From positions 1 to 64,000 of the forward strand of contig JNWL01000021.1 of the NCBI GenBank assembly GCA_000716465.1: 64,000 bases of DNA, in the 5' to 3' direction. Positions 1 to 64,000 of the stretch are shown one piece after another; the first letter of the stretch is position 1, and every line of letters starts with the position of its first letter. The notes beneath the pieces are model-generated. The model worked only from the letters and a program-made list of their open reading frames with translations, did not search any database and was not told the origin of the DNA. The position numbers were made by a program, and so were the translations under genes. This DNA is from Streptomyces bikiniensis (GTDB lineage Bacteria; Actinomycetota; Actinomycetes; Streptomycetales; Streptomycetaceae).

Positions 1-47
1 CCCGGCCCCGCCCCCGTACAGCGCCCGCCCCCTCCGAAAGGCACACC

Positions 48-1712
48 GTGACGCAGGACGACGACCTCCTCACCCGGGCCCAGGCCTGGCTCGACGAGGA
101 CCCCGACCAGGAGACCCGCGAGGAGCTCGCGCGGCTCATCGAGGCCGGCAGGACCGGTACGGCGGACGAGCTCGCCGTCCGCTTCGCCGGCACGCTCCAG
201 TTCGGCACGGCCGGACTCCGGGGCGAGCTGGGCGCCGGGCCCATGCGGATGAACCGCTCGGTGGTCATCCGCGCCGCCGCCGGCCTCGCCGCGTACCTGA
301 AGGGCAAGGGCCGGGACGGCGGCCTCGTCGTCATCGGCTACGACGCCCGCCACAAGTCGGCCGACTTCGCCCGCGACACCGCCGCCGTGATGACCGGCGC
401 CGGGCTGCGCGCCGCGCTGCTCCCCCGCCCGCTGCCGACGCCCGTCCTCGCGTACGCCATAAGGCACCTGGGGGCCGTCGCCGGCGTCGAGGTGACCGCG
501 AGCCACAACCCGCCGCGCGACAACGGCTACAAGGTCTACCTGGGCGACGGCTCGCAGATCGTGCCGCCCGCCGACGCGGAGATCGCCGCCGAGATCGCCG
601 CCGTCCGCTCGCTGCACGACGTGCCGCGCCCGGAGGACGGCTGGGAGACCCTGGGCGACGAGGTGCTCGACGCCTACCTGGAGCGTACGGACGCGGTCCT
701 GACGCCCGGCTCGCCCCGTACCGCGCGGACCGTCTACACGGCCATGCACGGCGTCGGCAAGGACGTCCTGACGGCCGCGTTCGCGCGCGCCGGCTTCCCG
801 CCGCCCGCCCTGGTGGCCGAGCAGGCCGACCCGGACCCGGACTTCCCGACGGTCGCCTTCCCCAACCCGGAGGAGCCGGGCGCGATGGACCTCGCCTTCG
901 AGGCGGCCCGCGCCGTGGCCCCGGACCTGGTGATCGCCAACGACCCGGACGCCGACCGCTGTGCGGTGGCCGTGCCGGACCCGGCCGCCGAGGGCGGCTG
1001 GCGGATGCTCCGGGGCGACGAGGTGGGCGCGCTGCTCGCCGCGCACCTGGTGCGCCGGGGCGTCACGGGCGTCTTCGCCGAGTCGATCGTCTCGTCCTCG
1101 CTGCTCGGCCGGATCGCGGAGGCGGCGGGCGTCGGGTACGAGGAGACGCTGACCGGCTTCAAGTGGATCGCCCGCGTCGAGGGCCTGCGGTACGGCTACG
1201 AGGAGGCGCTCGGCTACTGCGTCGACCCGGAGGGCGTCCGCGACAAGGACGGCGTCACGGCCGCGCTGCTCGTCACCGAGCTGGCCTCGGTGCTCAAGGA
1301 GGAGGGCCGGTCCCTGACCGACCTCCTGGACGACCTAGCCGTGGAGCACGGGCTGCACGCCACGGACCAGCTGTCGGTGCGGGTCGAGGACCTGGGGATC
1401 ATCGCGCACGCGATGGCCGCGTTGCGCGAGCGCCCGCCGGTCGCCCTCGCCGGTCTGACGGTGGTCTCGGCCGAGGACCTGACGAAGGGCACGGAGGCGC
1501 TGCCGCCCACGGACGGGCTGCGCTACCACCTGGAGGGCGACCACCGGGCCCGGGTGATCGTGCGCCCCAGCGGCACCGAGCCCAAGCTCAAGTGCTACCT
1601 GGAGGTCGTGGTCCCGGTGGACGGCGCGGACGCGCTGCCGGCGGCCCGCGCCACGGCCGCGGAGCTGCTCGGCGCGCTCAAGCGGGACCTGGCGGAGGCG
1701 GCGGGGCTGTAA
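48..1712 (+). CDS. pmm: Phosphohexomutase (phosphomannomutase/phosphoglucomutase)
   Basis: This 554-residue cytosolic enzyme belongs to the alpha-D-phosphohexomutase superfamily, which interconverts hexose 1- and 6-phosphates through a phosphoserine. The sequence shows the family motifs in order: the active-site TASHNPP loop with the phosphoserine near residue 152, the metal-binding DPDADR loop near residues 299-304, and the C-terminal phosphate-binding RPSGTEPK loop. Length fits the bacterial PGM/PMM2-like group. The GTG start has a GAAAGG ribosome site 6-7 bases upstream. The gene begins at the window edge, so an upstream partner cannot be seen. In Streptomyces it usually follows deoD, which would make it the ribose-/deoxyribose-1-phosphate branch of nucleoside use (inference). 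Whether the preferred substrate is mannose, glucose or pentose phosphate cannot be decided from sequence. Confidence 0.93.
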   Translation: MTQDDDLLTRAQAWLDEDPDQETREELARLIEAGRTGTADELAVRFAGTLQFGTAGLRGELGAGPMRMNRSVVIRAAAGLAAYLKGKGRDGGLVVIGYDARHKSADFARDTAAVMTGAGLRAALLPRPLPTPVLAYAIRHLGAVAGVEVTASHNPPRDNGYKVYLGDGSQIVPPADAEIAAEIAAVRSLHDVPRPEDGWETLGDEVLDAYLERTDAVLTPGSPRTARTVYTAMHGVGKDVLTAAFARAGFPPPALVAEQADPDPDFPTVAFPNPEEPGAMDLAFEAARAVAPDLVIANDPDADRCAVAVPDPAAEGGWRMLRGDEVGALLAAHLVRRGVTGVFAESIVSSSLLGRIAEAAGVGYEETLTGFKWIARVEGLRYGYEEALGYCVDPEGVRDKDGVTAALLVTELASVLKEEGRSLTDLLDDLAVEHGLHATDQLSVRVEDLGIIAHAMAALRERPPVALAGLTVVSAEDLTKGTEALPPTDGLRYHLEGDHRARVIVRPSGTEPKLKCYLEVVVPVDGADALPAARATAAELLGALKRDLAEAAGL

Positions 1713-1729
1713 GCCGCCGACACACGGGC

Positions 1730-1766
1730 CGGGGCCGGTACGGAATCCGCTTCCGTACCGGCCCCG
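1730..1766. terminator. Bidirectional hairpin terminator
   Basis: A perfect 16-bp inverted repeat (arms 1730-1745 and 1751-1766, 5-base loop) lies between the convergent pmm and PH-domain genes, so it can end transcription in both directions. Confidence 0.75.
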
Positions 1767-1790
1767 ACCCGTCTCCGGGCGTCCGTCCGC

Positions 1791-2462
1791 TCAGCCCGTC
1801 GCCGCCAGGACCACCAGGAGCAGCAGTCCGGCGACGGCGGGCGCGATGATCTCGTACGCCCAGCGCACCTGCGGCCCGCCCTGCGCCTCCGGGCTGCTCG
1901 CGTGGCGCTCGGCGAGCTCGCGCAGGTCGGCGACGGTCTGGTCGGTGGGCGCGGTGCGCGAGGCGCTCTGCCGTACGTCGGCGGTGACGGAGGTACGGCC
2001 GTGGGGGTCGTCCTGGGAGGCGCGGGCGGCCCGGCGGGCGGCCTTCTTGCGCTGGCGCAGCGAGACGGGGACGGCCCAGAGCTGGTACTTCTCGCCCTCC
2101 TGGGTGAAGGCCTCGCTGGAGTACCCGGCGCGGACGTCGGCGACGGAGGCCCAGGGCAGCGTGATCGTGCGGAACGGGTTGCGGATCCGCAGCCGCCGGT
2201 CGTCGGCGTACACGGCGGGCCGGATCGTGAAGGCGACGATCAGCGGCACGGCGAGGACGAGCCCCGCGAGCGCGAGCCAGGGGGCGCGGCCCTCGCCGCG
2301 GAGCATCGCGTCACCGGCGAACACGGCCGCGAGCACCAGCAGGAACACCCCGCTCGCGATCCCGAGGGGCGACCGGAAGACCCGGTCGGCGTAGGACTGC
2401 TCAGGTGTCGACCCGGAGCTCGGCTCGTGGCGCGGCTCGGGGGTCGGCTCAGGGGTCGTCAT
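1791..2462 (-). CDS. PH-domain (bPH2-type) membrane protein
   Basis: This 223-residue protein has a Pro/Glu-rich cytosolic N-terminus, two hydrophobic segments near residues 33-52 and 62-82, and a beta-rich middle part with the pattern RLRIRNPFRTITLPWASVAD. A final membrane helix covers about residues 203-221. This layout matches actinobacterial membrane proteins with a bacterial PH domain. No catalytic residues are visible and its role is unknown. It converges on pmm across a strong hairpin and diverges from deoC. Its ATG lies about 190 bp from the operator in front of deoC, so coregulation is not implied. Confidence 0.75.
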   Translation of the reverse strand: MTTPEPTPEPRHEPSSGSTPEQSYADRVFRSPLGIASGVFLLVLAAVFAGDAMLRGEGRAPWLALAGLVLAVPLIVAFTIRPAVYADDRRLRIRNPFRTITLPWASVADVRAGYSSEAFTQEGEKYQLWAVPVSLRQRKKAARRAARASQDDPHGRTSVTADVRQSASRTAPTDQTVADLRELAERHASSPEAQGGPQVRWAYEIIAPAVAGLLLLVVLAATG

Positions 2463-2650
2463 GCCGCCGATTCTGCCTCAGCGACCGTGCGGGAGCTCGG
2501 GCGGCCCGCACGGCCACGGGGCCGGCGCACAGGACGGTGCCGCCGGTCCGGCGCCCGCCGGCCGGCTCCCCGACGCGTGGAACGGCTCCCCCCGCGCCGT
2601 CCTCCGCCTGTGACCTCGCGCTCCGAAGCCCCTCTCCCCTGTACAGGTCG

Positions 2651-2662
2651 CTACGCGCGTAG
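2651..2662 (+). promoter_or_regulatory. Nucleoside-regulon operator, site 1 (deoC)
   Basis: The sequence CTACGCGCGTAG is a perfect 12-bp palindrome ending 13 bases before the GTG, or 19 before the ATG, of deoC. Its right edge continues as TAGATA, a good -10 hexamer, so a bound protein would block the promoter. The same word recurs at four other nucleoside genes in this window. Confidence 0.8.
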
Positions 2663-2681
2663 ATATGCTCGACTGGTGACC

Positions 2682-3641
2682 ATGCCCACCACTGCACCCG
2701 CAGCTCTCGCATTCGCCGACGTGACCGCGTCCGACAGTGCGCTGCGCCGCTTCCTCCACGGGCTGCCCGGCGTCGACGCCGTCGGCCTGGAGGCGCGCGC
2801 CGCGTCCCTCGGCACCCGCTCGATCAAGACCACGGCCAAGGCGTACGCCATCGACCTGGCCATCTCCATGATCGACCTGACGACGCTCGAAGGCGCGGAC
2901 ACCCCGGGCAAGGTCCGGGCGCTCGCCGCCAAGGCCGTCAACCCCGATCCGACCGACCGCACGACCCCGACGACCGCCGCCGTCTGCGTCTACCCCGACA
3001 TGGTGGCCGCCGCCAAGGCCGCCCTCGCGGGCTCGGACGTCAAGGTCGCCTCGGTCGCCACCGCCTTCCCGGCCGGCCGCGCCGCGCTCCCCGTGAAGCT
3101 CGCGGACACCGCCGACGCCATCGCCGCCGGGGCCGACGAGATCGACATGGTCATCGACCGTGGCGCCTTCCTCGCCGGCCGCTACCTGGAGGTGTACGAG
3201 CAGATCGCCGCGATCAGGGCGGAGTGCGGCGACCGCGCCCGCCTGAAGGTGATCTTCGAGACCGGCGAGCTGTCCACGTACGACAACATCCGCCGCGCCT
3301 CCTGGCTCGGCATGATGGCCGGCGCGGACTTCATCAAGACCTCGACCGGCAAGGTCGCGGTCAACGCCACCCCGGCCAACACGCTCCTCATGCTGGAGGC
3401 CGTGCGCGACTTCCGCGCCCAGACCGGCGTGCAGATCGGCGTGAAGCCGGCCGGCGGCATCCGCAACACCAAGGAAGCGATCAAGTTCCTGGTGCTCGTC
3501 AACGAGACCGTGGGCGAGGACTGGCTGGACAACCACTGGTTCCGCTTCGGCGCCTCCAGCCTGCTCAACGACCTGCTGATGCAGCGCCAGAAGCTGGCGA
3601 CCGGCCGCTACTCCGGCCCCGATTACGTGACGGTGGACTGA
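2682..3641 (+). CDS. deoC: Deoxyribose-phosphate aldolase
   Basis: DeoC cleaves 2-deoxyribose 5-phosphate to acetaldehyde and glyceraldehyde 3-phosphate, the last step of deoxynucleoside breakdown. The 319-residue product carries both lysine motifs of the family: LKVIFETGEL and the Schiff-base FIKTSTGK. The glycine-rich phosphate-binding KPAGGI loop follows. The N-terminus is longer than in E. coli, as is usual for actinobacteria. The ATG at 2682 was chosen. A GTG two codons upstream (2676) is an equal alternative. An aldehyde dehydrogenase gene follows after 5 bases, which fits removal of the acetaldehyde product. Expression is probably repressed through the palindrome at 2651-2662. Confidence 0.95.
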   Translation: MPTTAPAALAFADVTASDSALRRFLHGLPGVDAVGLEARAASLGTRSIKTTAKAYAIDLAISMIDLTTLEGADTPGKVRALAAKAVNPDPTDRTTPTTAAVCVYPDMVAAAKAALAGSDVKVASVATAFPAGRAALPVKLADTADAIAAGADEIDMVIDRGAFLAGRYLEVYEQIAAIRAECGDRARLKVIFETGELSTYDNIRRASWLGMMAGADFIKTSTGKVAVNATPANTLLMLEAVRDFRAQTGVQIGVKPAGGIRNTKEAIKFLVLVNETVGEDWLDNHWFRFGASSLLNDLLMQRQKLATGRYSGPDYVTVD

Positions 3642-3646
3642 TCAAC

Positions 3647-5083
3647 ATGGCATCTGCATTCGAGTACGCGCCGGCGCCCGAGTCCCGGTCCGTCGTCGAC
3701 ATCGCCCCCTCCTACGGCCTGTTCATCGACGGCGAGTTCGTCGACGCGGCCGGGGGCAAGGTCTTCAAGACCGTCTCCCCCTCCACCGAGGAGGTCCTGT
3801 CCGAGGTCGCCCGCGCGGGCGCCGAGGACGTGGACCGCGCGGTGAGGGCGGCCCGCAAGGCCTTCGAGAAGTGGTCCGCGCTGCCCGGTTCCGAGCGCGC
3901 CAAGTACCTCTTCCGGATCGCCCGGATCATCCAGGAGCGCAGCCGCGAGCTGGCCGTCCTGGAGACCCTGGACAACGGCAAGCCGATCAAGGAGACCCGC
4001 GACGCGGACCTCCCCCTGGTCGCCGCGCACTTCTTCTACTACGCGGGCTGGGCCGACAAGCTCGACCACGCCGGCCACGGAGCGAACCCGCGTCCACTGG
4101 GCGTGGCCGGCCAGGTCATCCCGTGGAACTTCCCGCTGCTCATGCTGGCGTGGAAGATCGCCCCGGCGCTCGCGACCGGCAACACGGTCGTCCTGAAGCC
4201 GGCCGAGACGACCCCGCTCTCCGCCCTGTTCTTCGCGGACATCTGCCGCCAGGCCGGACTGCCGAAGGGCGTCGTCAACATCCTCCCCGGGTACGGGGAC
4301 GCGGGCGCCGCCCTGGTCGAGCACCCGGACGTGAACAAGGTCGCCTTCACCGGCTCGACCGCCGTCGGCAAGGCCATCGCGCGCTCGGTCGCGGGCACGG
4401 ACAAGAAGCTGACCCTGGAGCTGGGCGGCAAGGGCGCCAACATCGTCTTCGACGACGCCCCGATCGACCAGGCCGTCGAGGGCATCGTCAACGGCATCTT
4501 CTTCAACCAGGGCCAGGTCTGCTGCGCGGGCTCGCGCCTCCTGGTCCAGGAGTCGGTCCAGGACGAGCTGCTCGACGCGCTCAAGCGCCGCCTGTCCACG
4601 CTCCGCCTCGGCGACCCGCTGGACAAGAACACCGACATCGGCGCCATCAACTCCTCGGAGCAGCTGGCCCGCATCACCACCCTGGTCGAGCAGGGCGAGG
4701 CGGAGGGCGCCGAGCGCTGGTCGCCCGCCTGCGAACTCCCCTCCTCCGGTTACTGGTTCGCGCCGACGCTCTTCACGGGCGTCACGCAGGCGCACACCAT
4801 CGCCCGCGACGAGATCTTCGGCCCGGTCCTGTCGGTGCTCTCCTTCCGTACGCCCGACGAGGCCGTGGCGAAGGCCAACAACAGCCAGTACGGCCTGTCG
4901 GCGGGCATCTGGACGGAGAAGGGCTCCCGCATCCTCGCGGTGGCGAACAAGCTCCGGGCCGGCGTCGTCTGGGCCAACACGTTCAACAAGTTCGACCCGA
5001 CCTCGCCCTTCGGCGGCTACAAGGAGTCGGGCTTCGGCCGCGAGGGCGGCCGTCACGGTCTGGAGGCCTACCTCGATGTCTGA
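3647..5083 (+). CDS. NAD(P)-dependent aldehyde dehydrogenase
   Basis: This full-length 478-residue aldehyde dehydrogenase lies 5 bases after deoC. It has the N-terminal NAD-binding part with PWNFPLLM and the glycine loop FTGSTAVG. The general-base glutamate is in LELGGKGANIV, the catalytic cysteine in NQGQVCCAGSR, and the late motifs EIFGPVL and PFGGYKESG are present. Position in the operon suggests oxidation of the acetaldehyde released by DeoC (inference). Its 3' end overlaps the next gene by 8 bases, so the two are probably translationally coupled. A role as a subunit together with the shorter paralogue downstream is possible. Confidence 0.92.
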   Translation: MASAFEYAPAPESRSVVDIAPSYGLFIDGEFVDAAGGKVFKTVSPSTEEVLSEVARAGAEDVDRAVRAARKAFEKWSALPGSERAKYLFRIARIIQERSRELAVLETLDNGKPIKETRDADLPLVAAHFFYYAGWADKLDHAGHGANPRPLGVAGQVIPWNFPLLMLAWKIAPALATGNTVVLKPAETTPLSALFFADICRQAGLPKGVVNILPGYGDAGAALVEHPDVNKVAFTGSTAVGKAIARSVAGTDKKLTLELGGKGANIVFDDAPIDQAVEGIVNGIFFNQGQVCCAGSRLLVQESVQDELLDALKRRLSTLRLGDPLDKNTDIGAINSSEQLARITTLVEQGEAEGAERWSPACELPSSGYWFAPTLFTGVTQAHTIARDEIFGPVLSVLSFRTPDEAVAKANNSQYGLSAGIWTEKGSRILAVANKLRAGVVWANTFNKFDPTSPFGGYKESGFGREGGRHGLEAYLDV

Positions 5084-5969
5084 CGCGAACCGTCTGAGCG
5101 TCTTCAAGACCTACAAGCTGTACGTCGGGGGCAAGTTCCCCCGCTCCGAGAGCGGCCGGGTGTACGAGGTGACCGACTCCAAGGGCAAGTGGCTGGCGAA
5201 CGCGCCCCTCTCCTCCCGCAAGGACGCCCGTGACGCGGTCGTCGCCGCCCGCAAGGCCTTCGGCGGCTGGGCGGGCGCGACCGCGTACAACCGCGGCCAG
5301 ATCCTCTACCGCGTCGCCGAGATGCTGGAGGGCCGCAAGGGCCAGTTCGTGCACGAGGTCGCGGACGCCGAGGGCCTGTCCAGGAACAAGGCGGCCGTCC
5401 TCGTCGAGGCCGCGATCGACCGGTGGGTCTGGTACGCGGGCTGGACCGACAAGATCGCCCAGGTCACGGGCGGCGCCAACCCGGTCGCGGGCCCGTACTT
5501 CAACCTCTCCACCCCCGAACCGACCGGTGTCGTCACGGTCCTGGCCCCGCAGGACTCGTCCTTCCTGGGCCTGGTCTCGGTGATCGCGCCGGTGATCGCG
5601 ACGGGCAACACGGCCGTGGTGGTCGCGAGCGAGAGGGCCCCGCTCCCCGCGCTCTCCCTGGGCGAGGTGCTCGCCACCTCCGACCTGCCGGGCGGCGTGG
5701 TCAACATCCTCTCCGGCAAGGCCTCCGAGATGGGTCCGCACCTCGCGGCCCACCAGGACGTCAACGCGATCGACCTGACGGGCGCGTCCGACGACGACCT
5801 CGCCCGCGAGCTCGAGATCGCGGCGGCGGACAACCTGAAGCGCGTCCTGCGCCGCCGCACCGAGGACTTCGCGGAGTCCCCGGGCACGGACCGCATGACC
5901 GCGTTCCTGGAGACGAAGACGGTCTGGCACCCGACGGGTAGCCTGGGCGCCTCCGGCTCCTCGTACTGA
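5076..5969 (+). CDS. Half-length aldehyde dehydrogenase-like protein, no catalytic residues
   Basis: This 297-residue protein is clearly homologous to the N-terminal, NAD-binding half of aldehyde dehydrogenases (FPRSESGR, ARKAFGGW, the ATGNTAVVVASE stretch and GGVVNILSG). It ends shortly after the region where the catalytic glutamate motif should start. There is no ELGGK-type glutamate, no QxC cysteine loop and no C-terminal catalytic domain. The tail is unrelated and ends in Gly/Ser. The reading frame is open and begins inside the previous gene, so it looks like a maintained pseudoenzyme and not a random truncation. A regulatory or structural partner role for the full-length enzyme is an inference. 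Confidence 0.82.
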   Translation: MSDANRLSVFKTYKLYVGGKFPRSESGRVYEVTDSKGKWLANAPLSSRKDARDAVVAARKAFGGWAGATAYNRGQILYRVAEMLEGRKGQFVHEVADAEGLSRNKAAVLVEAAIDRWVWYAGWTDKIAQVTGGANPVAGPYFNLSTPEPTGVVTVLAPQDSSFLGLVSVIAPVIATGNTAVVVASERAPLPALSLGEVLATSDLPGGVVNILSGKASEMGPHLAAHQDVNAIDLTGASDDDLARELEIAAADNLKRVLRRRTEDFAESPGTDRMTAFLETKTVWHPTGSLGASGSSY

Positions 5970-5978
5970 AAGACGCGT

Positions 5979-6017
5979 GGGGAAGGGCCCCCGGGACGAC
6001 CCCGGGGGCCCTTCCCC
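5979..6017. terminator. Hairpin terminator after the deoC operon
   Basis: A perfect 17-bp stem (5979-5995 with 6001-6017, loop ACGAC) lies 10 bases past the last stop codon of the deoC-aldehyde dehydrogenase operon and just before the end of the opposing gene. Confidence 0.8.
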
Positions 6018-6026
6018 GCGTCCGCG

Positions 6027-6425
6027 TTACGGGAGCAGCCCCTGCGTCAGCGGTCCGACCACCGGCAGGTCCGCCACGGCCCCGCCCCTGGTGACGTGGT
6101 CGGTGACCAGGTTCGTGCCGACCGGCTTGAAGTCGGCGACCTGGGTGCCGAGTCCGTTGTCGAGGGGGTCGACCCCGGTGCCGGCCAGCGGGTTGAGCTT
6201 GAGCTGGGTCAGCGGGCCCAGGGCGTAGCCGACCCCGTCGAGCGCGCCCGTGCCGGCCGCGCCCGTGTCCGTCCTGGTCAGGCCGTCGAGCGGCAGCGGC
6301 ACCGGGGCGGCGGCCTGGGCCCCGGCCCCCGCGCCGACCAGCGCGGCGCCCGCCGCCGTGACGGTCAGTCCGGCCTTGAGCAGGGCGCTGCGACGGGAGG
6401 TGCTGGGGGCTGCGTGACGCGCCAT
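6027..6425 (-). CDS. Secreted hypothetical protein with Tat-like signal
   Basis: This product of about 132 residues starts MARHAAPSTSRRSALLK, which resembles a twin-arginine signal. An Ala/Gly-rich hydrophobic segment follows, with a likely cleavage at AQAA-AP. The mature part (about 95 residues) is low in charge and rich in Leu, Gly, Pro and Val, with phrases such as PLPLDGL and LNPLAGTGVDPL. It has no cysteines and no enzyme motif. It resembles in style the secreted protein at 12196-12573. The start at 6425 was chosen because the signal peptide begins there, although an in-frame extension upstream exists. Function unknown. Confidence 0.65.
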   Translation of the reverse strand: MARHAAPSTSRRSALLKAGLTVTAAGAALVGAGAGAQAAAPVPLPLDGLTRTDTGAAGTGALDGVGYALGPLTQLKLNPLAGTGVDPLDNGLGTQVADFKPVGTNLVTDHVTRGGAVADLPVVGPLTQGLLP

Positions 6426-6542
6426 GGCGTTCCTTCCAGGGGGTGTTCGGGCGGACACCGACAGTAGTGGAGGTGTGACGCCCGATACCAACGCCCTCCC
6501 TGGGGGTCCCCTGCACGGGGGAATGCCTCACACTGGTGTTCC

Positions 6543-7175
6543 GTGAGTTCCCAACCGATCCCGACCCGGGTCGTCCTGCTGACGGGCCCCTCCGGCTCCG
6601 GCAAGTCGTCCCTCGCCGCCGTCACCGGCCTCCCGGTCCTGCGCCTCGACGACTTCTACAAGGAGCACGACGACCCGTCGCTCCCGCTCGTCGCCGGCAG
6701 TTCGGACATCGACTGGGACTCGCCGCAGTCCTGGGACGCGGACGCCGCCGTCTCCGCCGTCGTCGAGCTGTGCCGCACGGGGCGGACCGACGTCCCCGTG
6801 TACGACATCGCCACCAGCTCCCGGACGGGCCGGGAGGGTCTGGACATCGGGCGGACCCCGCTGTTCGTGGCGGAGGGGATCTTCGCGGCCGAGATCGTGG
6901 CCCGCTGCCGCGACCTCGGCGTCCTGGCCGACGCGATCTGTCTGCGCGGCCGCCCCTCGACCACGTTCCGCCGCCGGCTCGCCCGGGACCTCAGGGAGGG
7001 CCGCAAGTCGGTGCCGTTCCTGCTGCGCCGGGGCTGGCGCCTGATGCGGGCCGAACGCGCGATCGTGGCCCGCCAGGCGGAGCTGGGCGCCCACCCCTGT
7101 GCCAAGCCGGAGGCCCTGGGCCGGCTGGCCGCCGCCGCGGCGGGCCGCCACCGCACCCCGGCCGCCCGCCCGTAG
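6543..7175 (+). CDS. Uridine kinase-like P-loop kinase
   Basis: This 210-residue protein opens with a Walker A loop, LLTGPSGSGKSS (residues 12-23). It continues with LRLDDFYKEHDD, the acidic substrate-binding segment typical of uridine/cytidine kinases, and IDWDSPQSWD. A C-terminal region rich in arginine follows (FRRRLARDLREGRKS), probably the lid. Uridine kinases phosphorylate uridine or cytidine, and that would fit the many nucleoside genes in this window, but this gene has no copy of the shared palindrome. A strong hairpin terminator follows. Substrate assignment is by family only. Confidence 0.82.
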   Translation: MSSQPIPTRVVLLTGPSGSGKSSLAAVTGLPVLRLDDFYKEHDDPSLPLVAGSSDIDWDSPQSWDADAAVSAVVELCRTGRTDVPVYDIATSSRTGREGLDIGRTPLFVAEGIFAAEIVARCRDLGVLADAICLRGRPSTTFRRRLARDLREGRKSVPFLLRRGWRLMRAERAIVARQAELGAHPCAKPEALGRLAAAAAGRHRTPAARP

Positions 7176-7212
7176 GGGCTCCCCCGACACGCGAGGACGC
7201 GCGAGAACACGC

Positions 7213-7265
7213 AAGAAGCGGACCGTACGAGACCCCCGGGCCCGTACGATCCGCTTCTTCCTTTT
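7213..7265 (+). terminator. Intrinsic terminator of the uridine-kinase-like gene
   Basis: A 10-bp outer stem (7213-7222 with 7250-7259) encloses a second repeat (CGTACG at both sides), and the sequence runs into CTTCCTTTT. This is a classic Rho-independent layout, rare in such GC-rich DNA. Confidence 0.8.
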
Positions 7266-7372
7266 CCCCCGTACCCCCGTACGGTTCCCCCGTGCTTCCC
7301 CCGCGAGCCCCGTTTCCCCCGTGGGCTCCCGTGGGTCCCCCCCCTGCTTTCCCCCGTGTTTCCCCCCGGCCT

Positions 7373-8095
7373 TCAGGCCACCAGCTCGCCGAAGGACTCC
7401 TCCTCGTCACGGCCGAAGCTCAGCACCTCGTCCTCGCGCAGTCGCCGCAGCGAGCGCCAGATGCTCGACTTCACCGTGCCGACACTGATGTCCAGGATCT
7501 CCGCGATCTCCGGATCGGTCCGGCCCTCGTAGTACCGCAGCACCAGCATCGTGCGCTGGAGCTCGGGCAGTCGGGCCAGCGCCTGCCACAGGACCGCGCG
7601 CAGTTCGGTGCCCCGCATCGCGTCCGTCTCGCCGACCGTCTCCGGCAGCTCCTCGGTGGGGTACTCGTTGAGCTTGCGGCGGCGCCAGGCGCTGATGTGC
7701 AGATTGGTCATGGTCCGGCGGAGGTACCCTCCGACCGCGGCCTTGTCGCTGATCCGGTCCCAGGCGCGGTACGTGGAGAACAGCGCGCTCTGGAGCAGGT
7801 CCTCGGCCTCGAAACGGTCACCGGTGAGGTGGTAGGCGGTGGCGTACAGGGAGGCCCGACGCTCCTGGACGTAGGCCGTGAACTCGGCCTCCGAACAACC
7901 GGGGCGTTCCCCCGTGGCCTCCCCGTACACCGCTCCCCCGTCAGCGACGGCCACCATGTACGGCGCCTTGCGCTGACGTCCGACGCTGCGAACGCACCCC
8001 CGTCCGTTCTGCGCGCCGGACTTCTCCGTGCTCCTGACGACATCGTGGAGACGCGTGACAACTGCGCCGGAGTTCGTGCTGTGCAGTGCGTTCAT
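7373..8095 (-). CDS. sigQ: RNA polymerase sigma factor SigQ (SigE-like ECF family)
   Basis: This 240-residue ECF sigma factor is divergent from afsQ1. The core has region 2 (FEAEDLLQSALFSTYRAWDRI) and region 4 with its helix-turn-helix (TDPEIAEILDISVGTVKSSIWRSL). A long N-terminal stretch of about 75 residues, starting MNALHSTNSGAVVTRLHD, precedes the core. The start at 8095 is chosen from this N-terminal motif and is less certain. Divergence from the afsQ1/afsQ2 pair matches the known Streptomyces sigQ-afsQ1 arrangement, in which AfsQ1 acts on the shared intergenic region. An AfsQ1-type box is visible there. Confidence 0.9.
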   Translation of the reverse strand: MNALHSTNSGAVVTRLHDVVRSTEKSGAQNGRGCVRSVGRQRKAPYMVAVADGGAVYGEATGERPGCSEAEFTAYVQERRASLYATAYHLTGDRFEAEDLLQSALFSTYRAWDRISDKAAVGGYLRRTMTNLHISAWRRRKLNEYPTEELPETVGETDAMRGTELRAVLWQALARLPELQRTMLVLRYYEGRTDPEIAEILDISVGTVKSSIWRSLRRLREDEVLSFGRDEEESFGELVA

Positions 8096-8180
8096 CTCGC
8101 GCCCCCCGTCGGCTGGAGTGTGTTTCGGTCCGTGTGCCAAGAAGCTTGCCCCGGGGACTTCATGGCGCTGTCCGCCGACT

Positions 8181-8196
8181 GTCACAGGCGTGTCAC
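8181..8196. promoter_or_regulatory. AfsQ1-type box between sigQ and afsQ1
   Basis: The sequence GTCAC-N6-GTCAC matches the direct-repeat consensus GTnAC-n6-GTnAC described for AfsQ1. It lies in the 170-bp divergent region, 85 bp before the sigQ start and 69 bp before afsQ1. It could therefore serve autoregulation and control of sigQ. Confidence 0.75.
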
Positions 8197-8265
8197 AGGG
8201 CCTGTCGCGGACAGCGTGCTTCCCGACGGTCGAACTCGGACGGCCGCATGGGACAGAATGCTGCC

Positions 8266-8943
8266 GTGCCTTTTCTGTTGCTGATCGAGGACGACGACGC
8301 CATCCGTACGGCCCTTGAGCTGTCCCTGTCCCGGCAGGGCCACCGGGTGGCCACCGCCGCCACGGGCGAGGACGGCCTCCAGCTGCTGCGCGAGCAGCGG
8401 CCGGACCTGGTCGTGCTCGACGTCATGCTGCCCGGCATCGACGGCTTCGAGGTGTGCCGGCGGATCCGCCGGACCGATCAGCTGCCGATCATCCTGCTGA
8501 CCGCGCGCAGCGACGACATCGACGTGGTCGTGGGCCTGGAGTCCGGGGCGGACGACTACGTCGTCAAGCCCGTGCAGGGCCGGGTCCTGGACGCCCGCAT
8601 CCGGGCCGTGCTGCGGCGCGGGGAGCGGGAGTCGACGGACTCGGCGACGTACGGCTCGCTGGTCATCGACCGGTCCGCGATGACGGTCACCAAGAACGGC
8701 GAGGACCTCCAGCTGACCCCGACCGAGCTGCGGCTGCTCCTGGAGCTGAGCCGGCGGCCCGGACAGGCGCTGTCCCGGCAGCAGTTGCTGCGGCTGGTGT
8801 GGGAGCACGACTACCTGGGCGACTCGCGGCTCGTGGACGCCTGTGTGCAGCGGCTGCGGGCCAAGGTGGAGGACGTGCCGTCCTCCCCGACCCTGATCCG
8901 CACCGTGCGCGGCGTCGGCTACCGGCTGGACGTCCCTGCGTGA
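8266..8943 (+). CDS. afsQ1: Response regulator AfsQ1 (OmpR family)
   Basis: This 225-residue two-component regulator has an N-terminal receiver domain (LLLIEDDDAIRTAL) with phospho-acceptor Asp52 in VVLDVMLPG and the conserved Lys in VVKPVQG. The C-terminal winged helix is of OmpR type (LTPTELRLLLELS and RTVRGVGYRLD). The chosen GTG gives the same length as the known AfsQ1. In Streptomyces AfsQ1/AfsQ2 affect antibiotic production and nitrogen-related responses (established for S. coelicolor). The gene overlaps afsQ2 by 4 bases (GTGA), indicating coupled translation. Confidence 0.95.
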   Translation: MPFLLLIEDDDAIRTALELSLSRQGHRVATAATGEDGLQLLREQRPDLVVLDVMLPGIDGFEVCRRIRRTDQLPIILLTARSDDIDVVVGLESGADDYVVKPVQGRVLDARIRAVLRRGERESTDSATYGSLVIDRSAMTVTKNGEDLQLTPTELRLLLELSRRPGQALSRQQLLRLVWEHDYLGDSRLVDACVQRLRAKVEDVPSSPTLIRTVRGVGYRLDVPA

Positions 8944-10469
8944 GCAGAGGGATCCTCGCGCGGCTGCGCCTCTCCAGTCTGCGCCTGCGGCTCGTGGTCG
9001 TCTTCGCCCTGGTCGCGCTCACCGCCGCCGTCGCCGCCTCCGGCATCGCGTACTGGCTCAACCGCGAGGCGGTGCTCACCCGCACCCAGGACGGGGCGCT
9101 CAACGACTTCCGGCAGGAGATGCAGAACAGGGTGGCGACGCTGCCGCTGCGGCCCGGCCAGGAGGACCTGGGGCGGACCGCCGAGCAGATGGCGAGCGGC
9201 AGCGCGGGCTACCAGGTGCTGCTGCTCGGGGAGCGTGACGAGGGCAAGCCGGTCGTGGGCGCCTCGGACCCGGACGACTTCACCCTGGCCGACGTGCCGC
9301 TCTCGCTGCGCGAGGCCGTGGACACCCGGCGGCCGGTGACGGACGCCAACCCGTATCCGTACCACCTGTTCTGGCAGCGTACGGAGCGGGGCGGGACGCC
9401 GTACCTGGTCGGCGGGACGCGGATCGACGGCGGCGGGCCCGCCGGCTACATGTTCAAGTCGCTGGCGGCGGAGAAGGCCGACCTGAACTCGCTGGCCTGG
9501 TCGCTGGGGATCGCCACCGCGCTCGCGGTGGCCGGTTCGGTGCTGCTCGCGCAGGTCGCGGCGACGACCGTGCTGCGTCCGGTGCACCGGCTCGGGGAGG
9601 CGGCCCGGCAGCTCGGCGAGGGCAAGCTGGACACCCGGCTGCGGGTGACCGGCGCGGACGAACTGGCCGATCTCACCCGGACGTTCAACGGCGCGGCCGA
9701 GTCGCTGCAGAAGAAGGTCGCGGACATGAGCGCGCGGGAGGAGTCCAGCCGCCGCTTCGTGGCCGACATGTCGCACGAGCTGCGGACCCCGCTGACCGCC
9801 CTGACGGCCGTCACGGAGGTCCTGGAGGACGAGCAGGACGCCCTCGACCCGATGATCGCGCCCGCGGTGGCGCTCGTGGTGAGCGAGACCCGGCGCCTGA
9901 ACGACCTGGTGGAGAACCTGATGGAGGTGACCCGCTTCGACGCGGGCACCGCCCGGCTCGTCCTGGACGACGTGGACATCGCCGACCAGATCACGGCGTG
10001 CGTGGACGCGCGCGCGTGGCTGGACGCGGTGGAGCTCGACGCCGAGCGCGGGATCGTGGTGCCGCTCGACCCGCGCCGGCTCGACGTGATCCTGGCGAAC
10101 CTGATCGGGAACGCGCTCAAGCACGGCGGTTCGCCGGTGCGGGTGTCGGTGCGCACGGAGGACGGGGAGCTGGTGATCGCGGTCCGCGACCACGGCCCCG
10201 GCATCCCCGAGGAGGTGCTGCCGCACGTCTTCGACCGCTTCTACAAGGCGAGCGCGTCCCGGCCCCGGTCGGACGGCAGCGGTCTCGGCCTGTCGATCGC
10301 CATGGAGAACGCCCTGATCCACGGCGGTTCGATCACGGCCTCGAACTCGGTGGGCGAGGACGGGGAGGTCGACGGCGCGGTGTTCGTGCTGCGGCTGCCC
10401 CTGGACGCCTCCGGGATCACCAGCGAGGTGAAGACCCGCAGCGGCCGGGGCGAGGTGGAGGAAGCGTGA
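8940..10469 (+). CDS. afsQ2: Sensor histidine kinase AfsQ2
   Basis: This 509-residue membrane kinase has a first transmembrane helix near residues 16-40 and an extracytoplasmic sensor region of about 140 residues. A second helix lies around residues 182-206, followed by a HAMP linker (LRPVHRLGEAARQLGEG). The H-box ADMSHELRTPLTAL carries the phospho-acceptor His279. The ATPase motifs are NLIGNALKHG, DHGPGIPEE and SDGSGLGLSI. It is the partner of AfsQ1, whose stop codon overlaps its GTG start. A lipoprotein gene begins inside its own stop codon and may act with the sensor. Confidence 0.95.
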   Translation: MSRGILARLRLSSLRLRLVVVFALVALTAAVAASGIAYWLNREAVLTRTQDGALNDFRQEMQNRVATLPLRPGQEDLGRTAEQMASGSAGYQVLLLGERDEGKPVVGASDPDDFTLADVPLSLREAVDTRRPVTDANPYPYHLFWQRTERGGTPYLVGGTRIDGGGPAGYMFKSLAAEKADLNSLAWSLGIATALAVAGSVLLAQVAATTVLRPVHRLGEAARQLGEGKLDTRLRVTGADELADLTRTFNGAAESLQKKVADMSAREESSRRFVADMSHELRTPLTALTAVTEVLEDEQDALDPMIAPAVALVVSETRRLNDLVENLMEVTRFDAGTARLVLDDVDIADQITACVDARAWLDAVELDAERGIVVPLDPRRLDVILANLIGNALKHGGSPVRVSVRTEDGELVIAVRDHGPGIPEEVLPHVFDRFYKASASRPRSDGSGLGLSIAMENALIHGGSITASNSVGEDGEVDGAVFVLRLPLDASGITSEVKTRSGRGEVEEA

Positions 10470-11140
10470 GGCTCCGTACCCGCGGGGGCACGGCCCTCGG
10501 GAGCGCGGTCGGCGCGGTCGCGCTCGCCGCCCTGGTCGCCGGCTGCGGGATCAGGACGACGTCGGTCCCGGTGGACGCGGGCGCGGCCCCGTCCCGGGTG
10601 CCGTGCAGCGTGGCCGAGGACGGTACGGCGGGGACCCCGGCCGGAAGCGTGCCGGTCCGGGTGTTCCTGGTCTGCGGCTCGCAGCTGGAGACGGTGGACC
10701 GCCGGTCGCCGCTGCCGGAGGGGGAGGCGGACGCCGATCCGGTGCGGACGGCCCGGCTGCTGCTCTCGCAGCTCCTCGCCGTGCCCTCGGAGGCCGAGCA
10801 GGAGGCCGGTTTCACGACCGCGGTGCGCGGTCCGCTGACGGTGGGCGGCGGGCGCCGGGGCGATCCGGCGGGCACGCTGCGGCTGAGCCGGCAGCCGGAG
10901 GACCTGGCGCCGGTCGCGCTTTCGCAGCTCGTCTGCTCCTTCGGGGAGGGCGCGGCGGGGGCGGGCGACCGCACGGCCCTGCTCGGCGGCCCCGGTCCGT
11001 ACGCGCCGAAGCGCTACCGCTGTACGGCGGAGCTGCGCGAGCGCCCGGAGTCCGTGCCGCCGACGGCCCCGCCGCCGACCGCGACGGCCTCGCCCTCGGG
11101 GCCGGTCCCGGGGTCGCCCCCGGCGGTCCCGACCGGCTGA
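10466..11140 (+). CDS. Lipoprotein encoded with afsQ1-afsQ2
   Basis: This 224-residue lipoprotein has a basic N-terminus, a hydrophobic segment and the lipobox LVAGC, so the mature protein would be attached to the outer face of the membrane at the cysteine. The mature part has a few paired cysteines (PCSVAEDG, FLVCGSQ, LVCSFGE and YRCTAELR), which suggest disulfides. The C-terminal tail is a Pro/Thr/Ser-rich low-complexity linker. It overlaps afsQ2 by 4 bases, so all three proteins are made together. A role in modulating AfsQ2 sensing is likely by context but unproven. Confidence 0.85.
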   Translation: MRLRTRGGTALGSAVGAVALAALVAGCGIRTTSVPVDAGAAPSRVPCSVAEDGTAGTPAGSVPVRVFLVCGSQLETVDRRSPLPEGEADADPVRTARLLLSQLLAVPSEAEQEAGFTTAVRGPLTVGGGRRGDPAGTLRLSRQPEDLAPVALSQLVCSFGEGAAGAGDRTALLGGPGPYAPKRYRCTAELRERPESVPPTAPPPTATASPSGPVPGSPPAVPTG

Positions 11141-11189
11141 GTCGTCGCGCGGCGGAACCGATTCCGCTCCCGGGCACGTCTTGGGGGGC

Positions 11190-11801
11190 GTGCAGCGTCA
11201 GGGTTCGGGCGGCAGTGCCGCCGTGGTCGTCCGCGCGACGGGGTTCGTCCTCCTCGTCGCGCATCTGCTGCTCGTCGCCTGGATCAGTCTGCGCCCACGG
11301 GACGTGGCCTGGGTGACCGCGCCGAACACGGTCCCCCTGGACGGGCTGCGGGCCGATCTCGCGCTGGGGTCCGCCGAGGCGGCCCGGCTGATCGGTGAGG
11401 GCCTGCTGCTGCTCGCCCCGCTCGGGGTGCTGCTCCCGATGGCCGACGGGCGGCTCGACGTCCCCGGCTGGGCCTCCCTGGTGCGGACGACCGCCGCCGG
11501 GGCCCTGGTGTCGCTCGCGGTGGAGCTGCTGCAGACCGCGGTGCCGGGGCAGGTCGTGGACGTGGACTCGGTCCTCCTGAACACGGCGGGCGTGGCGCTC
11601 GCGCACCTCCTCCTCGTCCCGGCCGGGCGCAGCCGACTGCGCCGCAGGTCGGAGACGGGCCGGTCGGAGACGGATCGCTCCAAGGGGGGCCGGTCGGGGG
11701 CGTCCGGAGGGGCGGGGCGGGGCCGGGGTTCCGCCCCCCTGCGGAACGAGGGTTCTCAGGGTGCGACCCCGACGATTTCCAGGGTCCCGATCGCCCCGTA
11801 G
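11190..11801 (+). CDS. VanZ-family membrane protein
   Basis: This product of about 203 residues has four hydrophobic segments. It shows the VanZ-type pattern: SLRPRD after helix 1, NTVPLDGL, then NxL-like polar residues facing the VDVDSVLLNTAGVALAHLLL helix. A positively charged, Arg/Ser/Gly-rich tail follows. VanZ was named for low-level teicoplanin resistance. In actinobacteria most members have no known role. The GTG at 11190 was chosen, but a TTG three codons upstream is possible. It lies 49 bases after the lipoprotein gene. Confidence 0.8.
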   Translation: MQRQGSGGSAAVVVRATGFVLLVAHLLLVAWISLRPRDVAWVTAPNTVPLDGLRADLALGSAEAARLIGEGLLLLAPLGVLLPMADGRLDVPGWASLVRTTAAGALVSLAVELLQTAVPGQVVDVDSVLLNTAGVALAHLLLVPAGRSRLRRRSETGRSETDRSKGGRSGASGGAGRGRGSAPLRNEGSQGATPTISRVPIAP

Positions 11802-11891
11802 ACCGACGCTTCGTCCCGCTTTCCGGCGGCAGCATGGAGTCATCGGGAGCCCGACGGAGCGGCTCCCGGACCGACTCCGAAGGAGCCCACC

Positions 11892-12098
11892 ATGGCCGCA
11901 CTGATCCGCCCCCGTGACGGACGCGTGATCGGCGGGGTGTGCGCGGCGCTCGCCCGGCGCTTCGGCACCTCCGCGACGACGATGCGCGTGATCTTCCTGG
12001 CGTCCTGTCTGCTGCCGGGCCCGCAGTTCCTGCTGTACCTGGCGCTGTGGCTGCTGCTGCCGTCGGAGCGGAAGGCGGCGGCGGGCGCGGCCTGGTAA
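11892..12098 (+). CDS. PspC-domain small membrane protein
   Basis: This 68-residue protein consists almost entirely of a PspC domain (RDGRVIGGVCAALARRFGTSATTMRVIF) followed by one transmembrane helix (LLPGPQFLLYLALWLLLP). PspC proteins take part in membrane-stress (phage-shock-type) responses in other bacteria. Here no psp partner is nearby. The ATG has a GAAGGAGCC ribosome site. A strong hairpin follows and separates it from the convergent secreted-protein gene. Confidence 0.88.
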   Translation: MAALIRPRDGRVIGGVCAALARRFGTSATTMRVIFLASCLLPGPQFLLYLALWLLLPSERKAAAGAAW

Positions 12099-12115
12099 GT
12101 CGCCCGTACGCGCCG

Positions 12116-12158
12116 GAAGGGGCGCGCACCCGGGAAGGTTCCGGGTGCGCGCCCCTTC
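12116..12158. terminator. Strong bidirectional hairpin
   Basis: A perfect 18-bp inverted repeat (12116-12133 and 12141-12158, 7-base loop) lies between convergent genes and can terminate both. Confidence 0.82.
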
Positions 12159-12195
12159 GGCACGCGTCCTCCGTACGGAGCCGTACGGGGCCGGG

Positions 12196-12573
12196 TCAGC
12201 CGAGCGGCAGGCCGTTGAGCGGGAGGCCGTTCAGCGGCAGGCCGCCGAGGAGTCCGCCGAGCGGGGTGGCGCCGAGGCCGCCGGCGGCGGCGTCGAGCGG
12301 CAGGTTCTGGGTGACCTGGCCGGCGGCGGCCGGGAGGGTCCGGGTGGCCTGGTCCAGGCCCTGGCCGAGGACGCCCTGCCCGACGTGGAGTCCCTCGGCG
12401 GCGTCGGCGGGGAGCTCGCCGAGGCCGTCGCCCAGCGGAACGGTCTGGCTCACCAGGCCGAGCGCGTCGGGGGCGGCGGGCGCGACCGGGGCGGCGGAGG
12501 CCGTGCCGGCGGCGGCAGCGGCGAAAGCGGCACCGAGGGCGGCGACACCGAGCTTCTTGGCGGACTGCTTCAT
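12196..12573 (-). CDS. Secreted hypothetical protein with terminal GLPLN repeats
   Basis: This 125-residue protein has a Sec signal peptide (MKQSAKKLGVAALG... cleaving near ASA-AP), supported by an AAGGAAG ribosome site. The mature part is Ala/Gly/Leu-rich with almost no aromatic residues or cysteines. It ends in a short repeat, G-LPLN-G-LPLN-G-LPLG. It lacks the chaplin and rodlin signatures. It shares style with the secreted protein at 6027-6425. Such small secreted proteins are common in Streptomyces and sometimes annotated without evidence as ATP-binding. I see no nucleotide-binding motif. Function unknown. Confidence 0.72.
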   Translation of the reverse strand: MKQSAKKLGVAALGAAFAAAAAGTASAAPVAPAAPDALGLVSQTVPLGDGLGELPADAAEGLHVGQGVLGQGLDQATRTLPAAAGQVTQNLPLDAAAGGLGATPLGGLLGGLPLNGLPLNGLPLG

Positions 12574-12751
12574 CTGAGAATCTTCCTTGGGGGAATCCGG
12601 GGGCTTCGGGAAAGCCGTGCGGGGAAATCCGGGGAACGGGAGTGCAGAGCGGCTCTGCAACCTAACCAGCGGGGGACCCCGCCGCAAACACCGGAAAGCG
12701 GCCGGGTGTCGCGCCGACCCGGCCGCCCGCGCTCCTCACCGGAGCCGCTTT

Positions 12752-13906
12752 TCAGCCCTCCGTACGGGAAGATCCGCTGGTCGCAGCGGTCTGCTGGAAC
12801 AGCCATTCGGACCGGAGCTCGGCGTATCCGGGCTTGATGACCTCATTGATCATGGCCAGTCGTTCATCGAAAGGAATGAACGCCGACTTCATCGCATTGA
12901 CAGAAAACCATTGCATGTCGTCAAGCGTGTAATCGAACGCCTCGGTCAGCAGCTCGAATTCCCGGCTCATGCTCGTACCGCTCATCAAGCGGTTGTCGGT
13001 GTTGACGGTGGCACGGAAATGAAGCTTCCGGAGCAGTCCGATGGGGTGCTCGGCGATCGAGGCGGCGGCGCCGGTCTGGAGGTTGGAGGAGGGGCACATC
13101 TCCAGCGGGATCCGCTTGTCCCGGACGTAGGCGGCGAGCCGGCCCAGCTCCACCGAGCCGTCGTCCGCGACCTCGATGTCGTCGATGATCCGGACGCCGT
13201 GGCCGAGGCGGTCGGCGCCGCACCACTGGAGCGCCTGCCAGATGGAGGGCAGCCCGAAGGCCTCGCCGGCGTGGATCGTGAAGTGGTTGTTCTCCCGCTT
13301 GAGGTACTCGAAGGCGTCGAGGTGGCGGGTGGGCGGGTAGCCGGCCTCGGCGCCCGCGATGTCGAAGCCGACGACGCCGGAGTCGCGGTAGGCGTTGGCG
13401 AGTTCGGCGATCTCCAGGGAGCGGGCGGCGTGCCGCATGGCGGTGAGCAGGGCGCCGACCCGGATGCGGTGGCCGTTCGCCCTGGCCTGCCGCTCGCCCT
13501 CGCGGAAGCCCGCGTTGACGGCCTCCACGACCTCTTCGAGGGTGAGTCCGCCCTCCAGGTGCTGCTCGGGGGCGTAGCGGACCTCCGCGTACACGACGCC
13601 GTCCTCGGCGAGGTCGGCGGCGCACTCGGCGGCGACGCGGAAGAGGGCCTCCCGGGTCTGCATGACGGCGCAGGTGTGCGCGAAGGTCTCCAGGTACCGC
13701 TCCAGGGAACCGGAGTCGGCGGCCTCCCTGAACCAGGCGCCGAGCTTGTCGGGTTCGGTCTCGGGAAGGTTCTCGTAGCCCTGCTCGCGGGCGAGTTCGA
13801 CGATCGTGCCGGGGCGCAGCCCGCCGTCGAGGTGGTCGTGGAGCAGCACCTTCGGGGCGCGGCGGATCTGGTCCGCGGTGGGGACGCTGTGGGTCTGGCT
13901 CGTCAT
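12752..13906 (-). CDS. add: Adenosine deaminase
   Basis: This 384-residue zinc enzyme converts adenosine or deoxyadenosine to inosine or deoxyinosine. Metal ligands are visible as H23-D-H25 (LLHDHLDGG), the histidine of HAGEAFG, and the aspartate of NTDNRLMSG. The catalytic glutamate lies in HAGE. Length is in the family range. It is transcribed alone. A perfect copy of the shared palindrome ends 16 bases before the ATG, and a TAGAGT -10-like hexamer lies between the two. The transcript may therefore start at or very near the ATG, and repression of this promoter during absence of nucleosides is likely. Confidence 0.95.
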
Positions 13907-13922
13907 TGCCGCACTCTAGCCC

Positions 13923-13934
13923 CTACGCGCGTAG
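13923..13934 (-). promoter_or_regulatory. Nucleoside-regulon operator, site 2 (add)
   Basis: A perfect copy of CTACGCGCGTAG stands 16 bases upstream of the add ATG. On the minus strand TAGAGT, a -10-like hexamer, follows it directly, so the palindrome would occupy the promoter spacer. Confidence 0.8.
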
Positions 13935-14380
13935 AGCGCCCCTCGTGACGCCCGGCTTCCGTCCGGTGCCGGTCTCCGGACTCCGCCGCACGGCCCCGGG
14001 CCATGACCGTGACCGCGCTCGGCGCCGAACTGCCGCGCGTCCACCGCTTCCCGTCCGCCTTCCACCGCCGCCGGGCGGCCCGTACCGCCGACTTCCCGGG
14101 CGGCTTCGCCGTGTCCGCCGTCGTGGGGGGACGACCACGTGCCGGTCGGCGGGGAGGCCGGCTCCGGGGCGCTGCCCGCTGCGGGGCGCGGCGGACGTCC
14201 GGTTCCTCGCCTCGTACGGTTCGGGACGGTCGGCCGCGCGTCCTGCTGCGACCGGGACCGAGCGGGGCCGAACGGGAACGGGGGCACGGGCGTTCGCCAC
14301 GGGCGGTCGCTTCCGGACGATACGCAACAGAGACCGCGCGTACGGCTGGCGTACACCTCCGCTTCTGAGACTGTTCTGCC
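13935..14380. other. Intergenic stretch without a confident gene
   Basis: These 446 bases between add and the hydrolase gene have open frames on both strands. The only one with a fair protein look is 14003-14368 (+), whose first 40 residues are plausible but which then turns into Arg/Gly-rich filler. No ribosome site, known domain or terminator supports it. It may be a decayed gene. Confidence 0.4.
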
Positions 14381-15154
14381 ATGGCGCACTTCGCACTCGT
14401 GGGGCCGCCCGACGCCCGGAGACCCCGGCTCGGACGGTCCGTCGCAGGTTCCGGCAGGTCGGCGGTGGGCGGCGTGGTGCTGCTGCTCCCGGACGGCGAG
14501 CCGTCGTCGAGGCGGCGGGCCTCCGCGCGGGCCCACGCGGCGGTGCTGCCGCTCGGGCGCGCCCTGGTGCGGGCGGGCCGGGACGAGGGGCTCGTCGCGC
14601 ACGTGGTGCGCTACCGGGCGCGCGGCTGGAACGGCGCGGACGCGGACCTCGCGGCGGACGCCGCCTGGGCGGTCGCGGAGGCGGTACGGCGGTACGGCGA
14701 CGTCCCGGTCTGCCTGGCCGGGCACGGGTTCGGCGGGCGGGCCGCGCTGCGGGCCGCCGGGGAGGAGGCGGTCGGCGCGGTCCTGGCGCTCGCCCCCTGG
14801 CTCCCGGAGGACGACGTGGCGGCCGAACCGGAGCCGGTGCGGCAGCTGGTGGGGCGCCGGGTGCTGCTCGTGCACGGCACCAACGACGCCCGTACGGACC
14901 CGGAGCTGTCGTTCCGCTTCGCCCAGCGGGCGAAGAAGGCGAACCGGGAGACCTGCCGCTTCGAGGTGCACTCGGACGGGCACGCGCTGCGCCAGTACGC
15001 GGACGAGGTCCGGGCCCTGGCCGCCGACTTCGTCCTCGGCGCCCTCTTCTCGCGGCCGGTCGCCCGCCCGCTGACCGACGCCTTCGCCGCGCCCCCGCCG
15101 CTGGGGCTTCGGATGCCGCTGGCGGCGGGGTTCGGGGGCGCGCGGCGGCGTTAG
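14381..15154 (+). CDS. Alpha/beta-hydrolase-like protein lacking the nucleophile serine
   Basis: This 257-residue protein follows the dienelactone hydrolase/prolyl-oligopeptidase-like alpha/beta-hydrolase fold. It has a GGVVLLLPDG first strand, a nucleophile-elbow position at LAGHGFGGRAAL, a likely acidic residue in LVHGTNDART, and a histidine in HSDGHALRQY. In the elbow GxSxG the serine is replaced by glycine (G-H-G-F-G), so ordinary hydrolase chemistry is not expected. The fold appears otherwise complete. Function unknown. A palindromic dispersed repeat follows the stop codon and may terminate transcription. Confidence 0.78.
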   Translation: MAHFALVGPPDARRPRLGRSVAGSGRSAVGGVVLLLPDGEPSSRRRASARAHAAVLPLGRALVRAGRDEGLVAHVVRYRARGWNGADADLAADAAWAVAEAVRRYGDVPVCLAGHGFGGRAALRAAGEEAVGAVLALAPWLPEDDVAAEPEPVRQLVGRRVLLVHGTNDARTDPELSFRFAQRAKKANRETCRFEVHSDGHALRQYADEVRALAADFVLGALFSRPVARPLTDAFAAPPPLGLRMPLAAGFGGARRR

Positions 15155-15157
15155 GGG

Positions 15158-15209
15158 CTGTCCGGCGGATCATGGCCGGGACCGCGACCCTGATCCGCCG
15201 GACAGGCCC
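15158..15209. repeat. Dispersed palindromic repeat, copy 1
   Basis: A perfect 15-bp inverted repeat (15158-15172 and 15191-15205) follows the hydrolase stop codon by 3 bases. Its right part, 15185-15209, is identical over 25 bases to 19737-19761, so this is a mobile or amplified sequence family that can double as a terminator. Confidence 0.75.
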
Positions 15210-15241
15210 AAGGCCCGGGGGCAGGCTCCTGGAGGACCGCC

Positions 15242-16213
15242 TCACGCCGGGGGTGCGGGCTCCTTCGGGAGCAGGTGGCCGCGGCGGCTCAGGAGGAACT
15301 TCTTGAAGGCGGCCACCGGGGCCGTGTCCGGGTGCCCGTCGAGCCAGGCGACCCCGATCTCGCGGACCGCGCGCGGGGCGGTGACGGTCAGTTCGACGAC
15401 GCCGGGCCGGGGCACGGCCGGCGGGGGCAGCAGGGCGACGCCGAGCCCGGCGGCGACCAGTCCGCGCAGGGTCTCGGCCTCCTCGCCCTCGAAGGCCACC
15501 CGGGGCTTGAACCCGGCCTCGGCGCACAGGTCGTCGGTGATGCGGCGCAGCCCGTACCCCGGCTCCAGGGTCACGAAGGTCTCGTCGGCGGCCTCCGCGA
15601 GCCGCACCCGCTTGCGGCCCGCGAGCCGGTGGTCGTCCGGGACGACGAGCCGCAGCCGCTGCTCGTCCAGGCGCCGGGCCACCAGGTCGGGCGCGTCCGG
15701 CACCGGCGAGGTCAGACAGAGGTCGAGGTCCCCGGCCCGCAGCCGCTCGATCATGGCCTCGCCGTAGTTCTGGACCAGGGTGAAGCGGACCCGGGGGTGG
15801 TCGACCCGGAAGGCGCGGAGGAGCCCGGGGACGGTCTCGGAGCCCATGGTGTGCAGGAACCCGAAGGCGACCCGTCCGGCGGCCGGGTCGGCGTCGGCGC
15901 GTACGGTGTCGGCGGCCCGCTCCACCTCGGCGAGCGCCCGCTCGGCGGCGGTGAGGAAGCGGCGGCCCGCCGGGGTGAGGGAGACCGTGCGGCCCCGGCG
16001 GGCGAAGAGGGCCACGCCGAGGTCCTGTTCGAGCCGGACCATCGCCCGCGAGAGCGTGGACTGCGGGACGCCCATCTCGGCCGCGGCGCGGGTCACGTGC
16101 TCGTGCCGGGCGACGGCCGCGAAGTACGCGAGCCGGGGCGCGAGCAGCAGCCCCATGTCTTCTTCGTTACTGTTCGGTGACAGCCGGGGCTGTGACCTGT
16201 ACTCATGCGCCAT
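15242..16213 (-). CDS. LysR-family transcriptional regulator
   Basis: This 323-residue regulator has an N-terminal winged helix (LAYFAAVARHEHVTRAAAEMGVPQSTLSRAMVRLEQDLG) and a typical two-lobe effector-binding domain (VAFGFLHTMG and LDLCLTSPVPDAPDLV). The chosen ATG (16213) gives a 17-residue leader before the DNA-binding region. A shorter start at residue 20 (MGLLLAPRL) is possible. It is divergent from an MFS exporter with a gap of only 62 bp. The usual LysR arrangement implies that it controls that transporter and itself. Confidence 0.9.
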   Translation of the reverse strand: MAHEYRSQPRLSPNSNEEDMGLLLAPRLAYFAAVARHEHVTRAAAEMGVPQSTLSRAMVRLEQDLGVALFARRGRTVSLTPAGRRFLTAAERALAEVERAADTVRADADPAAGRVAFGFLHTMGSETVPGLLRAFRVDHPRVRFTLVQNYGEAMIERLRAGDLDLCLTSPVPDAPDLVARRLDEQRLRLVVPDDHRLAGRKRVRLAEAADETFVTLEPGYGLRRITDDLCAEAGFKPRVAFEGEEAETLRGLVAAGLGVALLPPPAVPRPGVVELTVTAPRAVREIGVAWLDGHPDTAPVAAFKKFLLSRRGHLLPKEPAPPA

Positions 16214-16275
16214 GGGAACGATTACAGCAGTTCCGTGCATTGGACGCATGAAAGCGGCCGTCCTACGTTCGTGGC

Positions 16276-17535
16276 ATGCCTTCCGCCAGTACCAGGGCGG
16301 CCGCCACCCACGCGTCCGCCGACACCCGCCTCGCCCCCGGCGCCCCCGGCCACCGCCGCATGAGCCTCGCGCTCTTCGCCGCCGGGCTCGCCGCCTTCAC
16401 CCTCCTCTACTCCACGCAGGCCCTCCTCCCGGCGATCTCCGCCGGGTTCGGCGCCACCGCCTCCGCCGCCTCGTGGACGGTCTCCGCCGCGACCGGCGCG
16501 CTCGCCCTGTGCGTCCTGCCGCTCAGCGCCCTCTCGGAGCGCTTCGGCCGGCGCACCCTGATGACCGCCTCCCTGTCGGTCGCGGTCGCCCTGGCGCTCC
16601 TGGTGCCGCTCGCCCCGAACCTGGAGTCCCTGGTCGTGCTGCGCGCGCTCCAGGGCGCGGCGCTCGCCGGGCTCCCGGCCTCCGCGATGGCGTACCTGGC
16701 CGAGGAGGTGCGGCCCAAGGCGCTGGTCGGCGCGATCGGCCTCTTCGTGGCGGGCAACTCCATCGGCGGCATGAGCGGCCGGATCGTGTCCGGCTGGGTC
16801 GCCCAGCTGTGGGGCTGGCGCGCGGGCCTGGCCGCCGTGGGCCTGCTCTCCCTGGCGTGCGCGGTCGCCTTCCGGGCGCTGCTGCCGAGGGCCCGGCACT
16901 TCACGCCGGGCACGCTGAACCCGAAGGCGCTGGCGCGCACCGTCCGCACGCACCTCTCCGATCCGCTCCTGATGCGGCTGTACGCGATCGGCGCGCTGTT
17001 CATGACGGTGTTCGGCGCGGTGTACACCGTGATCGGCTACCGCCTGGTGGAGGCCCCGTTCTCGCTGCCGCAGGGCGTGATCGGCTCGGTCTTCCTGGTG
17101 TACCTGGTCGGCACGGTCTCCTCGGCGGCGGCCGGGAAGCTGGTCGGCCGGCTCGGCCGGCGCGGGGCGCTCTACCTGGCGGTCTCCACCACGGCCGCGG
17201 GCCTGCTGCTCTCGCTCTCCGACGCGCTCCCGGCGGTCCTGGCGGGCCTCGTCCTGATCACGGCCGGCTTCTTCGCGGGCCACGCGGTCGCGTCCTCCTC
17301 GGTGAGCCGCACGGCGAGGACGGGCCGGGCGCAGGCCTCGGCGCTGTACCAGTCGGCGTACTACCTGGGCTCCAGCGCGGGCGGCACGCTCGGCGCGGTC
17401 GCCTTCCACGCGGGCGGCTGGACGGGCACGGTCCTGATCGGTCTCGTCGCGGTCCTCGGGGTCGTCTCGATCACCCTGTACGGCACGCACAGCGCGCGCG
17501 TGGAGGCGCGGCGGCTCCGTCCGGCGACCGCCTGA
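16276..17535 (+). CDS. MFS transporter
   Basis: This 419-residue protein has about 12 hydrophobic helices. It has the MFS signature between helices 2 and 3 (LSERFGRRTLM) and its repeat in the second half (GKLVGRLGRRGAL). The sequence resembles the drug/sugar-efflux MFS group (ThrE/YnfM-like). The substrate cannot be told from sequence. The gene is divergent from the LysR regulator at 15242-16213, which probably activates it in response to a substrate. Confidence 0.9.
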   Translation: MPSASTRAAATHASADTRLAPGAPGHRRMSLALFAAGLAAFTLLYSTQALLPAISAGFGATASAASWTVSAATGALALCVLPLSALSERFGRRTLMTASLSVAVALALLVPLAPNLESLVVLRALQGAALAGLPASAMAYLAEEVRPKALVGAIGLFVAGNSIGGMSGRIVSGWVAQLWGWRAGLAAVGLLSLACAVAFRALLPRARHFTPGTLNPKALARTVRTHLSDPLLMRLYAIGALFMTVFGAVYTVIGYRLVEAPFSLPQGVIGSVFLVYLVGTVSSAAAGKLVGRLGRRGALYLAVSTTAAGLLLSLSDALPAVLAGLVLITAGFFAGHAVASSSVSRTARTGRAQASALYQSAYYLGSSAGGTLGAVAFHAGGWTGTVLIGLVAVLGVVSITLYGTHSARVEARRLRPATA

Positions 17536-17634
17536 GCCGCCCGTCCTCCCGGCCGCGCACTTCCCGGAACGGCCCGCAACCGCCAGACTCCCCCGTACGT
17601 CTTCGGGGACAGGACTCCAGGGGGTGCAGAGGAC

Positions 17635-18342
17635 ATGAGGGAAGTCATACGGCGGACGGGCCGCAGGGCGGCGGTCACGGCGGGTCTGACGGCGCTGGTG
17701 GTGCCGCTGACGGTCGCGCTGGGCACGGGGACGGCGGAGGCCGCGTCCTGCAACGTGACCACCGGCCCGTACCAGAAGCAGGTGGAGAAGTTCCTGGGAC
17801 TGAAGGTCGACGGGCGCCAGTCGTCCGCCGACTGCAAGTCCATCCAGGCCTTCCAGAAGAAGCACGGGATCACGCCGACCGCCGGGTACGCGGGGGAGAT
17901 CACCTGGCGCACCATGAACACGATGCTCCAGCAGCGGGCGGCCGGGAAGAACCCGAACAAGGACCGCAGGTGTCCGACCGACAAGGGCCGGATCGCCTGC
18001 GTGGACCTGACCCGGCAGCTGAGCTGGATCCAGGACGGCGCCACGCTGAAGTACGGTCCGGTGCCGGTGCGCACGGGCAAGGACGGGACGGAGACCCGTA
18101 CCGGCCTCAAGAAGGTCTACTGGCGGAGCATCAACCACTGGTCGACGCTCTACAACGTCTCCATGCCGTACTCGCAGTTCTTCGACGGCGGCCAGGCCTT
18201 CCACTCGACCACCAAGTCGATGTGGAACCCGCCGGGCTCGGGCGGCTGCGTGAACATGACGCCGGCCGACGCGAAGGCGTACTGGAACCTGCTGCGCAAC
18301 GGCGACGACGTCTACGTGTACGGGCGCAAGCCGGGAACCTGA
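17635..18342 (+). CDS. Secreted L,D-transpeptidase-like protein with peptidoglycan-binding domain
   Basis: This 235-residue protein has a Sec signal peptide ending near AEA-AS, a PG_binding_1-like domain (residues about 40-100, KSIQAFQKKHGITPTAGYAG), and a YkuD/L,D-transpeptidase domain. The catalytic region is present as HSTTKSMWNPPGSGGCVNM, with the active cysteine in SGGCVN. Such enzymes make 3-3 cross-links in peptidoglycan or attach proteins to it, outside the membrane. A second protein of this kind is at 39189-40154. The ATG has GAGGACATG context with a ribosome site overlapping. Confidence 0.88.
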   Translation: MREVIRRTGRRAAVTAGLTALVVPLTVALGTGTAEAASCNVTTGPYQKQVEKFLGLKVDGRQSSADCKSIQAFQKKHGITPTAGYAGEITWRTMNTMLQQRAAGKNPNKDRRCPTDKGRIACVDLTRQLSWIQDGATLKYGPVPVRTGKDGTETRTGLKKVYWRSINHWSTLYNVSMPYSQFFDGGQAFHSTTKSMWNPPGSGGCVNMTPADAKAYWNLLRNGDDVYVYGRKPGT

Positions 18343-18424
18343 CCCCGGCTGTCAGTGGCCTGCGGTAGCTTCGCTCTCATCGGCACCGGACGGGTGCCGG
18401 TGAGGGTGAGCGGGGTGTGGACCG

Positions 18425-19396
18425 ATGAGCGACACCGTGGTCGCGACGACCGAGGAACTCGACAAGTACCGCCGTGAGCTGACCGGTTACTGCTACCGGA
18501 TGCTCGGGTCCTCCTTCGAGGCGGAGGACGCGGTGCAGGACACGATGGTGCGGGCCTGGAAGGCGCTCGACTCCTTCGAGGGCCGCTCCTCGCTGCGGTC
18601 CTGGCTGTACCGGATCGCGACCAACGTCTGCCTGGACGCGCTGAACGCGGGGAACAGGCGGGCGCGGCCGATGGACCTGACCTCCCCGACGCCCGTGGAC
18701 CGGGCGCAGCTGGTGAAGCAGCCCGAGATCACCTGGCTGGAGCCGGTGCCGGACGGGCGCGTCCTGCCCTCGGTGGCGGACCCGGCGGAGGCGGCCGTCT
18801 CCCGTGAGACCGTGCGGCTCGCGTTCGTGGCCGCGCTCCAGCACCTGCCGCCCAAGCAGCGGGCGGTCCTCATCCTGCGCGAGGTGCTGGCGTGGAGGGC
18901 GAGCGAGGTCGCGGAACTGCTCGACACCTCCGTGGCCTCGGTGAACAGCGCGCTCCAGCGGGCCCGCGCGACCCTGGCCGAGCAGGCGCCGGCCGCCTCT
19001 GACCCGGCGGACCCGCTGGACGAGGAGCAGAAGGCGCTCCTGGAGCGGTACGTGGCGGCCTTCGAGGGCTACGACATGAAGGCGCTGACCGCGCTCCTCC
19101 ACGAGGACGCGACGATGTCCATGCCGCCGTACGACCTGTGGCTCCAGGGACACGAGAACATCGTGGGCTGGATGCTGGGCGTGGGCGACGTCTGCCGCGG
19201 CTCGAAGCTGGTGCCGACGGTCGCCAACGGCTCGCCGGCCTTCGCGCACTACCACCCGGACCCGGAGGGCGGTTACAGCCCGTGGGCCCTGATCGTCCTG
19301 GAGCTGCGGGACGGCAAGGTGGCGGGGATGGACTTCTTCCTGGACACCCCGCGCTGGTTCCCGCTCTTCGACCTGCCGGCGAGGCTAGAGGCCTAG
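18425..19396 (+). CDS. ECF sigma factor with C-terminal SnoaL-like domain
   Basis: This 323-residue protein has region 2 ([27 protein letters not shown]) and region 4 ([42 protein letters not shown]). A further 125 residues fold like SnoaL/NTF2 proteins ([30 protein letters not shown]...GWML). Sigma factors of this group (M. tuberculosis SigG-like) carry the extra domain in place of a separate anti-sigma factor, where it tunes activity (family knowledge). The gene converges on a STAS-domain gene and overlaps its end by 12 bases. Confidence 0.9.
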
Positions 19397-19675
19397 CGTT
19401 TCGTCCAGTCCGGTGAGCCGGAGCAGGGCCCGCAGCTCGGGCCCCGCTCCCTCGACGCGGAGGCGGTGGCCGTGCCGGGTGGCCGCGAGCTTCAGCCGGG
19501 CGAGGGCGTCGACGGCGGCGAGCCCGGCGGGCGCGAGCGCGGCGGCCTCGCAGACGACCTCGGCGGGCGGGGCGGCGGCGAGCCGCGCGCAGAGGCGTTC
19601 GACCTCCTCCCGCCCGGGCCGGGCGGTCAGGGTCACGACGAGGGGCCGACGGGTGCCCGGCTGGCTGGTGTCCAC
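19385..19675 (-). CDS. STAS-domain protein (anti-anti-sigma-like)
   Basis: This 96-residue protein spans one STAS domain: a beta strand [10 protein letters not shown], helix [12 protein letters not shown], strand [44 protein letters not shown], and the final helix [10 protein letters not shown]. The usual phosphorylatable serine of SpoIIAA-like proteins is not evident at its normal place (APAGLAAVD). It may be a phosphorylation-independent member. The GTG start precedes MDTSQPG-like sequence. The 3' end overlaps the sigma-factor gene antisense. Confidence 0.75.
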
Positions 19676-19726
19676 GTCCGATGAGACCGGCCGGGGGCCG
19701 GGAACTCATCGGAGGCCCCTCCGGCC

Positions 19727-19762
19727 AGGGCCTGTCCGACCCTGATCCGCCGGACAGGCCCT
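19727..19762. repeat. Dispersed palindromic repeat, copy 2 (terminator-like)
   Basis: An 11-bp inverted repeat (19727-19737 with 19752-19762) shares 25 identical bases (19737-19761) with the repeat after the hydrolase at 15185-15209. It lies between divergent genes, so a terminator role here is less obvious. Confidence 0.7.
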
Positions 19763-19774
19763 AGGCTCCCGATC

Positions 19775-20434
19775 ATGACTCTCGAACCTGTCGAACTGGT
19801 GATCTTCGACTGTGACGGCGTTCTGGTGGACAGCGAGCGGATCTACTGCCGGGTGGACCGGGAGGTGTTCGCCGGGCTCGGGGCGGAGTTCACCGAGGCG
19901 GAGATGGTGGAGCGGTTCGTGGGCTCCTCCCACGAGGTGCTGACGGCGATCCTGGAGGAGCGCATCGGCCGCCCCCTGGAGCCCGGCTGGAACGAGCCCT
20001 TCCGGCAGCGGTACGAGGACGCGCTCGACGCCGAGCTGACCGCCGTCGAGGGCGTCACCGAAGTCCTGGACGCGTTGTCCGTCCCGTACTGCCTCGCCTC
20101 CAACGGCAGCCACCCCACGATCCGGCGGAACCTCGGCCGCACCGGGCTCCTGGAGCGCTTCGAGGGCCGGATCTTCAGCGCCCGCGACGTCGCCCGGGGC
20201 AAGCCCGCCCCGGACCTCTTCCTGCACGCCGCCGCCACGACGGGCGTCCCGCCCGAGCGGTGCGCGGTGGTCGAGGACAGCCCGTACGGCGTCGAGGCGG
20301 CCCGCGCCGCCGGCATGCGCGCCTTCGGCTACTGCGGCGGCCTGACCCGCGCCCACCGCCTGACGGGCCCGGGCACGGTGGTCTTCGAGGACATGCGGGC
20401 ACTGCCGGGGCTGCTGTCGGGGACGGGGCTCTAG
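19775..20434 (+). CDS. HAD-superfamily hydrolase (phosphoglycolate phosphatase/beta-PGM-like)
   Basis: This 219-residue HAD phosphatase has motif I DCDGVLVDSE (nucleophile Asp and acid Asp), an alpha-helical cap (YCRVDREVFAGLG...), motif II in CLASNGSH, motif III lysine in GKPAPDLFL, and motif IV VVEDSPYGVEAA. This is the subfamily of phosphoglycolate phosphatase, beta-phosphoglucomutase and YniC-like sugar phosphatases. The substrate is not predictable. Its stop overlaps the convergent Uma2 gene by 4 bases. Confidence 0.88.
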   Translation: MTLEPVELVIFDCDGVLVDSERIYCRVDREVFAGLGAEFTEAEMVERFVGSSHEVLTAILEERIGRPLEPGWNEPFRQRYEDALDAELTAVEGVTEVLDALSVPYCLASNGSHPTIRRNLGRTGLLERFEGRIFSARDVARGKPAPDLFLHAAATTGVPPERCAVVEDSPYGVEAARAAGMRAFGYCGGLTRAHRLTGPGTVVFEDMRALPGLLSGTGL

Positions 20435-21024
20435 CCGAGAGGAAAGGTACTGGTGTCGATCGTCAGGTCGAAGGGGGCGGGGAGGTGGAGGTCCCGGCCG
20501 AACTCGACCGCGTCGAGGACCCGGTACAGGCCGTTCTGCGGCTCGCCGTAGAGGGTGGCGGTGGGGCGGCCGGAGTGCCAGCGGTCGACGAGCAGGTAGA
20601 GGGGGACGGCGGCGGTGGCGTAGGCCTGGAGCTTCACGATCCGGTCGTGGTTCGCGTTCCACTTCGAGGTGATTTCCACGACGAGCTCGGCCACCGCTGC
20701 CGGAACGAAATTGCCCGGTTCCTCGTCCACGACCGCCTCGGGCGCGACAACCAGGTCCGGCATGTACATCCCGGCCCGGTCAGGAAGAGCGAGCCCGAGC
20801 GTTTGGTAGACGTTCCACTCTTCGGGAATCTCACGGATCAGGACCCGGTGAACCTTCGCGGCAATGCTGTTGTGCTGGTTGGCAGGCGGTGGCGCCACGG
20901 TGACGATCCCCTCGATGATCTCCACCTTGCAGCCCTCGGGGGCGTCCGTCTCTTCCCAGATCCGGACGAGCTCGTCCCACCCGTCACCCCTGGCAGGCTC
21001 GGGCTCGACGGCGAGTGCGCTCAT
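20431..21024 (-). CDS. Uma2-family (DUF820) nuclease-like protein
   Basis: This 197-residue protein of the Uma2 family has a PD-(D/E)XK nuclease-type fold. Key parts are the DLVVAPEAVVDEEPGNF strand, ELVVEITSKWNANHDRIVKLQAYATAAVPLYLLVD, and LYGEP near the end. The acidic and lysine residues of the core (D, E-I-T-S-K) are present. Uma2 proteins are abundant in cyanobacteria and Streptomyces and their biological role is not known. Predicted nuclease activity is by fold only. Confidence 0.88.
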   Translation of the reverse strand: MSALAVEPEPARGDGWDELVRIWEETDAPEGCKVEIIEGIVTVAPPPANQHNSIAAKVHRVLIREIPEEWNVYQTLGLALPDRAGMYMPDLVVAPEAVVDEEPGNFVPAAVAELVVEITSKWNANHDRIVKLQAYATAAVPLYLLVDRWHSGRPTATLYGEPQNGLYRVLDAVEFGRDLHLPAPFDLTIDTSTFPLG

Positions 21025-21063
21025 GGTGTGCTCCTCAGTCGGTCGTCACCGATCCCAGCATGC

Positions 21064-21099
21064 CGAACGGGACCGGTGGGGTTCCACCGGTCCCGTTCG
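21064..21099. terminator. Terminator after deoA
   Basis: A perfect 16-bp stem (21064-21079 with 21084-21099, 4-base loop) lies 32 bases beyond the deoA stop codon on the minus strand and upstream of the Uma2 gene. Confidence 0.8.
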
Positions 21100-21130
21100 C
21101 CCGAAAGTGTCAGGCGCATATGCCAGAACG

Positions 21131-22408
21131 TCAGGCGATGCGGTCCAGGACGATCGGGGAGGGCGTGAAGGCCGTGCCCGTCGGGGCGATGTCCCAGGTG
21201 TTCTCCAGGGAGCCCAGGGCGTAGTCGAACTTCTCCGGGGTGTCCGTGTGGAGGGTCAGGAGGGGCTGGCCCGCCGTGACCGTGTCGCCCGGCTTGGCGT
21301 GGAGTTCGACGCCCGCGCCCGCCTGTACCGCGTCCTCCTTGCGGGCGCGGCCCGCGCCCAGGCGCCAGGCGGCGATGCCGATGTCGTAGGCGTCGAGGCG
21401 GGTCAGGACGCCGGAGGACGGGGCCGTCACGACGTGCTGCTCGCGGGCGACCGGCAGGTTCGCGTCCGGGTCGCCGCCCTGGGCCGCGATCATCCGGCGC
21501 CAGACGTCCATCGCGGAGCCGTCGGCGAGGGCCTTCGCCGGGTCGGCGTCCTTGATCCCGGCCGCGTCGAGCATCTCGCGGGCCAGGGCGATCGTCAGCT
21601 CGACGACGTCCGCCGGGCCGCCGCCCGCGAGGACCTCGACGGACTCGCGGACCTCCAGGGCGTTGCCCGCGGTGAGGCCGAGCGGGGTCGACATGTCGGT
21701 GAGGAGCGCGACCGTCTTCACGCCGCTGTCGGTGCCGAGCCGGACCATGGTGGAGGCCAGCTCGCGGGCGTCCTCGATGTTCTTCATGAAGGCGCCGGTG
21801 CCGACCTTGACGTCCAGGACGAGCGAGCCCGTGCCCTCGGCGATCTTCTTGGACATGATCGAGGAGGCGATCAGCGGGATCGCCTCGACCGTGCCCGTCA
21901 CGTCGCGGAGCGCGTACAGCTTCTTGTCCGCCGGGGCGAGGCCGTCGCCCGCCGCGCAGATGACCGCGCCGGTGGTGTCGAGGACGTGCAGCATCTCCTC
22001 GTTGGAGAGCAGCGCGCGCCAGCCGGGGATCGACTCCAGCTTGTCGAGGGTGCCGCCGGTGTGGCCGAGGCCCCGGCCGGAGAGCTGCGGCACGGCCGCG
22101 CCGCAGGCGGCGACGAGCGGGGCCAGCGGGAGGGTGATCTTGTCGCCGACTCCGCCGGTGGAGTGCTTGTCGGCGGTGGGGCGGGAGAGCGAGGAGAAGT
22201 CCATGCGCTCGCCGGAGGCGATCATGGCCGCGGTCCAGCGGGCGATCTCGTCGCGGTTCATGCCGTTCAGCAGGATCGCCATGGCCAGGGCCGACATCTG
22301 CTCGTCGGCGACCGCGCCCCGGGTGTACGCGTCGATGACCCAGTCGATCTGCTCGGGGCTCAGCTCGCCCTTGTCCCGCTTCGTACGGATGACGGAGATG
22401 ACGTCCAT
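21131..22408 (-). CDS. deoA: Thymidine phosphorylase
   Basis: This 425-residue pyrimidine-nucleoside phosphorylase splits thymidine or deoxyuridine with phosphate to the base and 2-deoxyribose 1-phosphate. The family signature is visible as SGRGLGHTGGTLDKLESIPG. Also present are the phosphate-binding KHSTGGVGDK region and the C-terminal barrel-sandwich domain (ELHAKPGDTVTAGQPLLTLHTD). It sits downstream of cdd but is separated by a hairpin terminator and has its own operator, so it is an independent transcription unit. An AAAGAGG ribosome site precedes the ATG. Confidence 0.96.
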   Translation of the reverse strand: MDVISVIRTKRDKGELSPEQIDWVIDAYTRGAVADEQMSALAMAILLNGMNRDEIARWTAAMIASGERMDFSSLSRPTADKHSTGGVGDKITLPLAPLVAACGAAVPQLSGRGLGHTGGTLDKLESIPGWRALLSNEEMLHVLDTTGAVICAAGDGLAPADKKLYALRDVTGTVEAIPLIASSIMSKKIAEGTGSLVLDVKVGTGAFMKNIEDARELASTMVRLGTDSGVKTVALLTDMSTPLGLTAGNALEVRESVEVLAGGGPADVVELTIALAREMLDAAGIKDADPAKALADGSAMDVWRRMIAAQGGDPDANLPVAREQHVVTAPSSGVLTRLDAYDIGIAAWRLGAGRARKEDAVQAGAGVELHAKPGDTVTAGQPLLTLHTDTPEKFDYALGSLENTWDIAPTGTAFTPSPIVLDRIA

Positions 22409-22424
22409 GGGGTGGTGCCTCTTT

Positions 22425-22436
22425 CTACGCGCATAG
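22425..22436 (-). promoter_or_regulatory. Nucleoside-regulon operator, site 3 (deoA)
   Basis: CTACGCGCATAG has one change from the perfect palindrome and stands 16 bases before the deoA ATG, the same spacing as at add. On the minus strand the edge forms TAGAAA, a -10-like hexamer. Confidence 0.78.
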
Positions 22437-22448
22437 AGGGTGAAAGGA

Positions 22449-22484
22449 GGAGCGGCCCTCCCATCGTGCCGGAAGGGCCGCTCC
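22449..22484 (-). terminator. Terminator between cdd and deoA
   Basis: An 11-bp perfect inverted repeat (22449-22459 and 22474-22484) lies just past the cdd stop codon. It separates the nucleoside ABC-cdd operon from deoA. Confidence 0.75.
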
Positions 22485-22490
22485 GAAGTG

Positions 22491-22895
22491 CTACTTGGAC
22501 AGGTGGTCCGGGCCGAAGGCCTGCGGGAGCATGTCGGCCAGGGGCAGCAGCCCGGCCGGGGTCTCCAGGACGAGGTCGGGGCCCCCGAACTCGTACAGGA
22601 GCTGCCGGCAGCGCCCGCAGGGGACCAGGGGCTCGCCCCGGCCGTCCACGCAGACGAAGTGGGTCAGCCGGCCGCCGCCGGTCGCCTGGAGCTGCGAGAC
22701 GAGCCCGCACTCGGCGCACAGGCCGAGGCCGAAGGAGGCGTTCTCCACGTTGCAGCCGGAGACCGTCCGCCCGTCGTCCACGAGGGCCGCCGCGCCGACC
22801 GGGTAGCCCGAGTACGGGGCGTACGCGCGGGACATCGCCTCGCGCGCCGTGACCCGCAGGGCCTCCCAGTCGGCCTCGGAGAGCTCCGCGGTCAC
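22491..22895 (-). CDS. cdd: Cytidine deaminase
   Basis: This 134-residue enzyme deaminates cytidine and deoxycytidine to the uridine forms. Zinc ligands and catalytic glutamate are in CNVENASFGLGLCAECG (C-x-E pattern) and PCGRCRQLL, typical of the small homotetrameric type. Its GTG start overlaps the stop of the upstream permease gene (GTGA), so translation is coupled and cdd is the last gene of the nucleoside uptake operon. Its product, uridine or deoxyuridine, is a substrate for DeoA encoded next door. Confidence 0.95.
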   Translation of the reverse strand: MTAELSEADWEALRVTAREAMSRAYAPYSGYPVGAAALVDDGRTVSGCNVENASFGLGLCAECGLVSQLQATGGGRLTHFVCVDGRGEPLVPCGRCRQLLYEFGGPDLVLETPAGLLPLADMLPQAFGPDHLSK

Positions 22896-24154
22896 TTGCC
22901 CTGGCCCTTCCGGTAGGGCAGTCCGTCCGCCTTCGGCATCCTCAGGCGCTGCGCCGACAGGGCGAGCACGAGCAGGGTGGTGACGTACGGGGCGGCGTCG
23001 ACGAACTGGCTCGGGACCTCGTCGGTCAGCGCGTACCAGAGGAAGAACCCGGCGGCGAAGACGGCGGAGACCACCCCGACCACGTACTTCTTCCGGTACA
23101 GCTGCCAGAGGGCGGCGATCACCAGGAGCAGCGCGACCAGGAGCAGCAGCGCGTGGACGTTCTCGGCGCCGCCGCGCAGCTTGAGGCTGTCGGTGAAGCC
23201 GAAGAGTCCGGCGCCGAGCGCCATGCCGCCGGGCATCCAGTTGCCGAAGATCATCGCGGCGAGGCCGATGTAGCCGCGGCCGCCGGTCTGGCCCTCCTGG
23301 TAGATGCCGGTGGCGACGATCGCGAGGAAGGCGCCGCCGAGGCCGGCGAGGGCGCCGGAGACGGTGACGGCGATGTACTTGTACTTGTAGACGTTGACGC
23401 CCAGGGACTCGGCGGCGACCGGGTTCTCGCCGCAGGAGCGCAGCCGCAGGCCGAAGGCCGTGCGCCACAGCACCCACCAGGTGGCCGGGATCAGCAGGAT
23501 CGCGACGACGGTGAGCAGCGACAGGTTGGTGACCAGGCCGCCGAGGATGCCCGCGAGGTCGGAGACCAGGAACCAGTGCTTGGCCTGGAGGTCCTGCAAC
23601 CAGTCGGAGAGCCCCGGAATGGTGATCTTGGTGATCTGCTCGATGCGGGGGGACTGCTTGGAGGAGCCGCCCGGGGCCTCGGCGAACGTGAAGTTCGACA
23701 GGTACTGGGTGAAGCCGACCGCAAGGATGTTGATCGCCACACCGGAGACGATGTGGTTCACGTTGAACGTGACGGTGATGACGGCGTGGAGCAGACCGCC
23801 GATCGCACCGCCGACGAGGCCGAAGAGGACGCCCGTCCAGGGGCCCCACTGGTAGCCGGCCCAGGCGCCGAACCAGGTGCCGAGGACCATCATGCCTTCG
23901 AGGCCGATGTTGACGACGCCCGCGCGCTCGGCCCACAGACCGCCGAGACCGGCGAGGCCGATCGGGACGGCGAGCTGGAGGGCGCCGGAGACCTGGCCCA
24001 CGGAGGTGAGGTCGTCGGCCCCGGAGACGACCCGGACCAGCGAGAAGAGCACGAGGCCGGCCGCGACGATCAGCATGATCCACGGCAGGGTGAGCTTGCG
24101 GCGTCCGCCGCCCTTGGGCGCGGCGCTCGGCTTGGTGGCAGCGGCGGTGCTCAT
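22892..24154 (-). CDS. Nucleoside ABC transporter permease, second subunit
   Basis: This 420-residue BPD_transp_2-type inner-membrane permease has about 10 hydrophobic segments and the typical ERAGVVNIGLEGMMVLGTWFG motif near the N-terminal third. A conserved GGxxGAL-like cytosolic loop contacts the ATPase. It pairs with the permease encoded just upstream, with a 4-base overlap. The mate ATPase and a BMP-type binding lipoprotein make this a nucleoside importer of the Bacillus/Streptococcus YufPQ or Lactococcus Nup type (family knowledge). Confidence 0.92.
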   Translation of the reverse strand: MSTAAATKPSAAPKGGGRRKLTLPWIMLIVAAGLVLFSLVRVVSGADDLTSVGQVSGALQLAVPIGLAGLGGLWAERAGVVNIGLEGMMVLGTWFGAWAGYQWGPWTGVLFGLVGGAIGGLLHAVITVTFNVNHIVSGVAINILAVGFTQYLSNFTFAEAPGGSSKQSPRIEQITKITIPGLSDWLQDLQAKHWFLVSDLAGILGGLVTNLSLLTVVAILLIPATWWVLWRTAFGLRLRSCGENPVAAESLGVNVYKYKYIAVTVSGALAGLGGAFLAIVATGIYQEGQTGGRGYIGLAAMIFGNWMPGGMALGAGLFGFTDSLKLRGGAENVHALLLLVALLLVIAALWQLYRKKYVVGVVSAVFAAGFFLWYALTDEVPSQFVDAAPYVTTLLVLALSAQRLRMPKADGLPYRKGQGK

Positions 24155-25269
24155 GCCGAGACCTCCTTGTCGGTCTTGAGGGCGCCGCCGGCGGCGAGTT
24201 CCTCGCCGACCTTCTGCTGCTGGCGGCGGAGGCCGTAACGGCGGACGAGCTCGTAGGAGACGACCACGGCGATCACGATGATGCCCTGCATGATCTTGGT
24301 GATCTCCTTCGGGTAACCGAAGGTGTCGAGCGACGAGGACGCCTTGTCGAGGAAGGCGAAGAGGAGGGCGGCGAAGAGGATGCCGACCGGGTGGTTGCGG
24401 CCGAGCAGCGCGATGGTGATGGCGGTGAAGCCGACGCCGACCGGGAAGTCGAGGCTGTACGTGTGGGACTCGCCGAGCAGCGTCGGCATGCCGGAGAGGC
24501 CGGCGAGCGCGCCCGAGAGCAGCATCGAGGTGAGGATCATCCGCTTGGCGTCGACGCCGCTGGCCTGGGCGGCGGACTCGCTGGCGCCGGTGGCGCGCAG
24601 GTCGAAGCCGAACCGGGTGCGGTTGAGGACGAACCAGTAGACGACGCCGAGCGCGAGCGCGACGAACGTGAAGCCGTAGACGACGCCGTTGCCCTGGCCC
24701 ATGTCGATGCCGGGGAACCAGCCGGACTCGGCGATCTCACCGGTGGTGAGGTTGTTGGAGCCCTCGGGCTGGACGCCGAAGTTCTTCGGCAGGATCAGCC
24801 AGGCCACCAGGGAGGTCGCGATGGCGTTGAGCATGATCGTCGAGACGACCTCGGAGACGCCTCGGGTCGTCTTGAGGATGCCGGCGATGCCGGACCAGAA
24901 GGCGCCGGTCAGCATCGCGACGAGCACGATCAGGAGGATGTGCAGCGGGCCCGGCAGCTCGACGGAGGCGCCCACGAGGGCGGAGACCATCGCGGCGAGC
25001 CGGTACTGGCCGTCGACGCCGATGTTGAAGAGGTTCATCCGGAAGCCGACCGCCACGGCGAGGGCCGCGAGGTAGTAGATCCCGGTCTGGTTGACGATCA
25101 GGACCTGGATGTCGGAGTACCCGGCGTTCTCGATCATGATCCGGATCGGCTCGATCGGGTCGAGTCCGGTCGCGAGCAGCACCAGCACGGTGAGCACGAA
25201 CGAGGAGACCAGCGCGAGCACCGGTCCCGCCGCGCCCAGGATCAGCCGGTCCTTGTCGAATTTCATCAT
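24151..25269 (-). CDS. Nucleoside ABC transporter permease, first subunit
   Basis: This 372-residue integral membrane protein of the BPD_transp_2 family has about 8-10 helices, with the motif MNLFNIGVDGQYRLAAM corresponding to the conserved NIGxEGQ segment of nucleoside and sugar permeases. Later conserved pieces are TRFGFDLRATGASESAAQASGVDAKRM and LLGRNHPVGILFAALLFAFL. It overlaps the ATPase gene upstream and the second permease downstream by 4 bases each, so the subunits are translated together. Confidence 0.92.
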   Translation of the reverse strand: MMKFDKDRLILGAAGPVLALVSSFVLTVLVLLATGLDPIEPIRIMIENAGYSDIQVLIVNQTGIYYLAALAVAVGFRMNLFNIGVDGQYRLAAMVSALVGASVELPGPLHILLIVLVAMLTGAFWSGIAGILKTTRGVSEVVSTIMLNAIATSLVAWLILPKNFGVQPEGSNNLTTGEIAESGWFPGIDMGQGNGVVYGFTFVALALGVVYWFVLNRTRFGFDLRATGASESAAQASGVDAKRMILTSMLLSGALAGLSGMPTLLGESHTYSLDFPVGVGFTAITIALLGRNHPVGILFAALLFAFLDKASSSLDTFGYPKEITKIMQGIIVIAVVVSYELVRRYGLRRQQQKVGEELAAGGALKTDKEVSA

Positions 25270-26906
25270 CGGGCGTCACCGTCTTCGGACTGCTCTTCGG
25301 TGCCTTCGAGGTGGCCGGAGGCCGCGCCGGTCATGGCGGAGCCCAGCTCCTCGGGCGTGATGGTGGCAGGGTCGGCGTCGGCGACCAGCTTGCCGCGGTA
25401 CATGACCCGGAGGGTGTCGGAGAGGCCGATCAGCTCGTCGAGGTCGGCGGAGATCAGCAGCACCGCCAGGCCCTCGCGGCGGGCGTCCCGGATCGCGTCC
25501 CAGATCTGCGCCTGCGCGCCGACGTCCACGCCGCGGGTGGGGTGGGCGGCGATCAGGAACTTGGGGGCGTGGCTCATCTCGCGGCCGACGATCAGCTTCT
25601 GCTGGTTGCCGCCGGAGAGGGAGGCCGCGGTGACGTCGATGCCGGGGGTGCGCACGTCGTACTCGCGGACGATCCGCTCGGTGTCCTTGCGGGCGGCCTT
25701 GGGGTCGAGGACGCCGCGCTTGGAGTTGGGGGCCTCGGTGACGTGGCCGAGAATGCGGTTCTCCCAGAGGGGGGCCTCCAGGAGCAGGCCGTGGCGGTGC
25801 CGGTCCTCGGGGATGTAGCCGATGCCGCCCTCGCGGCGCTTGCGCACCGAGACCCTGGAGATGTCCCGGCCGTCGAGGGTGATCACTCCGGAGTCCGGGG
25901 TGGCCATGCCCATGAGGGCCTCGATGAGCTCGGTCTGGCCGTTGCCCTCGACGCCCGCGATGCCGAGGATCTCGCCCTTGTGGATGGTGAGGGAGACGTC
26001 GTCGAGGAGCTTGCGGCCCTCGGTGCTCTCCTCCAGGACGGTGGTGGCCCTGGCCGGGTCCGGCGGGGCCGCGCTGGTCAGCGGGGCCGCGGCGACGGCG
26101 CCGGCCTCGGACAGGGTCAGGTTGCGGACCTGGAGCATCGGCACGTCGGTGACGGTCGACTCGCGGGTCTCCGGGGAGGGCAGCTCGCTGCCGACCATCA
26201 GCTCGGCGAGCTGCTTGGTGGTGGCGGTCCTCGGGTCGGCGGTGCCGACCGTGGTGCCCCGGCGGATGACGGTGATGTCGTCGGCGACCTTCAGGACCTC
26301 GCCCAGCTTGTGCGAGATGAAGATGACGGTCAGGCCCTCGGACTTGAGCTCGCGCAGGTTGTCGAAGAGCGCGTCGACCTCCTGCGGGACGAGCACGGCG
26401 GTCGGCTCGTCGAGGATGAGGATGCGGGCGCCGCGGTAGAGGACCTTGAGGATCTCCACGCGCTGCCGGTCGGCGACGCCGAGGTCCTCGACCAGGGCGT
26501 CCGGGCGGACCCCGAGGCCGTACTGGTCGGAGATCTCCAGGATCTTCTTCCGGGCCTTGGCGCCGATGCCGTGGAGCTTCTCGCCGCCGAGGACGACGTT
26601 CTCCAGGACGGTGAGGTTGTCGGCGAGCATGAAGTGCTGGTGCACCATGCCGATGCCGCGCGCGATGGCGTCACCGGGGCTGGAGAAGGTGACCTGCTCG
26701 CCGTCGACGGCGATGGTGCCCTCGTCCGGCTTCTGCATGCCGTAGAGGATCTTCATGAGGGTCGACTTGCCGGCGCCGTTCTCGCCGATGAGGGCGTGCA
26801 CGGTGCCCTTGCGGACCGTGATGGCGATGTCCTTGTTGGCGACGACGCCGGGGAATCGCTTGGTGATGCCGTGCAGTTCTACGGCAGGGGGGCTGGACGC
26901 GTTGAT
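25266..26906 (-). CDS. Nucleoside ABC transporter ATP-binding protein (two ABC domains), probable AUC start
   Basis: This ATPase of about 546 residues has two tandem nucleotide-binding domains. The first has Walker A GENGAGKST and LGVADRQRVEILK in place of the LSGGQ-type signature. The second has Walker A-like GVEGNGQTEL and SLSGGNQQKL. This asymmetry is typical of the MglA/RbsA/YufO group. Start choice is unusual. The AAGGAG ribosome site at 26915-26920 precedes an in-frame ATC at 26906 by 8 bases, and no ATG, GTG, TTG or CTG lies between it and 26981. The alternative ATG at 26981 sits inside the -10-like element. Overlap with the permease gene is 4 bases. Confidence 0.88.
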   Translation of the reverse strand: MNASSPPAVELHGITKRFPGVVANKDIAITVRKGTVHALIGENGAGKSTLMKILYGMQKPDEGTIAVDGEQVTFSSPGDAIARGIGMVHQHFMLADNLTVLENVVLGGEKLHGIGAKARKKILEISDQYGLGVRPDALVEDLGVADRQRVEILKVLYRGARILILDEPTAVLVPQEVDALFDNLRELKSEGLTVIFISHKLGEVLKVADDITVIRRGTTVGTADPRTATTKQLAELMVGSELPSPETRESTVTDVPMLQVRNLTLSEAGAVAAAPLTSAAPPDPARATTVLEESTEGRKLLDDVSLTIHKGEILGIAGVEGNGQTELIEALMGMATPDSGVITLDGRDISRVSVRKRREGGIGYIPEDRHRHGLLLEAPLWENRILGHVTEAPNSKRGVLDPKAARKDTERIVREYDVRTPGIDVTAASLSGGNQQKLIVGREMSHAPKFLIAAHPTRGVDVGAQAQIWDAIRDARREGLAVLLISADLDELIGLSDTLRVMYRGKLVADADPATITPEELGSAMTGAASGHLEGTEEQSEDGDAR

Positions 26907-26981
26907 GACGCACTCTCCTTGGCCGGAAGGAGTGGGAGCGGGAGGGCAGGGCGGGGCGAAGTTATCGTGCCAGGGAGACAT

Positions 26982-26993
26982 CTACACGCGTAG
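26982..26993 (-). promoter_or_regulatory. Nucleoside-regulon operator, site 4 (nucleoside ABC operon)
   Basis: CTACACGCGTAG has one change from the perfect palindrome. On the minus strand its edge continues into TAGATG, a -10-like hexamer at 26984-26979. It precedes the ATPase-permease-permease-cdd operon. Confidence 0.78.
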
Positions 26994-27026
26994 CGCTGCC
27001 GAAAGATGAAAATCCGTACGGGAACG

Positions 27027-27065
27027 GGGCCCGGCTCCGGTGGGGGTCCCACCGTCGCCGGGCCC
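27027..27065 (-). terminator. Terminator after the BMP lipoprotein gene
   Basis: Nested perfect stems (outer 27027-27035 with 27057-27065, inner 27038-27044 with 27048-27054) lie 24 bases after the lipoprotein stop. They separate it from the ABC operon, which has its own operator. Confidence 0.78.
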
Positions 27066-27088
27066 TGAGGTCGTTGACCTGCGGTTCC

Positions 27089-28147
27089 TTACGGAGCGGT
27101 CTTGACCGTGATCTTGCCGTCGACGATGTTCTTCTTCGCCTCGTTCACGGCGGCGATGACGTCGGTCATCTTCTTGTACGCCGGGTTGGACTCGGACAGG
27201 CCGACGCCGTCCTGGGCCAGGCCGTAGCGGATCTCGCCGCTCTGCGGCTTGCCGTCCTTGACCGACTTGATCAGGTTGAAGACGGAGTCCGAGACGTCCT
27301 TGGTGACCGAGGTCAGGATGTGGTCCTTGTAGGAGGCCAGACCCGCCTGGTTGTACTGGTCGGAGTCGACGCCGATGGCCCACTTGTCCGCGGCGGCGGC
27401 GGCCTCGATGGAGCCCGAACCGGCCAGACCGGCGGCGGCGTAGATCACGTCGGCGCCCTTGTCGAGCTGGCCCTGCGCGGCGGCCTTGCCGAGGTCGGGC
27501 TTGGAGAAGCCGTCGAAGTTCGGCGGCTGGGTCAGGTACTGGACGAGCACCTTCGCCTTGGGGTTGGTGTCCTTGACGCCCTGCGCGAAGCCCGCCTCGA
27601 ACTTCTTGATCAGCGGGACCTCGACGCCGCCGATGAAGCCGACCGTGCCGGTCTTCGACGTCTTGGCGGCGGCGACGCCGGCCAGGTAGGAGCCCTGCTC
27701 CTCGTTGAAGACGAGGTTGGCGATGTTCGGGGCGGTCACCGAGGTGTCGTCGATGAGGCCGAAGGTGGTCTTCGGGTAGGCCTTGGCGACCTTGGCGATC
27801 GCCGGGGCGTAGGCGAAGCCGACGCCGATGACCGGGTTGTTCCCGGCGCGGGCGAGGGCGGTGAGGCGCTGCACCTTGTCGGCGTCGCCCTCGCCCTCCG
27901 AGGGCTCGGCCTCGGTGCCCTTGACACCGAGCTCGTCCTCGGCCTTCTTCAGACCCGCGTAGGCGGCGTCGTTGAAGGACTGGTCGCCGCGGCCGCCGAT
28001 GTCGTACGCGATGGCGGCCGTGATGTTCTTCGAGTCCGAGGCGGAGCTGGAACCGGCGTCCGTCGAGGACTTGCCACACGCGGTGGCGGAGAGGGCGAGC
28101 GCCGCGGAGGCGATGCCCACGGTCGTGATCCTGGTGATCCGGCGCAA
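27089..28147 (-). CDS. BMP-family nucleoside-binding lipoprotein
   Basis: This 352-residue substrate-binding protein of the Bmp/Med family has a signal peptide ending in the lipobox SATAC and a Ser/Asp-rich linker. The periplasmic-binding fold then starts at TAAIAYDIGGRGDQSFNDAAYAGLKKA, with NPVIGVGFAYAPAIAKVAKAYP, FIGGVEVPLIKKFEAGF and ADVIYAAAGLAGSGSIEAA. Homologues bind purine and pyrimidine nucleosides for ABC importers. The start is a TTG at 28147. It is a single-gene unit in front of the ABC operon, which would allow the binding protein to be made in excess. Confidence 0.93.
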   Translation of the reverse strand: MRRITRITTVGIASAALALSATACGKSSTDAGSSSASDSKNITAAIAYDIGGRGDQSFNDAAYAGLKKAEDELGVKGTEAEPSEGEGDADKVQRLTALARAGNNPVIGVGFAYAPAIAKVAKAYPKTTFGLIDDTSVTAPNIANLVFNEEQGSYLAGVAAAKTSKTGTVGFIGGVEVPLIKKFEAGFAQGVKDTNPKAKVLVQYLTQPPNFDGFSKPDLGKAAAQGQLDKGADVIYAAAGLAGSGSIEAAAAADKWAIGVDSDQYNQAGLASYKDHILTSVTKDVSDSVFNLIKSVKDGKPQSGEIRYGLAQDGVGLSESNPAYKKMTDVIAAVNEAKKNIVDGKITVKTAP

Positions 28148-28209
28148 GAGGAGGGTCCCTTCAAGACTGACCGAAAGCGCCTCTTCCGGCGCTGGTTTCG
28201 CGGCGATCG

Positions 28210-28221
28210 TAACGCGCGTAG
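28210..28221 (-). promoter_or_regulatory. Nucleoside-regulon operator, site 5 (BMP lipoprotein)
   Basis: The minus strand reads CTACGCGCGTTA, two changes at one end from the perfect palindrome, and overlaps TACGAT (28211-28206), a good -10 hexamer. The site is 62 bases before the TTG start, leaving room for a short leader. Confidence 0.7.
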
Positions 28222-28484
28222 ATGTCAGTTAAAGACCCGTTCATGAGTCGTTATCGGATCGTCGCGAACCGGCCGCGCGGGGCGACCGAGGGCGTTCGGT
28301 CCGGTACCGGCGGTTATACCGGCGGGGGCGCCCGGCGCGACAGGGGGCGTACGGGGACACGCCGGGCGCTGAGCCGTCCGGGGGAACGGGTGGGCCGGAC
28401 GGATGAGGGTCCGTCCGGCCGGAAAGCATCGCTCGGGTGTGTACGGGGTCGGGCGTGCGGGTCGGGGCCTGTCCGGGGCCTGGG
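28222..28484. other. Intergenic stretch upstream of the BMP gene
   Basis: No gene is supported here. The stretch holds the upstream part of the BMP promoter, a GC-rich symmetric segment and one 11-bp hairpin (28393-28403 with 28410-28420) without a T tract. Confidence 0.5.
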
Positions 28485-28628
28485 GCCGGGGTCCGGGCGG
28501 GCCGGGGTCCGGGCGGGCCGAGGTCCCGGCGGGCCGAGGTCCCGGCGGGCCGAGGTCCGGGCGGGCCGGGGTCCGGGCGGGCCGGGATCAGGGCAGGCCG
28601 GGGTCCGGGCGGGCCGGGGCCGGGGTCA
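28485..28628. repeat. Nine-copy 16-bp tandem repeat
   Basis: Nine head-to-tail 16-base units of the form GCCGGGGTCCGGGCGG, with GCCGAGGTCCCGGCGG variants, fill the end of the intergenic stretch and run into the last codons of the M20 amidohydrolase gene (stop at 28626). Units 1, 2, 6 and 8 are identical; others differ at one to four bases. Confidence 0.9.
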
Positions 28629-29846
28629 GGTCTCCTGGGTGCCGTTCAGGAGGGCCGCCGCCGTGAAGAGCTCCACGGCCGCCTCGATGGCGCTCTCGTC
28701 CACGTCGAAGTCGCCGGCGTGCAGGTCGCGGACGCGGGTGTCGCCGGGGACGCGGACGCCGAGGCGGGCCATGGCGCCGGGGACGTGCTCCAGGTACCAG
28801 GAGAAGTCCTCGCCGCCGAGGCTCTGCTCGGTGTCCTCGATCGCGTGCGGGCCGCGCCGGGCGGCCATGGCGTCGCGGAGCAGTTCGGCGACGGCCGCGT
28901 CGTTGACGACCGGCGGGACGCCCCGGACGTAGGTCACGGTCGACTTGGCCCGGTGCAGGGACGCGACCTCGTCGATGGCCGCGTGCACCAGGTCGGGCGC
29001 GTCGCGCCAGGCCGGCAGGTCGAGGCAGCGGACGGTGCCGGAGAGCTCGGCGTGCTGCGGGATGACGTTGGGGGCGTGGCCGGACTCGATGCGGCCCCAG
29101 GTGACGGAGAGGCCCGAGCGGGCGTCGACGCGGCGGGCCAGGACGGCGGGGACGTCGGTGGCGACGCGGGCGGCGGCGGTGACCAGGTCGGTGGTGAGGT
29201 GCGGCCGGGCGGTGTGGCCGCCGGGGCCGTCCAGGGTGATCTCCAGCCGGTCGCAGGCGGAGGTGATGGGCCCGGCGCGCAGGCCGATCCTCCCCGCGTC
29301 GACCCTCGGGTCGCAGTGGACGGCGATGATCCGGCCGACGCCGTTCAGGGCGCCGGCTTCGACGACGTCCACGGCACCGCCGGGCAGGACCTCCTCGGCG
29401 GGCTGGAAGATCAGCCGCACGGCGTTGGGGAGGAGCCCCTGCCGGTCCAGCTCGGCGAGGACAAGGCCCGCGCCGAGGACGGAGGTGGTGTGGACGTCGT
29501 GTCCGCACGCGTGGGCGCGGTTGGCCACGGTGGAGCGGTAGGCGACGGTCTTGACGTCCGGGATGGGCAGCGCGTCGAGGTCGGCGCGGATCGCCAGCAT
29601 GGGCCGCTCGGGGTCCGGCGTGCCGATGTCACAGATGAGTCCGGTGCCGGCCGGAAGGACCTCCGGCGCGAGCCCGGCCGCCTCCAGGCGGGCCTTGAGC
29701 GCGGCGGTCGTGCGGAACTCCTGCTTCCCGAGCTCGGGGTGCATGTGCAAGTCCCTGCGGAACATGATCAGTTCGTCGCGCAGGGTTGCGGGCAGCTTTC
29801 CGGGCAGAGTGACGGAGCCTGGCTCACGGGACTTCAACTGGTTCAC
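28626..29846 (-). CDS. M20-family amidohydrolase/aminoacylase
   Basis: This 406-residue metallopeptidase-family hydrolase shows the M20D layout: RRDLHMHPELG at the N-terminus, ACGHDVHTTSVLGAG (metal ligands Asp/His), FQPAEEVLPGGA (catalytic glutamates), GPGGHTARP in the dimerisation lid domain, and EQSLGGEDFSWYLEHVPG near the end. Such enzymes hydrolyse N-acyl amino acids, hippurate or similar amides in the cytosol. The GTG start follows an AAAAGG ribosome site. No neighbour fixes the substrate. Confidence 0.9.
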   Translation of the reverse strand: MNQLKSREPGSVTLPGKLPATLRDELIMFRRDLHMHPELGKQEFRTTAALKARLEAAGLAPEVLPAGTGLICDIGTPDPERPMLAIRADLDALPIPDVKTVAYRSTVANRAHACGHDVHTTSVLGAGLVLAELDRQGLLPNAVRLIFQPAEEVLPGGAVDVVEAGALNGVGRIIAVHCDPRVDAGRIGLRAGPITSACDRLEITLDGPGGHTARPHLTTDLVTAAARVATDVPAVLARRVDARSGLSVTWGRIESGHAPNVIPQHAELSGTVRCLDLPAWRDAPDLVHAAIDEVASLHRAKSTVTYVRGVPPVVNDAAVAELLRDAMAARRGPHAIEDTEQSLGGEDFSWYLEHVPGAMARLGVRVPGDTRVRDLHAGDFDVDESAIEAAVELFTAAALLNGTQET

Positions 29847-29996
29847 CTTTTGAAGGGTAGGCCTTCAGGGTGGTCAACTGCCCGTTGATCACGAAAAGTT
29901 CAGTCCGTTAGGGGAAAGAACCCCGGTTTTCCGGGCTTAGGGACCACCCCATGTGGGTATCCTCACCCGATTGCCCCGCACCGGCGAGGGGAAACA

Positions 29997-31271
29997 TCAC
30001 CCGAATTCGAGCCTGTCGGTGGGGTGGACCGGCCGGGCGGTGAGCCGGTCGACCTCGTGGGCCGCCGTGCCCGTCACCCCGGACAGGAAGCCCTGCGCGC
30101 GCGGGGAGGCGGTCGCCCGCAGCCACTCGGGCGCGATCTCGCAGACGGCGACCTTCACGCCCGTGCCGGCCAGGGCCAGCGGCAGGGTGTGCACCACCGT
30201 GGACGGGAAGCTGACGATCGTGCGGCCGACCGGGCCGCGCCGGGCGATCAGCTCCAGGGGCAGCTCGGGCCGGACCACCTGGAGGCCCGTCTCGACCGCG
30301 ATCCGGTGCAGCTTCCCGGCGCTCTCCCTGCGGTGCGCGAAGTAGCGGGTGGCGCCGTGGGTGCGGGCGAGCTCGCCGACCACGCGCGCGTAGTGGCCGG
30401 CGTCGACCACCCCCGTCTCCACCAGCGAGGTGCCGACCAGGTCCGCGCCGCCGGTGAGCAGCGGCGGGCCGAAGCGGGAGCGGGTCCAGGCGTAGGCGTT
30501 CGCGGTGACCCCGACGCCCGCCGGGGCCTCCACGGGCAGCGAGGTGAAGATCTCGACGGTACGGCCCCGGGCCGGGGCGAGCCGGCGGCGGGCCAGGGTG
30601 GTCACGGGGGCGAGGACCAGTTCGCGCGGGCCCAGGCTGCCCTTGCGGTGCCAGCGGACCAGGCGCTCGCCCCGGCCGAGCTGGGCGGCGAACTCCATGG
30701 TCGCGGTGCCGTCGTCGACCACGGTCAGGTGCCGGGGGCCGAAGAGGGTCAGGAGGAGCTGGACGTACCGGGAGAACGGGTCCCCGATGATCACCCGCTC
30801 CGCCGAGCGCAGCGGCCCGGCGAGCCGCCGCAGGGTGCGCAGGAGGGCGCCCCGGCCGTCGCGGGCCTCCTGCCAGTGGACGGTGAGGCCCTCGTCGCGG
30901 GCCAGCTGGGCCATCCGGCGCAGCTGGCCCCGCGACATGGGGTCGGTCGGCGAGAGGACGACGACCGTGAGGGGGGCTGGCGTGGTGCCGGGTGCCGTGA
31001 CGGGTGCGGGGGCTCCCGGAGCGGGCTTCCCGGCGGCGGGGGCTCCCGTGGCGGGCGCCCCGGTGCCGGGGGCCGTGTCGGCGGCGGGCTCCCCGGTACC
31101 GAAGCCCGTGCCCGTACCCGTACCCGTACCCGTGTCCACACCCGTGTCCGTGGCGGGTGCCCCCGTGCCGGGGGCCGTGCCTATGCCCGTGCCGGGGGCC
31201 CGGGTGTGCGCCCATTCCAGGACGTTGAGGAGCTGGACCGGGCTCTCGACGAACGCCAGCTGCCCGGTCAT
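29997..31271 (-). CDS. Polysialyltransferase-like glycosyltransferase with low-complexity insert
   Basis: This 424-residue protein resembles the alpha-2,8-polysialyltransferase (POLYST) family: N-terminal FVESPVQLLNVLEW, VIIGDPFSRYVQLLL, TVVDDGTATMEFA, and a C-terminal SFPSTVVHTLPLALAGTGVKVAV stretch similar to the CMP-binding SxxST motif. Residues 25-100 form a Thr/Gly/Ala/Pro insert (including (TG)n) that interrupts the N-terminal Rossmann part. In this context it probably polymerises a nonulosonic acid (Kdn) for the cell wall glycopolymer. Its ATG overlaps the NeuB-like gene by 4 bases. Confidence 0.82.
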   Translation of the reverse strand: MTGQLAFVESPVQLLNVLEWAHTRAPGTGIGTAPGTGAPATDTGVDTGTGTGTGTGFGTGEPAADTAPGTGAPATGAPAAGKPAPGAPAPVTAPGTTPAPLTVVVLSPTDPMSRGQLRRMAQLARDEGLTVHWQEARDGRGALLRTLRRLAGPLRSAERVIIGDPFSRYVQLLLTLFGPRHLTVVDDGTATMEFAAQLGRGERLVRWHRKGSLGPRELVLAPVTTLARRRLAPARGRTVEIFTSLPVEAPAGVGVTANAYAWTRSRFGPPLLTGGADLVGTSLVETGVVDAGHYARVVGELARTHGATRYFAHRRESAGKLHRIAVETGLQVVRPELPLELIARRGPVGRTIVSFPSTVVHTLPLALAGTGVKVAVCEIAPEWLRATASPRAQGFLSGVTGTAAHEVDRLTARPVHPTDRLEFG

Positions 31272-32161
31272 GAGGCAACGGCGCCCTGGACCCGGCGGAG
31301 CTTCTTCATCGGGCCGAGCTCCGACTCGTACACCTTCTTGACCCCGTCGCCGAGGGCCGTCTCGATGGTGCGAATGTCGCGGACCAGGCGCGTCAGGCCC
31401 TGGGGCTCGACGGAGGCGGCCTGGTCGGAGCCCCACATGGCGCGGTCGAGGGTGATGTGGCGCTCGACGAAGACGGCGCCGAGGGCGACGGCGGCCAGGG
31501 TGGTCTGGAGGCCGGTCTCGTGGCCGGAGTAGCCGATCGGGACGTTCGGGTACTCCTCCCGGAGCGTCTGGATGACGCGCAGGTTCAGCTCCTCGGCCTT
31601 GGCCGGGTAGGTGGAGGTGGCGTGGCAGAGCAGGATGTTGTCGCTGCCCAGGACCTCGACGGCGTGCCGGATCTGCTTCGGCGTCGACATGCCGGTGGAG
31701 AGGATCACCGTGCGGCCGGTGGAGCGCAGCTCGCGCAGCAGCTCGTCGTCCGTGAGGGAGGCGGAGGCCACCTTGTGGGCGGGGACGTCGAACTTCTCCA
31801 GGAAGGCGACGGCCTCGGTGTCCCACGGGGAGGCGAACCAGTCGATGCCGCGCTCCCTGCAGTGCGCGTCGATGGCCCGGTACTCCTCCTCGCCGAACTC
31901 CACGCGGTGGCGGTAGTCGATGTACGTCATGCGGCCCCAGGGGGTGTCCCGCTCGATGTCCCACTGGTCGCGCGGGGTGCAGATCTCCGGGGTGCGCTTC
32001 TGGAACTTGACCGCGTCGCAGCCGGCCTCGGCGGCGACGTCGATCAGGGCGAGGGCGTTGGCGAGCTCGCCGTTGTGGTTGATGCCGATCTCGCCGGTGA
32101 CGTAGACGGGCTGCCCGGGGCCGGCGGTCTTGGCGCCGAGGGTGCGGAGGCGGGTGCTCAT
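31268..32161 (-). CDS. NeuB-like nonulosonic acid (probable Kdn/sialic acid) synthase without SAF domain
   Basis: This 297-residue TIM-barrel enzyme condenses a hexose derivative with phosphoenolpyruvate. The NeuB signatures are seen as GEIGINHNGELANALALIDVAAEAGCDAVKFQKR, the SASLTDDELLRELRSTGRTVILSTGMST strand-loop, CHATSTYPA and PIGYSGHETG. Typical NeuB proteins are about 345 residues with a C-terminal SAF (antifreeze-like) domain that completes the sugar site. That domain is absent here. Context suggests Kdn or Kdn-9-phosphate as the product (inference). It overlaps the polymerase gene and follows the cytidylyltransferase gene by 11 bases. Confidence 0.88.
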   Translation of the reverse strand: MSTRLRTLGAKTAGPGQPVYVTGEIGINHNGELANALALIDVAAEAGCDAVKFQKRTPEICTPRDQWDIERDTPWGRMTYIDYRHRVEFGEEEYRAIDAHCRERGIDWFASPWDTEAVAFLEKFDVPAHKVASASLTDDELLRELRSTGRTVILSTGMSTPKQIRHAVEVLGSDNILLCHATSTYPAKAEELNLRVIQTLREEYPNVPIGYSGHETGLQTTLAAVALGAVFVERHITLDRAMWGSDQAASVEPQGLTRLVRDIRTIETALGDGVKKVYESELGPMKKLRRVQGAVAS

Positions 32162-32172
32162 GGTGCGGGTCC

Positions 32173-33516
32173 TTAGGGTTCGGTGGTGGTGCGTGCGGGG
32201 GTCGTGCGTGCGGCGTCGGCACGTACGGGGGTGTCGAGTTCGGGTCCGAGGAGCCAGGCGGCGATCTCGCGGACCGCTCCGGCGCCGCCCGGGGTGGCGG
32301 TGACCGCGCGGGCGGCGGCCCGTACGGAGTCGTGGGCGCTGCCCACCGCGACGGGCCAGCCGACGAGGTGGAAGCAGGGCAGGTCGTTGACGTCGTTGCC
32401 GGCGTAGAGGACGCGCTGCGGGTCGATGCCCTCGGTCTCGCACCACTCCTTGAGGGCCCGGTCCTTGCGGTCGATGCCGTGCAGGACGGGGATGCGGAGC
32501 TTGCGGGCGCGGGCGGCGACGACGGCGTTCTGCTCGGTGGAGAGGATGAGGACGGGGAGTCCGGCGCGGCGCAGGGCGGCGATGCCGAGGCCGTCGCCGC
32601 GGTGCGCGGAGACGAACTCGCGCCCCTCCGCGTCGAGGTGGACCCGGTCGTCGGTCTGGGTGCCGTCGAAGTCCAGGACCACCGCGTCCACGTCGGCGAA
32701 GCGGGGGGTGACGGGTGCGTCGAGGAGCGGGGCGAGGGCCTTGGCGCGGGCCAGGTCGTGCGGGTCGTCGATCTCCAGGACCCGGGCCGGGTCGGTGGCG
32801 ACGAGGGCGGTGCGGCCGAAGAAGCGGTGCCGGTGGGTGCGGAAGCCGGGCGCGGCCATGGCGTAGACGGCGCCGGTCTCCAGGTACTCGGGCTCCCGGT
32901 CCTGGCGGCGGGGGCGGTGCGCCTTGTCGTGGTTGACGCCCTCGGCGCCCCGCTCCGTCTCGCGCCAGAGGAAGCCGTGCGACGGGGCGGCCGTGAAGGC
33001 CGTGTCGGCGGCGCCGGTCAGGATCCGGTCGGCGGTCTCGGCGACCTCTGCGGAGGTGAGGAAGGGGCTGGTGCACTGGACGAGGAGGACCACGTCGGCG
33101 GTGCGGCCGTGGGTGGCCTCGAAGGCGTCCATGGCGTGCAGGACGGCGGCCTCGCTGGTGGCGGTGTCGCCCGCGATCGCGGCGGGGCGGTGCACGGCCT
33201 CGGCACCGGCGGCGCGGGCCGCGGCCGCGATGGCGGGGTCGTCGGTGGAGACCACGACGTGGGTGACGGAGCGGGCGCCGAGGCAGGCGTGGACGGCCCG
33301 GCCGACCAGGGGGACCCCGGCCACCGGGGCGAGGTTCTTGGCGGGCACGCCCTTGGAACCGCCCCGGGCGGGGATCACGGCGAGGACGACGGCCGCGGGG
33401 CCCGCGGGGGCGGAGGACGCGGTGCCGGGTGTCGCGACGGGCCCGGAAGCCGGAGCGGCGGCCCCTGGTGCGGCGGCCCCGGTCGTGGCGGGCCCGGAAG
33501 CGGGTGTGGTGGTCAT
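32173..33516 (-). CDS. Fused CMP-nonulosonate cytidylyltransferase and HAD phosphatase
   Basis: This 447-residue protein has two enzyme domains. Residues 44-265 form a NeuA-type cytidylyltransferase (VIPARGGSKGVPAKNL, VLLVQCTSPFLTSAEVAET, YLETGAVYAM). Residues 280-430 form a KdsC-type HAD phosphatase (VLDFDGTQTDD, AHRGDGLGIAALRRAGLPVLILSTE, GIDRKDRALKEW, VLYAGNDVNDLP). Together they could dephosphorylate a 9-phosphononulosonate and activate it with CTP (inference). An Ala/Pro/Thr-rich leader of about 43 residues precedes them. The ATG overlaps the stop of the upstream gene. Confidence 0.9.
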   Translation of the reverse strand: MTTTPASGPATTGAAAPGAAAPASGPVATPGTASSAPAGPAAVVLAVIPARGGSKGVPAKNLAPVAGVPLVGRAVHACLGARSVTHVVVSTDDPAIAAAARAAGAEAVHRPAAIAGDTATSEAAVLHAMDAFEATHGRTADVVLLVQCTSPFLTSAEVAETADRILTGAADTAFTAAPSHGFLWRETERGAEGVNHDKAHRPRRQDREPEYLETGAVYAMAAPGFRTHRHRFFGRTALVATDPARVLEIDDPHDLARAKALAPLLDAPVTPRFADVDAVVLDFDGTQTDDRVHLDAEGREFVSAHRGDGLGIAALRRAGLPVLILSTEQNAVVAARARKLRIPVLHGIDRKDRALKEWCETEGIDPQRVLYAGNDVNDLPCFHLVGWPVAVGSAHDSVRAAARAVTATPGGAGAVREIAAWLLGPELDTPVRADAARTTPARTTTEP

Positions 33517-34805
33517 CAGAGTTCTCCCAGGCGGCGGATGACGGGGGCCACGCGCTGCACGCCGTGGCGGTACGCGCCCCGCGCGGCCTCCCGGACGATC
33601 CGGCGCAGGCCGCTCTCGCGGGGCTCCGGCGCGGTGACGTCCAGGCGGTGGCGGGCGAGGATCCCGGGCAGGTAGCCGGGGGCCGTCTCCGCGGTGTAGT
33701 AGGGGCTGATCGGGGGGAGCCCGGGCTGCGCGAGGAGCGCGGCGACCCGGTCGCGGGCCGCGTCGAAGGCCTCCTCGTACGAGCCGTCGGAGGCGACCCC
33801 CTGACGGGCGAGCCAGGTCGCGTCGGGCGCCGGCACGGCCCCCTTGTCGAGCCGGTCGAAGGAGGTCAGCAGGCCGGAGCCGACGAAGTGGTGGTTGCCG
33901 AGCGCCTCGCGGATCCCGAGGTCGGTGAGGATCGCGGTGGGGATCCGCCGGTGCAGCGCTTCGAGGGCGGCCGTCGAGGAGACGGTGACGAGGAGGTCGG
34001 TGCGGTCCAGGACCTCGCCCATGTGCCCGTACACCAGGCGGAAGTTGTCCGGCGGCGCGAGCTCGCGGACCAGCTTCTGGAAGGGGAACTCCTCCAGGTG
34101 CGTGGTGTGTTCGCCCGGCTTGGAGCGCAGCTTGAGGAGCACCTCGCGGCCCGGGTGGAGCCGGGCGTGCCCGATCAGCCGCCGCAGCACGTAGGCGCGT
34201 TCGGCGCGGGTGACGGGCACGGAGGGCTGCGCGGCGAAGACCAGGGCGTCCCGGCCGGCGGCGGGGGCGTACGGGGCGCCGCCGAGGAAGGGCAGCGCCG
34301 CCTCCACGACCGGCTCGGCATCCGCGCCCACCCCTTCGTACACCGCGCGGAAGCGCTCCGCGTCGTGGCGGGAGTTGGCGAGGACGACGTCGGCGCCGTG
34401 GCGCAGCAGGAGCCCGTCGGTCAGCTTCTCGTAGACGACGCCGACGTACCCGGTGACGATCACGGGCCGCCGTTCCAGGCCCAGGTCGGCCAGGCCCTGG
34501 AGGACGGCCCGGACGGTGCCGCCGACGAGGGCGAGGACGAGGACGTCGTACCCCTCGCCGCGCGCCTCCGCGTCCCGTACGGCGCGCAGGAACTCCGCGC
34601 CCGTCACCTCGCGCGGGGCGGCCGCGGACACCCCCGTCTCGGCGAGCTGGCGGGCGGTGGGGGTGGCGCGTCCGCGCAGGACGAAGCCGGTGGGTTCGGC
34701 GCTCGCCGCCGTGATGCGGCGCGCGGTGAGGGCGCCCCATTTCCACCGGGTGTCGGAGTCGGCGAGTACGGCGGTCCGTATCGCTTCTCGGGTACGTGAT
34801 GGCAC
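33516..34805 (-). CDS. DUF6716-type putative glycosyltransferase
   Basis: This 429-residue protein begins TAVLADSDTRWKWGALTARRI and shows a glycosyltransferase-B-like pattern: GVVYEKLTDGLLLRHGADVVLANSRHDAERF, a central LKLRSKPGEHTTHLEEFPF region, and GHMGEVLDRTDLLVTVSSTAALEALHRRIPTAIL near the expected nucleotide-sugar site. These features fit the putative glycosyltransferase DUF6716. It is the first gene of the minus-strand Kdn polymer operon, with a GTG start at 34805. The acceptor and donor are unknown. Confidence 0.75.
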   Translation of the reverse strand: MPSRTREAIRTAVLADSDTRWKWGALTARRITAASAEPTGFVLRGRATPTARQLAETGVSAAAPREVTGAEFLRAVRDAEARGEGYDVLVLALVGGTVRAVLQGLADLGLERRPVIVTGYVGVVYEKLTDGLLLRHGADVVLANSRHDAERFRAVYEGVGADAEPVVEAALPFLGGAPYAPAAGRDALVFAAQPSVPVTRAERAYVLRRLIGHARLHPGREVLLKLRSKPGEHTTHLEEFPFQKLVRELAPPDNFRLVYGHMGEVLDRTDLLVTVSSTAALEALHRRIPTAILTDLGIREALGNHHFVGSGLLTSFDRLDKGAVPAPDATWLARQGVASDGSYEEAFDAARDRVAALLAQPGLPPISPYYTAETAPGYLPGILARHRLDVTAPEPRESGLRRIVREAARGAYRHGVQRVAPVIRRLGEL

Positions 34806-35025
34806 GTCGAGGACGCTAGAAGGGCATTCCGCTTTCCGGCCCAACTGAGCCACAACAACCGGTGAACAGAGCCTCACCGACGCCTGAAGCGGGACGCCTT
34901 CCGGCCGTGCGCGGCCTGATTCCCCCTTTTCGGAAAAGGCGGTTAATCGGCTCGCCGCTTGGTGTTCACCGAACATCCCCCCGCCGGTCGGAGGGAATGC
35001 CGGGCCGGCGCCTAGCGTCGGCCGC

Positions 35026-36045
35026 GTGGTCAAGCTCTCCGTCGTCGTGCCGTTCTTCAACGTGCAGACATACGCCCCCGACACCCTCACGAGCCTGCGG
35101 GCCAACGCCCGGGAGGACTTCGAGTTCCTGCTTGTCGACGACTGCTCGTCGGACGGGACCCCGGAGCTCCTCGAACGGGCCGCGCGCGAGATCCCGGGCG
35201 CCGTCCTGCTCCGGCACGCGCGCAACGAGGGCCTCGCCACGGCCCGGAACACCGGGCTGGACGCCGCCCGCGGCGAGTACGTCGCCTTCCTCGACGGGGA
35301 CGACTGGATCGCCCCCGGTTACTACGGCCGCCTCGTCGCCGCCGCCGAGGAGCTGGGCTGCGACTTCCTGCGCACCGACCACGTCTCGGTGACCGGTCGC
35401 GAGCGCGGGCTGCGCCGGGCGCCGGTCCCCCGGCGGGGCGAGGTGCTGCGCCCGAGGGACGCGATCCTGCCGGCGCACCGGACGACCTCCGTCGACTACC
35501 CGTACGCCTGGGCCGGGATCCACCACCGGCGGCTCCTGGACCGGGGCCTGCTGCACTTCACGCCGGGGCTGCGGACGGCGGAGGACCGGCCGTGGATCTG
35601 GCGGCTGCACCGCGAGGCGGAATCGTTCGCGGCGGTCGGCGAACTCGGCGTGTTCTACCGGCGCGGAGTGGCGACCTCCCTCACCCAGATCGGCGACGTC
35701 CGGCAATTGGATTTCATCCGCGCTTTCGACCAGGTGATCGCGGAAACGGCGCGGGACCGGGACGCGGATCTCCTTCTTCCGAAAGCCGTGCGCACCTATT
35801 GCGCGGTGATCTCCCACCACGTCGGTTCGATCGGGAGGTTCGAGCCGGAAGTGGCGCGGCAGTTGCGGGCGATGAGCGCGGGGGCGCTGCGGCGGATGCC
35901 GCAGGACGTCCTCGACGAGGCCCTGACGGCGATGGGCGGGGACCGCGCGACGCTGCTGCGGAGGCTGCGGAGGCGGAGGCCGGCACCGCCGCCGTCCGGG
36001 CCCGGCGCCCCCTCGTCCTCCGCCGCGCCGGAGGTGGCCGCGTGA
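35026..36045 (+). CDS. Glycosyltransferase family 2
   Basis: This 339-residue GT-A enzyme has the family start KLSVVVPFFNVQTYAPDTLTSL, the DDCSSDGTPEL loop, EYVAFLDGDDWIAPGYY with the DxD-type metal site, and YAWAGIHHRRL. The C-terminal part is Arg/Pro-rich. It probably adds a sugar to the wall polymer made by this locus. Its stop codon overlaps the start of the downstream polysialyltransferase-like gene. It is divergent from the Kdn biosynthesis operon, with a 220-bp shared promoter region. Confidence 0.88.
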   Translation: MVKLSVVVPFFNVQTYAPDTLTSLRANAREDFEFLLVDDCSSDGTPELLERAAREIPGAVLLRHARNEGLATARNTGLDAARGEYVAFLDGDDWIAPGYYGRLVAAAEELGCDFLRTDHVSVTGRERGLRRAPVPRRGEVLRPRDAILPAHRTTSVDYPYAWAGIHHRRLLDRGLLHFTPGLRTAEDRPWIWRLHREAESFAAVGELGVFYRRGVATSLTQIGDVRQLDFIRAFDQVIAETARDRDADLLLPKAVRTYCAVISHHVGSIGRFEPEVARQLRAMSAGALRRMPQDVLDEALTAMGGDRATLLRRLRRRRPAPPPSGPGAPSSSAAPEVAA

Positions 36046-37370
36046 GCCCCCGCCGCACCACCCAGGTCTTCTGCGCCTCCACCCTCTACGGGGCGGTGAC
36101 GCTCGCCGCCGCGATCGACAGCGGCTGCTTCGGCGCCGCCGACCGCCGCGTCCTCCTGGTCACCAACAACGCGCCCGTACCGGAGACGACCCCCGCGCTC
36201 GACGAGGCCGAGGGCTTCACGCGGCTGCGCGGCCGCTTCGACTCCGTCCTCTCCTGGAACGAGGTGATCTCCCCGCTCCACCCGGGCGGCTGGACCCCCC
36301 GCGCGAGCGACCTCCCCCTCCTCCAGCGCCATCTGCGCACGCTCTGGGAGCTCGGGGACGACCGGGTCGAACTGGCCCTGGAGTCGATCCAGGTGACGCC
36401 CGCGCTCGCCATCGCCCAGCTCCTCCCCGAGGCCTCGATCACGGTGTACGCGGACGGGCTGATGAGCTACGGGCCGACCCGCAACAAGATCGACCCGCTG
36501 ATCGGCGGCCGGGTGTCCCGGCTGCTCCACCTGGACCTGGTCCCGGGGCTCGCGCCGCTGCTGCTCGGGGAGTTCGGGGCGGTTCCGGAGGCCGTACCGG
36601 TCGAGGCGTTCACCAAGTGCGTCGAGGAGCTGGCGGGCCCGGCCCCGGCGGAGGGCCCGGCGTCGCAGGACGGCCCGGCGCTGCTCCTGGGCCAGTACCT
36701 GGCGGCCCTGAACCTGCTGACCGCCGCCGAGGAGGAGGAGCTGCACCTGAGGATGGTGCGGGGCGCGGTCGCCCGGGGCCACCGGCGGCTGGTCTTCAAG
36801 CCGCACCCGACGGCCCCGGACGCCTGGTCGCGGTCCCTGGTGCGCGCGGCGGAGGAGCTGGGCGCGGAGCTGACGATCGAGGACCGGCCGGTCCTCGCGG
36901 AGGTGCTCTACCGCGAGTTGCGGCCCGCCCTGGTGGTCGGCTGCTTCTCGACGGCGCTGCTCACCGCGCGCACCTTCTACGGCCTGCCGGTCGCCCGGGT
37001 CGGCACCCGTCCCCTCCTGGAGCGGCTCACCCCGTTCCAGAACAGCAACCGGATCCCGCTCACGGTGGTGGACGCGGTCGTCCCGCCCCTCGACGGCCCG
37101 GCGGACGACGGCCCCGGGACCGGTACGGAGGAGCTGAACGACCTGGTCGCGGCGGTCGGCTTCGCGATGCAGCCGAAGATCCGGCCGGACCTGCGGACGG
37201 CGGCGGTACGGCACCTGTCGGGGCCGCTCGCGGAGCGCACCCGGCGCCACTTCACCCGCCGCCGCCTCACCGTCCTGGGCCTCCCCGGCGGCCTGCCCCT
37301 CCCCCGGCACCCGGGGGTCCGCCGCCTGGCCCGGCGGGCGCTGCGGCTGCGCAGGGCGCTGAAGAGGTAG
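36042..37370 (+). CDS. Polysialyltransferase-like glycosyltransferase, second paralogue
   Basis: This 442-residue protein belongs to the POLYST-type family like the product of 29997-31271, although overall similarity is low. Visible motifs are CASTLYGAVTLAAAID at the N-terminus, YADGLMSYGPTRNKID, the KPHP motif in LVFKPHPTAPDAWS, and VVGCFSTALLTARTFYG (serine-rich CMP-binding element). It lies downstream of a GT2 enzyme with a GTGA overlap. Together with the divergent operon it gives two candidate nonulosonate polymerases for one locus. Confidence 0.8.
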   Translation: MSPRRTTQVFCASTLYGAVTLAAAIDSGCFGAADRRVLLVTNNAPVPETTPALDEAEGFTRLRGRFDSVLSWNEVISPLHPGGWTPRASDLPLLQRHLRTLWELGDDRVELALESIQVTPALAIAQLLPEASITVYADGLMSYGPTRNKIDPLIGGRVSRLLHLDLVPGLAPLLLGEFGAVPEAVPVEAFTKCVEELAGPAPAEGPASQDGPALLLGQYLAALNLLTAAEEEELHLRMVRGAVARGHRRLVFKPHPTAPDAWSRSLVRAAEELGAELTIEDRPVLAEVLYRELRPALVVGCFSTALLTARTFYGLPVARVGTRPLLERLTPFQNSNRIPLTVVDAVVPPLDGPADDGPGTGTEELNDLVAAVGFAMQPKIRPDLRTAAVRHLSGPLAERTRRHFTRRRLTVLGLPGGLPLPRHPGVRRLARRALRLRRALKR

Positions 37371-37379
37371 CCGCCGGGG

Positions 37380-37403
37380 CCCGGGGCCGGCCGGGGCCCC
37401 GGG
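37380..37403. terminator. GC-rich bidirectional hairpin
   Basis: A 9-bp inverted repeat (37380-37388 and 37395-37403) lies between the convergent polysialyltransferase-like and MerR genes. Confidence 0.55.
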
Positions 37404-37427
37404 CTTCGCGCGTACGCGCCCGCGTGC

Positions 37428-38249
37428 TCAGGCGCGGACGACCGGCTCCTGGAGCTCGGTCACCCACCGCTCCGGGTCCTCCGGGCACTCCAGGTACAGC
37501 TCGCGGGCGTACCCGGCGGAGGCGTAGCCGTTGGCGTCGATCCAGGTCGCCAGGGTCTGCGCGGTGGGCAGCACGTCGTCCATCGAGCCGTGGTGGACGA
37601 CGGTCGCCGCCTCCTCGACGCCGGGCAGGACGTGCACGAGGACGCCTTCCGCCTCCGTCCCCTCCGGGACGGTCATGCCCGCGTGGACGACGACCGAGCC
37701 GTCGCCCCGGCCCGCGTCCTCGTAGTACGCGACGCCCGGGCCGAAGCCGGTGACGCCCGCGCCTCCGAGCCGGCAGCACAGCTCGTCGTACAGCGGGCCG
37801 ATGACGGGGCCGACGTCCTGCGGGCCGAAGCTCGCGGCGACCGCGCTCAGTTCGGCGATCCGGACGGCGGGGATCTGCTTGACGACGACTTCCTGGGTGG
37901 ACATGCGTCCCTCGCTCTCGATGGCCCGGAGCCGCGCGCCGACCCGGTCGAGCCGGGCCCGCGCCTCCGCCAGGGCCGTCTCCAGCTCGGCCTGGCGCAG
38001 GCGCAGCATGCCCCGCAGCTCGTCCGCGTCGATCCGCTCGTCGAGGACGGCCCCCACCTGTTCCAGGGTGAAGCCGAGGTCCTTGAGCGCGATGACGCGG
38101 TTGAGCCGGGCCAGCTGGTCCGCCGCGTAGAAGCGGTAGCCCGTGTGCGGGTCGACCCGGGCCGGGCGCAGCAGTCCGATCGCGTCGTAGTGACGCGGCA
38201 TCCGGACCGACACCCGCCCGTGCCGGGCGAAGTCTCCGATGGTGAACAT
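37428..38249 (-). CDS. MerR-family regulator with GyrI-like effector domain
   Basis: This 273-residue regulator has a MerR winged helix at residues 1-70 (MFTIGDFARHGRVSVRMPRHYDAIGLLRPARVDPHTGYRFY), a long coiled-coil dimerisation helix, and a C-terminal GyrI-like small-molecule-binding domain (residues about 120-265, VVVKQIPAVRIAELSA). This BltR/BmrR-type layout senses drugs or lipophilic cations in characterised members. The LysE gene lies upstream in the same direction across a palindrome, so the MerR gene probably has its own promoter. Confidence 0.9.
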   Translation of the reverse strand: MFTIGDFARHGRVSVRMPRHYDAIGLLRPARVDPHTGYRFYAADQLARLNRVIALKDLGFTLEQVGAVLDERIDADELRGMLRLRQAELETALAEARARLDRVGARLRAIESEGRMSTQEVVVKQIPAVRIAELSAVAASFGPQDVGPVIGPLYDELCCRLGGAGVTGFGPGVAYYEDAGRGDGSVVVHAGMTVPEGTEAEGVLVHVLPGVEEAATVVHHGSMDDVLPTAQTLATWIDANGYASAGYARELYLECPEDPERWVTELQEPVVRA

Positions 38250-38268
38250 GACGCCCCCTACGGAACGG

Positions 38269-38285
38269 CCTCACACGGTGTGAGG
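38269..38285 (-). promoter_or_regulatory. MerR-type palindromic operator
   Basis: CCTCACAC-N-GTGTGAGG, a perfect 8-bp-arm palindrome, lies 20 bases before the MerR start and directly after a TTGACC -35-like hexamer (38285-38290) on the minus strand. This is the usual MerR geometry, although the -10 is weak. Confidence 0.6.
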
Positions 38286-38308
38286 GTCAACCGGTGTCCG
38301 CCAGGGGG

Positions 38309-38974
38309 TCAGGCGGCGCTGCTGAGGGAGAGCTTCGCGGCGAAGCCGAGGAAGAGGGCGCCGGCCGCCGAGGTCGCGCCGGCGGAGAGGCGCCGGCGGC
38401 GGTGGAAGGCGGCGGCGAGGCGGGTGCCGCCGAAGATGAGGGTCGTGAGGTAGAGGAAGCTGCCCAGCTGGAGCAGGGCGCCGAGGACCAGGAAGGAGAG
38501 CGCCGGGTAGGCGTAGCCGGGGTCCACGAACTGCACGAAGAAGGAGATCAGGAAGAGGATCGCCTTCGGGTTGAAGAGGCTGATGATCAGCGCGCGCCGG
38601 TACGGGCGCTCGGCGGGGGTCGCCGGGGCGCCCGGGGTCTCCTCCGCGGCCCCCTCCCCGTGCTCCTCGCGCGAGCGCCACGTCGACCAGGCCGCCCGCA
38701 GCATCCCGTACGCCATCCAGGCCAGGTATCCGGCGCCCGCGTACTTCACGACCATGAAGAGGACCGGGGTCGTCCGGAGGAGGGAGGCCGCGCCGAGGGC
38801 GGCCAGGGTCATGAGGACCGCGTCGCCGGTGAAGACGCCTGCGGCGGCCTTGTAGCCGGTCCGGGTGCCCTTGCGGGCGGCGACGGACAGCACGTAGAGC
38901 GAGTTCGGTCCGGGCAGGAGGATGATGAGGACGAGCCCGGCGAGGTAGGTCGGCAGATCGGTGACACCCAGCAT
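38309..38974 (-). CDS. LysE/RhtB-family amino-acid exporter
   Basis: This 221-residue membrane protein has about six helices and the LysE-type N-terminal motif LVLIILLPGPNSLYVLSVAARKGTRTGYKAA. It includes a conserved NPKAILFLISFFVQFV segment in the middle. Homologues (LeuE, RhtB) export leucine, homoserine or similar. A hydrophilic cytosolic loop (EEHGEGAAEETPGAPATPAE) is longer than usual. The MerR-family gene lies downstream in the same direction. Confidence 0.88.
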   Translation of the reverse strand: MLGVTDLPTYLAGLVLIILLPGPNSLYVLSVAARKGTRTGYKAAAGVFTGDAVLMTLAALGAASLLRTTPVLFMVVKYAGAGYLAWMAYGMLRAAWSTWRSREEHGEGAAEETPGAPATPAERPYRRALIISLFNPKAILFLISFFVQFVDPGYAYPALSFLVLGALLQLGSFLYLTTLIFGGTRLAAAFHRRRRLSAGATSAAGALFLGFAAKLSLSSAA

Positions 38975-39188
38975 GGGCGGAGTGTCGCACGTGAGGACGA
39001 CGTCCCGCCCCTCTGTTTCGCATCGCGGAAGACCGGGGCGCGCCATCCGGGACGGGCCCCGTCCGACCCGGGAGAAGCGGTGTCCGCGCCTCCGCGAGGG
39101 GTCTTTTCCGGCCGTGGTGCGCAACCACTCGGGCGTGGGAAGCATCCCACTACGTACACACGGGTTTTCGGTTTTCGGGGGGGCAAGG

Positions 39189-40154
39189 ATGAAGCGGTCT
39201 TCGACCGTCGCGCGCGGCGGCGTCGTGCGCAGAGCGGTGCTGGCGGCGGTCTCGGTGGCGCTCGTCGCGGGGTGTACGGCCCAGGCGGCCGGGACGGGGA
39301 GCGGTACCGCGGGGCCCTCGGGCCGCGCCGCGGCGCGGCCGTCCGGATCGGCGTCGGCCCCGGCGTCCGCGTCGCCCTCCGCCTCGGAGTCGGAGTCGGG
39401 GTCCGCCACCCCCGGGGCCTCCCCCACGGACGACGGCAAGGCGCCGTCCTCCTCCGCCACCTTCCCCACGCCGGAGCCCTCGGGCTCGGCCTCGGCCTCG
39501 GCCTCGGAGGGGGCGTCGGCGTCTCCGGTCCTCATGAAGGACGGGGACGAGAACGAGCAGGTGCGCGAGCTCCAGGCGCGGCTGCGGCAGCTGAAGTTCT
39601 TCGACCGCGCGCCCACCGGCTTCTACGGGTCGATGACGGCGCGTTCGGTGAAGTCCTTCCAGAAGAAGCAGGGGCTGACCGGGACCGGCTCGGTGGACGG
39701 GACCACCTGGCAGCGGCTGCTCGGCGCGAGCCGGAAGCCGACCGCCGACGAGCTGAAGCCGTCGACCACCAACGCCCTGGACACCCCGGCGCCGGCCTGC
39801 ATGACCGGCCGGGTGCTCTGCATCAGCAAGGAGAGCCGGACCCTCGCCTGGATGATCGACGGCAAGGTCGTCTCCTCGATGGACGTCCGCTTCGGCTCGG
39901 AGAACACCCCGACCCGCGAGGGCACGTTCAGCGTGGGCTGGAAGGCCCGTGAGTGGACGTCGACGATCTACCACACGCCCATGCCGTACGCGATGTTCTT
40001 CAGCGGCGGCCAGGCCGTGCACTACTCGTCGGACTTCGCGGCCCGCGGGTACGCCGGGGCCTCGCACGGCTGCGTGAACGTCCGGGACCGGGCCAAGCTC
40101 GCGGTCCTCTTCGACCAGGTGAAGGTCGGGGACAAGGTCGTCGTCCACTGGTAG
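39189..40154 (+). CDS. Lipoprotein L,D-transpeptidase with peptidoglycan-binding domain
   Basis: This 321-residue protein has a lipobox LVAGC and a Ser/Ala/Glu/Pro low-complexity spacer of about 80 residues. A PG_binding_1 domain follows (ENEQVRELQARLRQLKFFDRAPTGFYGSMTARSVKSFQKKQG), then a YkuD L,D-transpeptidase domain with HTPMPYAMFFSGGQAVHYSSDF and the active-site SHGCVNVRD. The membrane anchor and long spacer place the catalytic domain in the cell wall. It is the second L,D-transpeptidase of the window (with 17635-18342). A terminator-like hairpin follows. Confidence 0.92.
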   Translation: MKRSSTVARGGVVRRAVLAAVSVALVAGCTAQAAGTGSGTAGPSGRAAARPSGSASAPASASPSASESESGSATPGASPTDDGKAPSSSATFPTPEPSGSASASASEGASASPVLMKDGDENEQVRELQARLRQLKFFDRAPTGFYGSMTARSVKSFQKKQGLTGTGSVDGTTWQRLLGASRKPTADELKPSTTNALDTPAPACMTGRVLCISKESRTLAWMIDGKVVSSMDVRFGSENTPTREGTFSVGWKAREWTSTIYHTPMPYAMFFSGGQAVHYSSDFAARGYAGASHGCVNVRDRAKLAVLFDQVKVGDKVVVHW

Positions 40155-40186
40155 ACGCGGAGGAGCGTCGGCAGGGGAGGGGAAAG

Positions 40187-40225
40187 GGCGCGGGTGGGAC
40201 CGGGGGAACGTGTCCCACCCGCGCC
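40187..40225 (+). terminator. Hairpin terminator after the L,D-transpeptidase gene
   Basis: A perfect 14-bp inverted repeat (40187-40200 with 40212-40225) lies 32 bases after the stop codon. Confidence 0.75.
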
Positions 40226-40320
40226 GGGTGCGCAGAGCCGCAGGTACGGGGGGAACCCCGGCTCGTCGCGCGGCCGATGACCAGTCGGCATTACGTACTG
40301 CGCCGACGGGCCGGAAAGTG

Positions 40321-41775
40321 TTACACCGCGACCGGGAGGCGGGGCGTCGCGCCCGTCTCCGGGGGTCCGGCGGGGCGCACGGGGGCCGGTGCGGTGCGGA
40401 GGAGCACCGCCGAGGAGCGGACGGTGCCGTGGCCGTCCCCGCTCCTGTTCCAGGAGTTCCCGTCCGTGCCGCCGTAGTGGCCGCCGTTCTTCGGGCCGTC
40501 CTTGGACCCGCTGCCCGGACGGCTTTCGGAGCCGCCCCCGGAGCCGTCGCCCGAGCCCTTCCCGGGGCCGCTTCCGGGTGCGCCGGTGGCGCCGGAGAGG
40601 AGGCGGTCGCAGTAGCGGCGCAGGGTGTCGCCGTCGCGCAGGGTCTCCGTGATCCGGCGGCGGCTGCCGTCGTCGAGCTTCCCCGAGCGGTACGCCCGGC
40701 AGGCCTCGACGGCCTTCTCCCGGAAGTTCGCGCCGCCGTTCCAGTCTTCGTTCCCGCTCCCGTTTCCGTCCCCGCTTCCTTCGCGGCCGCGGTCGTGGCC
40801 GCCCGTGCGGTCCGGGGCCGGGGTCCCGTCCGTGCCCGCCGTGCTCCGGCCGGGCTTCGGGGCGTCCCGCTCGGGCCGGTCCGCGCCGTCGCCGTCACCG
40901 CCGTCGCCTCCGGGGGCCGGGGTGGTCGGTGCCGCGGGGTCGTCCGTCCCGGCGGAGGGGGACGAGCCGGGCGTACGGTCGCCGCCGGGGGTCGGCGGCC
41001 CGGGTATGCCGAGGTCCTCGCGTATGTCCTCGGGCTCCGGCGAGACGAGCGGGCGGGCGGTGTCCCCGGCCGAGACGGAGCTGGCGGGCGCGGGGCCCAC
41101 CAGCGGCAGGGCGCCGGTGCCCGCGGCGACGGCGACCCCGCCGACGGCGACGGCGGCGACCGCGGCGGCGAGGCCGTACCGCGTGGAGCGGCCCCAGCGG
41201 CGCGGCGCGGCGCCGGGGCGCGCGAGCCGCACCCGACCCAGGTCGGCGGCGCTTCCGGCGGGCGGGCCGGCGGACACGGCGCTGCCGGCGACCGGGCTTC
41301 CGGGGGCGGTGCTGCCGGCGGCCGGGCCTCCGGGGACAGTGCTACCGACGACCGGACCTCCGGACGTGCTCCCCGACGCGGAGGCGGCGGCGCGGGCGGC
41401 CCTGGCCTCGCGGAAGGCGGCGAGGGCGGCGGCCTCCCCCGGCAGTTCGCCGGCTCCGGCCGATCCGGCACTTCCAGTCGGCCTGGCGCCTCCGGCCGAC
41501 CCGCCGCCTCCGGCCGACCCGGCGCTTCCAGCCGGTCCGGCGCCTCCAGCCAGTCCGGCGCCTCCGGCCGATCCGCCGTCTCCGGTCGGCCCGGTGGCTC
41601 CGGTCGACCCGGTGGCTCCGGCGGTCGGGGTGCGGAGTGCGTCGAGGGCGTCCGCGAGACGCGCGGCCCGCCGGCGCGCGAGGTCGTCGGCGGGGCCGAC
41701 GGGGTCGACGGGCTCGCCGCGGAGCAGTCGCTCCGCGGTCTCCTCGTCGAGCCACTGGTACCGCTCGTCGGCCAT
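40321..41775 (-). CDS. Anti-sigma-like membrane protein with collagen-like triplet region
   Basis: This 484-residue single-pass protein begins with a cytosolic MADERYQWLDEETAERLLRGEP domain, as in partners of ECF sigma factors. Residues 53-109 are 19 Gly-X-Y triplets broken only at residue 98. Further Pro/Gly/Ser repeats (GSTVPGGPAAG-type) follow. The transmembrane helix lies near residues 203-225, and the C-terminal extracytoplasmic part is Asp/Gly/Ser-rich with a small domain (ACRAYRSGKLDDGSRRRITETLRDGDTLRRYCDRLL). Its start overlaps the stop of the sigma gene, so the pair is coupled. No zinc anti-sigma motif is evident. Confidence 0.78.
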   Translation of the reverse strand: MADERYQWLDEETAERLLRGEPVDPVGPADDLARRRAARLADALDALRTPTAGATGSTGATGPTGDGGSAGGAGLAGGAGPAGSAGSAGGGGSAGGARPTGSAGSAGAGELPGEAAALAAFREARAARAAASASGSTSGGPVVGSTVPGGPAAGSTAPGSPVAGSAVSAGPPAGSAADLGRVRLARPGAAPRRWGRSTRYGLAAAVAAVAVGGVAVAAGTGALPLVGPAPASSVSAGDTARPLVSPEPEDIREDLGIPGPPTPGGDRTPGSSPSAGTDDPAAPTTPAPGGDGGDGDGADRPERDAPKPGRSTAGTDGTPAPDRTGGHDRGREGSGDGNGSGNEDWNGGANFREKAVEACRAYRSGKLDDGSRRRITETLRDGDTLRRYCDRLLSGATGAPGSGPGKGSGDGSGGGSESRPGSGSKDGPKNGGHYGGTDGNSWNRSGDGHGTVRSSAVLLRTAPAPVRPAGPPETGATPRLPVAV

Positions 41776-42521
41776 CACATGTCCTTCTGCGTACGCGGAC
41801 GCCATTGCGTCACACTGCCGGGCGCCACCGCTCCCGGTGTCCGGCCGCGCTGCGGGGGCACGCCGTCCAGGGGGATGACGGTCCCGCCGGGGCCGTCCGG
41901 GGCGCCGTCGACCCCGAGGAGTTCGGCGAGCCGCTTGAGGCCCCGGTGCGCGGCGGTGCGCACCGCGCCGGGGCGCTTGCCCAGGGTGTCGGCGGCGCTC
42001 TTGGCGTCCAGGCCGACGACGACGCGCAGCACGACGGCCTCGGCCTGGTCCTGCGGGAGCTGGGCGATCAGGTCCATGGTGTGGCCGGTGGCCAGGGCCT
42101 CCAGGGCCTCGCTCGCGGTGTCGGACTCGGCGGGCTTCTCGGTGAGTTCGGTCTCGTCGGCGCCGACGACGGGGCGCCGGCCGCGCATCCGTATGTGGTC
42201 GAGGGCGCGGTTGCGGGCGATCCGGGCGGCCCAGCCGCGGAAGCGGTCCGCGTCGCCGCCGAAGCGGTCGAGGTCGCGCGCGATCTGGAGCCAGGCCTCG
42301 GAGGCCACGTCCTCCGCGTCGGTGTCGCCGACCAGTGTGCGTATGTAGCCGAGCAGCCGGGGGTGCACGGCGCGATACACAGCACGGAAGGCGTCCTCGT
42401 CCCCCTGCTGTGCGGCGAGCACCGCGGCCGTCAGCTCCGCGTCGTCCCCCAGCACTCCCCAAACCCTGTTCGTCGGTCGCGTCGTCCCGTCGCGGCTGGT
42501 CACCGCCGCGGCCCCGGCCAT
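41775..42521 (-). CDS. ECF sigma factor
   Basis: This product of about 248 residues has region 2 (EDAFRAVYRAVHPRLLGYIRTLVGDTDAEDVASEAWLQIARDLDRF) and region 4 (LPQDQAEAVVLRVVVGLDAKSAADTLGKRPGAVRTAAHRGLKRL), in the usual ECF arrangement. A C-terminal Pro/Gly tail follows. The start is uncertain: ATG at 42521 was chosen, and several GTG codons farther downstream are possible. The membrane protein encoded by the next, overlapping gene is probably its regulator. Confidence 0.85.
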   Translation of the reverse strand: MAGAAAVTSRDGTTRPTNRVWGVLGDDAELTAAVLAAQQGDEDAFRAVYRAVHPRLLGYIRTLVGDTDAEDVASEAWLQIARDLDRFGGDADRFRGWAARIARNRALDHIRMRGRRPVVGADETELTEKPAESDTASEALEALATGHTMDLIAQLPQDQAEAVVLRVVVGLDAKSAADTLGKRPGAVRTAAHRGLKRLAELLGVDGAPDGPGGTVIPLDGVPPQRGRTPGAVAPGSVTQWRPRTQKDM

Positions 42522-42670
42522 GGTCCGCCGGACGGGCCCTGACGCACCAGCACGGTACGTGGTGCTCCGGCGCCGCGTCCACGCGGTGTCCGCCCTTTGT
42601 ACAACTTGCAACCTTCCAGTGCCCGGACGCGGTGTGACAGAAAGCGCACCCCCGGCGCTGATAGGAGTAC

Positions 42671-42769
42671 GGAGCCGTGCTGCGGCTCCGTGGAGGACGA
42701 CCGGGGCCTCTCCTGTGGGGGGTGGCGGCCCCGGTCGTCTCTCCTTCTCCTCTCTCCTTCCCTTTTTCA
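42671..42769 (+). ncRNA. Candidate small RNA or leader with terminator
   Basis: Two hairpins lie in the 333-bp gap between the sigma-factor gene and the Clp-N/HTH gene: GGAGCCG/CGGCTCC at 42671-42690 and a 13-bp perfect stem, 42696-42708 with 42727-42739. A pyrimidine tract ending in TTTTT (about 42765-42769) follows. This is a plus-strand intrinsic terminator with no plus-strand gene upstream, so a short transcript may end here. No promoter is firmly placed. Confidence 0.4.
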
Positions 42770-42807
42770 CGGCCTCCGGACCGTCGGCTCGCCATGCCCT
42801 CGCGCAT

Positions 42808-42852
42808 GTCAACCGACGGTTGACACTCCAGGGGTGTCAACCTAGGGTTGCC
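42808..42852. promoter_or_regulatory. Tandem inverted repeats before the Clp-N/HTH gene
   Basis: Two copies of GTCAACC-N3-GGTTGAC lie 28 bp apart (42808-42824 perfect, 42836-42852 with one change); the second ends 2 bases before the ATG. The downstream product has a helix-turn-helix, so autoregulation is plausible. Confidence 0.72.
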
Positions 42853-42854
42853 TC

Positions 42855-43604
42855 ATGACGAATCCAGTCGTTCCGACCGTCCCCGTCCGCCTCGACGAAC
42901 TCATCGAAGCCATCAAGAAGGTCCACCCGAACGCGCTGGAGCAGCTCTCCGGTGCGGTCATGGCGGCGGACCACCTCGGTGACGTCGCCGACCACCTCAT
43001 CGGGCACTTCGTGGACCAGGCCCGGCGCTCCGGCGCCTCCTGGACCGACATCGGCCGCAGCATGGGCGTCACCCGCCAGGCGGCCCAGAAGCGGTTCGTG
43101 CCCAAGGACCCCGACGCCGAGAAGACGGACCCGAACGCCGGGTTCAGCCGCTTCACGCCCCGCGCGCGGAACGTGGTCATGGCCTCCCAGAACGAGGCCA
43201 CGGCCGTCGGCAACGCCGAGATCACCCCCTCCCACCTGGTCCTGGGGCTGCTCGCCGAGCCCGAGGGGCTCGCGGCGCACTGGATCGCCTCGCGGGGCGT
43301 GCCCCTGGAGCGGGTGCGCGAGGCGGCGGCCGCGACCCTGCCGCCGGGCGTCGAGGAGCCGCCCGCGCTCGTGCCGTACGACGCGGCGGCGAAGAAGGTC
43401 CTGGAGCTGACGTTCCGCGAGGCCCTGCGCCTCGGACACCCCTACGTGGGCACCGAGCACGTCCTGCTCGCGCTCCTGGAGCACGAGGACGGGGAAGGCG
43501 TCCTGAGCGGGCTCGGCCTCGACAAGGCGACGGCGGAGCGGGAGATCGCCGAGGCGGTCGCCTCGCTCACGATCGAGGCCCCGGAGCAGAAGCCGGAAGC
43601 CTGA
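42855..43604 (+). CDS. Clp-N-domain protein with helix-turn-helix
   Basis: This 249-residue protein combines an N-terminal helical part with a helix-turn-helix (ASWTDIGRSMGVTRQAAQKRFVP) and two Clp-N repeats at about residues 95-240 (FTPRARNVVMASQNEATAVGNAEITPSHLVLGLLAEPEG and LELTFREALRLGHPYVGTEHVLLALLEHEDGEG). Clp-N repeats in ClpA/ClpC bind adaptors and substrates. Here no ATPase domain follows. The protein may sense or bind something through the Clp-N part and act on DNA through the HTH (inference). Confidence 0.85.
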   Translation: MTNPVVPTVPVRLDELIEAIKKVHPNALEQLSGAVMAADHLGDVADHLIGHFVDQARRSGASWTDIGRSMGVTRQAAQKRFVPKDPDAEKTDPNAGFSRFTPRARNVVMASQNEATAVGNAEITPSHLVLGLLAEPEGLAAHWIASRGVPLERVREAAAATLPPGVEEPPALVPYDAAAKKVLELTFREALRLGHPYVGTEHVLLALLEHEDGEGVLSGLGLDKATAEREIAEAVASLTIEAPEQKPEA

Positions 43605-43612
43605 CCGTCCCC

Positions 43613-44188
43613 TCAGGCCGTGGTGCGGGCCCGGCGGGAGACGACCGCGCGGAGCACCCGGCCGCCCTCGACGGAGAGCTCGCGGGCCCGGCGCAGACCG
43701 GTCGGGCCGTGGGCGGCCGATTCGAGGACGGCCCGCTGGCGGCGGAGCTCCCCGGCGAGCAGCGGGCCCGCGCCGTCCGCGTCCCCGGCGCGGCAGCGCT
43801 CGACGAGGTCCGCGTCGGCGCCTGCCGCGTCGTACCGCCCGTGCAGCGCGAGGGCGGTGCCGGAGCAGGTGCCGACCCAGGCGCGCAGGGCCTCCGGCGA
43901 CCACTCCCCGGGGGCGGACGCCAGCATGCCGCGCACGGCCTCCGCCGCGTCCCCGCCGCCCTCGGCGTCCAACTCCACGCGGGCCTTGGCGACGGCCTCG
44001 CCCCACGCGCCGCCGTCGGCGCGCGCGACGGCCGCCCAGACGGGCCGCAGGACCTCGCCCCGGTCGGCGGCGAGCAGCGGGAGGCAGCGGTCGAGGCAGG
44101 CGAGGCCGGCCGCGGCCAGGCCCCGCTCGTCGGCCCCGTCGATCAGCTCCCGCAGGCTCCGGTCGTTCTCCGGCTTCCCCGACGTCAT
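43613..44188 (-). CDS. Hypothetical protein, helical
   Basis: This 191-residue soluble protein has no recognised domain. It is rich in Ala, Arg, Leu and acidic residues and predicted helical throughout, with two cysteine-containing segments (LACLDRCLPLLAADRG and WVGTCSGTALALHGRYDAAG). It starts with ATG and ends 8 bases from the convergent Clp-N gene. Its GC bias and the absence of a competing frame support it as real. Function unknown. Confidence 0.65.
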   Translation of the reverse strand: MTSGKPENDRSLRELIDGADERGLAAAGLACLDRCLPLLAADRGEVLRPVWAAVARADGGAWGEAVAKARVELDAEGGGDAAEAVRGMLASAPGEWSPEALRAWVGTCSGTALALHGRYDAAGADADLVERCRAGDADGAGPLLAGELRRQRAVLESAAHGPTGLRRARELSVEGGRVLRAVVSRRARTTA

Positions 44189-44255
44189 GGACGCCTCCTC
44201 GCCACCCGATACGGACGCGGCGCTTCCCCTTACGTCGCGGGGGGTCGCCTCTTCG

Positions 44256-44894
44256 TCACTGTGTGGCCGGAATCATGCCAGTGGCTTTCGTGTGCTGCAT
44301 AGAGGTGAGGCGCCGGACGAAGAGGATCGCGAGGACGGCGGCGATGATGTCGAGCAGACAGCCCGCGAGGGACCAGGAGGCCGCGGTGATGTGGGCGTCG
44401 GCGGTCTCGGCCCGCTTGTAGAGCTGCGAGGCGATCCCGCCCACGACCATGCTGGAGACCCAGAACGTCCACCAGGCGTTGAGGAGCGTCAGCTCCCGGG
44501 CCTCGTCGGCGGCGTACGGCTGCCACCTGCTGGCCCGCCAGATGTCGGCGGCGATCCCCCTCGGCATCCACAGGTTGACGAAGGGAACGAGCCAGCCGGC
44601 GATGGCCCAGCCGGGCTTCCGGCCCTGTAGGTCACCGGCCCAGACCTCGGCGTTCTTCCGCAGCCGGTAGAACCAGACGAGGAAGACGATCCCGGTCGCC
44701 ACGTACACCATGTACGCGAAGCTGTAGGCCACGTTCAGGTCGAAGGCGCCGAACACGGCCGGGTCGAAGAAGTCGGTGGCGGCGTCGGCCAGCAGGAAGC
44801 GGATCTCGAACGTGGCGAGCAGGACGTCGAAGACGGCGTTGCCCGCCAGCAGGGCCACGACGGCGTACGAAAGTCCGTTCGGATTACGGAGCAT
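44256..44894 (-). CDS. DUF4328-type multi-pass membrane protein
   Basis: This protein of about 212 residues has six or seven hydrophobic segments. It carries the DUF4328-type motif FLVWFYRLRKNAEVWAGD... followed by GWAIAGWLVPFVNLWMPRGIAADIWRAS, a membrane segment with conserved Asn/Pro/Arg residues. The short start MLRNPNGLS at 44894 was chosen. A longer frame to 45002 exists. Function unknown. Confidence 0.82.
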   Translation of the reverse strand: MLRNPNGLSYAVVALLAGNAVFDVLLATFEIRFLLADAATDFFDPAVFGAFDLNVAYSFAYMVYVATGIVFLVWFYRLRKNAEVWAGDLQGRKPGWAIAGWLVPFVNLWMPRGIAADIWRASRWQPYAADEARELTLLNAWWTFWVSSMVVGGIASQLYKRAETADAHITAASWSLAGCLLDIIAAVLAILFVRRLTSMQHTKATGMIPATQ

Positions 44895-45016
44895 CAAGAC
44901 AGGGGTCCCCCAGGGAAGGTCGGCGCCCCTCCCCGAGGCGCCGGCGGCGGCCGTGCGACCGCCGCCGGGGGAACGTACGCGATGCGAAGTCGGTACGTCC
45001 ATGCCAAAAGCCCTGC

Positions 45017-46627
45017 TCAGCCGCGCACCCGCTCCGCCAGCGCCCGGAACCGGTCCCAGCTCTCCGTCGGCTTCGCCGGGTTCCAGACCTTCTGGGAGAG
45101 GGCCGCCAGGGGGAGCCGGATGCCGGCCGCGACCTGGGCCGGGGTCTGGGAGTTCGCCAGGTCGCACCAGACGGCGAAGCGGGCGCCGAGGATCTGGGGG
45201 TCGTACTTCGCCGGGACGGGGCCGGTGCCGCGCACGACGAGCGGGGTCCACTGCTCGTAGATGCGGCGGCCGGTGGGGTACGCGAAGTCGTTGGGCTCGC
45301 CGAGGACGTAGTAGAGGTACTCGTCGTTGAGGTTGACCATCCTCCGGCCCTGGCTCAGGTACGAGACGGGCGACCGGGCGCCGATCTCCTTGCCCGTCCA
45401 GTACTCGACCTCCAGGTCCTTCGCCGCGTTCACGACCCCGCCCGTGAAGAAGCCGTCGTTCCAGGCCTTGAGGATCTTGCCGGTGGGACGGACGACGGCG
45501 GCGCGGTCGTTGAGCCAGCCGGTGGCCAGGTCCTGGACGCGGGCCGAGGGCCCGTACTTCGCCTTCGCCGCCCGCGCCAGCTCCGGGTACGTGGCCTCGG
45601 GGTCCTTCGCCATGAGGGCCACGTACTCGTCGGCGCCGAGGTGCCAGTACGCGCCGGGGAAGAGCTGGGCGTACTCGCGCAGCAGGTCGTCGACGATCCT
45701 CGCGGACTCCGGGTTCGCGATGTCGACGGCGCCGCGCGGGGCCCGGCCGGTCGCGCTGCGGAGCTGGAGGTCCGGGTGGGCGGCGATGACCGCGCCGAGG
45801 TGCCCCGGGGAGTCGATCTCGGGGACGACGGTCACGTGCCGCTCGGCGGCGAGCGCGAGGATCCGCCGCACCTCCGCCTTGGTGAGGTGCTGGGCGGAGA
45901 CCACCTCGGGGTGGCTGTCGGACGCGATCCGGAAGCCCTGGTCGTCGGAGAAGTGCAGTCCGAGCTGGTTGAGCTTGAGGTCGCCCATCTCCCGGATGCG
46001 GTCCTCGATCCAGGCGGCCGTGAAGTGCTTGCGGGCGGTGTCCACGTTCAGCCCGCGCTGCGGCTTGGCCGGCCGGTCGTTCACCGTCCCCTCGGGCATC
46101 GCGCCGGTCGCCTTCACCGACTGCTTGAGGGTCCGGGTGCCGTAGAAGACCCCGGCCTCGTCGGGCCCGCTGATCCGCACCCGCCCGTCGCGGACGGCGA
46201 GGGTGTACGACTCCGGGGCGCCCGTCCCGCCCAGGGCCAGCTCGACGTCCCCGGGTCCGGCGGCGACGGCGCCCCGGTACGGGATGCCCAGCTCGCCCGC
46301 GATCAGCTTCCCCTCGTCGGCGAGGCCGCCGCTGTTCGCGGCTATGACCACCCCGCCGGCGGGCGCCGGCTTCCAGCCGGGGCCGCGGGCGGGCTCGTGG
46401 GAGCGGACGGCCGGAACCGTGCGGGGCGCGCTGGAGAGCGGGTACGTACGGGTCGGTGTCGGCGTCGGCGAGGGCTGCGCGCTCGTGGCCGGGCCGGGGG
46501 ACGGGGCGGAGGGCGAGCCGGCCGGCCCCGCCGCGGAGCCGCCGGAGCAGGCCGCCACGGTGGCCAGCGCCACCGCGGTCGCCAGGAGCGCGGGGCCCCG
46601 CCGGGGCCCTCGTATGGAGTACCGCAT
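45017..46627 (-). CDS. Beta-N-acetylhexosaminidase lipoprotein (GH20)
   Basis: This 536-residue secreted enzyme has a lipobox at VAAC and a Pro/Thr/Ser spacer. A GH20 N-terminal domain (TVPAVRSHEPARGPGWKPAP...) precedes the (beta/alpha)8 catalytic domain with RGLNVDTARKHFTAAWIEDRI and HFSDDQGFRIASDSHPE. The catalytic Asp-Glu pair is in HLGADEYVAL. GH20 enzymes remove terminal GlcNAc or GalNAc from chitin oligomers or glycans. No DasR-type box was seen upstream. The first ATG at 46627 gives the signal peptide. Confidence 0.92.
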   Translation of the reverse strand: MRYSIRGPRRGPALLATAVALATVAACSGGSAAGPAGSPSAPSPGPATSAQPSPTPTPTRTYPLSSAPRTVPAVRSHEPARGPGWKPAPAGGVVIAANSGGLADEGKLIAGELGIPYRGAVAAGPGDVELALGGTGAPESYTLAVRDGRVRISGPDEAGVFYGTRTLKQSVKATGAMPEGTVNDRPAKPQRGLNVDTARKHFTAAWIEDRIREMGDLKLNQLGLHFSDDQGFRIASDSHPEVVSAQHLTKAEVRRILALAAERHVTVVPEIDSPGHLGAVIAAHPDLQLRSATGRAPRGAVDIANPESARIVDDLLREYAQLFPGAYWHLGADEYVALMAKDPEATYPELARAAKAKYGPSARVQDLATGWLNDRAAVVRPTGKILKAWNDGFFTGGVVNAAKDLEVEYWTGKEIGARSPVSYLSQGRRMVNLNDEYLYYVLGEPNDFAYPTGRRIYEQWTPLVVRGTGPVPAKYDPQILGARFAVWCDLANSQTPAQVAAGIRLPLAALSQKVWNPAKPTESWDRFRALAERVRG

Positions 46628-46959
46628 CAATCGGAATCCTCTCCTACGGATCCGGGTCCGGCCAATCGGGCGACGGTCCGGGACGGACCGGACGGCGGGA
46701 TCGGAACCCCCGCATCCGGGACGGAGGGAACGCCGGAACCCCGGATGCCGTCACCCAGTGCGGCGGCAACCGCGTCGGCGGAGCCGATCGACGCCCCGTG
46801 TTCACCCGCGGGCCGGCGACCGGAACCCCAGCGTCCATCAGGTGTTCCGAAACTCTCCCTTCCGGGTGAAAATCGCGCACTCGTCGGACACTTCCCCCGT
46901 CCCGTCGATAACGTTCCGTCACGCCCACCCCATCCGTCCCGGAGTAACCGGAGCCCACG
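46628..46959. other. Divergent intergenic region
   Basis: These 332 bases separate the hexosaminidase and the OHCU-decarboxylase-like gene. They are somewhat less GC-rich than the coding regions and probably hold both promoters. No convincing gene, RNA or palindrome was found. Confidence 0.45.
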
Positions 46960-47535
46960 CTGACCAGCGACACGCACGCCCCCTGCCGGAAACCGGGCTC
47001 CACGGACGCGTCCGCCATACCGGGCCCGCAGCCCCCCGCGCCCCGGCGCGCCGGCGGTCTCGTCGGCTTCAACGCCACGTCCCACGCCGAGGCCGTGACC
47101 CTGCTGCTCTCCTGCTGCCACAGCCTCCGCTGGGCCGAACGGGTGGCGGCGCACCGCCCCTACCCCACGGTGGACGCCCTGCTCGCCGCCGCCGACGAGG
47201 CCGGTTACGACCTGTCCCGCGCCGACCTCGACGGCGCCCTGGCCGCCGAGTCCTCCCTGCCGCCGCACCCCGGCGCCCCGCCGGCCGCCCGGACCGCGCT
47301 GCGGGCCGCGCACGCCGCGTACGAAAGCAGCTTCGGGCACGCGTTCGTGATCAGCCTCGACGGGGTGCGGCCCGAGGAGCGACTCGACCAGGTTCTGGCC
47401 GGAATCCGGTCACGTCTCGGCAACGAACCGGAGGAGGAGCGGGTGATCGCGGCCGAGGAGCTGCGCCGGCTCGCCCGCGCCCGGCTGGCCCTCCGGCTGA
47501 CCGAAGGGCTCACCGCCCGACACTCCGAGCTGTGA
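46960..47535 (+). CDS. OHCU-decarboxylase-like protein with probable CTG start
   Basis: This 191-residue protein matches the 2-oxo-4-hydroxy-4-carboxy-5-ureidoimidazoline decarboxylase fold: LVGFNATSHAEAVTLLLSCCHSLRWAERVAAHRPYPTVDALLAAAD, a PxxH segment (SSLPPHPG), and FGHAFVISLDGVRPEERLDQVLAGIRSRLGNEPEEERVIAAEELRRLARARL. Authentic enzymes act after urate oxidase in ureide formation. No ATG, GTG or TTG precedes the conserved N-terminus in frame. The first candidate is CTG at 46960, 7 bases after GGAG, and an in-frame stop lies at 46945-46947. A GTG at 47095 would delete about 45 residues of the domain. Confidence 0.72.
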   Translation: MTSDTHAPCRKPGSTDASAIPGPQPPAPRRAGGLVGFNATSHAEAVTLLLSCCHSLRWAERVAAHRPYPTVDALLAAADEAGYDLSRADLDGALAAESSLPPHPGAPPAARTALRAAHAAYESSFGHAFVISLDGVRPEERLDQVLAGIRSRLGNEPEEERVIAAEELRRLARARLALRLTEGLTARHSEL

Positions 47536-47727
47536 TTTCGTCCGGAACGCGGTGTTTCCGGCTCGTACGATAGCCCGTCCGTGCCTGTTTGATCACACCT
47601 ATGGACCCCGCGCGAGCGAACCGACGACTCGTCGCTACGATGACCGGGGCCGGTGGACCGTACCCGGCCGGGCCAGACCGACAGAGAAGCCGGCCGGCCC
47701 CGATCCCCGCTCCCGGAGGGTTTTTCC

Positions 47728-48108
47728 GTGCCGGCTGGAACGCTGTACCGCGGCCGGGAAGGAATGTGGTCCTGGGTGGCTCACCGAGTCACCGGCGTCC
47801 TCATCTTCTTCTTCCTGTTCGTACACGTCCTTGACACCGCTCTCGTCCGCGTCTCCCCCGAGGCCTACGACGAGGTCGTCGCGACCTACAAGACGCCGAT
47901 CGTCGCTCTCCTCGAGTACGGCCTGGTCGCCGCCATCCTCTTCCACGCGCTGAACGGCCTCCGCGTCATCGCCGTGGACTTCTGGTCGAAGGGCCCGCGC
48001 TACCAGAAGCAGATGCTCTGGACCGTCGTGGGCATCTGGGTCGTCCTGATGGCGGGCTCGCTGTACCCCGTCCTCGGGCACGCCGCACGCGAACTGTTCG
48101 GGAGCTGA
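47728..48108 (+). CDS. sdhC: Succinate dehydrogenase cytochrome b556 subunit
   Basis: This 126-residue membrane anchor has three transmembrane helices and the conserved RGREGMWSWVAHRVTG segment (quinone and haem environment). A histidine at FHALNGLRV is probably a haem ligand. The GTG start follows CGGAGGG. It is the first gene of sdhCDAB. It anchors the dehydrogenase to the membrane and passes electrons to menaquinone in the actinobacterial respiratory chain. Confidence 0.93.
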   Translation: MPAGTLYRGREGMWSWVAHRVTGVLIFFFLFVHVLDTALVRVSPEAYDEVVATYKTPIVALLEYGLVAAILFHALNGLRVIAVDFWSKGPRYQKQMLWTVVGIWVVLMAGSLYPVLGHAARELFGS

Positions 48109-48116
48109 CGCCAGAC

Positions 48117-48590
48117 ATGTCGACTGACACCACCTCCGCGATCGGCCCCGTCGAGGGCGGCGGCTACGACGTGGACAACCCCGCGCCGTACATCGAGGCC
48201 CCCCGCAAGCGCACCGGCAGGACCCCGCGCGCGACCCGCGGCAACTTCGAGATGGCCGCGTGGCTCTTCATGCGCCTCTCCGGCGTGGTCCTCGTCGTGC
48301 TGGTCCTCGGCCACCTGCTGATCCAGCTCTTCCTGGACGGCGGCGTCTCCAAGATCGGCTTCGCCTTCGTGGCCGGCCGCTGGGCGTCCCCGTTCTGGCA
48401 GGTCTGGGACCTGCTGATGCTCTGGCTCGCCATGCTGCACGGCGCCAACGGCCTCCGCACGGTCATCAACGACTACGCGGAGCGGGCCAACACGCGCCTG
48501 TGGCTCAAGGGCCTGCTGTACACCGCCACGGTGTTCACCATCCTTCTGGGCACGCTGGTGATCTTCACCTTCGACCCGAACATCCGCTAG
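48117..48590 (+). CDS. sdhD: Succinate dehydrogenase hydrophobic anchor subunit
   Basis: This 157-residue protein has a hydrophilic N-terminal stretch (about 45 residues) and three helices; conserved elements are RLSGVVLVVLVLGHLLIQLFLDGG and MLHGANGLRTVINDYAE, with histidines placed for haem binding. It starts 8 bases after sdhC and precedes sdhA by 24 bases with an AGGTAAT-type ribosome site. Confidence 0.93.
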   Translation: MSTDTTSAIGPVEGGGYDVDNPAPYIEAPRKRTGRTPRATRGNFEMAAWLFMRLSGVVLVVLVLGHLLIQLFLDGGVSKIGFAFVAGRWASPFWQVWDLLMLWLAMLHGANGLRTVINDYAERANTRLWLKGLLYTATVFTILLGTLVIFTFDPNIR

Positions 48591-48614
48591 GCACGGGGCT
48601 GAGGTAATCCACCC

Positions 48615-50369
48615 ATGAAGATCCACAAGTACGACACCGTCATCGTCGGGGCCGGCGGCGCCGGCATGCGCGCCGCCATCGAGGCGACGAAGCGCAGCCG
48701 CACCGCCGTGCTCACCAAGCTCTACCCCACCCGCTCCCACACGGGCGCCGCGCAGGGCGGCATGGCCGCCGCGCTCGCCAACGTGGAGGAGGACAACTGG
48801 GAGTGGCACACCTTCGACACGGTCAAGGGCGGTGACTACCTGGTCGACCAGGACGCCGCCGAGATCCTGGCGAAGGAGGCCATCGACGCCGTCCTCGACC
48901 TGGAGAAGATGGGCCTGCCGTTCAACCGCACCCCGAACGGCACCATCGACCAGCGCCGCTTCGGCGGTCACTCCCGCAACCACGGCGAGGCCCCGGTCCG
49001 CCGGTCCTGCTACGCCGCGGACCGCACCGGCCACATGATCCTCCAGACGCTGTACCAGAACTGCGTCAAGGAGGGCGTGGAGTTCTTCAACGAGTTCTAC
49101 GTCCTGGACCAGCTGATCACCGAGGTCGACGGGGTCAAGCACTCCGCGGGCGTCGTCGCCTACGAGCTGGCCACCGGCGAGATCCACGTCTTCCAGGCCA
49201 AGGCCGTGATCTACGCGTCCGGCGGCACCGGCAAGTTCTTCAAGGTGACCTCCAACGCGCACACCCTCACCGGTGACGGCCAGGCCGCCTGCTACCGGCG
49301 CGGCCTGCCCCTGGAGGACATGGAGTTCTTCCAGTTCCACCCAACGGGCATCTGGCGCATGGGCATCCTGCTCACGGAGGGCGCCCGCGGCGAGGGCGGC
49401 ATCCTGCGCAACAAGGACGGCGAGCGCTTCATGGAGAAGTACGCGCCCGTCATGAAGGACCTCGCGTCCCGCGACGTCGTCTCCCGCTCCATCTACACGG
49501 AGATCCGCGAGGGCCGCGGCTGCGGTCCCGAGGGCGACCACGTCTACCTGGACCTGACGCACCTCCCGCCGGAGCAGCTGGACGCCAAGCTGCCGGACAT
49601 CACCGAGTTCGCCCGTACGTACCTCGGCATCGAGCCGTACACGGACCCGATCCCGATCCAGCCCACCGCGCACTACGCCATGGGCGGCATCCCGACCAAC
49701 GTCGAGGGCGAGGTCCTCGCGGACAACACCACCGTCGTCCCGGGCCTGTACGCGGCCGGCGAGGTCGCCTGCGTGTCGGTGCACGGCGCCAACCGCCTCG
49801 GCACCAACTCGCTGCTCGACATCAACGTCTTCGGCAAGCGGTCCGGCATCGCCGCGGCGGAGTACTCGGCCAGGGCCGACTACGTCGAGCTGCCCGAGAA
49901 CCCCGAGGCGTTCGTCGTCGGGCAGATCGAGAAGCTGCGCAACTCCACGGGCAGCGAGCGGGTCGCCGACCTGCGCCGCGAGCTCCAGGAGACGATGGAC
50001 GCCAACGTGATGGTGTTCCGCACGGAGCAGACCATCAAGACGGCCGTCGAGAAGATCGCCGAGCTGCGCGAGCGCTACGAGAACGTGTCCATCCAGGACA
50101 AGGGCAAGCGCTTCAACACCGACCTCCTGGAGGCCATCGAGCTGGGCAACCTGCTCGAACTGGCCGAGGTCATGGCCGTCTCGGCCCTGGCGCGCAAGGA
50201 GTCCCGCGGCGGTCACTACCGCGAGGACTACCCCAACCGCGACGACGTCAACTTCATGCGTCACACGATGGCGTACCGCGAGGTCGGCAAGGACGGCTCC
50301 GAGACCGTGCGTCTCGACTACAAGCCGGTCGTCCAGACCCGCTACCAGCCGATGGAGCGTAAGTACTGA
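48615..50369 (+). CDS. sdhA: Succinate dehydrogenase flavoprotein subunit
   Basis: This 584-residue catalytic subunit oxidises succinate to fumarate in the citric-acid cycle. The N-terminal FAD motif is VIVGAGGAGMRAAI, and the covalent-FAD histidine region is RSHTGAAQGGMAAAL. Active-site residues are in HPTGIWRMGILLTEGARGEGG and in HYAMGGIPTNVEGEV. The C-terminal domain ends in YQPMERKY. Its stop codon overlaps the sdhB ATG by one base, so the two are coupled. Confidence 0.96.
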   Translation: MKIHKYDTVIVGAGGAGMRAAIEATKRSRTAVLTKLYPTRSHTGAAQGGMAAALANVEEDNWEWHTFDTVKGGDYLVDQDAAEILAKEAIDAVLDLEKMGLPFNRTPNGTIDQRRFGGHSRNHGEAPVRRSCYAADRTGHMILQTLYQNCVKEGVEFFNEFYVLDQLITEVDGVKHSAGVVAYELATGEIHVFQAKAVIYASGGTGKFFKVTSNAHTLTGDGQAACYRRGLPLEDMEFFQFHPTGIWRMGILLTEGARGEGGILRNKDGERFMEKYAPVMKDLASRDVVSRSIYTEIREGRGCGPEGDHVYLDLTHLPPEQLDAKLPDITEFARTYLGIEPYTDPIPIQPTAHYAMGGIPTNVEGEVLADNTTVVPGLYAAGEVACVSVHGANRLGTNSLLDINVFGKRSGIAAAEYSARADYVELPENPEAFVVGQIEKLRNSTGSERVADLRRELQETMDANVMVFRTEQTIKTAVEKIAELRERYENVSIQDKGKRFNTDLLEAIELGNLLELAEVMAVSALARKESRGGHYREDYPNRDDVNFMRHTMAYREVGKDGSETVRLDYKPVVQTRYQPMERKY

Positions 50370-51127
50370 TGGCTACCCCCGTACTGGACAAGGTCGAGAA
50401 GGACTCCGCCGCCTCGCCGTACATCACGGTCACGATGCGGATCCGCCGCTTCAACCCCGAGATCTCGGACGCGGCGGTCTGGGAGGACTTCCGGATCGAG
50501 ATCGACCCCAAGGAGCGCGTGCTCGACGCCCTCCACAAGATCAAGTGGGACGTCGACGGCACGCTGACCTTCCGCCGGTCGTGCGCCCACGGCATCTGCG
50601 GCTCGGACGCGATGCGGATCAACGGCAAGAACAGGCTCGCCTGCAAGACGCTGATCAAGGACATCAACCCCGAGAAGCCGATCACGGTCGAGGCCATCAA
50701 GGGCCTGACGGTCCTCAAGGACCTGGTCGTGGACATGGAGCCGTTCTTCCAGGCGTACCGGGACGTCATGCCGTTCCTGGTCACCAAGGGGAACGAGCCG
50801 ACCCGCGAGCGCCTGCAGTCCGCCGAGGACCGCGAGCGCTTCGACGACACCACCAAGTGCATCCTGTGCGCCGCGTGCACGTCGTCCTGCCCGGTCTTCT
50901 GGAACGACGGCCAGTACTTCGGTCCGGCCGCGATCGTCAACGCGCACCGCTTCATCTTCGACTCGCGCGACGAGGCCGGCGAGCAGCGCCTGGAGATCCT
51001 GAACGACAAGGACGGCGTGTGGCGCTGCCGCACCACGTTCAACTGCACGGACGCCTGCCCGCGCGGCATCGAGGTCACCAAGGCGATCCAGGAAGTGAAG
51101 CGCGCGCTGATCACGCGCCGTTTCTGA
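50369..51127 (+). CDS. sdhB: Succinate dehydrogenase iron-sulfur subunit
   Basis: This 252-residue subunit has an N-terminal [2Fe-2S] domain (SCAHGICGSDAMRINGKNRLAC). The C-terminal domain carries the [4Fe-4S] and [3Fe-4S] motifs (CILCAACTSSCPVFW and CNFTCTDACPRGI-type cysteines in TTFNCTDACPRGIEVTKAI). It passes electrons from FAD in SdhA to the membrane subunits. It is the last gene of the operon and is followed by a 106-bp gap. Confidence 0.96.
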   Translation: MATPVLDKVEKDSAASPYITVTMRIRRFNPEISDAAVWEDFRIEIDPKERVLDALHKIKWDVDGTLTFRRSCAHGICGSDAMRINGKNRLACKTLIKDINPEKPITVEAIKGLTVLKDLVVDMEPFFQAYRDVMPFLVTKGNEPTRERLQSAEDRERFDDTTKCILCAACTSSCPVFWNDGQYFGPAAIVNAHRFIFDSRDEAGEQRLEILNDKDGVWRCRTTFNCTDACPRGIEVTKAIQEVKRALITRRF

Positions 51128-51233
51128 ACCACCGCACGGCGGTTGAGCCCGCTTCTGTACGCTCGGCGTGCGGGGGCGGGCTTTCCCGTCCGCACGCGCA
51201 CGTGTGTCGTTGTGGAGAGCGGGGACTGGACTG

Positions 51234-51815
51234 ATGAGCGAGCCGAACCCTTACGCGGACGGCGAGTACAAGTGGGGTCCGGGGCAGGGCCCCGGGCAGG
51301 CACCGGGCCGGGGCGGCGCGCCCGGGACGCCGGGGTACGGCTACCCGCAGGACGCGGCCCCCGGGTACGGGTACCCGCAGCCCCCCGCGTACCCGCAGAA
51401 CCCGGCGTACCAGCCGACCCTCGCCGAGGGCGTGCCCGTGCCGCAGCAGTTCCCGCCGGCGCCGGCCGGGGCCGCGCCGGTGCTCGCGCTCGGGGACATC
51501 ACGGTCGTCGGGGACCAGATCATCACTCCGGCCGGGTCGATGCCGCTGAAGGGCGCGGTGTGGAACGCGATGGACATGTCGCGGACCGAGGAGAAGATCC
51601 CGACGGTCGCGATCGTGCTCGCGATCGTCTTCGCGCTGCTGTGCCTGGTGGGTCTGCTGTTCCTCCTGATGAAGGAGAAGAAGACCACGGGCTTCATCCA
51701 GGTCACCGTGACCAGCGGGGGCCGGCACCACGCGACGATGATCCCGGCGACGGGTCCGGACACCATCCACTGGGTGATGGGCCAGCTGAACTTCGCGCGC
51801 TCGCTGAGCGTGTGA
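51234..51815 (+). CDS. Single-pass membrane protein with Gly/Pro/Tyr-rich N-terminus
   Basis: This 193-residue protein has a cytosolic region rich in Gly, Pro, Tyr and Gln, with YGYPQ-type near-repeats at residues 35-65. A beta-rich section (LALGDITVVGDQIITPAGSMPLKGAVWNAMDMSRTEEKIP) follows, one transmembrane helix (residues about 124-146), and a basic C-terminal domain of about 40 residues. Similar proteins are widespread in Streptomyces but uncharacterised. It lies after sdhB in the same direction. Confidence 0.72.
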   Translation: MSEPNPYADGEYKWGPGQGPGQAPGRGGAPGTPGYGYPQDAAPGYGYPQPPAYPQNPAYQPTLAEGVPVPQQFPPAPAGAAPVLALGDITVVGDQIITPAGSMPLKGAVWNAMDMSRTEEKIPTVAIVLAIVFALLCLVGLLFLLMKEKKTTGFIQVTVTSGGRHHATMIPATGPDTIHWVMGQLNFARSLSV

Positions 51816-51887
51816 CCGCGTGAACCCCCGACCGAGCGGCCCCGGGCGCGGGGCCGGGGTCAGTGGTGCCGGGCGTCGGGGGCGGGG

Positions 51888-52433
51888 TCAGTGAGGCCGG
51901 GCGTCGGGGGCGTCGTCCGCCTCCGCCGCCACCATCACCCGGCGCAGCATGTCGTTGAGCAGGGTGCGCTCCTCGGGGGTGAGGACGCCGAGGAGCCGGT
52001 ACTCCTCGTGGCCGAGGACGTCCATCGCGCCGAGCCAGGTCTCGCGGCCGGAGACCGTGAGCTCCACGACGACCCGGCGCCGGTCGGCGGTCGACTGGGT
52101 GCGCCGGACGAAACCGCGCTTCTCCAGGACGTCGAGGCGGCCCGAGACGGAGGCGGGGGCCAGGTCGAGGTCCTGCGCCAGCTCGGAGGGGGCGGCGCTG
52201 CCGCCGCGGCCGGCCAGCTTGTGGAGCGTGTCGAACTCGTGGCGCTCCAGGTCGAAGTCCACGAGCGACTGCTCCCTGACCCGGCGCAGATGGACCGAGA
52301 GCTTCTTCATCCGGGTGACCGCGCCCTCGACCACGGGGTCGAGGCCGGGCAGGACGGGCTGCCAGCGGGCGACGTGACCGTCGGTCCAGTCGCGCCGTTC
52401 CGAGGGGGCGGGGGGCGCGGGGGTCGGGTCCAT
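51888..52433 (-). CDS. MarR-family transcriptional regulator
   Basis: This 181-residue winged-helix regulator has the MarR fold with the DNA-binding part HEFDTLHKLAGRGGSAAPSELAQDLDLAPASVSGRLDVLEKRGFVRRTQSTADRRRVVVELTVSGRE. MarR genes next to exporter genes usually repress the exporter. Here the divergent neighbour is only a wrecked MFS gene (52535-53020), so the original target seems to be lost. Confidence 0.9.
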   Translation of the reverse strand: MDPTPAPPAPSERRDWTDGHVARWQPVLPGLDPVVEGAVTRMKKLSVHLRRVREQSLVDFDLERHEFDTLHKLAGRGGSAAPSELAQDLDLAPASVSGRLDVLEKRGFVRRTQSTADRRRVVVELTVSGRETWLGAMDVLGHEEYRLLGVLTPEERTLLNDMLRRVMVAAEADDAPDARPH

Positions 52434-52534
52434 GGGGCGATCGTACGTCGGGGGCGGGCACACCTCCCCTCCAGGCCTTTCGGAAGCTGATATTTCGCTG
52501 ACGAATCATTCGTTTCCGAAATGCTCCGCGGCCC

Positions 52535-53020
52535 ATGCCCGCCGTCCCAGCCACCACGGCGCCCGCACCCGTCCGCCACTCCCTGCGCACCCGCTCCTTC
52601 CGCCTGCCCTTCGGCGGCTCCCCCGGGCCCGGCACTCGCGGGCACGCTGCTCCTGACCGCCGTCCGGGTGAAGCGGGTGCCGATCCCCGCCGTTCGCTCC
52701 GCGCCGACCTCACCGAGGGCCGGCGGGAGGTCCGCTCCCGCGACTGGTACCGGTACCGGCACTGGTACTGGTACTGGACCAGCCTCGTCGGCCACAGCGC
52801 CCGGGTCGGCCCGCTCCGGACCGGAGCCGTCGGCTTCCTCCTCGGGGTGCTGCTCGCGGACCGCGTCAGCCCCCGGCGCCCGGTCCTGGCCGCGAACCCC
52901 GGCCTCGCCACGTACGCGCTGCCGCCACTCCTGCTCGCCGCCGCCGCGGCGGTGGCGGTGGGCGGCCGCTGCCCGGGGACGGCGCCGGTCCCGGGCGTAC
53001 GGAGGTTCACCCGGGGCCCG
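52535..53020 (+). pseudogene. Decayed MFS transporter gene
   Basis: Pieces of an MFS transporter are recognisable in changing frames: RHSLRTRSFRLPFGG at the start, DLTEGRREVRSRDWY...YWTSLVGHSARVG, TGAVGFLLGVLLADRVSPRRPVLAANPGLATYALP near the end. Most of the middle is missing, and a hexanucleotide repeat has expanded (52745-52778, TGGTAC/CGGTAC units). Total length is about one third of a normal MFS gene. It lies divergent to the MarR gene as its former partner. Confidence 0.6.
52745..52778. repeat. Hexanucleotide microsatellite in MFS remnant
   Basis: About five units of (T/C)GGTAC or CGGCAC-type hexamers in a row lie inside the decayed transporter gene, encoding the unusual YRYRHWYWYW run. 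Confidence 0.7.
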
Positions 53021-53047
53021 GCCGGCCGACGGGCCCGGGGTTTCCGC

Positions 53048-53827
53048 TCAGGGCGCGGTCGGCACCAGGACCTCCGCCAGGAAGTCCACGAGGAGACGGG
53101 CGGTCTCCTCCGGGCGCTCCAGGGCGGGCAGGTGGCCGGCCCAGTCGAGGTCGAGGCGGCGGGCGGCGGGCAGCAGGCGGGCCAGCTCGTCGGCGACCGC
53201 CCGGAAGTCGGGGAGGTCGTGGGCGCCGACGGCCACCAGGGCGGGGGCCGCGATGCGGGCGAGCTCGTCCCGGGTGACTTCGGGGTCGACCGGGCCGTGC
53301 TCGTCGGGGACGGGGAGCTGCACCTCGAAGACGTGCCGCTGCGCCCGCCGGACGAGGGCGCGGGCCTCCTCCCCGGCCTCGGGGCCGAGCCAGGTGTCGA
53401 CGTTCAGCTCGACGGCGGCGTCGAGGTCGCCGGCCTCCAGGAGCGCGCCCTCGCGCTCGCCCCAGGCCCGCAGCTCCGCGCTCGGCTCCATGCCGGGCAT
53501 GCCGGAGCCGAGCAGGGTGAGGGCCGAGACCCGCTCGGGGTGGCGGGCGGCGAACTCCAGGGCGACCTCGCCGCCGAAGGAGGAGCCGACGACGGAGGCG
53601 CGGTCGGCGCCGAGGTGGTCGAGCAGGTCCCGGACGTCCTCCGCGTGGGTGTGCGGGGCGTCGATCGGGGTCTCGCCGAAGCCACGGAGGTCGCAGCGGA
53701 CGACACGGTGCCCCGCCTGGGCGAGCGCGGAGAACTGCGCGTCCCACATCCGGCGGTCGCAGACCCCGGAGTGCAGCAGGACGACGGTCGAGGGGCCGGT
53801 ACCGGCCAGGTCATGAGAGAGCGTCAC
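53048..53827 (-). CDS. Alpha/beta hydrolase
   Basis: This 259-residue hydrolase is of the classic type. It has the oxyanion region STVVLLHSGVCDRRMWD, nucleophile elbow VVGSSFGGEVALEFA (active serine in G-S-S-F-G), acidic residue in ALVAVGAHDLPDF, and catalytic histidine in DWAGHLPALERPEET. The 3-oxoadipate enol-lactonase/epoxide-hydrolase-like branch is likely, but the substrate is unknown. The GTG at 53827 is divergent from the TetR-regulated operon. Confidence 0.88.
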   Translation of the reverse strand: MTLSHDLAGTGPSTVVLLHSGVCDRRMWDAQFSALAQAGHRVVRCDLRGFGETPIDAPHTHAEDVRDLLDHLGADRASVVGSSFGGEVALEFAARHPERVSALTLLGSGMPGMEPSAELRAWGEREGALLEAGDLDAAVELNVDTWLGPEAGEEARALVRRAQRHVFEVQLPVPDEHGPVDPEVTRDELARIAAPALVAVGAHDLPDFRAVADELARLLPAARRLDLDWAGHLPALERPEETARLLVDFLAEVLVPTAP

Positions 53828-53903
53828 CCGCGCGACCCTAGGCGGCGGGAGGGCCGGGGACCACCTCTTTCCCTCCCGCCCCCTCCCACGCCCCCCTCTC
53901 CAC

Positions 53904-53961
53904 TTGAACACGTTCAAGAAGAGGTCTACAGTCAGGGACACCAGCTTTTGAACGCGTTCAA
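53904..53961 (+). promoter_or_regulatory. TetR-type promoter with two operators
   Basis: Two 14-bp palindromes, TTGAACACGTTCAA (53904-53917) and TTGAACGCGTTCAA (53948-53961), flank a promoter. TTGAAC in operator 1 can be the -35 and TACAGT at 53927-53932 the -10 (17-bp spacer). Operator 2 covers the start-point region. The downstream operon ends with a TetR gene. Confidence 0.75.
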
Positions 53962-53974
53962 GGGAGGGTGGGGC

Positions 53975-54412
53975 ATGGACCTCACTGTCGTCGCGTACAT
54001 CGTCTACCTGCTGATCAGCGTGGCCCTGACCATCTGGGTCGCCCGCACGCTCAGCCGCAACGGAAGGATCTTCCTGGCGGACGTCCTGCACGGGAACGAG
54101 AAGCTCGCGGAGGCGGTCAACCACCTCCTCGTGGTCGGCTTCTACCTCGTCAACTTCGGCTTCGTCGCCCTCTACCTGAGCCAGGACGACGCCGTCCTCG
54201 ACGCCCGGGCGCTCTTCGAGGCCCTCTCCGTCAAGCTCGGGGTCGTGCTGCTCGTCCTCGGCGTGATGCACCTCGGGAACGTGTACGTGCTCAACAAGAT
54301 CCGCCGGCGCGGGGTCATGGAGCGCGAGCAGGTGCCGCCGGTCGGCCCGCAGGGCTGGACCACGCCCCCCAAGGCCGGCCCCTGGGCCCCGCCCGCACCG
54401 CAGCAGGGCTGA
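53975..54412 (+). CDS. Small membrane protein in TetR operon
   Basis: This 145-residue protein has three hydrophobic segments (about residues 5-25, 43-70 and 85-105), a conserved-looking FLADVLHGNEKLAEAVNHLLVVGFYLVNFGFVALYL stretch, and a Pro-rich C-terminus. It starts 13 bases after the second operator and is followed 6 bases later by a DCC-family gene. Function unknown. The operon suggests a membrane-linked stress or redox response under TetR control. Confidence 0.8.
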   Translation: MDLTVVAYIVYLLISVALTIWVARTLSRNGRIFLADVLHGNEKLAEAVNHLLVVGFYLVNFGFVALYLSQDDAVLDARALFEALSVKLGVVLLVLGVMHLGNVYVLNKIRRRGVMEREQVPPVGPQGWTTPPKAGPWAPPAPQQG

Positions 54413-54418
54413 ACCGCC

Positions 54419-54928
54419 GTGTCGACCGCACCCGGGCGGGGCGCCCCGGTACCGGCCCCCGCACCGGGGGCCCCCGCCCCGCGGACGCCCGTGAAGCGCC
54501 TGACCGTGCTGTACGACGCCGACTGTCCGCTCTGCGTGCACCTGCGGCACTGGCTGCTGCGGCAGCGGCAGCTCGTCCCGCTCGATCTGGTGCCGGCCGG
54601 GTCCGAGGAGGCCCGGCGCCGGTTCCCGGCCCTCGACCACGCCACCACCCTGCGGGAGATCACCGCGGTCGGGGACCGGGGCCAGGTCTACCGGGCGACC
54701 GCCGCCTGGATCGTCTGCCTCTGGGCCCTCGCCGAACACCGGCCGAAGGCCCACTGGCTCGCCACCCCGGCCGGACAGCCCTTCGCCCGGATGACCGTCC
54801 TGGCCGCCGCGAAGTGGCGCGAGGCGCTCAAGGGTCCCGGAGAGGGGCCCGGGGAGGGCCCCGGCGGAACCCCCGGGCCGGGCGGCTGCGGGGACGGACG
54901 CTGCGAAGTGCCCGGTCCGCCCGGTTAG
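54419..54928 (+). CDS. DCC-family thiol-disulfide oxidoreductase-like protein (DUF393)
   Basis: This 169-residue protein has the DUF393 signature near residues 33-45 (VLYDADCPLCVHLRHWLL) with the CxxC pair (C-P-L-C), as in thioredoxin-like proteins. A second conserved part is LREITAVGDRGQVYRATAAWIVCLWALAEH. The N- and C-termini are Pro/Gly-rich. It is the second gene of the TetR operon. Redox activity is probable from the motif but untested in this group. Confidence 0.85.
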   Translation: MSTAPGRGAPVPAPAPGAPAPRTPVKRLTVLYDADCPLCVHLRHWLLRQRQLVPLDLVPAGSEEARRRFPALDHATTLREITAVGDRGQVYRATAAWIVCLWALAEHRPKAHWLATPAGQPFARMTVLAAAKWREALKGPGEGPGEGPGGTPGPGGCGDGRCEVPGPPG

Positions 54929-54938
54929 GCTCGGCTCC

Positions 54939-55676
54939 GTGAAGGACGTGAAGGAAGAGAAGAAGGCCCCCAAGAGCGAGCAGACCCGCACGCTCATCCT
55001 CGAAACCGCGCTCCGGCTGTTCAAGGAGCGCGGTTACGACAAGACGACGATGCGGGCCATCGCCCAGGAGGCCGGGGTCTCCGTCGGCAACGCGTACTAC
55101 TACTTCTCCTCCAAGGAGCACCTGGTCCAGGGCTTCTACGACCGGATCGCCGAGGAGCACCAGGCGGCCGTCGAGCCCGTCCTGGCCGGCGGCGAGAAGG
55201 ACCTGACGGCCCGCATCCGGGGGGTGTACCTCGGCTGGCTGGACATCGCGGAGCCGTACCACGAGTTCGCCGCCCAGTTCTTCAAGAACGCCGCCGACCC
55301 GGACAGCCCGCTCAGCCCGTTCTCGCCCGAGTCGGAGGGGCCGCGCGAGGCCGCGATCGACGTGCACCGGCGCGTCCTCTCCGGGGCCTCGGTGAAGGTC
55401 GACCCGGAACTGTCCGAGGCGCTGCCGCAGTTGCTGTGGCTCCAGCAGATGGGCCTGGTGCTCTTCTGGGTGTACGACCGGTCGGAGGGGGCCGCCAACA
55501 GCCGGCGGCTCGTGGAGCGGCTCGCACCGGTCACCGCCCGCGCCATCTCGCTCTCCCGCTTCCGGGTCCTGCGCCCGCTGGTCAAGGAGACCCACGAACT
55601 GCTGGCCGACTTCATGCCGACGGCGGCCGGGATGGCGGCCTCGGGCAAGCCGAAGCGGACGGGCGGGAAGCAGTAG
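54939..55676 (+). CDS. TetR-family transcriptional regulator
   Basis: This 245-residue regulator has an N-terminal TetR DNA-binding domain (RTLILETALRLFKERGYDKTTMRAIAQEAGVSVGNAYYYFSSKEHLVQGFYDRI) and a large helical ligand-binding part. It is the last gene of an operon with a membrane protein and a DCC protein. Paired TTGAAC-N2-GTTCAA palindromes before the first gene make it the likely autorepressor. Confidence 0.9.
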   Translation: MKDVKEEKKAPKSEQTRTLILETALRLFKERGYDKTTMRAIAQEAGVSVGNAYYYFSSKEHLVQGFYDRIAEEHQAAVEPVLAGGEKDLTARIRGVYLGWLDIAEPYHEFAAQFFKNAADPDSPLSPFSPESEGPREAAIDVHRRVLSGASVKVDPELSEALPQLLWLQQMGLVLFWVYDRSEGAANSRRLVERLAPVTARAISLSRFRVLRPLVKETHELLADFMPTAAGMAASGKPKRTGGKQ

Positions 55677-55679
55677 GAA

Positions 55680-55719
55680 CGCCGTGGGGCCGTACTCGTG
55701 CGAGTACGGCCCCACGGCG
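55680..55719. terminator. Very strong bidirectional hairpin
   Basis: A perfect 19-bp inverted repeat with a 2-base loop (55680-55698 and 55701-55719) lies between the convergent TetR and peptide-binding-protein genes. Confidence 0.82.
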
Positions 55720-55725
55720 GTCCGG

Positions 55726-57279
55726 TCAGATCCAGCTCAGTTCCCACAGGCGCCAGATGCCGGTGCCGTCCGTCAGGTACTGGGAGCCCGCGACCGCGTC
55801 CGTGGAGAGGACGTAGTCCTTCTTCTGCCACAGCGGCACGAGCGGGACGTCGGTGGCGACCTCGGTCTGGATGGCCTTGAAGTCGCCCGTCGCCTTGGAC
55901 CGGTCGCTGTACCTCTGCGTCGAGGCGATCAGGGAGTCGATCCGCTTGTGGGAGAACCCGTTGTGCAGGGTGTTCCCGGTGCCGACGAGCGGCGCGGTGA
56001 AGCTGTCGGAGTCGGGGAAGTCGGGGAGCCAGCCGACGGTGTACGCGTCGAAGTCGCCCTTCGCGTACTGCTTCTGGAAGTCCTCCCACTTGACCTCGAC
56101 GGTCTCGACGCGGAAGAGGCCGGTCTCCTCCAGCTGCCGCTTGATCTCGGCGGTCTCGGCGGCGTAGGTGGCGTCCTTGCGGAAGCCGAAGGTGAACGTC
56201 ACCGGCGTCCTGACCCCGGCCGCCTTCAGGATCTGCTCCGCCTTCCCGGCGCTCGGCTCCGGGTAGAGGTCGTAGAACGCGGTGCTGTGGCCGACGAAGC
56301 CCTGCGGGATGAGGGAGTACAGCGGCTCGACCGTGTCCTTGTAGGCGCCGGTGGTGATCGCCGGACGGTCGAGGACCGCCGCGACGGCCTGCCGCACGGC
56401 CTTGTCCGCCATGGGCGAGCCGGGCCGGACGTTGAAGTTGATGTTGCGGATCTCGGCGCTCTCCGCCTCGGTGACCCGGGTGCCGTCCGAGGTCTCCAGC
56501 GTGGAGACGAACTCCGGCGGGAGCTGCCGGTGCGTCACCTGGACGTCCTTCGCCTTCCAGGCGCCGGCGAGGTCCTCGGACTTGGCGTAGTACTTCACGA
56601 GGACCGGGCGGCCGGCCTTGGTGACGGAGCCCTTGTACCTCGGGTTGGGCTCCAGGAGGGCGGACTCGCCCGGCTTGTACTCCTTGAGGACGTACGGCCC
56701 CGAGCCGTCGACCGCCTGGTCGGGGCGGAGGCTCTTCTCCGGGTAGCGCTCGCGGTCCACGATCGAACCGGCGCCGGTGGCCAGCTTCAGCGGGAACGTG
56801 ACGTCCTTGGCGCTGAGGTGGAAGGTGACGGTGCGGCCCTCGGAGTCGACGCTCTTCAGGGTCGGGAAGAGGGGCTGCGGGCCGACGTCCGTCTTGATGC
56901 CCAGCATCCGCTCGAAGGAGTACTCGACGTCCTCGGCGGTCACCTTGCGCCCGCTGGAGAAGGTGAGGTCGTCGCGGAGCGTGCACCGGTACGTGGTGAG
57001 CCCGGAGCCCGCGAACCCGCAGCTCTCGGCGGCGTCCGGCACCGGCTCGGTGAAGCCCGGCTTGAAGGTCAGGAGGGACTGGTAGACGTTGCTGTAGATC
57101 GCCCAGGAGCCGGCGTCGTAGGCACCGGCCGGATCCAGTGAAGTGATCTCGTCGGTGGTGCCGACGGTGATCGGATCGGTCCGGACGCCGTCGGAGGGCA
57201 GGAGTTGCCAGCCCCCCGCTCCGGCCGCCACCAGTACTCCACAAGTGATGAGGATCCGCAGACGGACCGTCGACCGCAT
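55726..57279 (-). CDS. Peptide/oligopeptide ABC transporter substrate-binding protein
   Basis: This 517-residue extracytoplasmic SBP_bac_5-type protein has an N-terminal membrane segment (LRILITCGVLVAAGAGGW) with no lipobox cysteine at the usual place. The peptide-binding pattern follows: TVGTTDEITSLDPAGAYDAGSWAIYSNVYQSLL, LRDDLTFSSGRKVTAEDVEYSFERML, SGPYVLKEYKPGE, VRQAVAAVLDRPAI and FDAYTVGWLPDFPDSDSF. Such proteins deliver oligopeptides to Dpp/Opp transporters. No permease or ATPase is adjacent. An AAGGAAG ribosome site supports the ATG at 57279. Confidence 0.88.
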   Translation of the reverse strand: MRSTVRLRILITCGVLVAAGAGGWQLLPSDGVRTDPITVGTTDEITSLDPAGAYDAGSWAIYSNVYQSLLTFKPGFTEPVPDAAESCGFAGSGLTTYRCTLRDDLTFSSGRKVTAEDVEYSFERMLGIKTDVGPQPLFPTLKSVDSEGRTVTFHLSAKDVTFPLKLATGAGSIVDRERYPEKSLRPDQAVDGSGPYVLKEYKPGESALLEPNPRYKGSVTKAGRPVLVKYYAKSEDLAGAWKAKDVQVTHRQLPPEFVSTLETSDGTRVTEAESAEIRNINFNVRPGSPMADKAVRQAVAAVLDRPAITTGAYKDTVEPLYSLIPQGFVGHSTAFYDLYPEPSAGKAEQILKAAGVRTPVTFTFGFRKDATYAAETAEIKRQLEETGLFRVETVEVKWEDFQKQYAKGDFDAYTVGWLPDFPDSDSFTAPLVGTGNTLHNGFSHKRIDSLIASTQRYSDRSKATGDFKAIQTEVATDVPLVPLWQKKDYVLSTDAVAGSQYLTDGTGIWRLWELSWI

Positions 57280-57471
57280 TGCCGTGCTTCCTTTTTTTGG
57301 TACCACCCCAGCTGCGGCGCCCCCGGAATTGCCGCGATGCGGTCATCCCATCACACGTATTTCACATGCGGAAGAGAAAACCTTCACATCACAGGTATAT
57401 GTCCGGGATATGAGACTTTAAGTCGATGAGCAGCACGTATCACTCTCGGTGCAGGGAGTGACGAATCCCTT

Positions 57472-58785
57472 TTAGGCCTGTTTCGAGGCGAGTTGGACGA
57501 CCGTGATGTCGGAGGGCGCGCCGACCCGGACCGGGGGTCCCCAGGCTCCCGCGCCCCGCGAGACGTAGAGCTGGGTGTCGCCGTACCGCTCCAGCCCGGC
57601 GACGGTCGGGTTGGCCAGTTCCGCGAGGAGGTTGCCGGGCCAGAGCTGGCCGCCGTGGGTGTGGCCGGAGAGCTGGAGGTCCACGCCGTGGCGCACGGCG
57701 TCGTGGACGACGATCGGCTGGTGCGCGAGGAGGACGGCGGCGCGGGCCCGGTCGCGGTCGCCGAGGGCGCGGACGAAGTCGGGCCCCCGGCCCTCGCTCT
57801 CGCCCGCGACGTCGTCGACGCCCGCGAGGTCGAAACCGGCCGCGATCTCCAGGCGCTCGTTGCGCAGCGGGCGCAGGCCGAGCTCGCGCACGTGGTCGAC
57901 CCAGGCGTCGGCGCCCGAGAAGTACTCGTGGTTGCCGGTCACGAAGAAGGAGCCGTGGCGGGCGCGGAGCCGGGCGAGCGGCTCGGCGGCGGAGCCGAGG
58001 TTCTCGACGGTGCCGTCGACCAGGTCCCCGACGACCGCGATCAGGTCGGGCTGGGCGGAGTTGACGGCGTCCACGATGCGCTGGGTGTGGGCGCGGCCCA
58101 GGATCGGGCCCAGGTGGACGTCGGACACGACGGCGATCCGGTAGCCGTGCGCGGCGCGCGGGAGCTTGGCGAGCGGCACGGTGACCCGCTTGACGCGGGG
58201 CCCGCGCAGCACGCCGTACGTGCCGTACCCGACGGTCCCGAGCGCGACGGCGGCGGCGGTGCCGCCGACGACCCGGGAGACGAAGAGACGACGGGAGACG
58301 TCGGCGGGGGTTTCCGGGGCGGCCGCTGCGGCCGGGGCCTCGGGACCGTCCGGGACGGGGGTCCCCACGACGGTCTCCGCCCGGGGCTCGGCGGCCGCCG
58401 CGGCCGGCACCGGCGCGGCCTCGGGAACCACCGGAGCGGGCGCGGGCGCGGCCGTGGCGGCGGGCGCCCGGCGGGCGAGCCGGGCGCGCAGGAGCGGGCG
58501 GACGGCCTCGCCCACCACCAGGGCCAGGACGAGGTACAGGAGGACGGCGAGCCACATCTGCCCCGGCCAGGCGATCACCTGCTGGAGCCGGAAGGGCACG
58601 CCCGCCCGGGCGGAGACCAGGGCCGCGAGCGAGAGCAGCGGCAGGACCACGACGGCGGCCGTGCCCAGCCGGCGCGGCAGACCGCCGGGCGCCGTCACGT
58701 CCCGGACGAGCCGCCGCCACACGTACCAGTGGACGCCGCCGAGCAGCGCGAGGACCACGACCAGGACCAGCAGGAAGACGACCAC
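57472..58785 (-). CDS. Membrane-anchored metallophosphoesterase
   Basis: This 437-residue protein has three or four N-terminal transmembrane helices and an Ala/Pro-rich linker with a twin-Arg-containing stretch (RRLFVSRVVGG). The calcineurin-like phosphoesterase domain follows. Metal and catalytic motifs in order are VVSDVHLGP, VVGDLVDG, TGNHEYFSG, LLAHQPIV and LSGHTHGGQLWP. The fold faces the outside. It resembles YkuE/UDP-diacylglucosamine-pyrophosphatase-like proteins, though the substrate is not predictable. The GTG has AAGGAG upstream. Confidence 0.9.
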   Translation of the reverse strand: MVVFLLVLVVVLALLGGVHWYVWRRLVRDVTAPGGLPRRLGTAAVVVLPLLSLAALVSARAGVPFRLQQVIAWPGQMWLAVLLYLVLALVVGEAVRPLLRARLARRAPAATAAPAPAPVVPEAAPVPAAAAAEPRAETVVGTPVPDGPEAPAAAAAPETPADVSRRLFVSRVVGGTAAAVALGTVGYGTYGVLRGPRVKRVTVPLAKLPRAAHGYRIAVVSDVHLGPILGRAHTQRIVDAVNSAQPDLIAVVGDLVDGTVENLGSAAEPLARLRARHGSFFVTGNHEYFSGADAWVDHVRELGLRPLRNERLEIAAGFDLAGVDDVAGESEGRGPDFVRALGDRDRARAAVLLAHQPIVVHDAVRHGVDLQLSGHTHGGQLWPGNLLAELANPTVAGLERYGDTQLYVSRGAGAWGPPVRVGAPSDITVVQLASKQA

Positions 58786-59024
58786 GCCCCGGAACTCCTT
58801 CTTCTTCTAGGCGCCGGTGCGGCGCGCACCCCGTACGGCCCGAGGACGGCTGCCGCCGGACCGCCCGCGCCATCGGGGGCGAGACCGCTCCCGTCACCCC
58901 GGGGGTGCTCGATGGAGCCGATCCGTGTGCGGCCGGGCCCCAGCGTACAGAGACCCGCCTCCGGGGCCCGGCGGGGGCGGTTCGATACTGGCGGGGAACG
59001 ACTCGCCCTCCCGAAGGACATCCC

Positions 59025-59264
59025 ATGAAGCTCAGCCGCCGCGTCTCCTGGTTCCTGCTCGCGTTCGGCGTCTGGTCCTGGGTGATCTGGGTGACCTTCG
59101 CGAAGAACCTCTGGAAGGACGGGAGCGGTCTCGCCTTCGACGACGCGGGAGACCCGACGGCCTACTTCTGGGTCCACCTCGCCCTCGCCGTCACGTCGTT
59201 CCTCCTGGGGACGGCCGTGGGCGTGATCGGCCTGAGGGGCGTGCGAGCGAACGCGGGCAAGTAG
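59025..59264 (+). CDS. SCO4848-family small membrane protein
   Basis: This 79-residue protein has two transmembrane helices (VSWFLLAFGVWSWVIWVTFA and YFWVHLALAVTSFLLGTAVGVIGLRGV) and a short polar loop KNLWKDGSGLAFDDAGDP. It matches the widely conserved Streptomyces membrane protein named after SCO4848. Function unknown. It is the last gene of the conserved chromosomal core in this window before the accessory region. Confidence 0.85.
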   Translation: MKLSRRVSWFLLAFGVWSWVIWVTFAKNLWKDGSGLAFDDAGDPTAYFWVHLALAVTSFLLGTAVGVIGLRGVRANAGK

Positions 59265-59318
59265 CCCCGCCCGCGCGGCTCGGGGGAGACCGCTTGGACG
59301 GGGTGAACGGGAGAGCGG

Positions 59319-59981
59319 CTACGGCCTGGTGGCGCGAGCGATCAGGGTTCCGATGTGTCCGGGCGTGGGAGCGTCGAGGACCTGTACGTCAGGGTTCGTG
59401 AACCCGGCTTTGAGCAGAAAGCTGGTCCACCTGCGGGGGGTGTAGCTGTACCGGTACGTGTACATGGCCTTTCCGGCGAACCCGCCTTTGTACATGCCCT
59501 GCGGGCCGTACGCCCCAGGGATGGCCGGCGGGTGGGAGAACGCGAAGACCCCGCCTGGGTTGAGTCGCTGCGCGACCAGCGGCAGGAGCTTGGCAGGGTC
59601 GGTGAACCAGACCGCGCCGAAGACGGAGTAAATGGCGTCGTACGTCTCGGTGCTCCCGCTGAGGTGGTTCAGGACTTCGGCGCAGACGAACTGCGCTCCC
59701 AGGGGCCCCCACCGCTCGGTGGTGTTGGCGACCATGACAGGCGAGAGGTCCAGGCCGGTCATCTTGACCCCCTGCTGTGCCAAGTAGGCGAGTGCCCGCC
59801 CGGTGCCGCATCCGATTTCGAGGGCGGTTGTCGGCGTACCGAGGATTTCGGGTCCGGGGCCGTGGCTGGAGTACTGGGTCCAGCAGAACACCGGATCAGA
59901 CTCGAACACCTTGCTTTTCGTGCTCTCGGCGAAGGTGTCCCACAGTTCGCGTTCGGCGTCGATGTCATGTCGTGCGGGCAA
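59319..59981 (-). CDS. Class I SAM-dependent methyltransferase
   Basis: This protein of about 220 residues has the Rossmann methyltransferase motifs TALEIGCGTGRALAYLAQQGVKMTGLDLSPVMVANTTERW (motifs I-II), AQFVCAEVLNHL (acidic motif), and YDAIYSVFGAVWFTDPAKLLPLVAQRLNPGGVFAFSHPP (post I to IV). The start is ambiguous: a TTG at 59981 has a good GAGGAAA ribosome site and was chosen, while GTG codons upstream are possible. It is the distal gene of the minus-strand accessory operon. The substrate is unknown; small molecules or a modified peptide are possible. Confidence 0.8.
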   Translation of the reverse strand: MPARHDIDAERELWDTFAESTKSKVFESDPVFCWTQYSSHGPGPEILGTPTTALEIGCGTGRALAYLAQQGVKMTGLDLSPVMVANTTERWGPLGAQFVCAEVLNHLSGSTETYDAIYSVFGAVWFTDPAKLLPLVAQRLNPGGVFAFSHPPAIPGAYGPQGMYKGGFAGKAMYTYRYSYTPRRWTSFLLKAGFTNPDVQVLDAPTPGHIGTLIARATRP

Positions 59982-60068
59982 CGGGCTTTCCTCGCTGTGG
60001 TGGTGGGGAACGCAGCGGTGCCCCCCGCCCTCAGGTAAGAGAGCGGGGGCAGGCACTCTAGTGCCGGA

Positions 60069-60551
60069 TCAGTGGCTGTCGGGGACCTTGTTGTCACACG
60101 GCGAGCAGTCGGACGCGTCGACCGACCACAGCTCCTCGTCGACCGCGAACCCGTTCTGCCGGATCAGCTCGGCGGTACGCGTCACCGTGCCGTCGCGACG
60201 CCGCTCGATGAGCGGGGCGTGGTGCTTGTAGTTCCCGCCGTTGTACTCCTCGCAGAGCGCGAAGTAGAGCGGCGTGTCCAGGATGAGCTGGTGCACGCCG
60301 ATGTCGACGGTGTACCCGACCCCCATGTCCACGCCGGGGTTCTCCATAGCGGTGATCAGGTACGCGATGCCCTGGCCCAGGGTGCGTTCGGCAAGGCTCC
60401 GGACAGCCACGCTGTCGCGCAGCAGCAGCCGGACTTCACGCTCCCAGAGGTCGGACACGCCCACGTCGGCGACCAGATGGGGCACCCGGGACGCGAGCGT
60501 GTTTAGGATGATGCGCGGATCACGGGTCCGCGTCTGAACGACGGTACTCAT
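60069..60551 (-). CDS. GRDP-like hypothetical protein with C-terminal CxxC tail
   Basis: This 160-residue protein has a central TVDIGVHQLILDTPLYFALCEEYNGGNYKHH motif that resembles the VDxxxHxxIL-T-x-x-Y-x-x-FC pattern of glycine-rich-domain (GRDP-like) proteins. Its C-terminus ends WSVDASDCSPCDNKVPDSH, a short Cys-containing tail. It is encoded 87 bases upstream of the methyltransferase gene in the same direction. Function unknown; a role as substrate for modification cannot be excluded but is speculative. Confidence 0.7.
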   Translation of the reverse strand: MSTVVQTRTRDPRIILNTLASRVPHLVADVGVSDLWEREVRLLLRDSVAVRSLAERTLGQGIAYLITAMENPGVDMGVGYTVDIGVHQLILDTPLYFALCEEYNGGNYKHHAPLIERRRDGTVTRTAELIRQNGFAVDEELWSVDASDCSPCDNKVPDSH

Positions 60552-60727
60552 CGTGCGGTTTCCTCCTGTGGTCGGAGTTGCTGCACTTGCCCACCCATCC
60601 GTCTTTCTTGCTGTCACTCGACGGACGGGAGTTGCACCCGCTCTCCTCCCGGACGGAAGACGGTGGAGCTTCCGATGTGAGTTCACGGGAGGAGAGCGGA
60701 GTTCGCAGAGCCGTGCGGTGAGCCGGC

Positions 60728-60997
60728 CTATGCGGCGAGCCCGGCACAGCGCGTGCAGTGAAGTTTCGCGAGGGCGGCAAGCTGCCGCTTCTCCCGGTCG
60801 GTGGCGGGGCGCACACGCGTCCAGGGAACCGACCACTGGTAGCCGGTCGGCCGGACGAGGTGAACCATCCCGCCCGGCGCGAAACCGGAAACGACGCCCA
60901 CCATGTCATGAGAGGACTCGTAGACCTTGAGCCCCACCATGAGACCGGTGTTCCCATAGGGCTTGGGCCGGGGTTTCACTCCGCCCGGGGTCCGCAT
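60728..60997 (-). CDS. Small hypothetical protein, MG-loop paralogue A
   Basis: This protein of about 89 residues has the pattern GLMVGLKVYESSHDMVGVVSGFAPGGMVHLVRPTGYQWSVPWTRVRPATDREKRQLAALAKL and a CTRC near its end. It aligns with the product of the overlapping upstream gene (GGVMGHVGPRYQLRPLNGGREWEADPAEMAPARQSDALTERVAEANRL), so the two are tandem paralogues of a small Streptomyces family. Start choice at 60997 is uncertain. Function unknown. Confidence 0.6.
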   Translation of the reverse strand: MRTPGGVKPRPKPYGNTGLMVGLKVYESSHDMVGVVSGFAPGGMVHLVRPTGYQWSVPWTRVRPATDREKRQLAALAKLHCTRCAGLAA

Positions 60998-61230
60998 TCC
61001 CGGCCGAGCCGATTCGCTTCGGCCACGCGTTCCGTAAGCGCATCCGACTGCCGCGCCGGGGCCATCTCTGCCGGGTCGGCTTCCCATTCCCTACCCCCAT
61101 TCAGTGGGCGAAGCTGGTAGCGCGGGCCGACGTGGCCCATCACGCCCCCACACGCCCCGTTCTCGTGTCCTGGACAACTTCTCCCGGCTCCCACACCCGC
61201 GGGTGCGCGCGGGCTCTCAGGTGCATTCAC
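60976..61230 (-). CDS. Small hypothetical protein, MG-loop paralogue B
   Basis: This 84-residue protein, with GTG preceded by an AAAGGGG ribosome site, contains a compact C-terminal domain GVMGHVGPRYQLRPLNGGREWEADPAEMAPARQSDALTERVAEANRL of a type common in small Streptomyces proteins. It overlaps both neighbours (22 bp and 14 bp), giving a tightly packed operon. A paralogue follows directly. The role is unknown. Confidence 0.62.
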   Translation of the reverse strand: MNAPESPRAPAGVGAGRSCPGHENGACGGVMGHVGPRYQLRPLNGGREWEADPAEMAPARQSDALTERVAEANRLGRECGPRAE

Positions 61231-61402
61231 GGCGCCCCTTTCGTTCCAACCCGTCACGCACCCGGAGCAGTACGGGCCGCATAGGCAACGCGTAGCCGCT
61301 CCGAGGCACCCACTCCGGCGCGAGTCGCCAGAACCCGCCCGCCTCTATCAGGGCGGCCAACTCGTCCACGTCTTCGATCTCGCGGGCGGGCTTGTGATCC
61401 AT
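61217..61402 (-). CDS. Small hypothetical protein, first gene of accessory operon
   Basis: This 61-residue acidic/aromatic protein (MDHKPAREIEDVDELAALIEAGGFWRLAPEWVPRSG...) has no known domain. A GAAGGAC ribosome site precedes the ATG. It is divergent from the TPR/HTH regulator with a 147-bp gap and overlaps the next gene by 14 bases, so it starts the minus-strand operon. Confidence 0.55.
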   Translation of the reverse strand: MDHKPAREIEDVDELAALIEAGGFWRLAPEWVPRSGYALPMRPVLLRVRDGLERKGRRECT

Positions 61403-61504
61403 GTCCGGGGTCCTTCGTTGCGGCGTCGTCCCTTGCGGTGACCTCTGCTCGCACTAGGCAACCGTGCGACTACGCACAGCGGTACCGTTGCAACAGGGGC
61501 AGGA

Positions 61505-61519
61505 CTTAAGAGCTTTAAG
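61505..61519. promoter_or_regulatory. Candidate palindrome in accessory divergent promoter
   Basis: CTTAA-N5-TTAAG (61505-61519) lies 30 bases before the regulator's GTG in the AT-richer divergent region. It may be the binding site of the HTH regulator, but this is unproven. Confidence 0.45.
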
Positions 61520-61549
61520 CGGCTTGATGGCTCGGGGAGTTGAGGACCG

Positions 61550-62896
61550 GTGGGCAACCCGGAACCGAACGTGGGGCTTGAGCGGCTGTACCGGGAAACC
61601 GGGTGGACGCTGCGACAGTTCGCGCAGGAGATCAACCGCTTGGGGACGGAGCGCGGCACACCCCTGCGATACCGAGAGCCGTCGGTGCACCAGTGGCTCA
61701 AGGGCCACATGCCGAAGGAGGATGCACGGCCGTTGATCCTGGAAGCCCTCTCCCGCAAGCTCCGGCGCCCGGTGACGCACAACGAGGCCGGGTTCCGCAG
61801 AACTCCGACAGATCAGCTTCCCTCCCAGCCCAGTACGGTGGAGGGGCTGTTGGACCTGGGAAGGCAAGACATGGACCCGTCCCGCCGAAGCATCCTCGGC
61901 GTCGGCCTCTTCTCCATTGCGCTGACCATTCCCAACTGGCCGGACGTGGTCGGCAGGATGGAAGCCGTCCAGAAAGGCGACGTCCAGCGCATAGGGATGG
62001 CCGATGTCCACACCGTTTCCGCGATGACCGAGCGAATCTCTGAGCTGGACGACCAGTTCGGAGGGCGCACCGCCCGGCCCATGGCTGCCGCATTCCTGGT
62101 GAACACAGCAGCTCCATATCTGCGGATGGAATCCCCGGAATCCGTCCGCAAAGCCATGATGGGCGCGGTCTCGGACCTCTGCTACCTCACGGGCTATATG
62201 GCAGTGGACGAGGGGCTCCACGGATTGGCGCAGAAGTACTATCTAAAGGCACTTGAACTTGCCGGAGCGTCTGAGGATCACTTGACGTTCTGCACCACCC
62301 TGCGAGGGATGAGCGTTCAAGCAGTCGACTTGGGGCACGGCGCCCAGGCAATGCGTCTCGCGGACGCCGCGGCGGCTGCCTCACCGCAAGCCGGCCCGCG
62401 AATGCGCGCCTTCCTTGTGGGGCAGCAAGCCCATGCGGCAGCGCAGACGGGCGCCCGCGTCCAGGCGCAGCGCTACCTGCGGGAAGCCGAAGTGGCCATG
62501 GAAAAGGCGGAGTCGCAGTCCAAGGCTTTCGGCTCTTACGACCCGTCGTCGCTCCTGTACCACACGAGCCAAGTACGATACGAACTCGGAGACATCGCCG
62601 GATCAATCGAAGCCATGGAACAGTCCGATCGGATTCGGCAGAGCGTCTATCGCCGTGCCAGGGTCCGGCACCGCTGCACCCTGGCCGAGAGGCAGCTGGA
62701 ACTAGGCCACCTTGAAGCCGCGTGCCAGACATGGACTCTCGCCCTGGAGGACTACCCCAGTCTCCAGTCCGGAAGGGCGGACGAGCGGATTAGAACCATG
62801 CATAGCCGGATTCGCCCGTTCATGAAGAATCACGCAGCCCGTGACCTTTTCGAGCGGGCTCGCCTGGTGACCCCGGAAAGAATGTTGCCCCGATAA
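61550..62896 (+). CDS. HTH/TPR-type transcriptional regulator
   Basis: This 448-residue protein starts with a helix-turn-helix-like part (LERLYRETGWTLRQFAQEINRLG... RYREPSVHQWLKGHMPKEDARPLILEALSRKL). Several tetratricopeptide-type helical repeats follow (for example KYYLKALELAGASEDHLTFCTTLRGMSVQAVDLGHGAQAMRLADAAAAASPQAG and LLYHTSQVRYELGDIAGSIEAMEQSDRIR). This design resembles Streptomyces peptide- or ligand-sensing regulators. It is divergent from the methyltransferase-containing operon and probably controls it. Confidence 0.8.
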   Translation: MGNPEPNVGLERLYRETGWTLRQFAQEINRLGTERGTPLRYREPSVHQWLKGHMPKEDARPLILEALSRKLRRPVTHNEAGFRRTPTDQLPSQPSTVEGLLDLGRQDMDPSRRSILGVGLFSIALTIPNWPDVVGRMEAVQKGDVQRIGMADVHTVSAMTERISELDDQFGGRTARPMAAAFLVNTAAPYLRMESPESVRKAMMGAVSDLCYLTGYMAVDEGLHGLAQKYYLKALELAGASEDHLTFCTTLRGMSVQAVDLGHGAQAMRLADAAAAASPQAGPRMRAFLVGQQAHAAAQTGARVQAQRYLREAEVAMEKAESQSKAFGSYDPSSLLYHTSQVRYELGDIAGSIEAMEQSDRIRQSVYRRARVRHRCTLAERQLELGHLEAACQTWTLALEDYPSLQSGRADERIRTMHSRIRPFMKNHAARDLFERARLVTPERMLPR

Positions 62897-62904
62897 CGCG
62901 AAAC

Positions 62905-62947
62905 AGCCCGCACCCATGGCGCCAGATAGGCGCCATGGGTGCGGGCT
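62905..62947 (+). terminator. Terminator after the HTH/TPR gene
   Basis: A perfect 19-bp inverted repeat with loop AGATA (62905-62923 and 62929-62947) lies 8 bases after the stop codon. Confidence 0.82.
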
Positions 62948-63025
62948 TCGGCTCCACGAAAACGCCCAAATGGGCCATGCGCGTTTTTTGCCTCCCTGCC
63001 GTGCTTCCAGGGCGCGGAAAGGGGG

Positions 63026-63364
63026 TCACGCTCTGGTCGAGGGCTCGGGCAAGCGAGGGCGGACACTCTCGGCAGCCCGTCCGCCGGGCTGATGCTTCGC
63101 GGTCTCGCGGTTGTGGCACGGCGTACACGGCGGATGCAGACGCGACCACGCGTCGGGATCGGTGACGCCACGTGCGAGCAGCGAGCGGCGCGAGTCGGGG
63201 AAGTGGTCGGCCACTGTCGCCGGCTTCGTGCACAGCACGCACCACGGATGGGCGTAGAGGTAGCGGCGCCGGATGTTCGGCCACCGTCGCCCGTACGCGC
63301 TCGTCCCCCGGTGTCTCCCGCAGTGCGTTCGCCTGACGCTCGTGAGCGACACAACGGCCACCAC
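63026..63364 (-). CDS. HNH endonuclease, phage type
   Basis: This protein of about 112 residues has a zinc-type HNH motif: RYLYAHPWCVLCTKPATVADHFPDSRRSLL... WSRLHPPCTPCHNRE, with the CxxC pairs and His residues of the fold. Small HNH proteins of this kind stand near terminase genes in actinophages and in integrated remnants. GTG start at 63364. Upstream lies another HNH gene on the same strand. Confidence 0.75.
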   Translation of the reverse strand: MVAVVSLTSVRRTHCGRHRGTSAYGRRWPNIRRRYLYAHPWCVLCTKPATVADHFPDSRRSLLARGVTDPDAWSRLHPPCTPCHNRETAKHQPGGRAAESVRPRLPEPSTRA

Positions 63365-63492
63365 GGGCAGTCAGTTCAGGGCACCCGGATACCGAGCACG
63401 GGGGGGCGGGGTCGTCGGGGCAAGGAAGGTACCCCCTTCAGCGAGTGGGCGCGAAAGTTGACGCGTACTTCGGGATGCTGTGTTCTGCCCCT

Positions 63493-63702
63493 ATGTCTGA
63501 ACTCACCGGTCCCGATGACTCGGAGACTGCCGTCAAGAGCAAGTTCGAACTAGCGCTTGGGAAAGTTCACTTGCGCATGGAAAACGTGTCGGAGCGTGTG
63601 CAACTAGCCGTTGTCTACGGGGCGACTGCTTGCGCCCTCGGTTTGATCGCTCGCAGCGCGCTAAACGGCAAGGGCGATCAGAGCGACCAGGACGACCTCT
63701 AG
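63493..63702 (+). CDS. Small hypothetical protein, possible phage gene
   Basis: This 69-residue protein (MSELTGPDDSETAVKSKFELALGKVHLRMENVSERVQLAVVYGATACALGLIARSAL...) has an amphipathic N-terminal helix and one C-terminal hydrophobic segment. No domain recognised. Codon use is less GC-biased than in the core genes, which suggests acquired DNA. Its stop overlaps the stop of the opposing HNH gene. Confidence 0.5.
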   Translation: MSELTGPDDSETAVKSKFELALGKVHLRMENVSERVQLAVVYGATACALGLIARSALNGKGDQSDQDDL

Positions 63703-64000
63703 GCAGCGGGCCCGAACTCCGTCCTGGTCTTGAGCCGGTGGCGTCTCCGGCACAGCACTTGAACGTTGCCGTCCGTGTCGGTCCCTCCCATCGAGAGGGG
63801 CCGCACGTGGTCCACGTCTACCGCGTCGGCGGGGAAGTCGTCCAGGCACCAGTCACACCACGCGGCCCCCTTCCGCTCGATGATCCGGCGGAGCCTCGCA
63901 GCAGCATCGTTCCGGGCCGCTCGTCGTCGGCTCCGTGCTCGGCGGTTCCGGACGGTCGGTCGTCGCTCGTACGTGCCATGGCGGGTCTTGCAGCGGCCCC
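63699..64000 (-). CDS. HNH endonuclease, partial at window edge
   Basis: The minus-strand frame running in from the window end encodes an HNH nuclease: an Arg-rich segment, WCDWCLDDFPADAVDVDHVRPLSMGG (zinc CxxC, then DxDHxxP) and GNVQVLCRRHRLK with the final C-x-x-H pair, ending at a TAG (63699-63701). The start lies beyond position 64000. It resembles McrA/phage-type HNH proteins. Confidence 0.75.
   Translation of the reverse strand, partial: GRCKTRHGTYERRPTVRNRRARSRRRAARNDAAARLRRIIERKGAAWCDWCLDDFPADAVDVDHVRPLSMGGTDTDGNVQVLCRRRHRLKTRTEFGPAA

Follow-up and report, generated by a model that had tools for sequence, protein, structure and literature searches.

Does one operator connect the nucleoside uptake and salvage genes of Streptomyces, and how far does its control reach? 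This question is raised by a stretch of 64,000 nt from Streptomyces bikiniensis (GCA_000716465.1, JNWL01000021.1, positions 1 to 64,000, forward strand), referred to here as the window. An earlier note on this DNA described five copies of a 12-bp palindrome, each in front of a nucleoside gene or operon, and predicted a single repressor. We found all five copies at their places: those at 2651 and 13923 are exact, those at 22425 and 26982 have one mismatch, and that at 28210 has two. The gene identities were also borne out, by NCBIfam for deoC, add, deoA and cdd and by Pfam for the Bmp, ABC_tran and BPD_transp_2 proteins.

Word search placed an exact copy of the operator word (2651..2662, no strand given) before deoC-ald1-ald2. 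The deoC gene, encoding deoxyribose-phosphate aldolase (2682..3641, + strand), scores 178 bits against NCBIfam TIGR00126 (cut-off 117). Its predicted -10 region (2660..2669, + strand) consists of TAGATA overlapping TATGCT, and GTAGATATGCT is kept beside the operator word in aligned deoC loci. Translation of deoC may in fact begin, without a leader, from the in-frame GTG at 2676. Two aldehyde dehydrogenase genes (3647..5969, + strand, Pfam Aldedh), predicted to belong to the same operon, lie 3' of deoC, and both are found there in the family loci holding this region. The other exact copy (13923..13934, no strand given) lies 16 bases from the start codon of add, the adenosine deaminase gene (12752..13906, - strand; Pfam A_deaminase, and over the NCBIfam cut-off), which is predicted to be leaderless. 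The one-mismatch copy CTATGCGCGTAG (22425..22436, - strand) precedes, at the same 16-base spacing, the thymidine phosphorylase gene deoA (21131..22408, - strand; over the cut-off of NCBIfam PRK05820). The second one-mismatch copy, CTACGCGTGTAG (26982..26993, - strand), lies 180 bases upstream of the start called for the ATPase gene in an operon for an ABC ATPase, two permeases and cytidine deaminase (22491..26801, - strand; Pfam ABC_tran, BPD_transp_2 and dCMP_cyt_deam_1), in which cdd scores over its NCBIfam cut-off. The two-mismatch copy CTACGCGCGTTA (28210..28221, - strand) precedes the gene for a BMP/PnrA-like binding lipoprotein, predicted to bind nucleosides (27089..28147, - strand, Pfam Bmp). 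A sixth copy, at 37404 with two mismatches, lies between two convergent genes and thus is not at a promoter. The hexamers described earlier are present: TAGATA, TAGAAA, TAGATG and TACGAT at four sites, and at add TAGAGT, which starts four bases past the operator word and ends 6 bases before the ATG. With promoters read from sequence, the word overlaps or adjoins the predicted core promoter in the family alignments as well as at all five sites of the window. The uptake and salvage units have one word in common at this position.

The number of copies is not what distinguishes this word. The window holds 6 copies with up to two mismatches against 4.21 expected (sd 2.00), and 26 of 100 shuffles reach 6; window-level frequency was dropped as evidence. 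In the whole genome (7.39 Mb), the word occurs 185 times with up to two mismatches and its reversed control word 379 times. Exact copies number three, where 0.3 to 0.8 would be expected by chance from window composition; they precede deoC, add and the gene for purine nucleoside phosphorylase (PNP), which lies with its copy outside the window. The genome-wide comparison with chance that the earlier note had called for gave a divided answer: 10 of the 19 places with no or one mismatch are at nucleic-acid genes, and nine are at unrelated ones, five of these within coding sequence. The ten include a permease site that lies between divergent genes, nearer the other gene. The looser form CTAYNCGCGT occurs at 28 distinct places, 11 at nucleic-acid genes and 17 not or doubtfully so. 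The signal is the position of the copies and their conservation, not their number.

Near copies in this genome also precede a second nucleotidase gene, a DNase-like gene, a pyrimidine-degradation operon, a purine-type permease gene and a kinase gene, all five sites being known from this one genome. Single weak sites were also observed at two places: L199 has CTACCCGCGTCC ten bases ahead of the start of a PucR-type gene, and L208 has a copy 229 bases upstream of purF that falls within the end of a different gene.

The exact word is present in 61/61 genomes of the genus and 80/81 of the family, the own genome included in both. In 80 named records (1.40 Mb), all 117 exact copies lie before PNP (80) or deoC (37), and every named locus with deoC and at least 150 bases upstream has one before it (37/37). 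Among family loci, a copy with no or one mismatch was found upstream of deoC in 20/20 and of the ABC operon (abcA) in 11/11, an exact copy upstream of add in 14/14, and the same variant CTACGCGCGTTA upstream of bmp in 11/11. Sites with up to two mismatches precede PNP in 23/23 loci and the secreted nucleotidase gene in 15/15. They precede purS in 20 of 27 genomes and are lacking in seven. For deoA the claim of the earlier note stood in part: a copy is present here, but it is the weakest of the five when species are compared (such a site in 5 of 12 family loci, none in the other seven). Nine control genes had a site with up to two mismatches in 1 of 147 upstreams, and P values for targets against controls overstate independence because the genomes share descent. 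In sequences anchored on the word and not realigned, the 11 columns TCTACGCGCGT are conserved at 98-100% at add, PNP, nucleotidase and bmp, and the preceding 37 columns at 48-66%.

Furthermore, the site travels with its gene: it is retained in G183, where the deoC block is inverted, and in G108, where the same is true of the add block. Five genomes hold a second add, either on a different contig or at a distance of megabases, and this too has the exact word. Eight extra exact copies lie outside the main cluster (G174, G267, G278, G302 and G317), seven of them before purS (one), purN (three) or a recurring secreted protein (three); purN has the site in three genomes. Nineteen further loci around exact copies comprised 13 at nucleic-acid genes, two at the recurring secreted protein and four at unrelated genes or without a called gene. 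In a search for an equivalent outside the family, the 20 of 37 deoA loci examined held no copy of the word with no or one mismatch. Nucleoside genes there had a two-mismatch site in 1 of 69 upstreams, and their commonest exact dyad, TCGGGCCCGA, was found in only 6 of 69. The exact word occurs in 9 of 177 genomes of the class outside the family. In seven of these nine (G152 and G199 left out), no reference nucleoside gene lies near the word, except in G246, where a stretch with the exact word holds an ABC ATPase match (29%).

A regulon is expected to show the same palindrome at promoters of one pathway that are not linked to each other, and the word is distributed in this way. We consider it likely that, throughout the family, a single dimeric repressor uses the word, extended to TCTACGCGCGTAGA, as its operator in front of genes for nucleic-acid scavenging; binding of a protein, repression and a single protein for all sites are what we infer from the DNA. 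The repressor would sit on TCTACGCGCGTAGA and block RNA polymerase at the target promoters, and a nucleotide-derived signal would release it. Its targets would span nucleotidases, nucleoside import, PNP, Add, DeoA, Cdd and DeoC, and then purSQ. The five units first proposed hold, and the predicted regulon extends well beyond them. The earlier note had the repressor sense a nucleoside or deoxyribose phosphate. This is now one option only, since purS (20/27) and purN also carry the site; simple nucleoside induction fits these sites poorly, and we therefore favour release when purine supply falls. In summary, the observation of the earlier note was confirmed and its interpretation partly supported.

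Other explanations of the word were weighed. Chance clustering of a common word would agree with the unremarkable number of copies with up to two mismatches in the window, but it is already refuted by the placement of all 117 exact copies before two genes and by the near absence of sites at the controls, and we regard its probability as negligible. The word could instead be a conserved promoter element (an extended -10), since -10-like hexamers overlap it at four sites of the window and one lies four bases away at add. This is very improbable: the distance from the word to the likely -10 varies, from overlap up to 12-14 bases (PNP, purS), the word is palindromic, and exact copies across the 80 named loci precede two genes only. 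It is less improbable, though still unlikely, that the word serves at least two related regulators, with nucleoside catabolism under one and purine synthesis and uptake under another. In many purS sites bases four and five vary and the 3' half is retained, nucleotidase sites retain TCTACGCGCGT and lose the 3' arm, and the physiology of the salvage and purine-synthesis groups differs. Against this, salvage and purS sites have the same core and the same length, and 16 of the 27 purS copies are one base off the consensus.

Which protein might read the operator? As the earlier note had said, no regulator is visible in the window. A protein of the DeoR family, whose gene lies 2 to 9 kb from PNP (in this genome L016:15022-15984) and which would sense a sugar phosphate from nucleoside breakdown, has perhaps a slightly better claim than a pair of regulators, and we still consider it doubtful. 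Orthologs are present in 81/81 family genomes, which gives little discrimination because they are universal. In the 21 family loci holding both genes, the distance to PNP is always 2.2 to 8.8 kb, the N-terminal 58 residues of the protein are identical in 20 of 21, and among solved structures only the deoxyribose operon repressor matches it at E<1e-5, over the sensor domain. Against it, no site with up to two mismatches lies upstream of the gene in 21 family loci or 77 named loci. By NCBIfam, the protein matches AgaR (187 bits) better than DeoR (74 bits), all below the cut-offs, so that it is not a DeoR equivalog (DeoR cut-off 244). Its recognition helix, SEVTVRRD, recurs in 16 of 20 homologues outside the family, in which other HTH residues differ, and all 20 of those loci contain neither the word nor any reference deo gene. 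In three outside loci inspected by eye, the DeoR-family gene has GATC-like repeats next to it. The linked gene is thus a weak candidate. We take SCO4920 to be its S. coelicolor counterpart. SCO4920 is the centre of a network module (PMC3224704) and is among the regulators tabulated as affected in glucose experiments (PMC4848846), with no link to nucleosides in the passages available from either paper. Of the 59 named loci long enough to include the TetR gene next to deoR, 17 had no match to it, and all 17 retain the word. A LysR gene near add (about 8 kb from it in G183) had no site with up to two mismatches upstream in 15 loci, and even-centred sites are not LysR-like. The gene of the single repressor that we favour is probably not linked to its targets.

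The word was also compared with known systems. Its TCTA..TAGA arms recall TetR-type operators; RutR and XdhR belong to the TetR family, and the RutR operator, TTGACCA-N2-TGGTCAA, differs from the word. The abstract of PMC10891134 describes RutR as one regulator coordinating pyrimidine and purine metabolism in E. coli. Likewise, a single regulator is predicted here across pyrimidine and purine genes, and, unlike that of RutR, its regulon adds secreted nucleotidases and a nucleoside ABC importer. The even palindrome is centred on C|G, as in PurR and CytR operators. LacI operators mostly have A three bases from the centre, unlike the word here, which has C. The LacI resemblance claimed earlier goes no further than the central C|G: no LacI protein was tied to the sites, and none of the 15 LacI-HTH matches in the genome is on the two contigs with exact copies. 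In E. coli, PurR (purine synthesis) and CytR (nucleoside response) belong to the LacI family (passages of PMC4052901). These are two regulators, whereas here one word stands at both kinds of gene. The E. coli DeoR regulon has deoC, deoA and PNP under one operator, the word of which differs; unlike it, the predicted regulon has a far wider list of targets. NupR of Bacillus thuringiensis (GntR/HutC) regulates nucleoside permease genes from a 20-bp imperfect GntR-type site, with zinc as effector, and the passages available from PMC9430930 name no salvage or purine-synthesis targets. In the same genus, XdhR controls purine salvage; the targets named for it in passages of PMC6627660, the xdh operon and actinorhodin regulators, differ from those here.

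As judged from listings and a few passages of the open-access literature, no description of this operator or regulon was found. We give about even chances to a broader reading, namely a repressor confined to Streptomycetaceae and absent from the literature searched that uses one 14-16 bp operator to govern the way from outside DNA and RNA to nucleotides. Its scope would cover secreted nuclease and nucleotidases, the importer, phosphorylases, deaminases, deoxyribose and pyrimidine breakdown and de novo purine synthesis. The operator would offer a specific 14-bp probe for fishing out the regulator. According to passages of a review (PMC6627660), purine supply feeds ppGpp and c-di-GMP, and these affect differentiation and antibiotic production. 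Possibly, a single repressor runs purine synthesis together with nucleic-acid scavenging as one unit. If so, it would be a master switch of purine and nucleic-acid metabolism in antibiotic producers, and would account for how Streptomyces switches between nucleotide synthesis and the recycling of nucleic acids, such as those of its own dying mycelium.

All five copies of the 12-bp palindrome that the earlier note had claimed were found in the window, at 2651, 13923, 22425, 26982 and 28210, and each has its nucleoside unit downstream (deoC, add, deoA, the ABC-cdd operon and the BMP lipoprotein gene bmp, respectively). A sixth copy with two mismatches, at 37404, lies between convergent genes. 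The copy number in the window alone is unremarkable, and therefore we tested the palindrome by the position of its copies.

The whole genome was scanned (7,388,885 bases, the window being bases 1 to 64,000 of contig C21). It contains three exact copies, upstream of deoC, add and, on contig C19, a purine nucleoside phosphorylase gene (PNP), whose start is 81 bases away. The closest named PNP locus is that of Streptomyces sp. NK15101 (99% identity). One-mismatch copies occur at 16 additional places, giving 19 places in all. These 19 were sorted to check for chance placement before unrelated genes: ten are at nucleic-acid genes and nine are not. Besides deoC, add and PNP, the ten comprise deoA and the ABC operon, purS-purQ-purL, two secreted phosphoesterases of the nucleotidase type (one of them resembling a cyclic phosphodiesterase), a permease of the Xan_ur_permease family, and an operon encoding carbon-nitrogen hydrolase, aminotransferase and dihydropyrimidinase (the last above its NCBIfam cut-off), which reads as a putative reductive pyrimidine breakdown operon. 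The permease shares its site with a divergent small gene, which is closer to it. Five of the remaining nine are in coding sequence, one is at the rpoB start, one lies over a gene 3' end, one has no called gene nearby and one is intergenic beside other genes. The looser form CTAYNCGCGT is found at 28 distinct places, 11 of them at nucleic-acid genes, with 17 and 14 matches per strand versus 15 and 15 for the reversed control. An ExeM/NucH-like endonuclease (under its cut-off) starts 82 bases downstream of one such place, and a nucleoside/nucleotide kinase family gene (above its cut-off) 22 bases downstream of another. In addition, CTACCCGCGTCC lies ten bases upstream of a PucR-type regulator gene (L199:2533-4161; weak NCBIfam matches), for which a link to purine catabolism is possible but weak.

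The word is conserved in the family Streptomycetaceae. The exact form is present in 61/61 Streptomyces genomes, at 2 to 6 copies per genome (0 to 3 for the control word), and in 80/81 genomes and 16/17 genera of the family. The sole exception, G262, still has the word at deoC with one mismatch and at PNP with two. In 80 named records retrieved via PNP, 79 titled Streptomyces and one Microtetraspora glauca, all 117 exact copies precede PNP (80) or deoC (37). The Microtetraspora record (L259, JOFO01000041.1) has the word and a PNP 97% identical to that of S. bikiniensis; its strain is probably mislabelled or misclassified. In fetched family loci, scanned from 300 bases upstream to 30 downstream of gene starts, a site with at most two mismatches was found at deoC (20/20), PNP (23/23), add (14/14), the ABC ATPase gene (11/11), bmp (11/11, invariably CTACGCGCGTTA) and deoA (5/12). 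Nine control genes had such a site at 1/147 upstreams; PHdom was left out of them, its upstream region being shared with deoC, and P values of this comparison are a guide only, since the genomes are related. The nucleotidase and purS genes were located by separate searches, and the 250 bases upstream of each were scanned: the site is present in 15/15 genomes having the nucleotidase gene (12/27 had no match at threshold) and, for purS, in 20/27.

The word also accompanies its genes when they move. Two blocks, deoC-ald (aldehyde dehydrogenase) in G183 and LysR-add in G108, run in the opposite orientation to that in other genomes and still have the word at the gene start. A second add gene, on a different contig or megabases off, has the exact word in five genomes (L104:6672, L113:6995, L134:5283, L135:5303, L136:5626), over bases 8-19 (codons 3-7) of the predicted reading frame, so that operator and coding sequence appear to use the same bases. 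An exact copy lies before purS in G174, and three genomes belonging to two further genera have one before purN (genes assigned by family). Among 19 further loci around exact copies, 13 have salvage, import or purine genes, two a secreted protein of unknown function, and four unrelated genes or no called gene. The exact palindrome lies upstream of this secreted protein in three genomes of one genus (L112:7604-9304, L141:3247-4917, L142:5011-6480); a scan of two of the three gave no clear family, and the protein could be a nuclease or a nucleic-acid binder not yet recognised as such.

In aligned family sites the conserved stretch reaches TCTACGCGCGTAGA, and flanks of several purS copies lengthen the palindrome to ATCTAC..GTAGAT. 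Conservation is 98 to 100% over columns TCTACGCGCGT and 48 to 66% over the preceding 37 columns (add, PNP, nucleotidase, bmp); rows were anchored at the best match without realignment, and indels therefore lower the flank values. By sequence reading, the predicted -10 of deoC, add and bmp begins within the word or a few bases off; that of PNP and purS begins 12 to 14 bases past the word, which at these two genes would lie over the -35 region. Transcripts of add, perhaps also deoC, look leaderless. This placement fits steric repression at the predicted promoters. Four of 15 nucleotidase promoters (L181, L189, L190, L191) carry a second CTACGCGCGT, repeated directly with a period of 14 bases and not as a palindrome. 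The S. bikiniensis PNP promoter also has a half-site pair, CTACGC-N6-GCGTAG, 20 bases past the palindrome (L001:1533-1550), of which relatives keep only part.

Among the candidates examined, no regulator was pinned to the palindrome. A DeoR-family gene 2-9 kb from PNP might encode the binder: it occurs in 81/81 genomes of the family, and in 20/21 the N-terminal 58 residues of its product are the same. However, its own upstream lacks the word in 21 plus 77 loci examined, the protein scores nearer AgaR than DeoR, and 16/20 outside homologues have the same recognition-helix stretch SEVTVRRD, none with the word nearby, although other HTH residues differ; we consider this gene an unlikely source of the binder. 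The adjoining TetR gene is not always present. Because the DeoR case is weak and the TetR gene is missing from some loci, we commit to the prediction that the word is read by a dimeric repressor encoded elsewhere. At L074, L075 and L076, GATC-rich repeats separate the outside DeoR-family homologue from adjoining genes of a sugar-type ABC transporter or glycosidase-like kind, suggesting that it may govern a different, sugar-related regulon.

Beyond the family, an exact copy occurs in 9/177 genomes of the class; in the seven fetched, none is beside a reference nucleoside gene. deoA is present in 37/40 outside genomes, and 20 fetched deoA loci mostly retain the gene order, have no copy with zero to one mismatch, and have a two-mismatch copy at 1/69 gene upstreams. 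Since the order is largely kept without the word, the operator looks like a family-level innovation upon an older gene cluster.

The open-access literature searched yielded no account of this operator or its regulon. We infer that the targets of the regulon, assigned by family, form one jointly controlled route. Nuclease and nucleotidases would release nucleosides, BMP-ABC would import them, and PNP, Add, DeoA and Cdd would open them; DeoC and aldehyde dehydrogenases would burn deoxyribose, the pyrimidine operon would degrade uracil, the permease and kinase would recover bases and nucleosides, and purSQ would provide the remaining supply. The presence of purS and purN among the targets suggests that repression may be released upon purine shortage and not by nucleoside induction.
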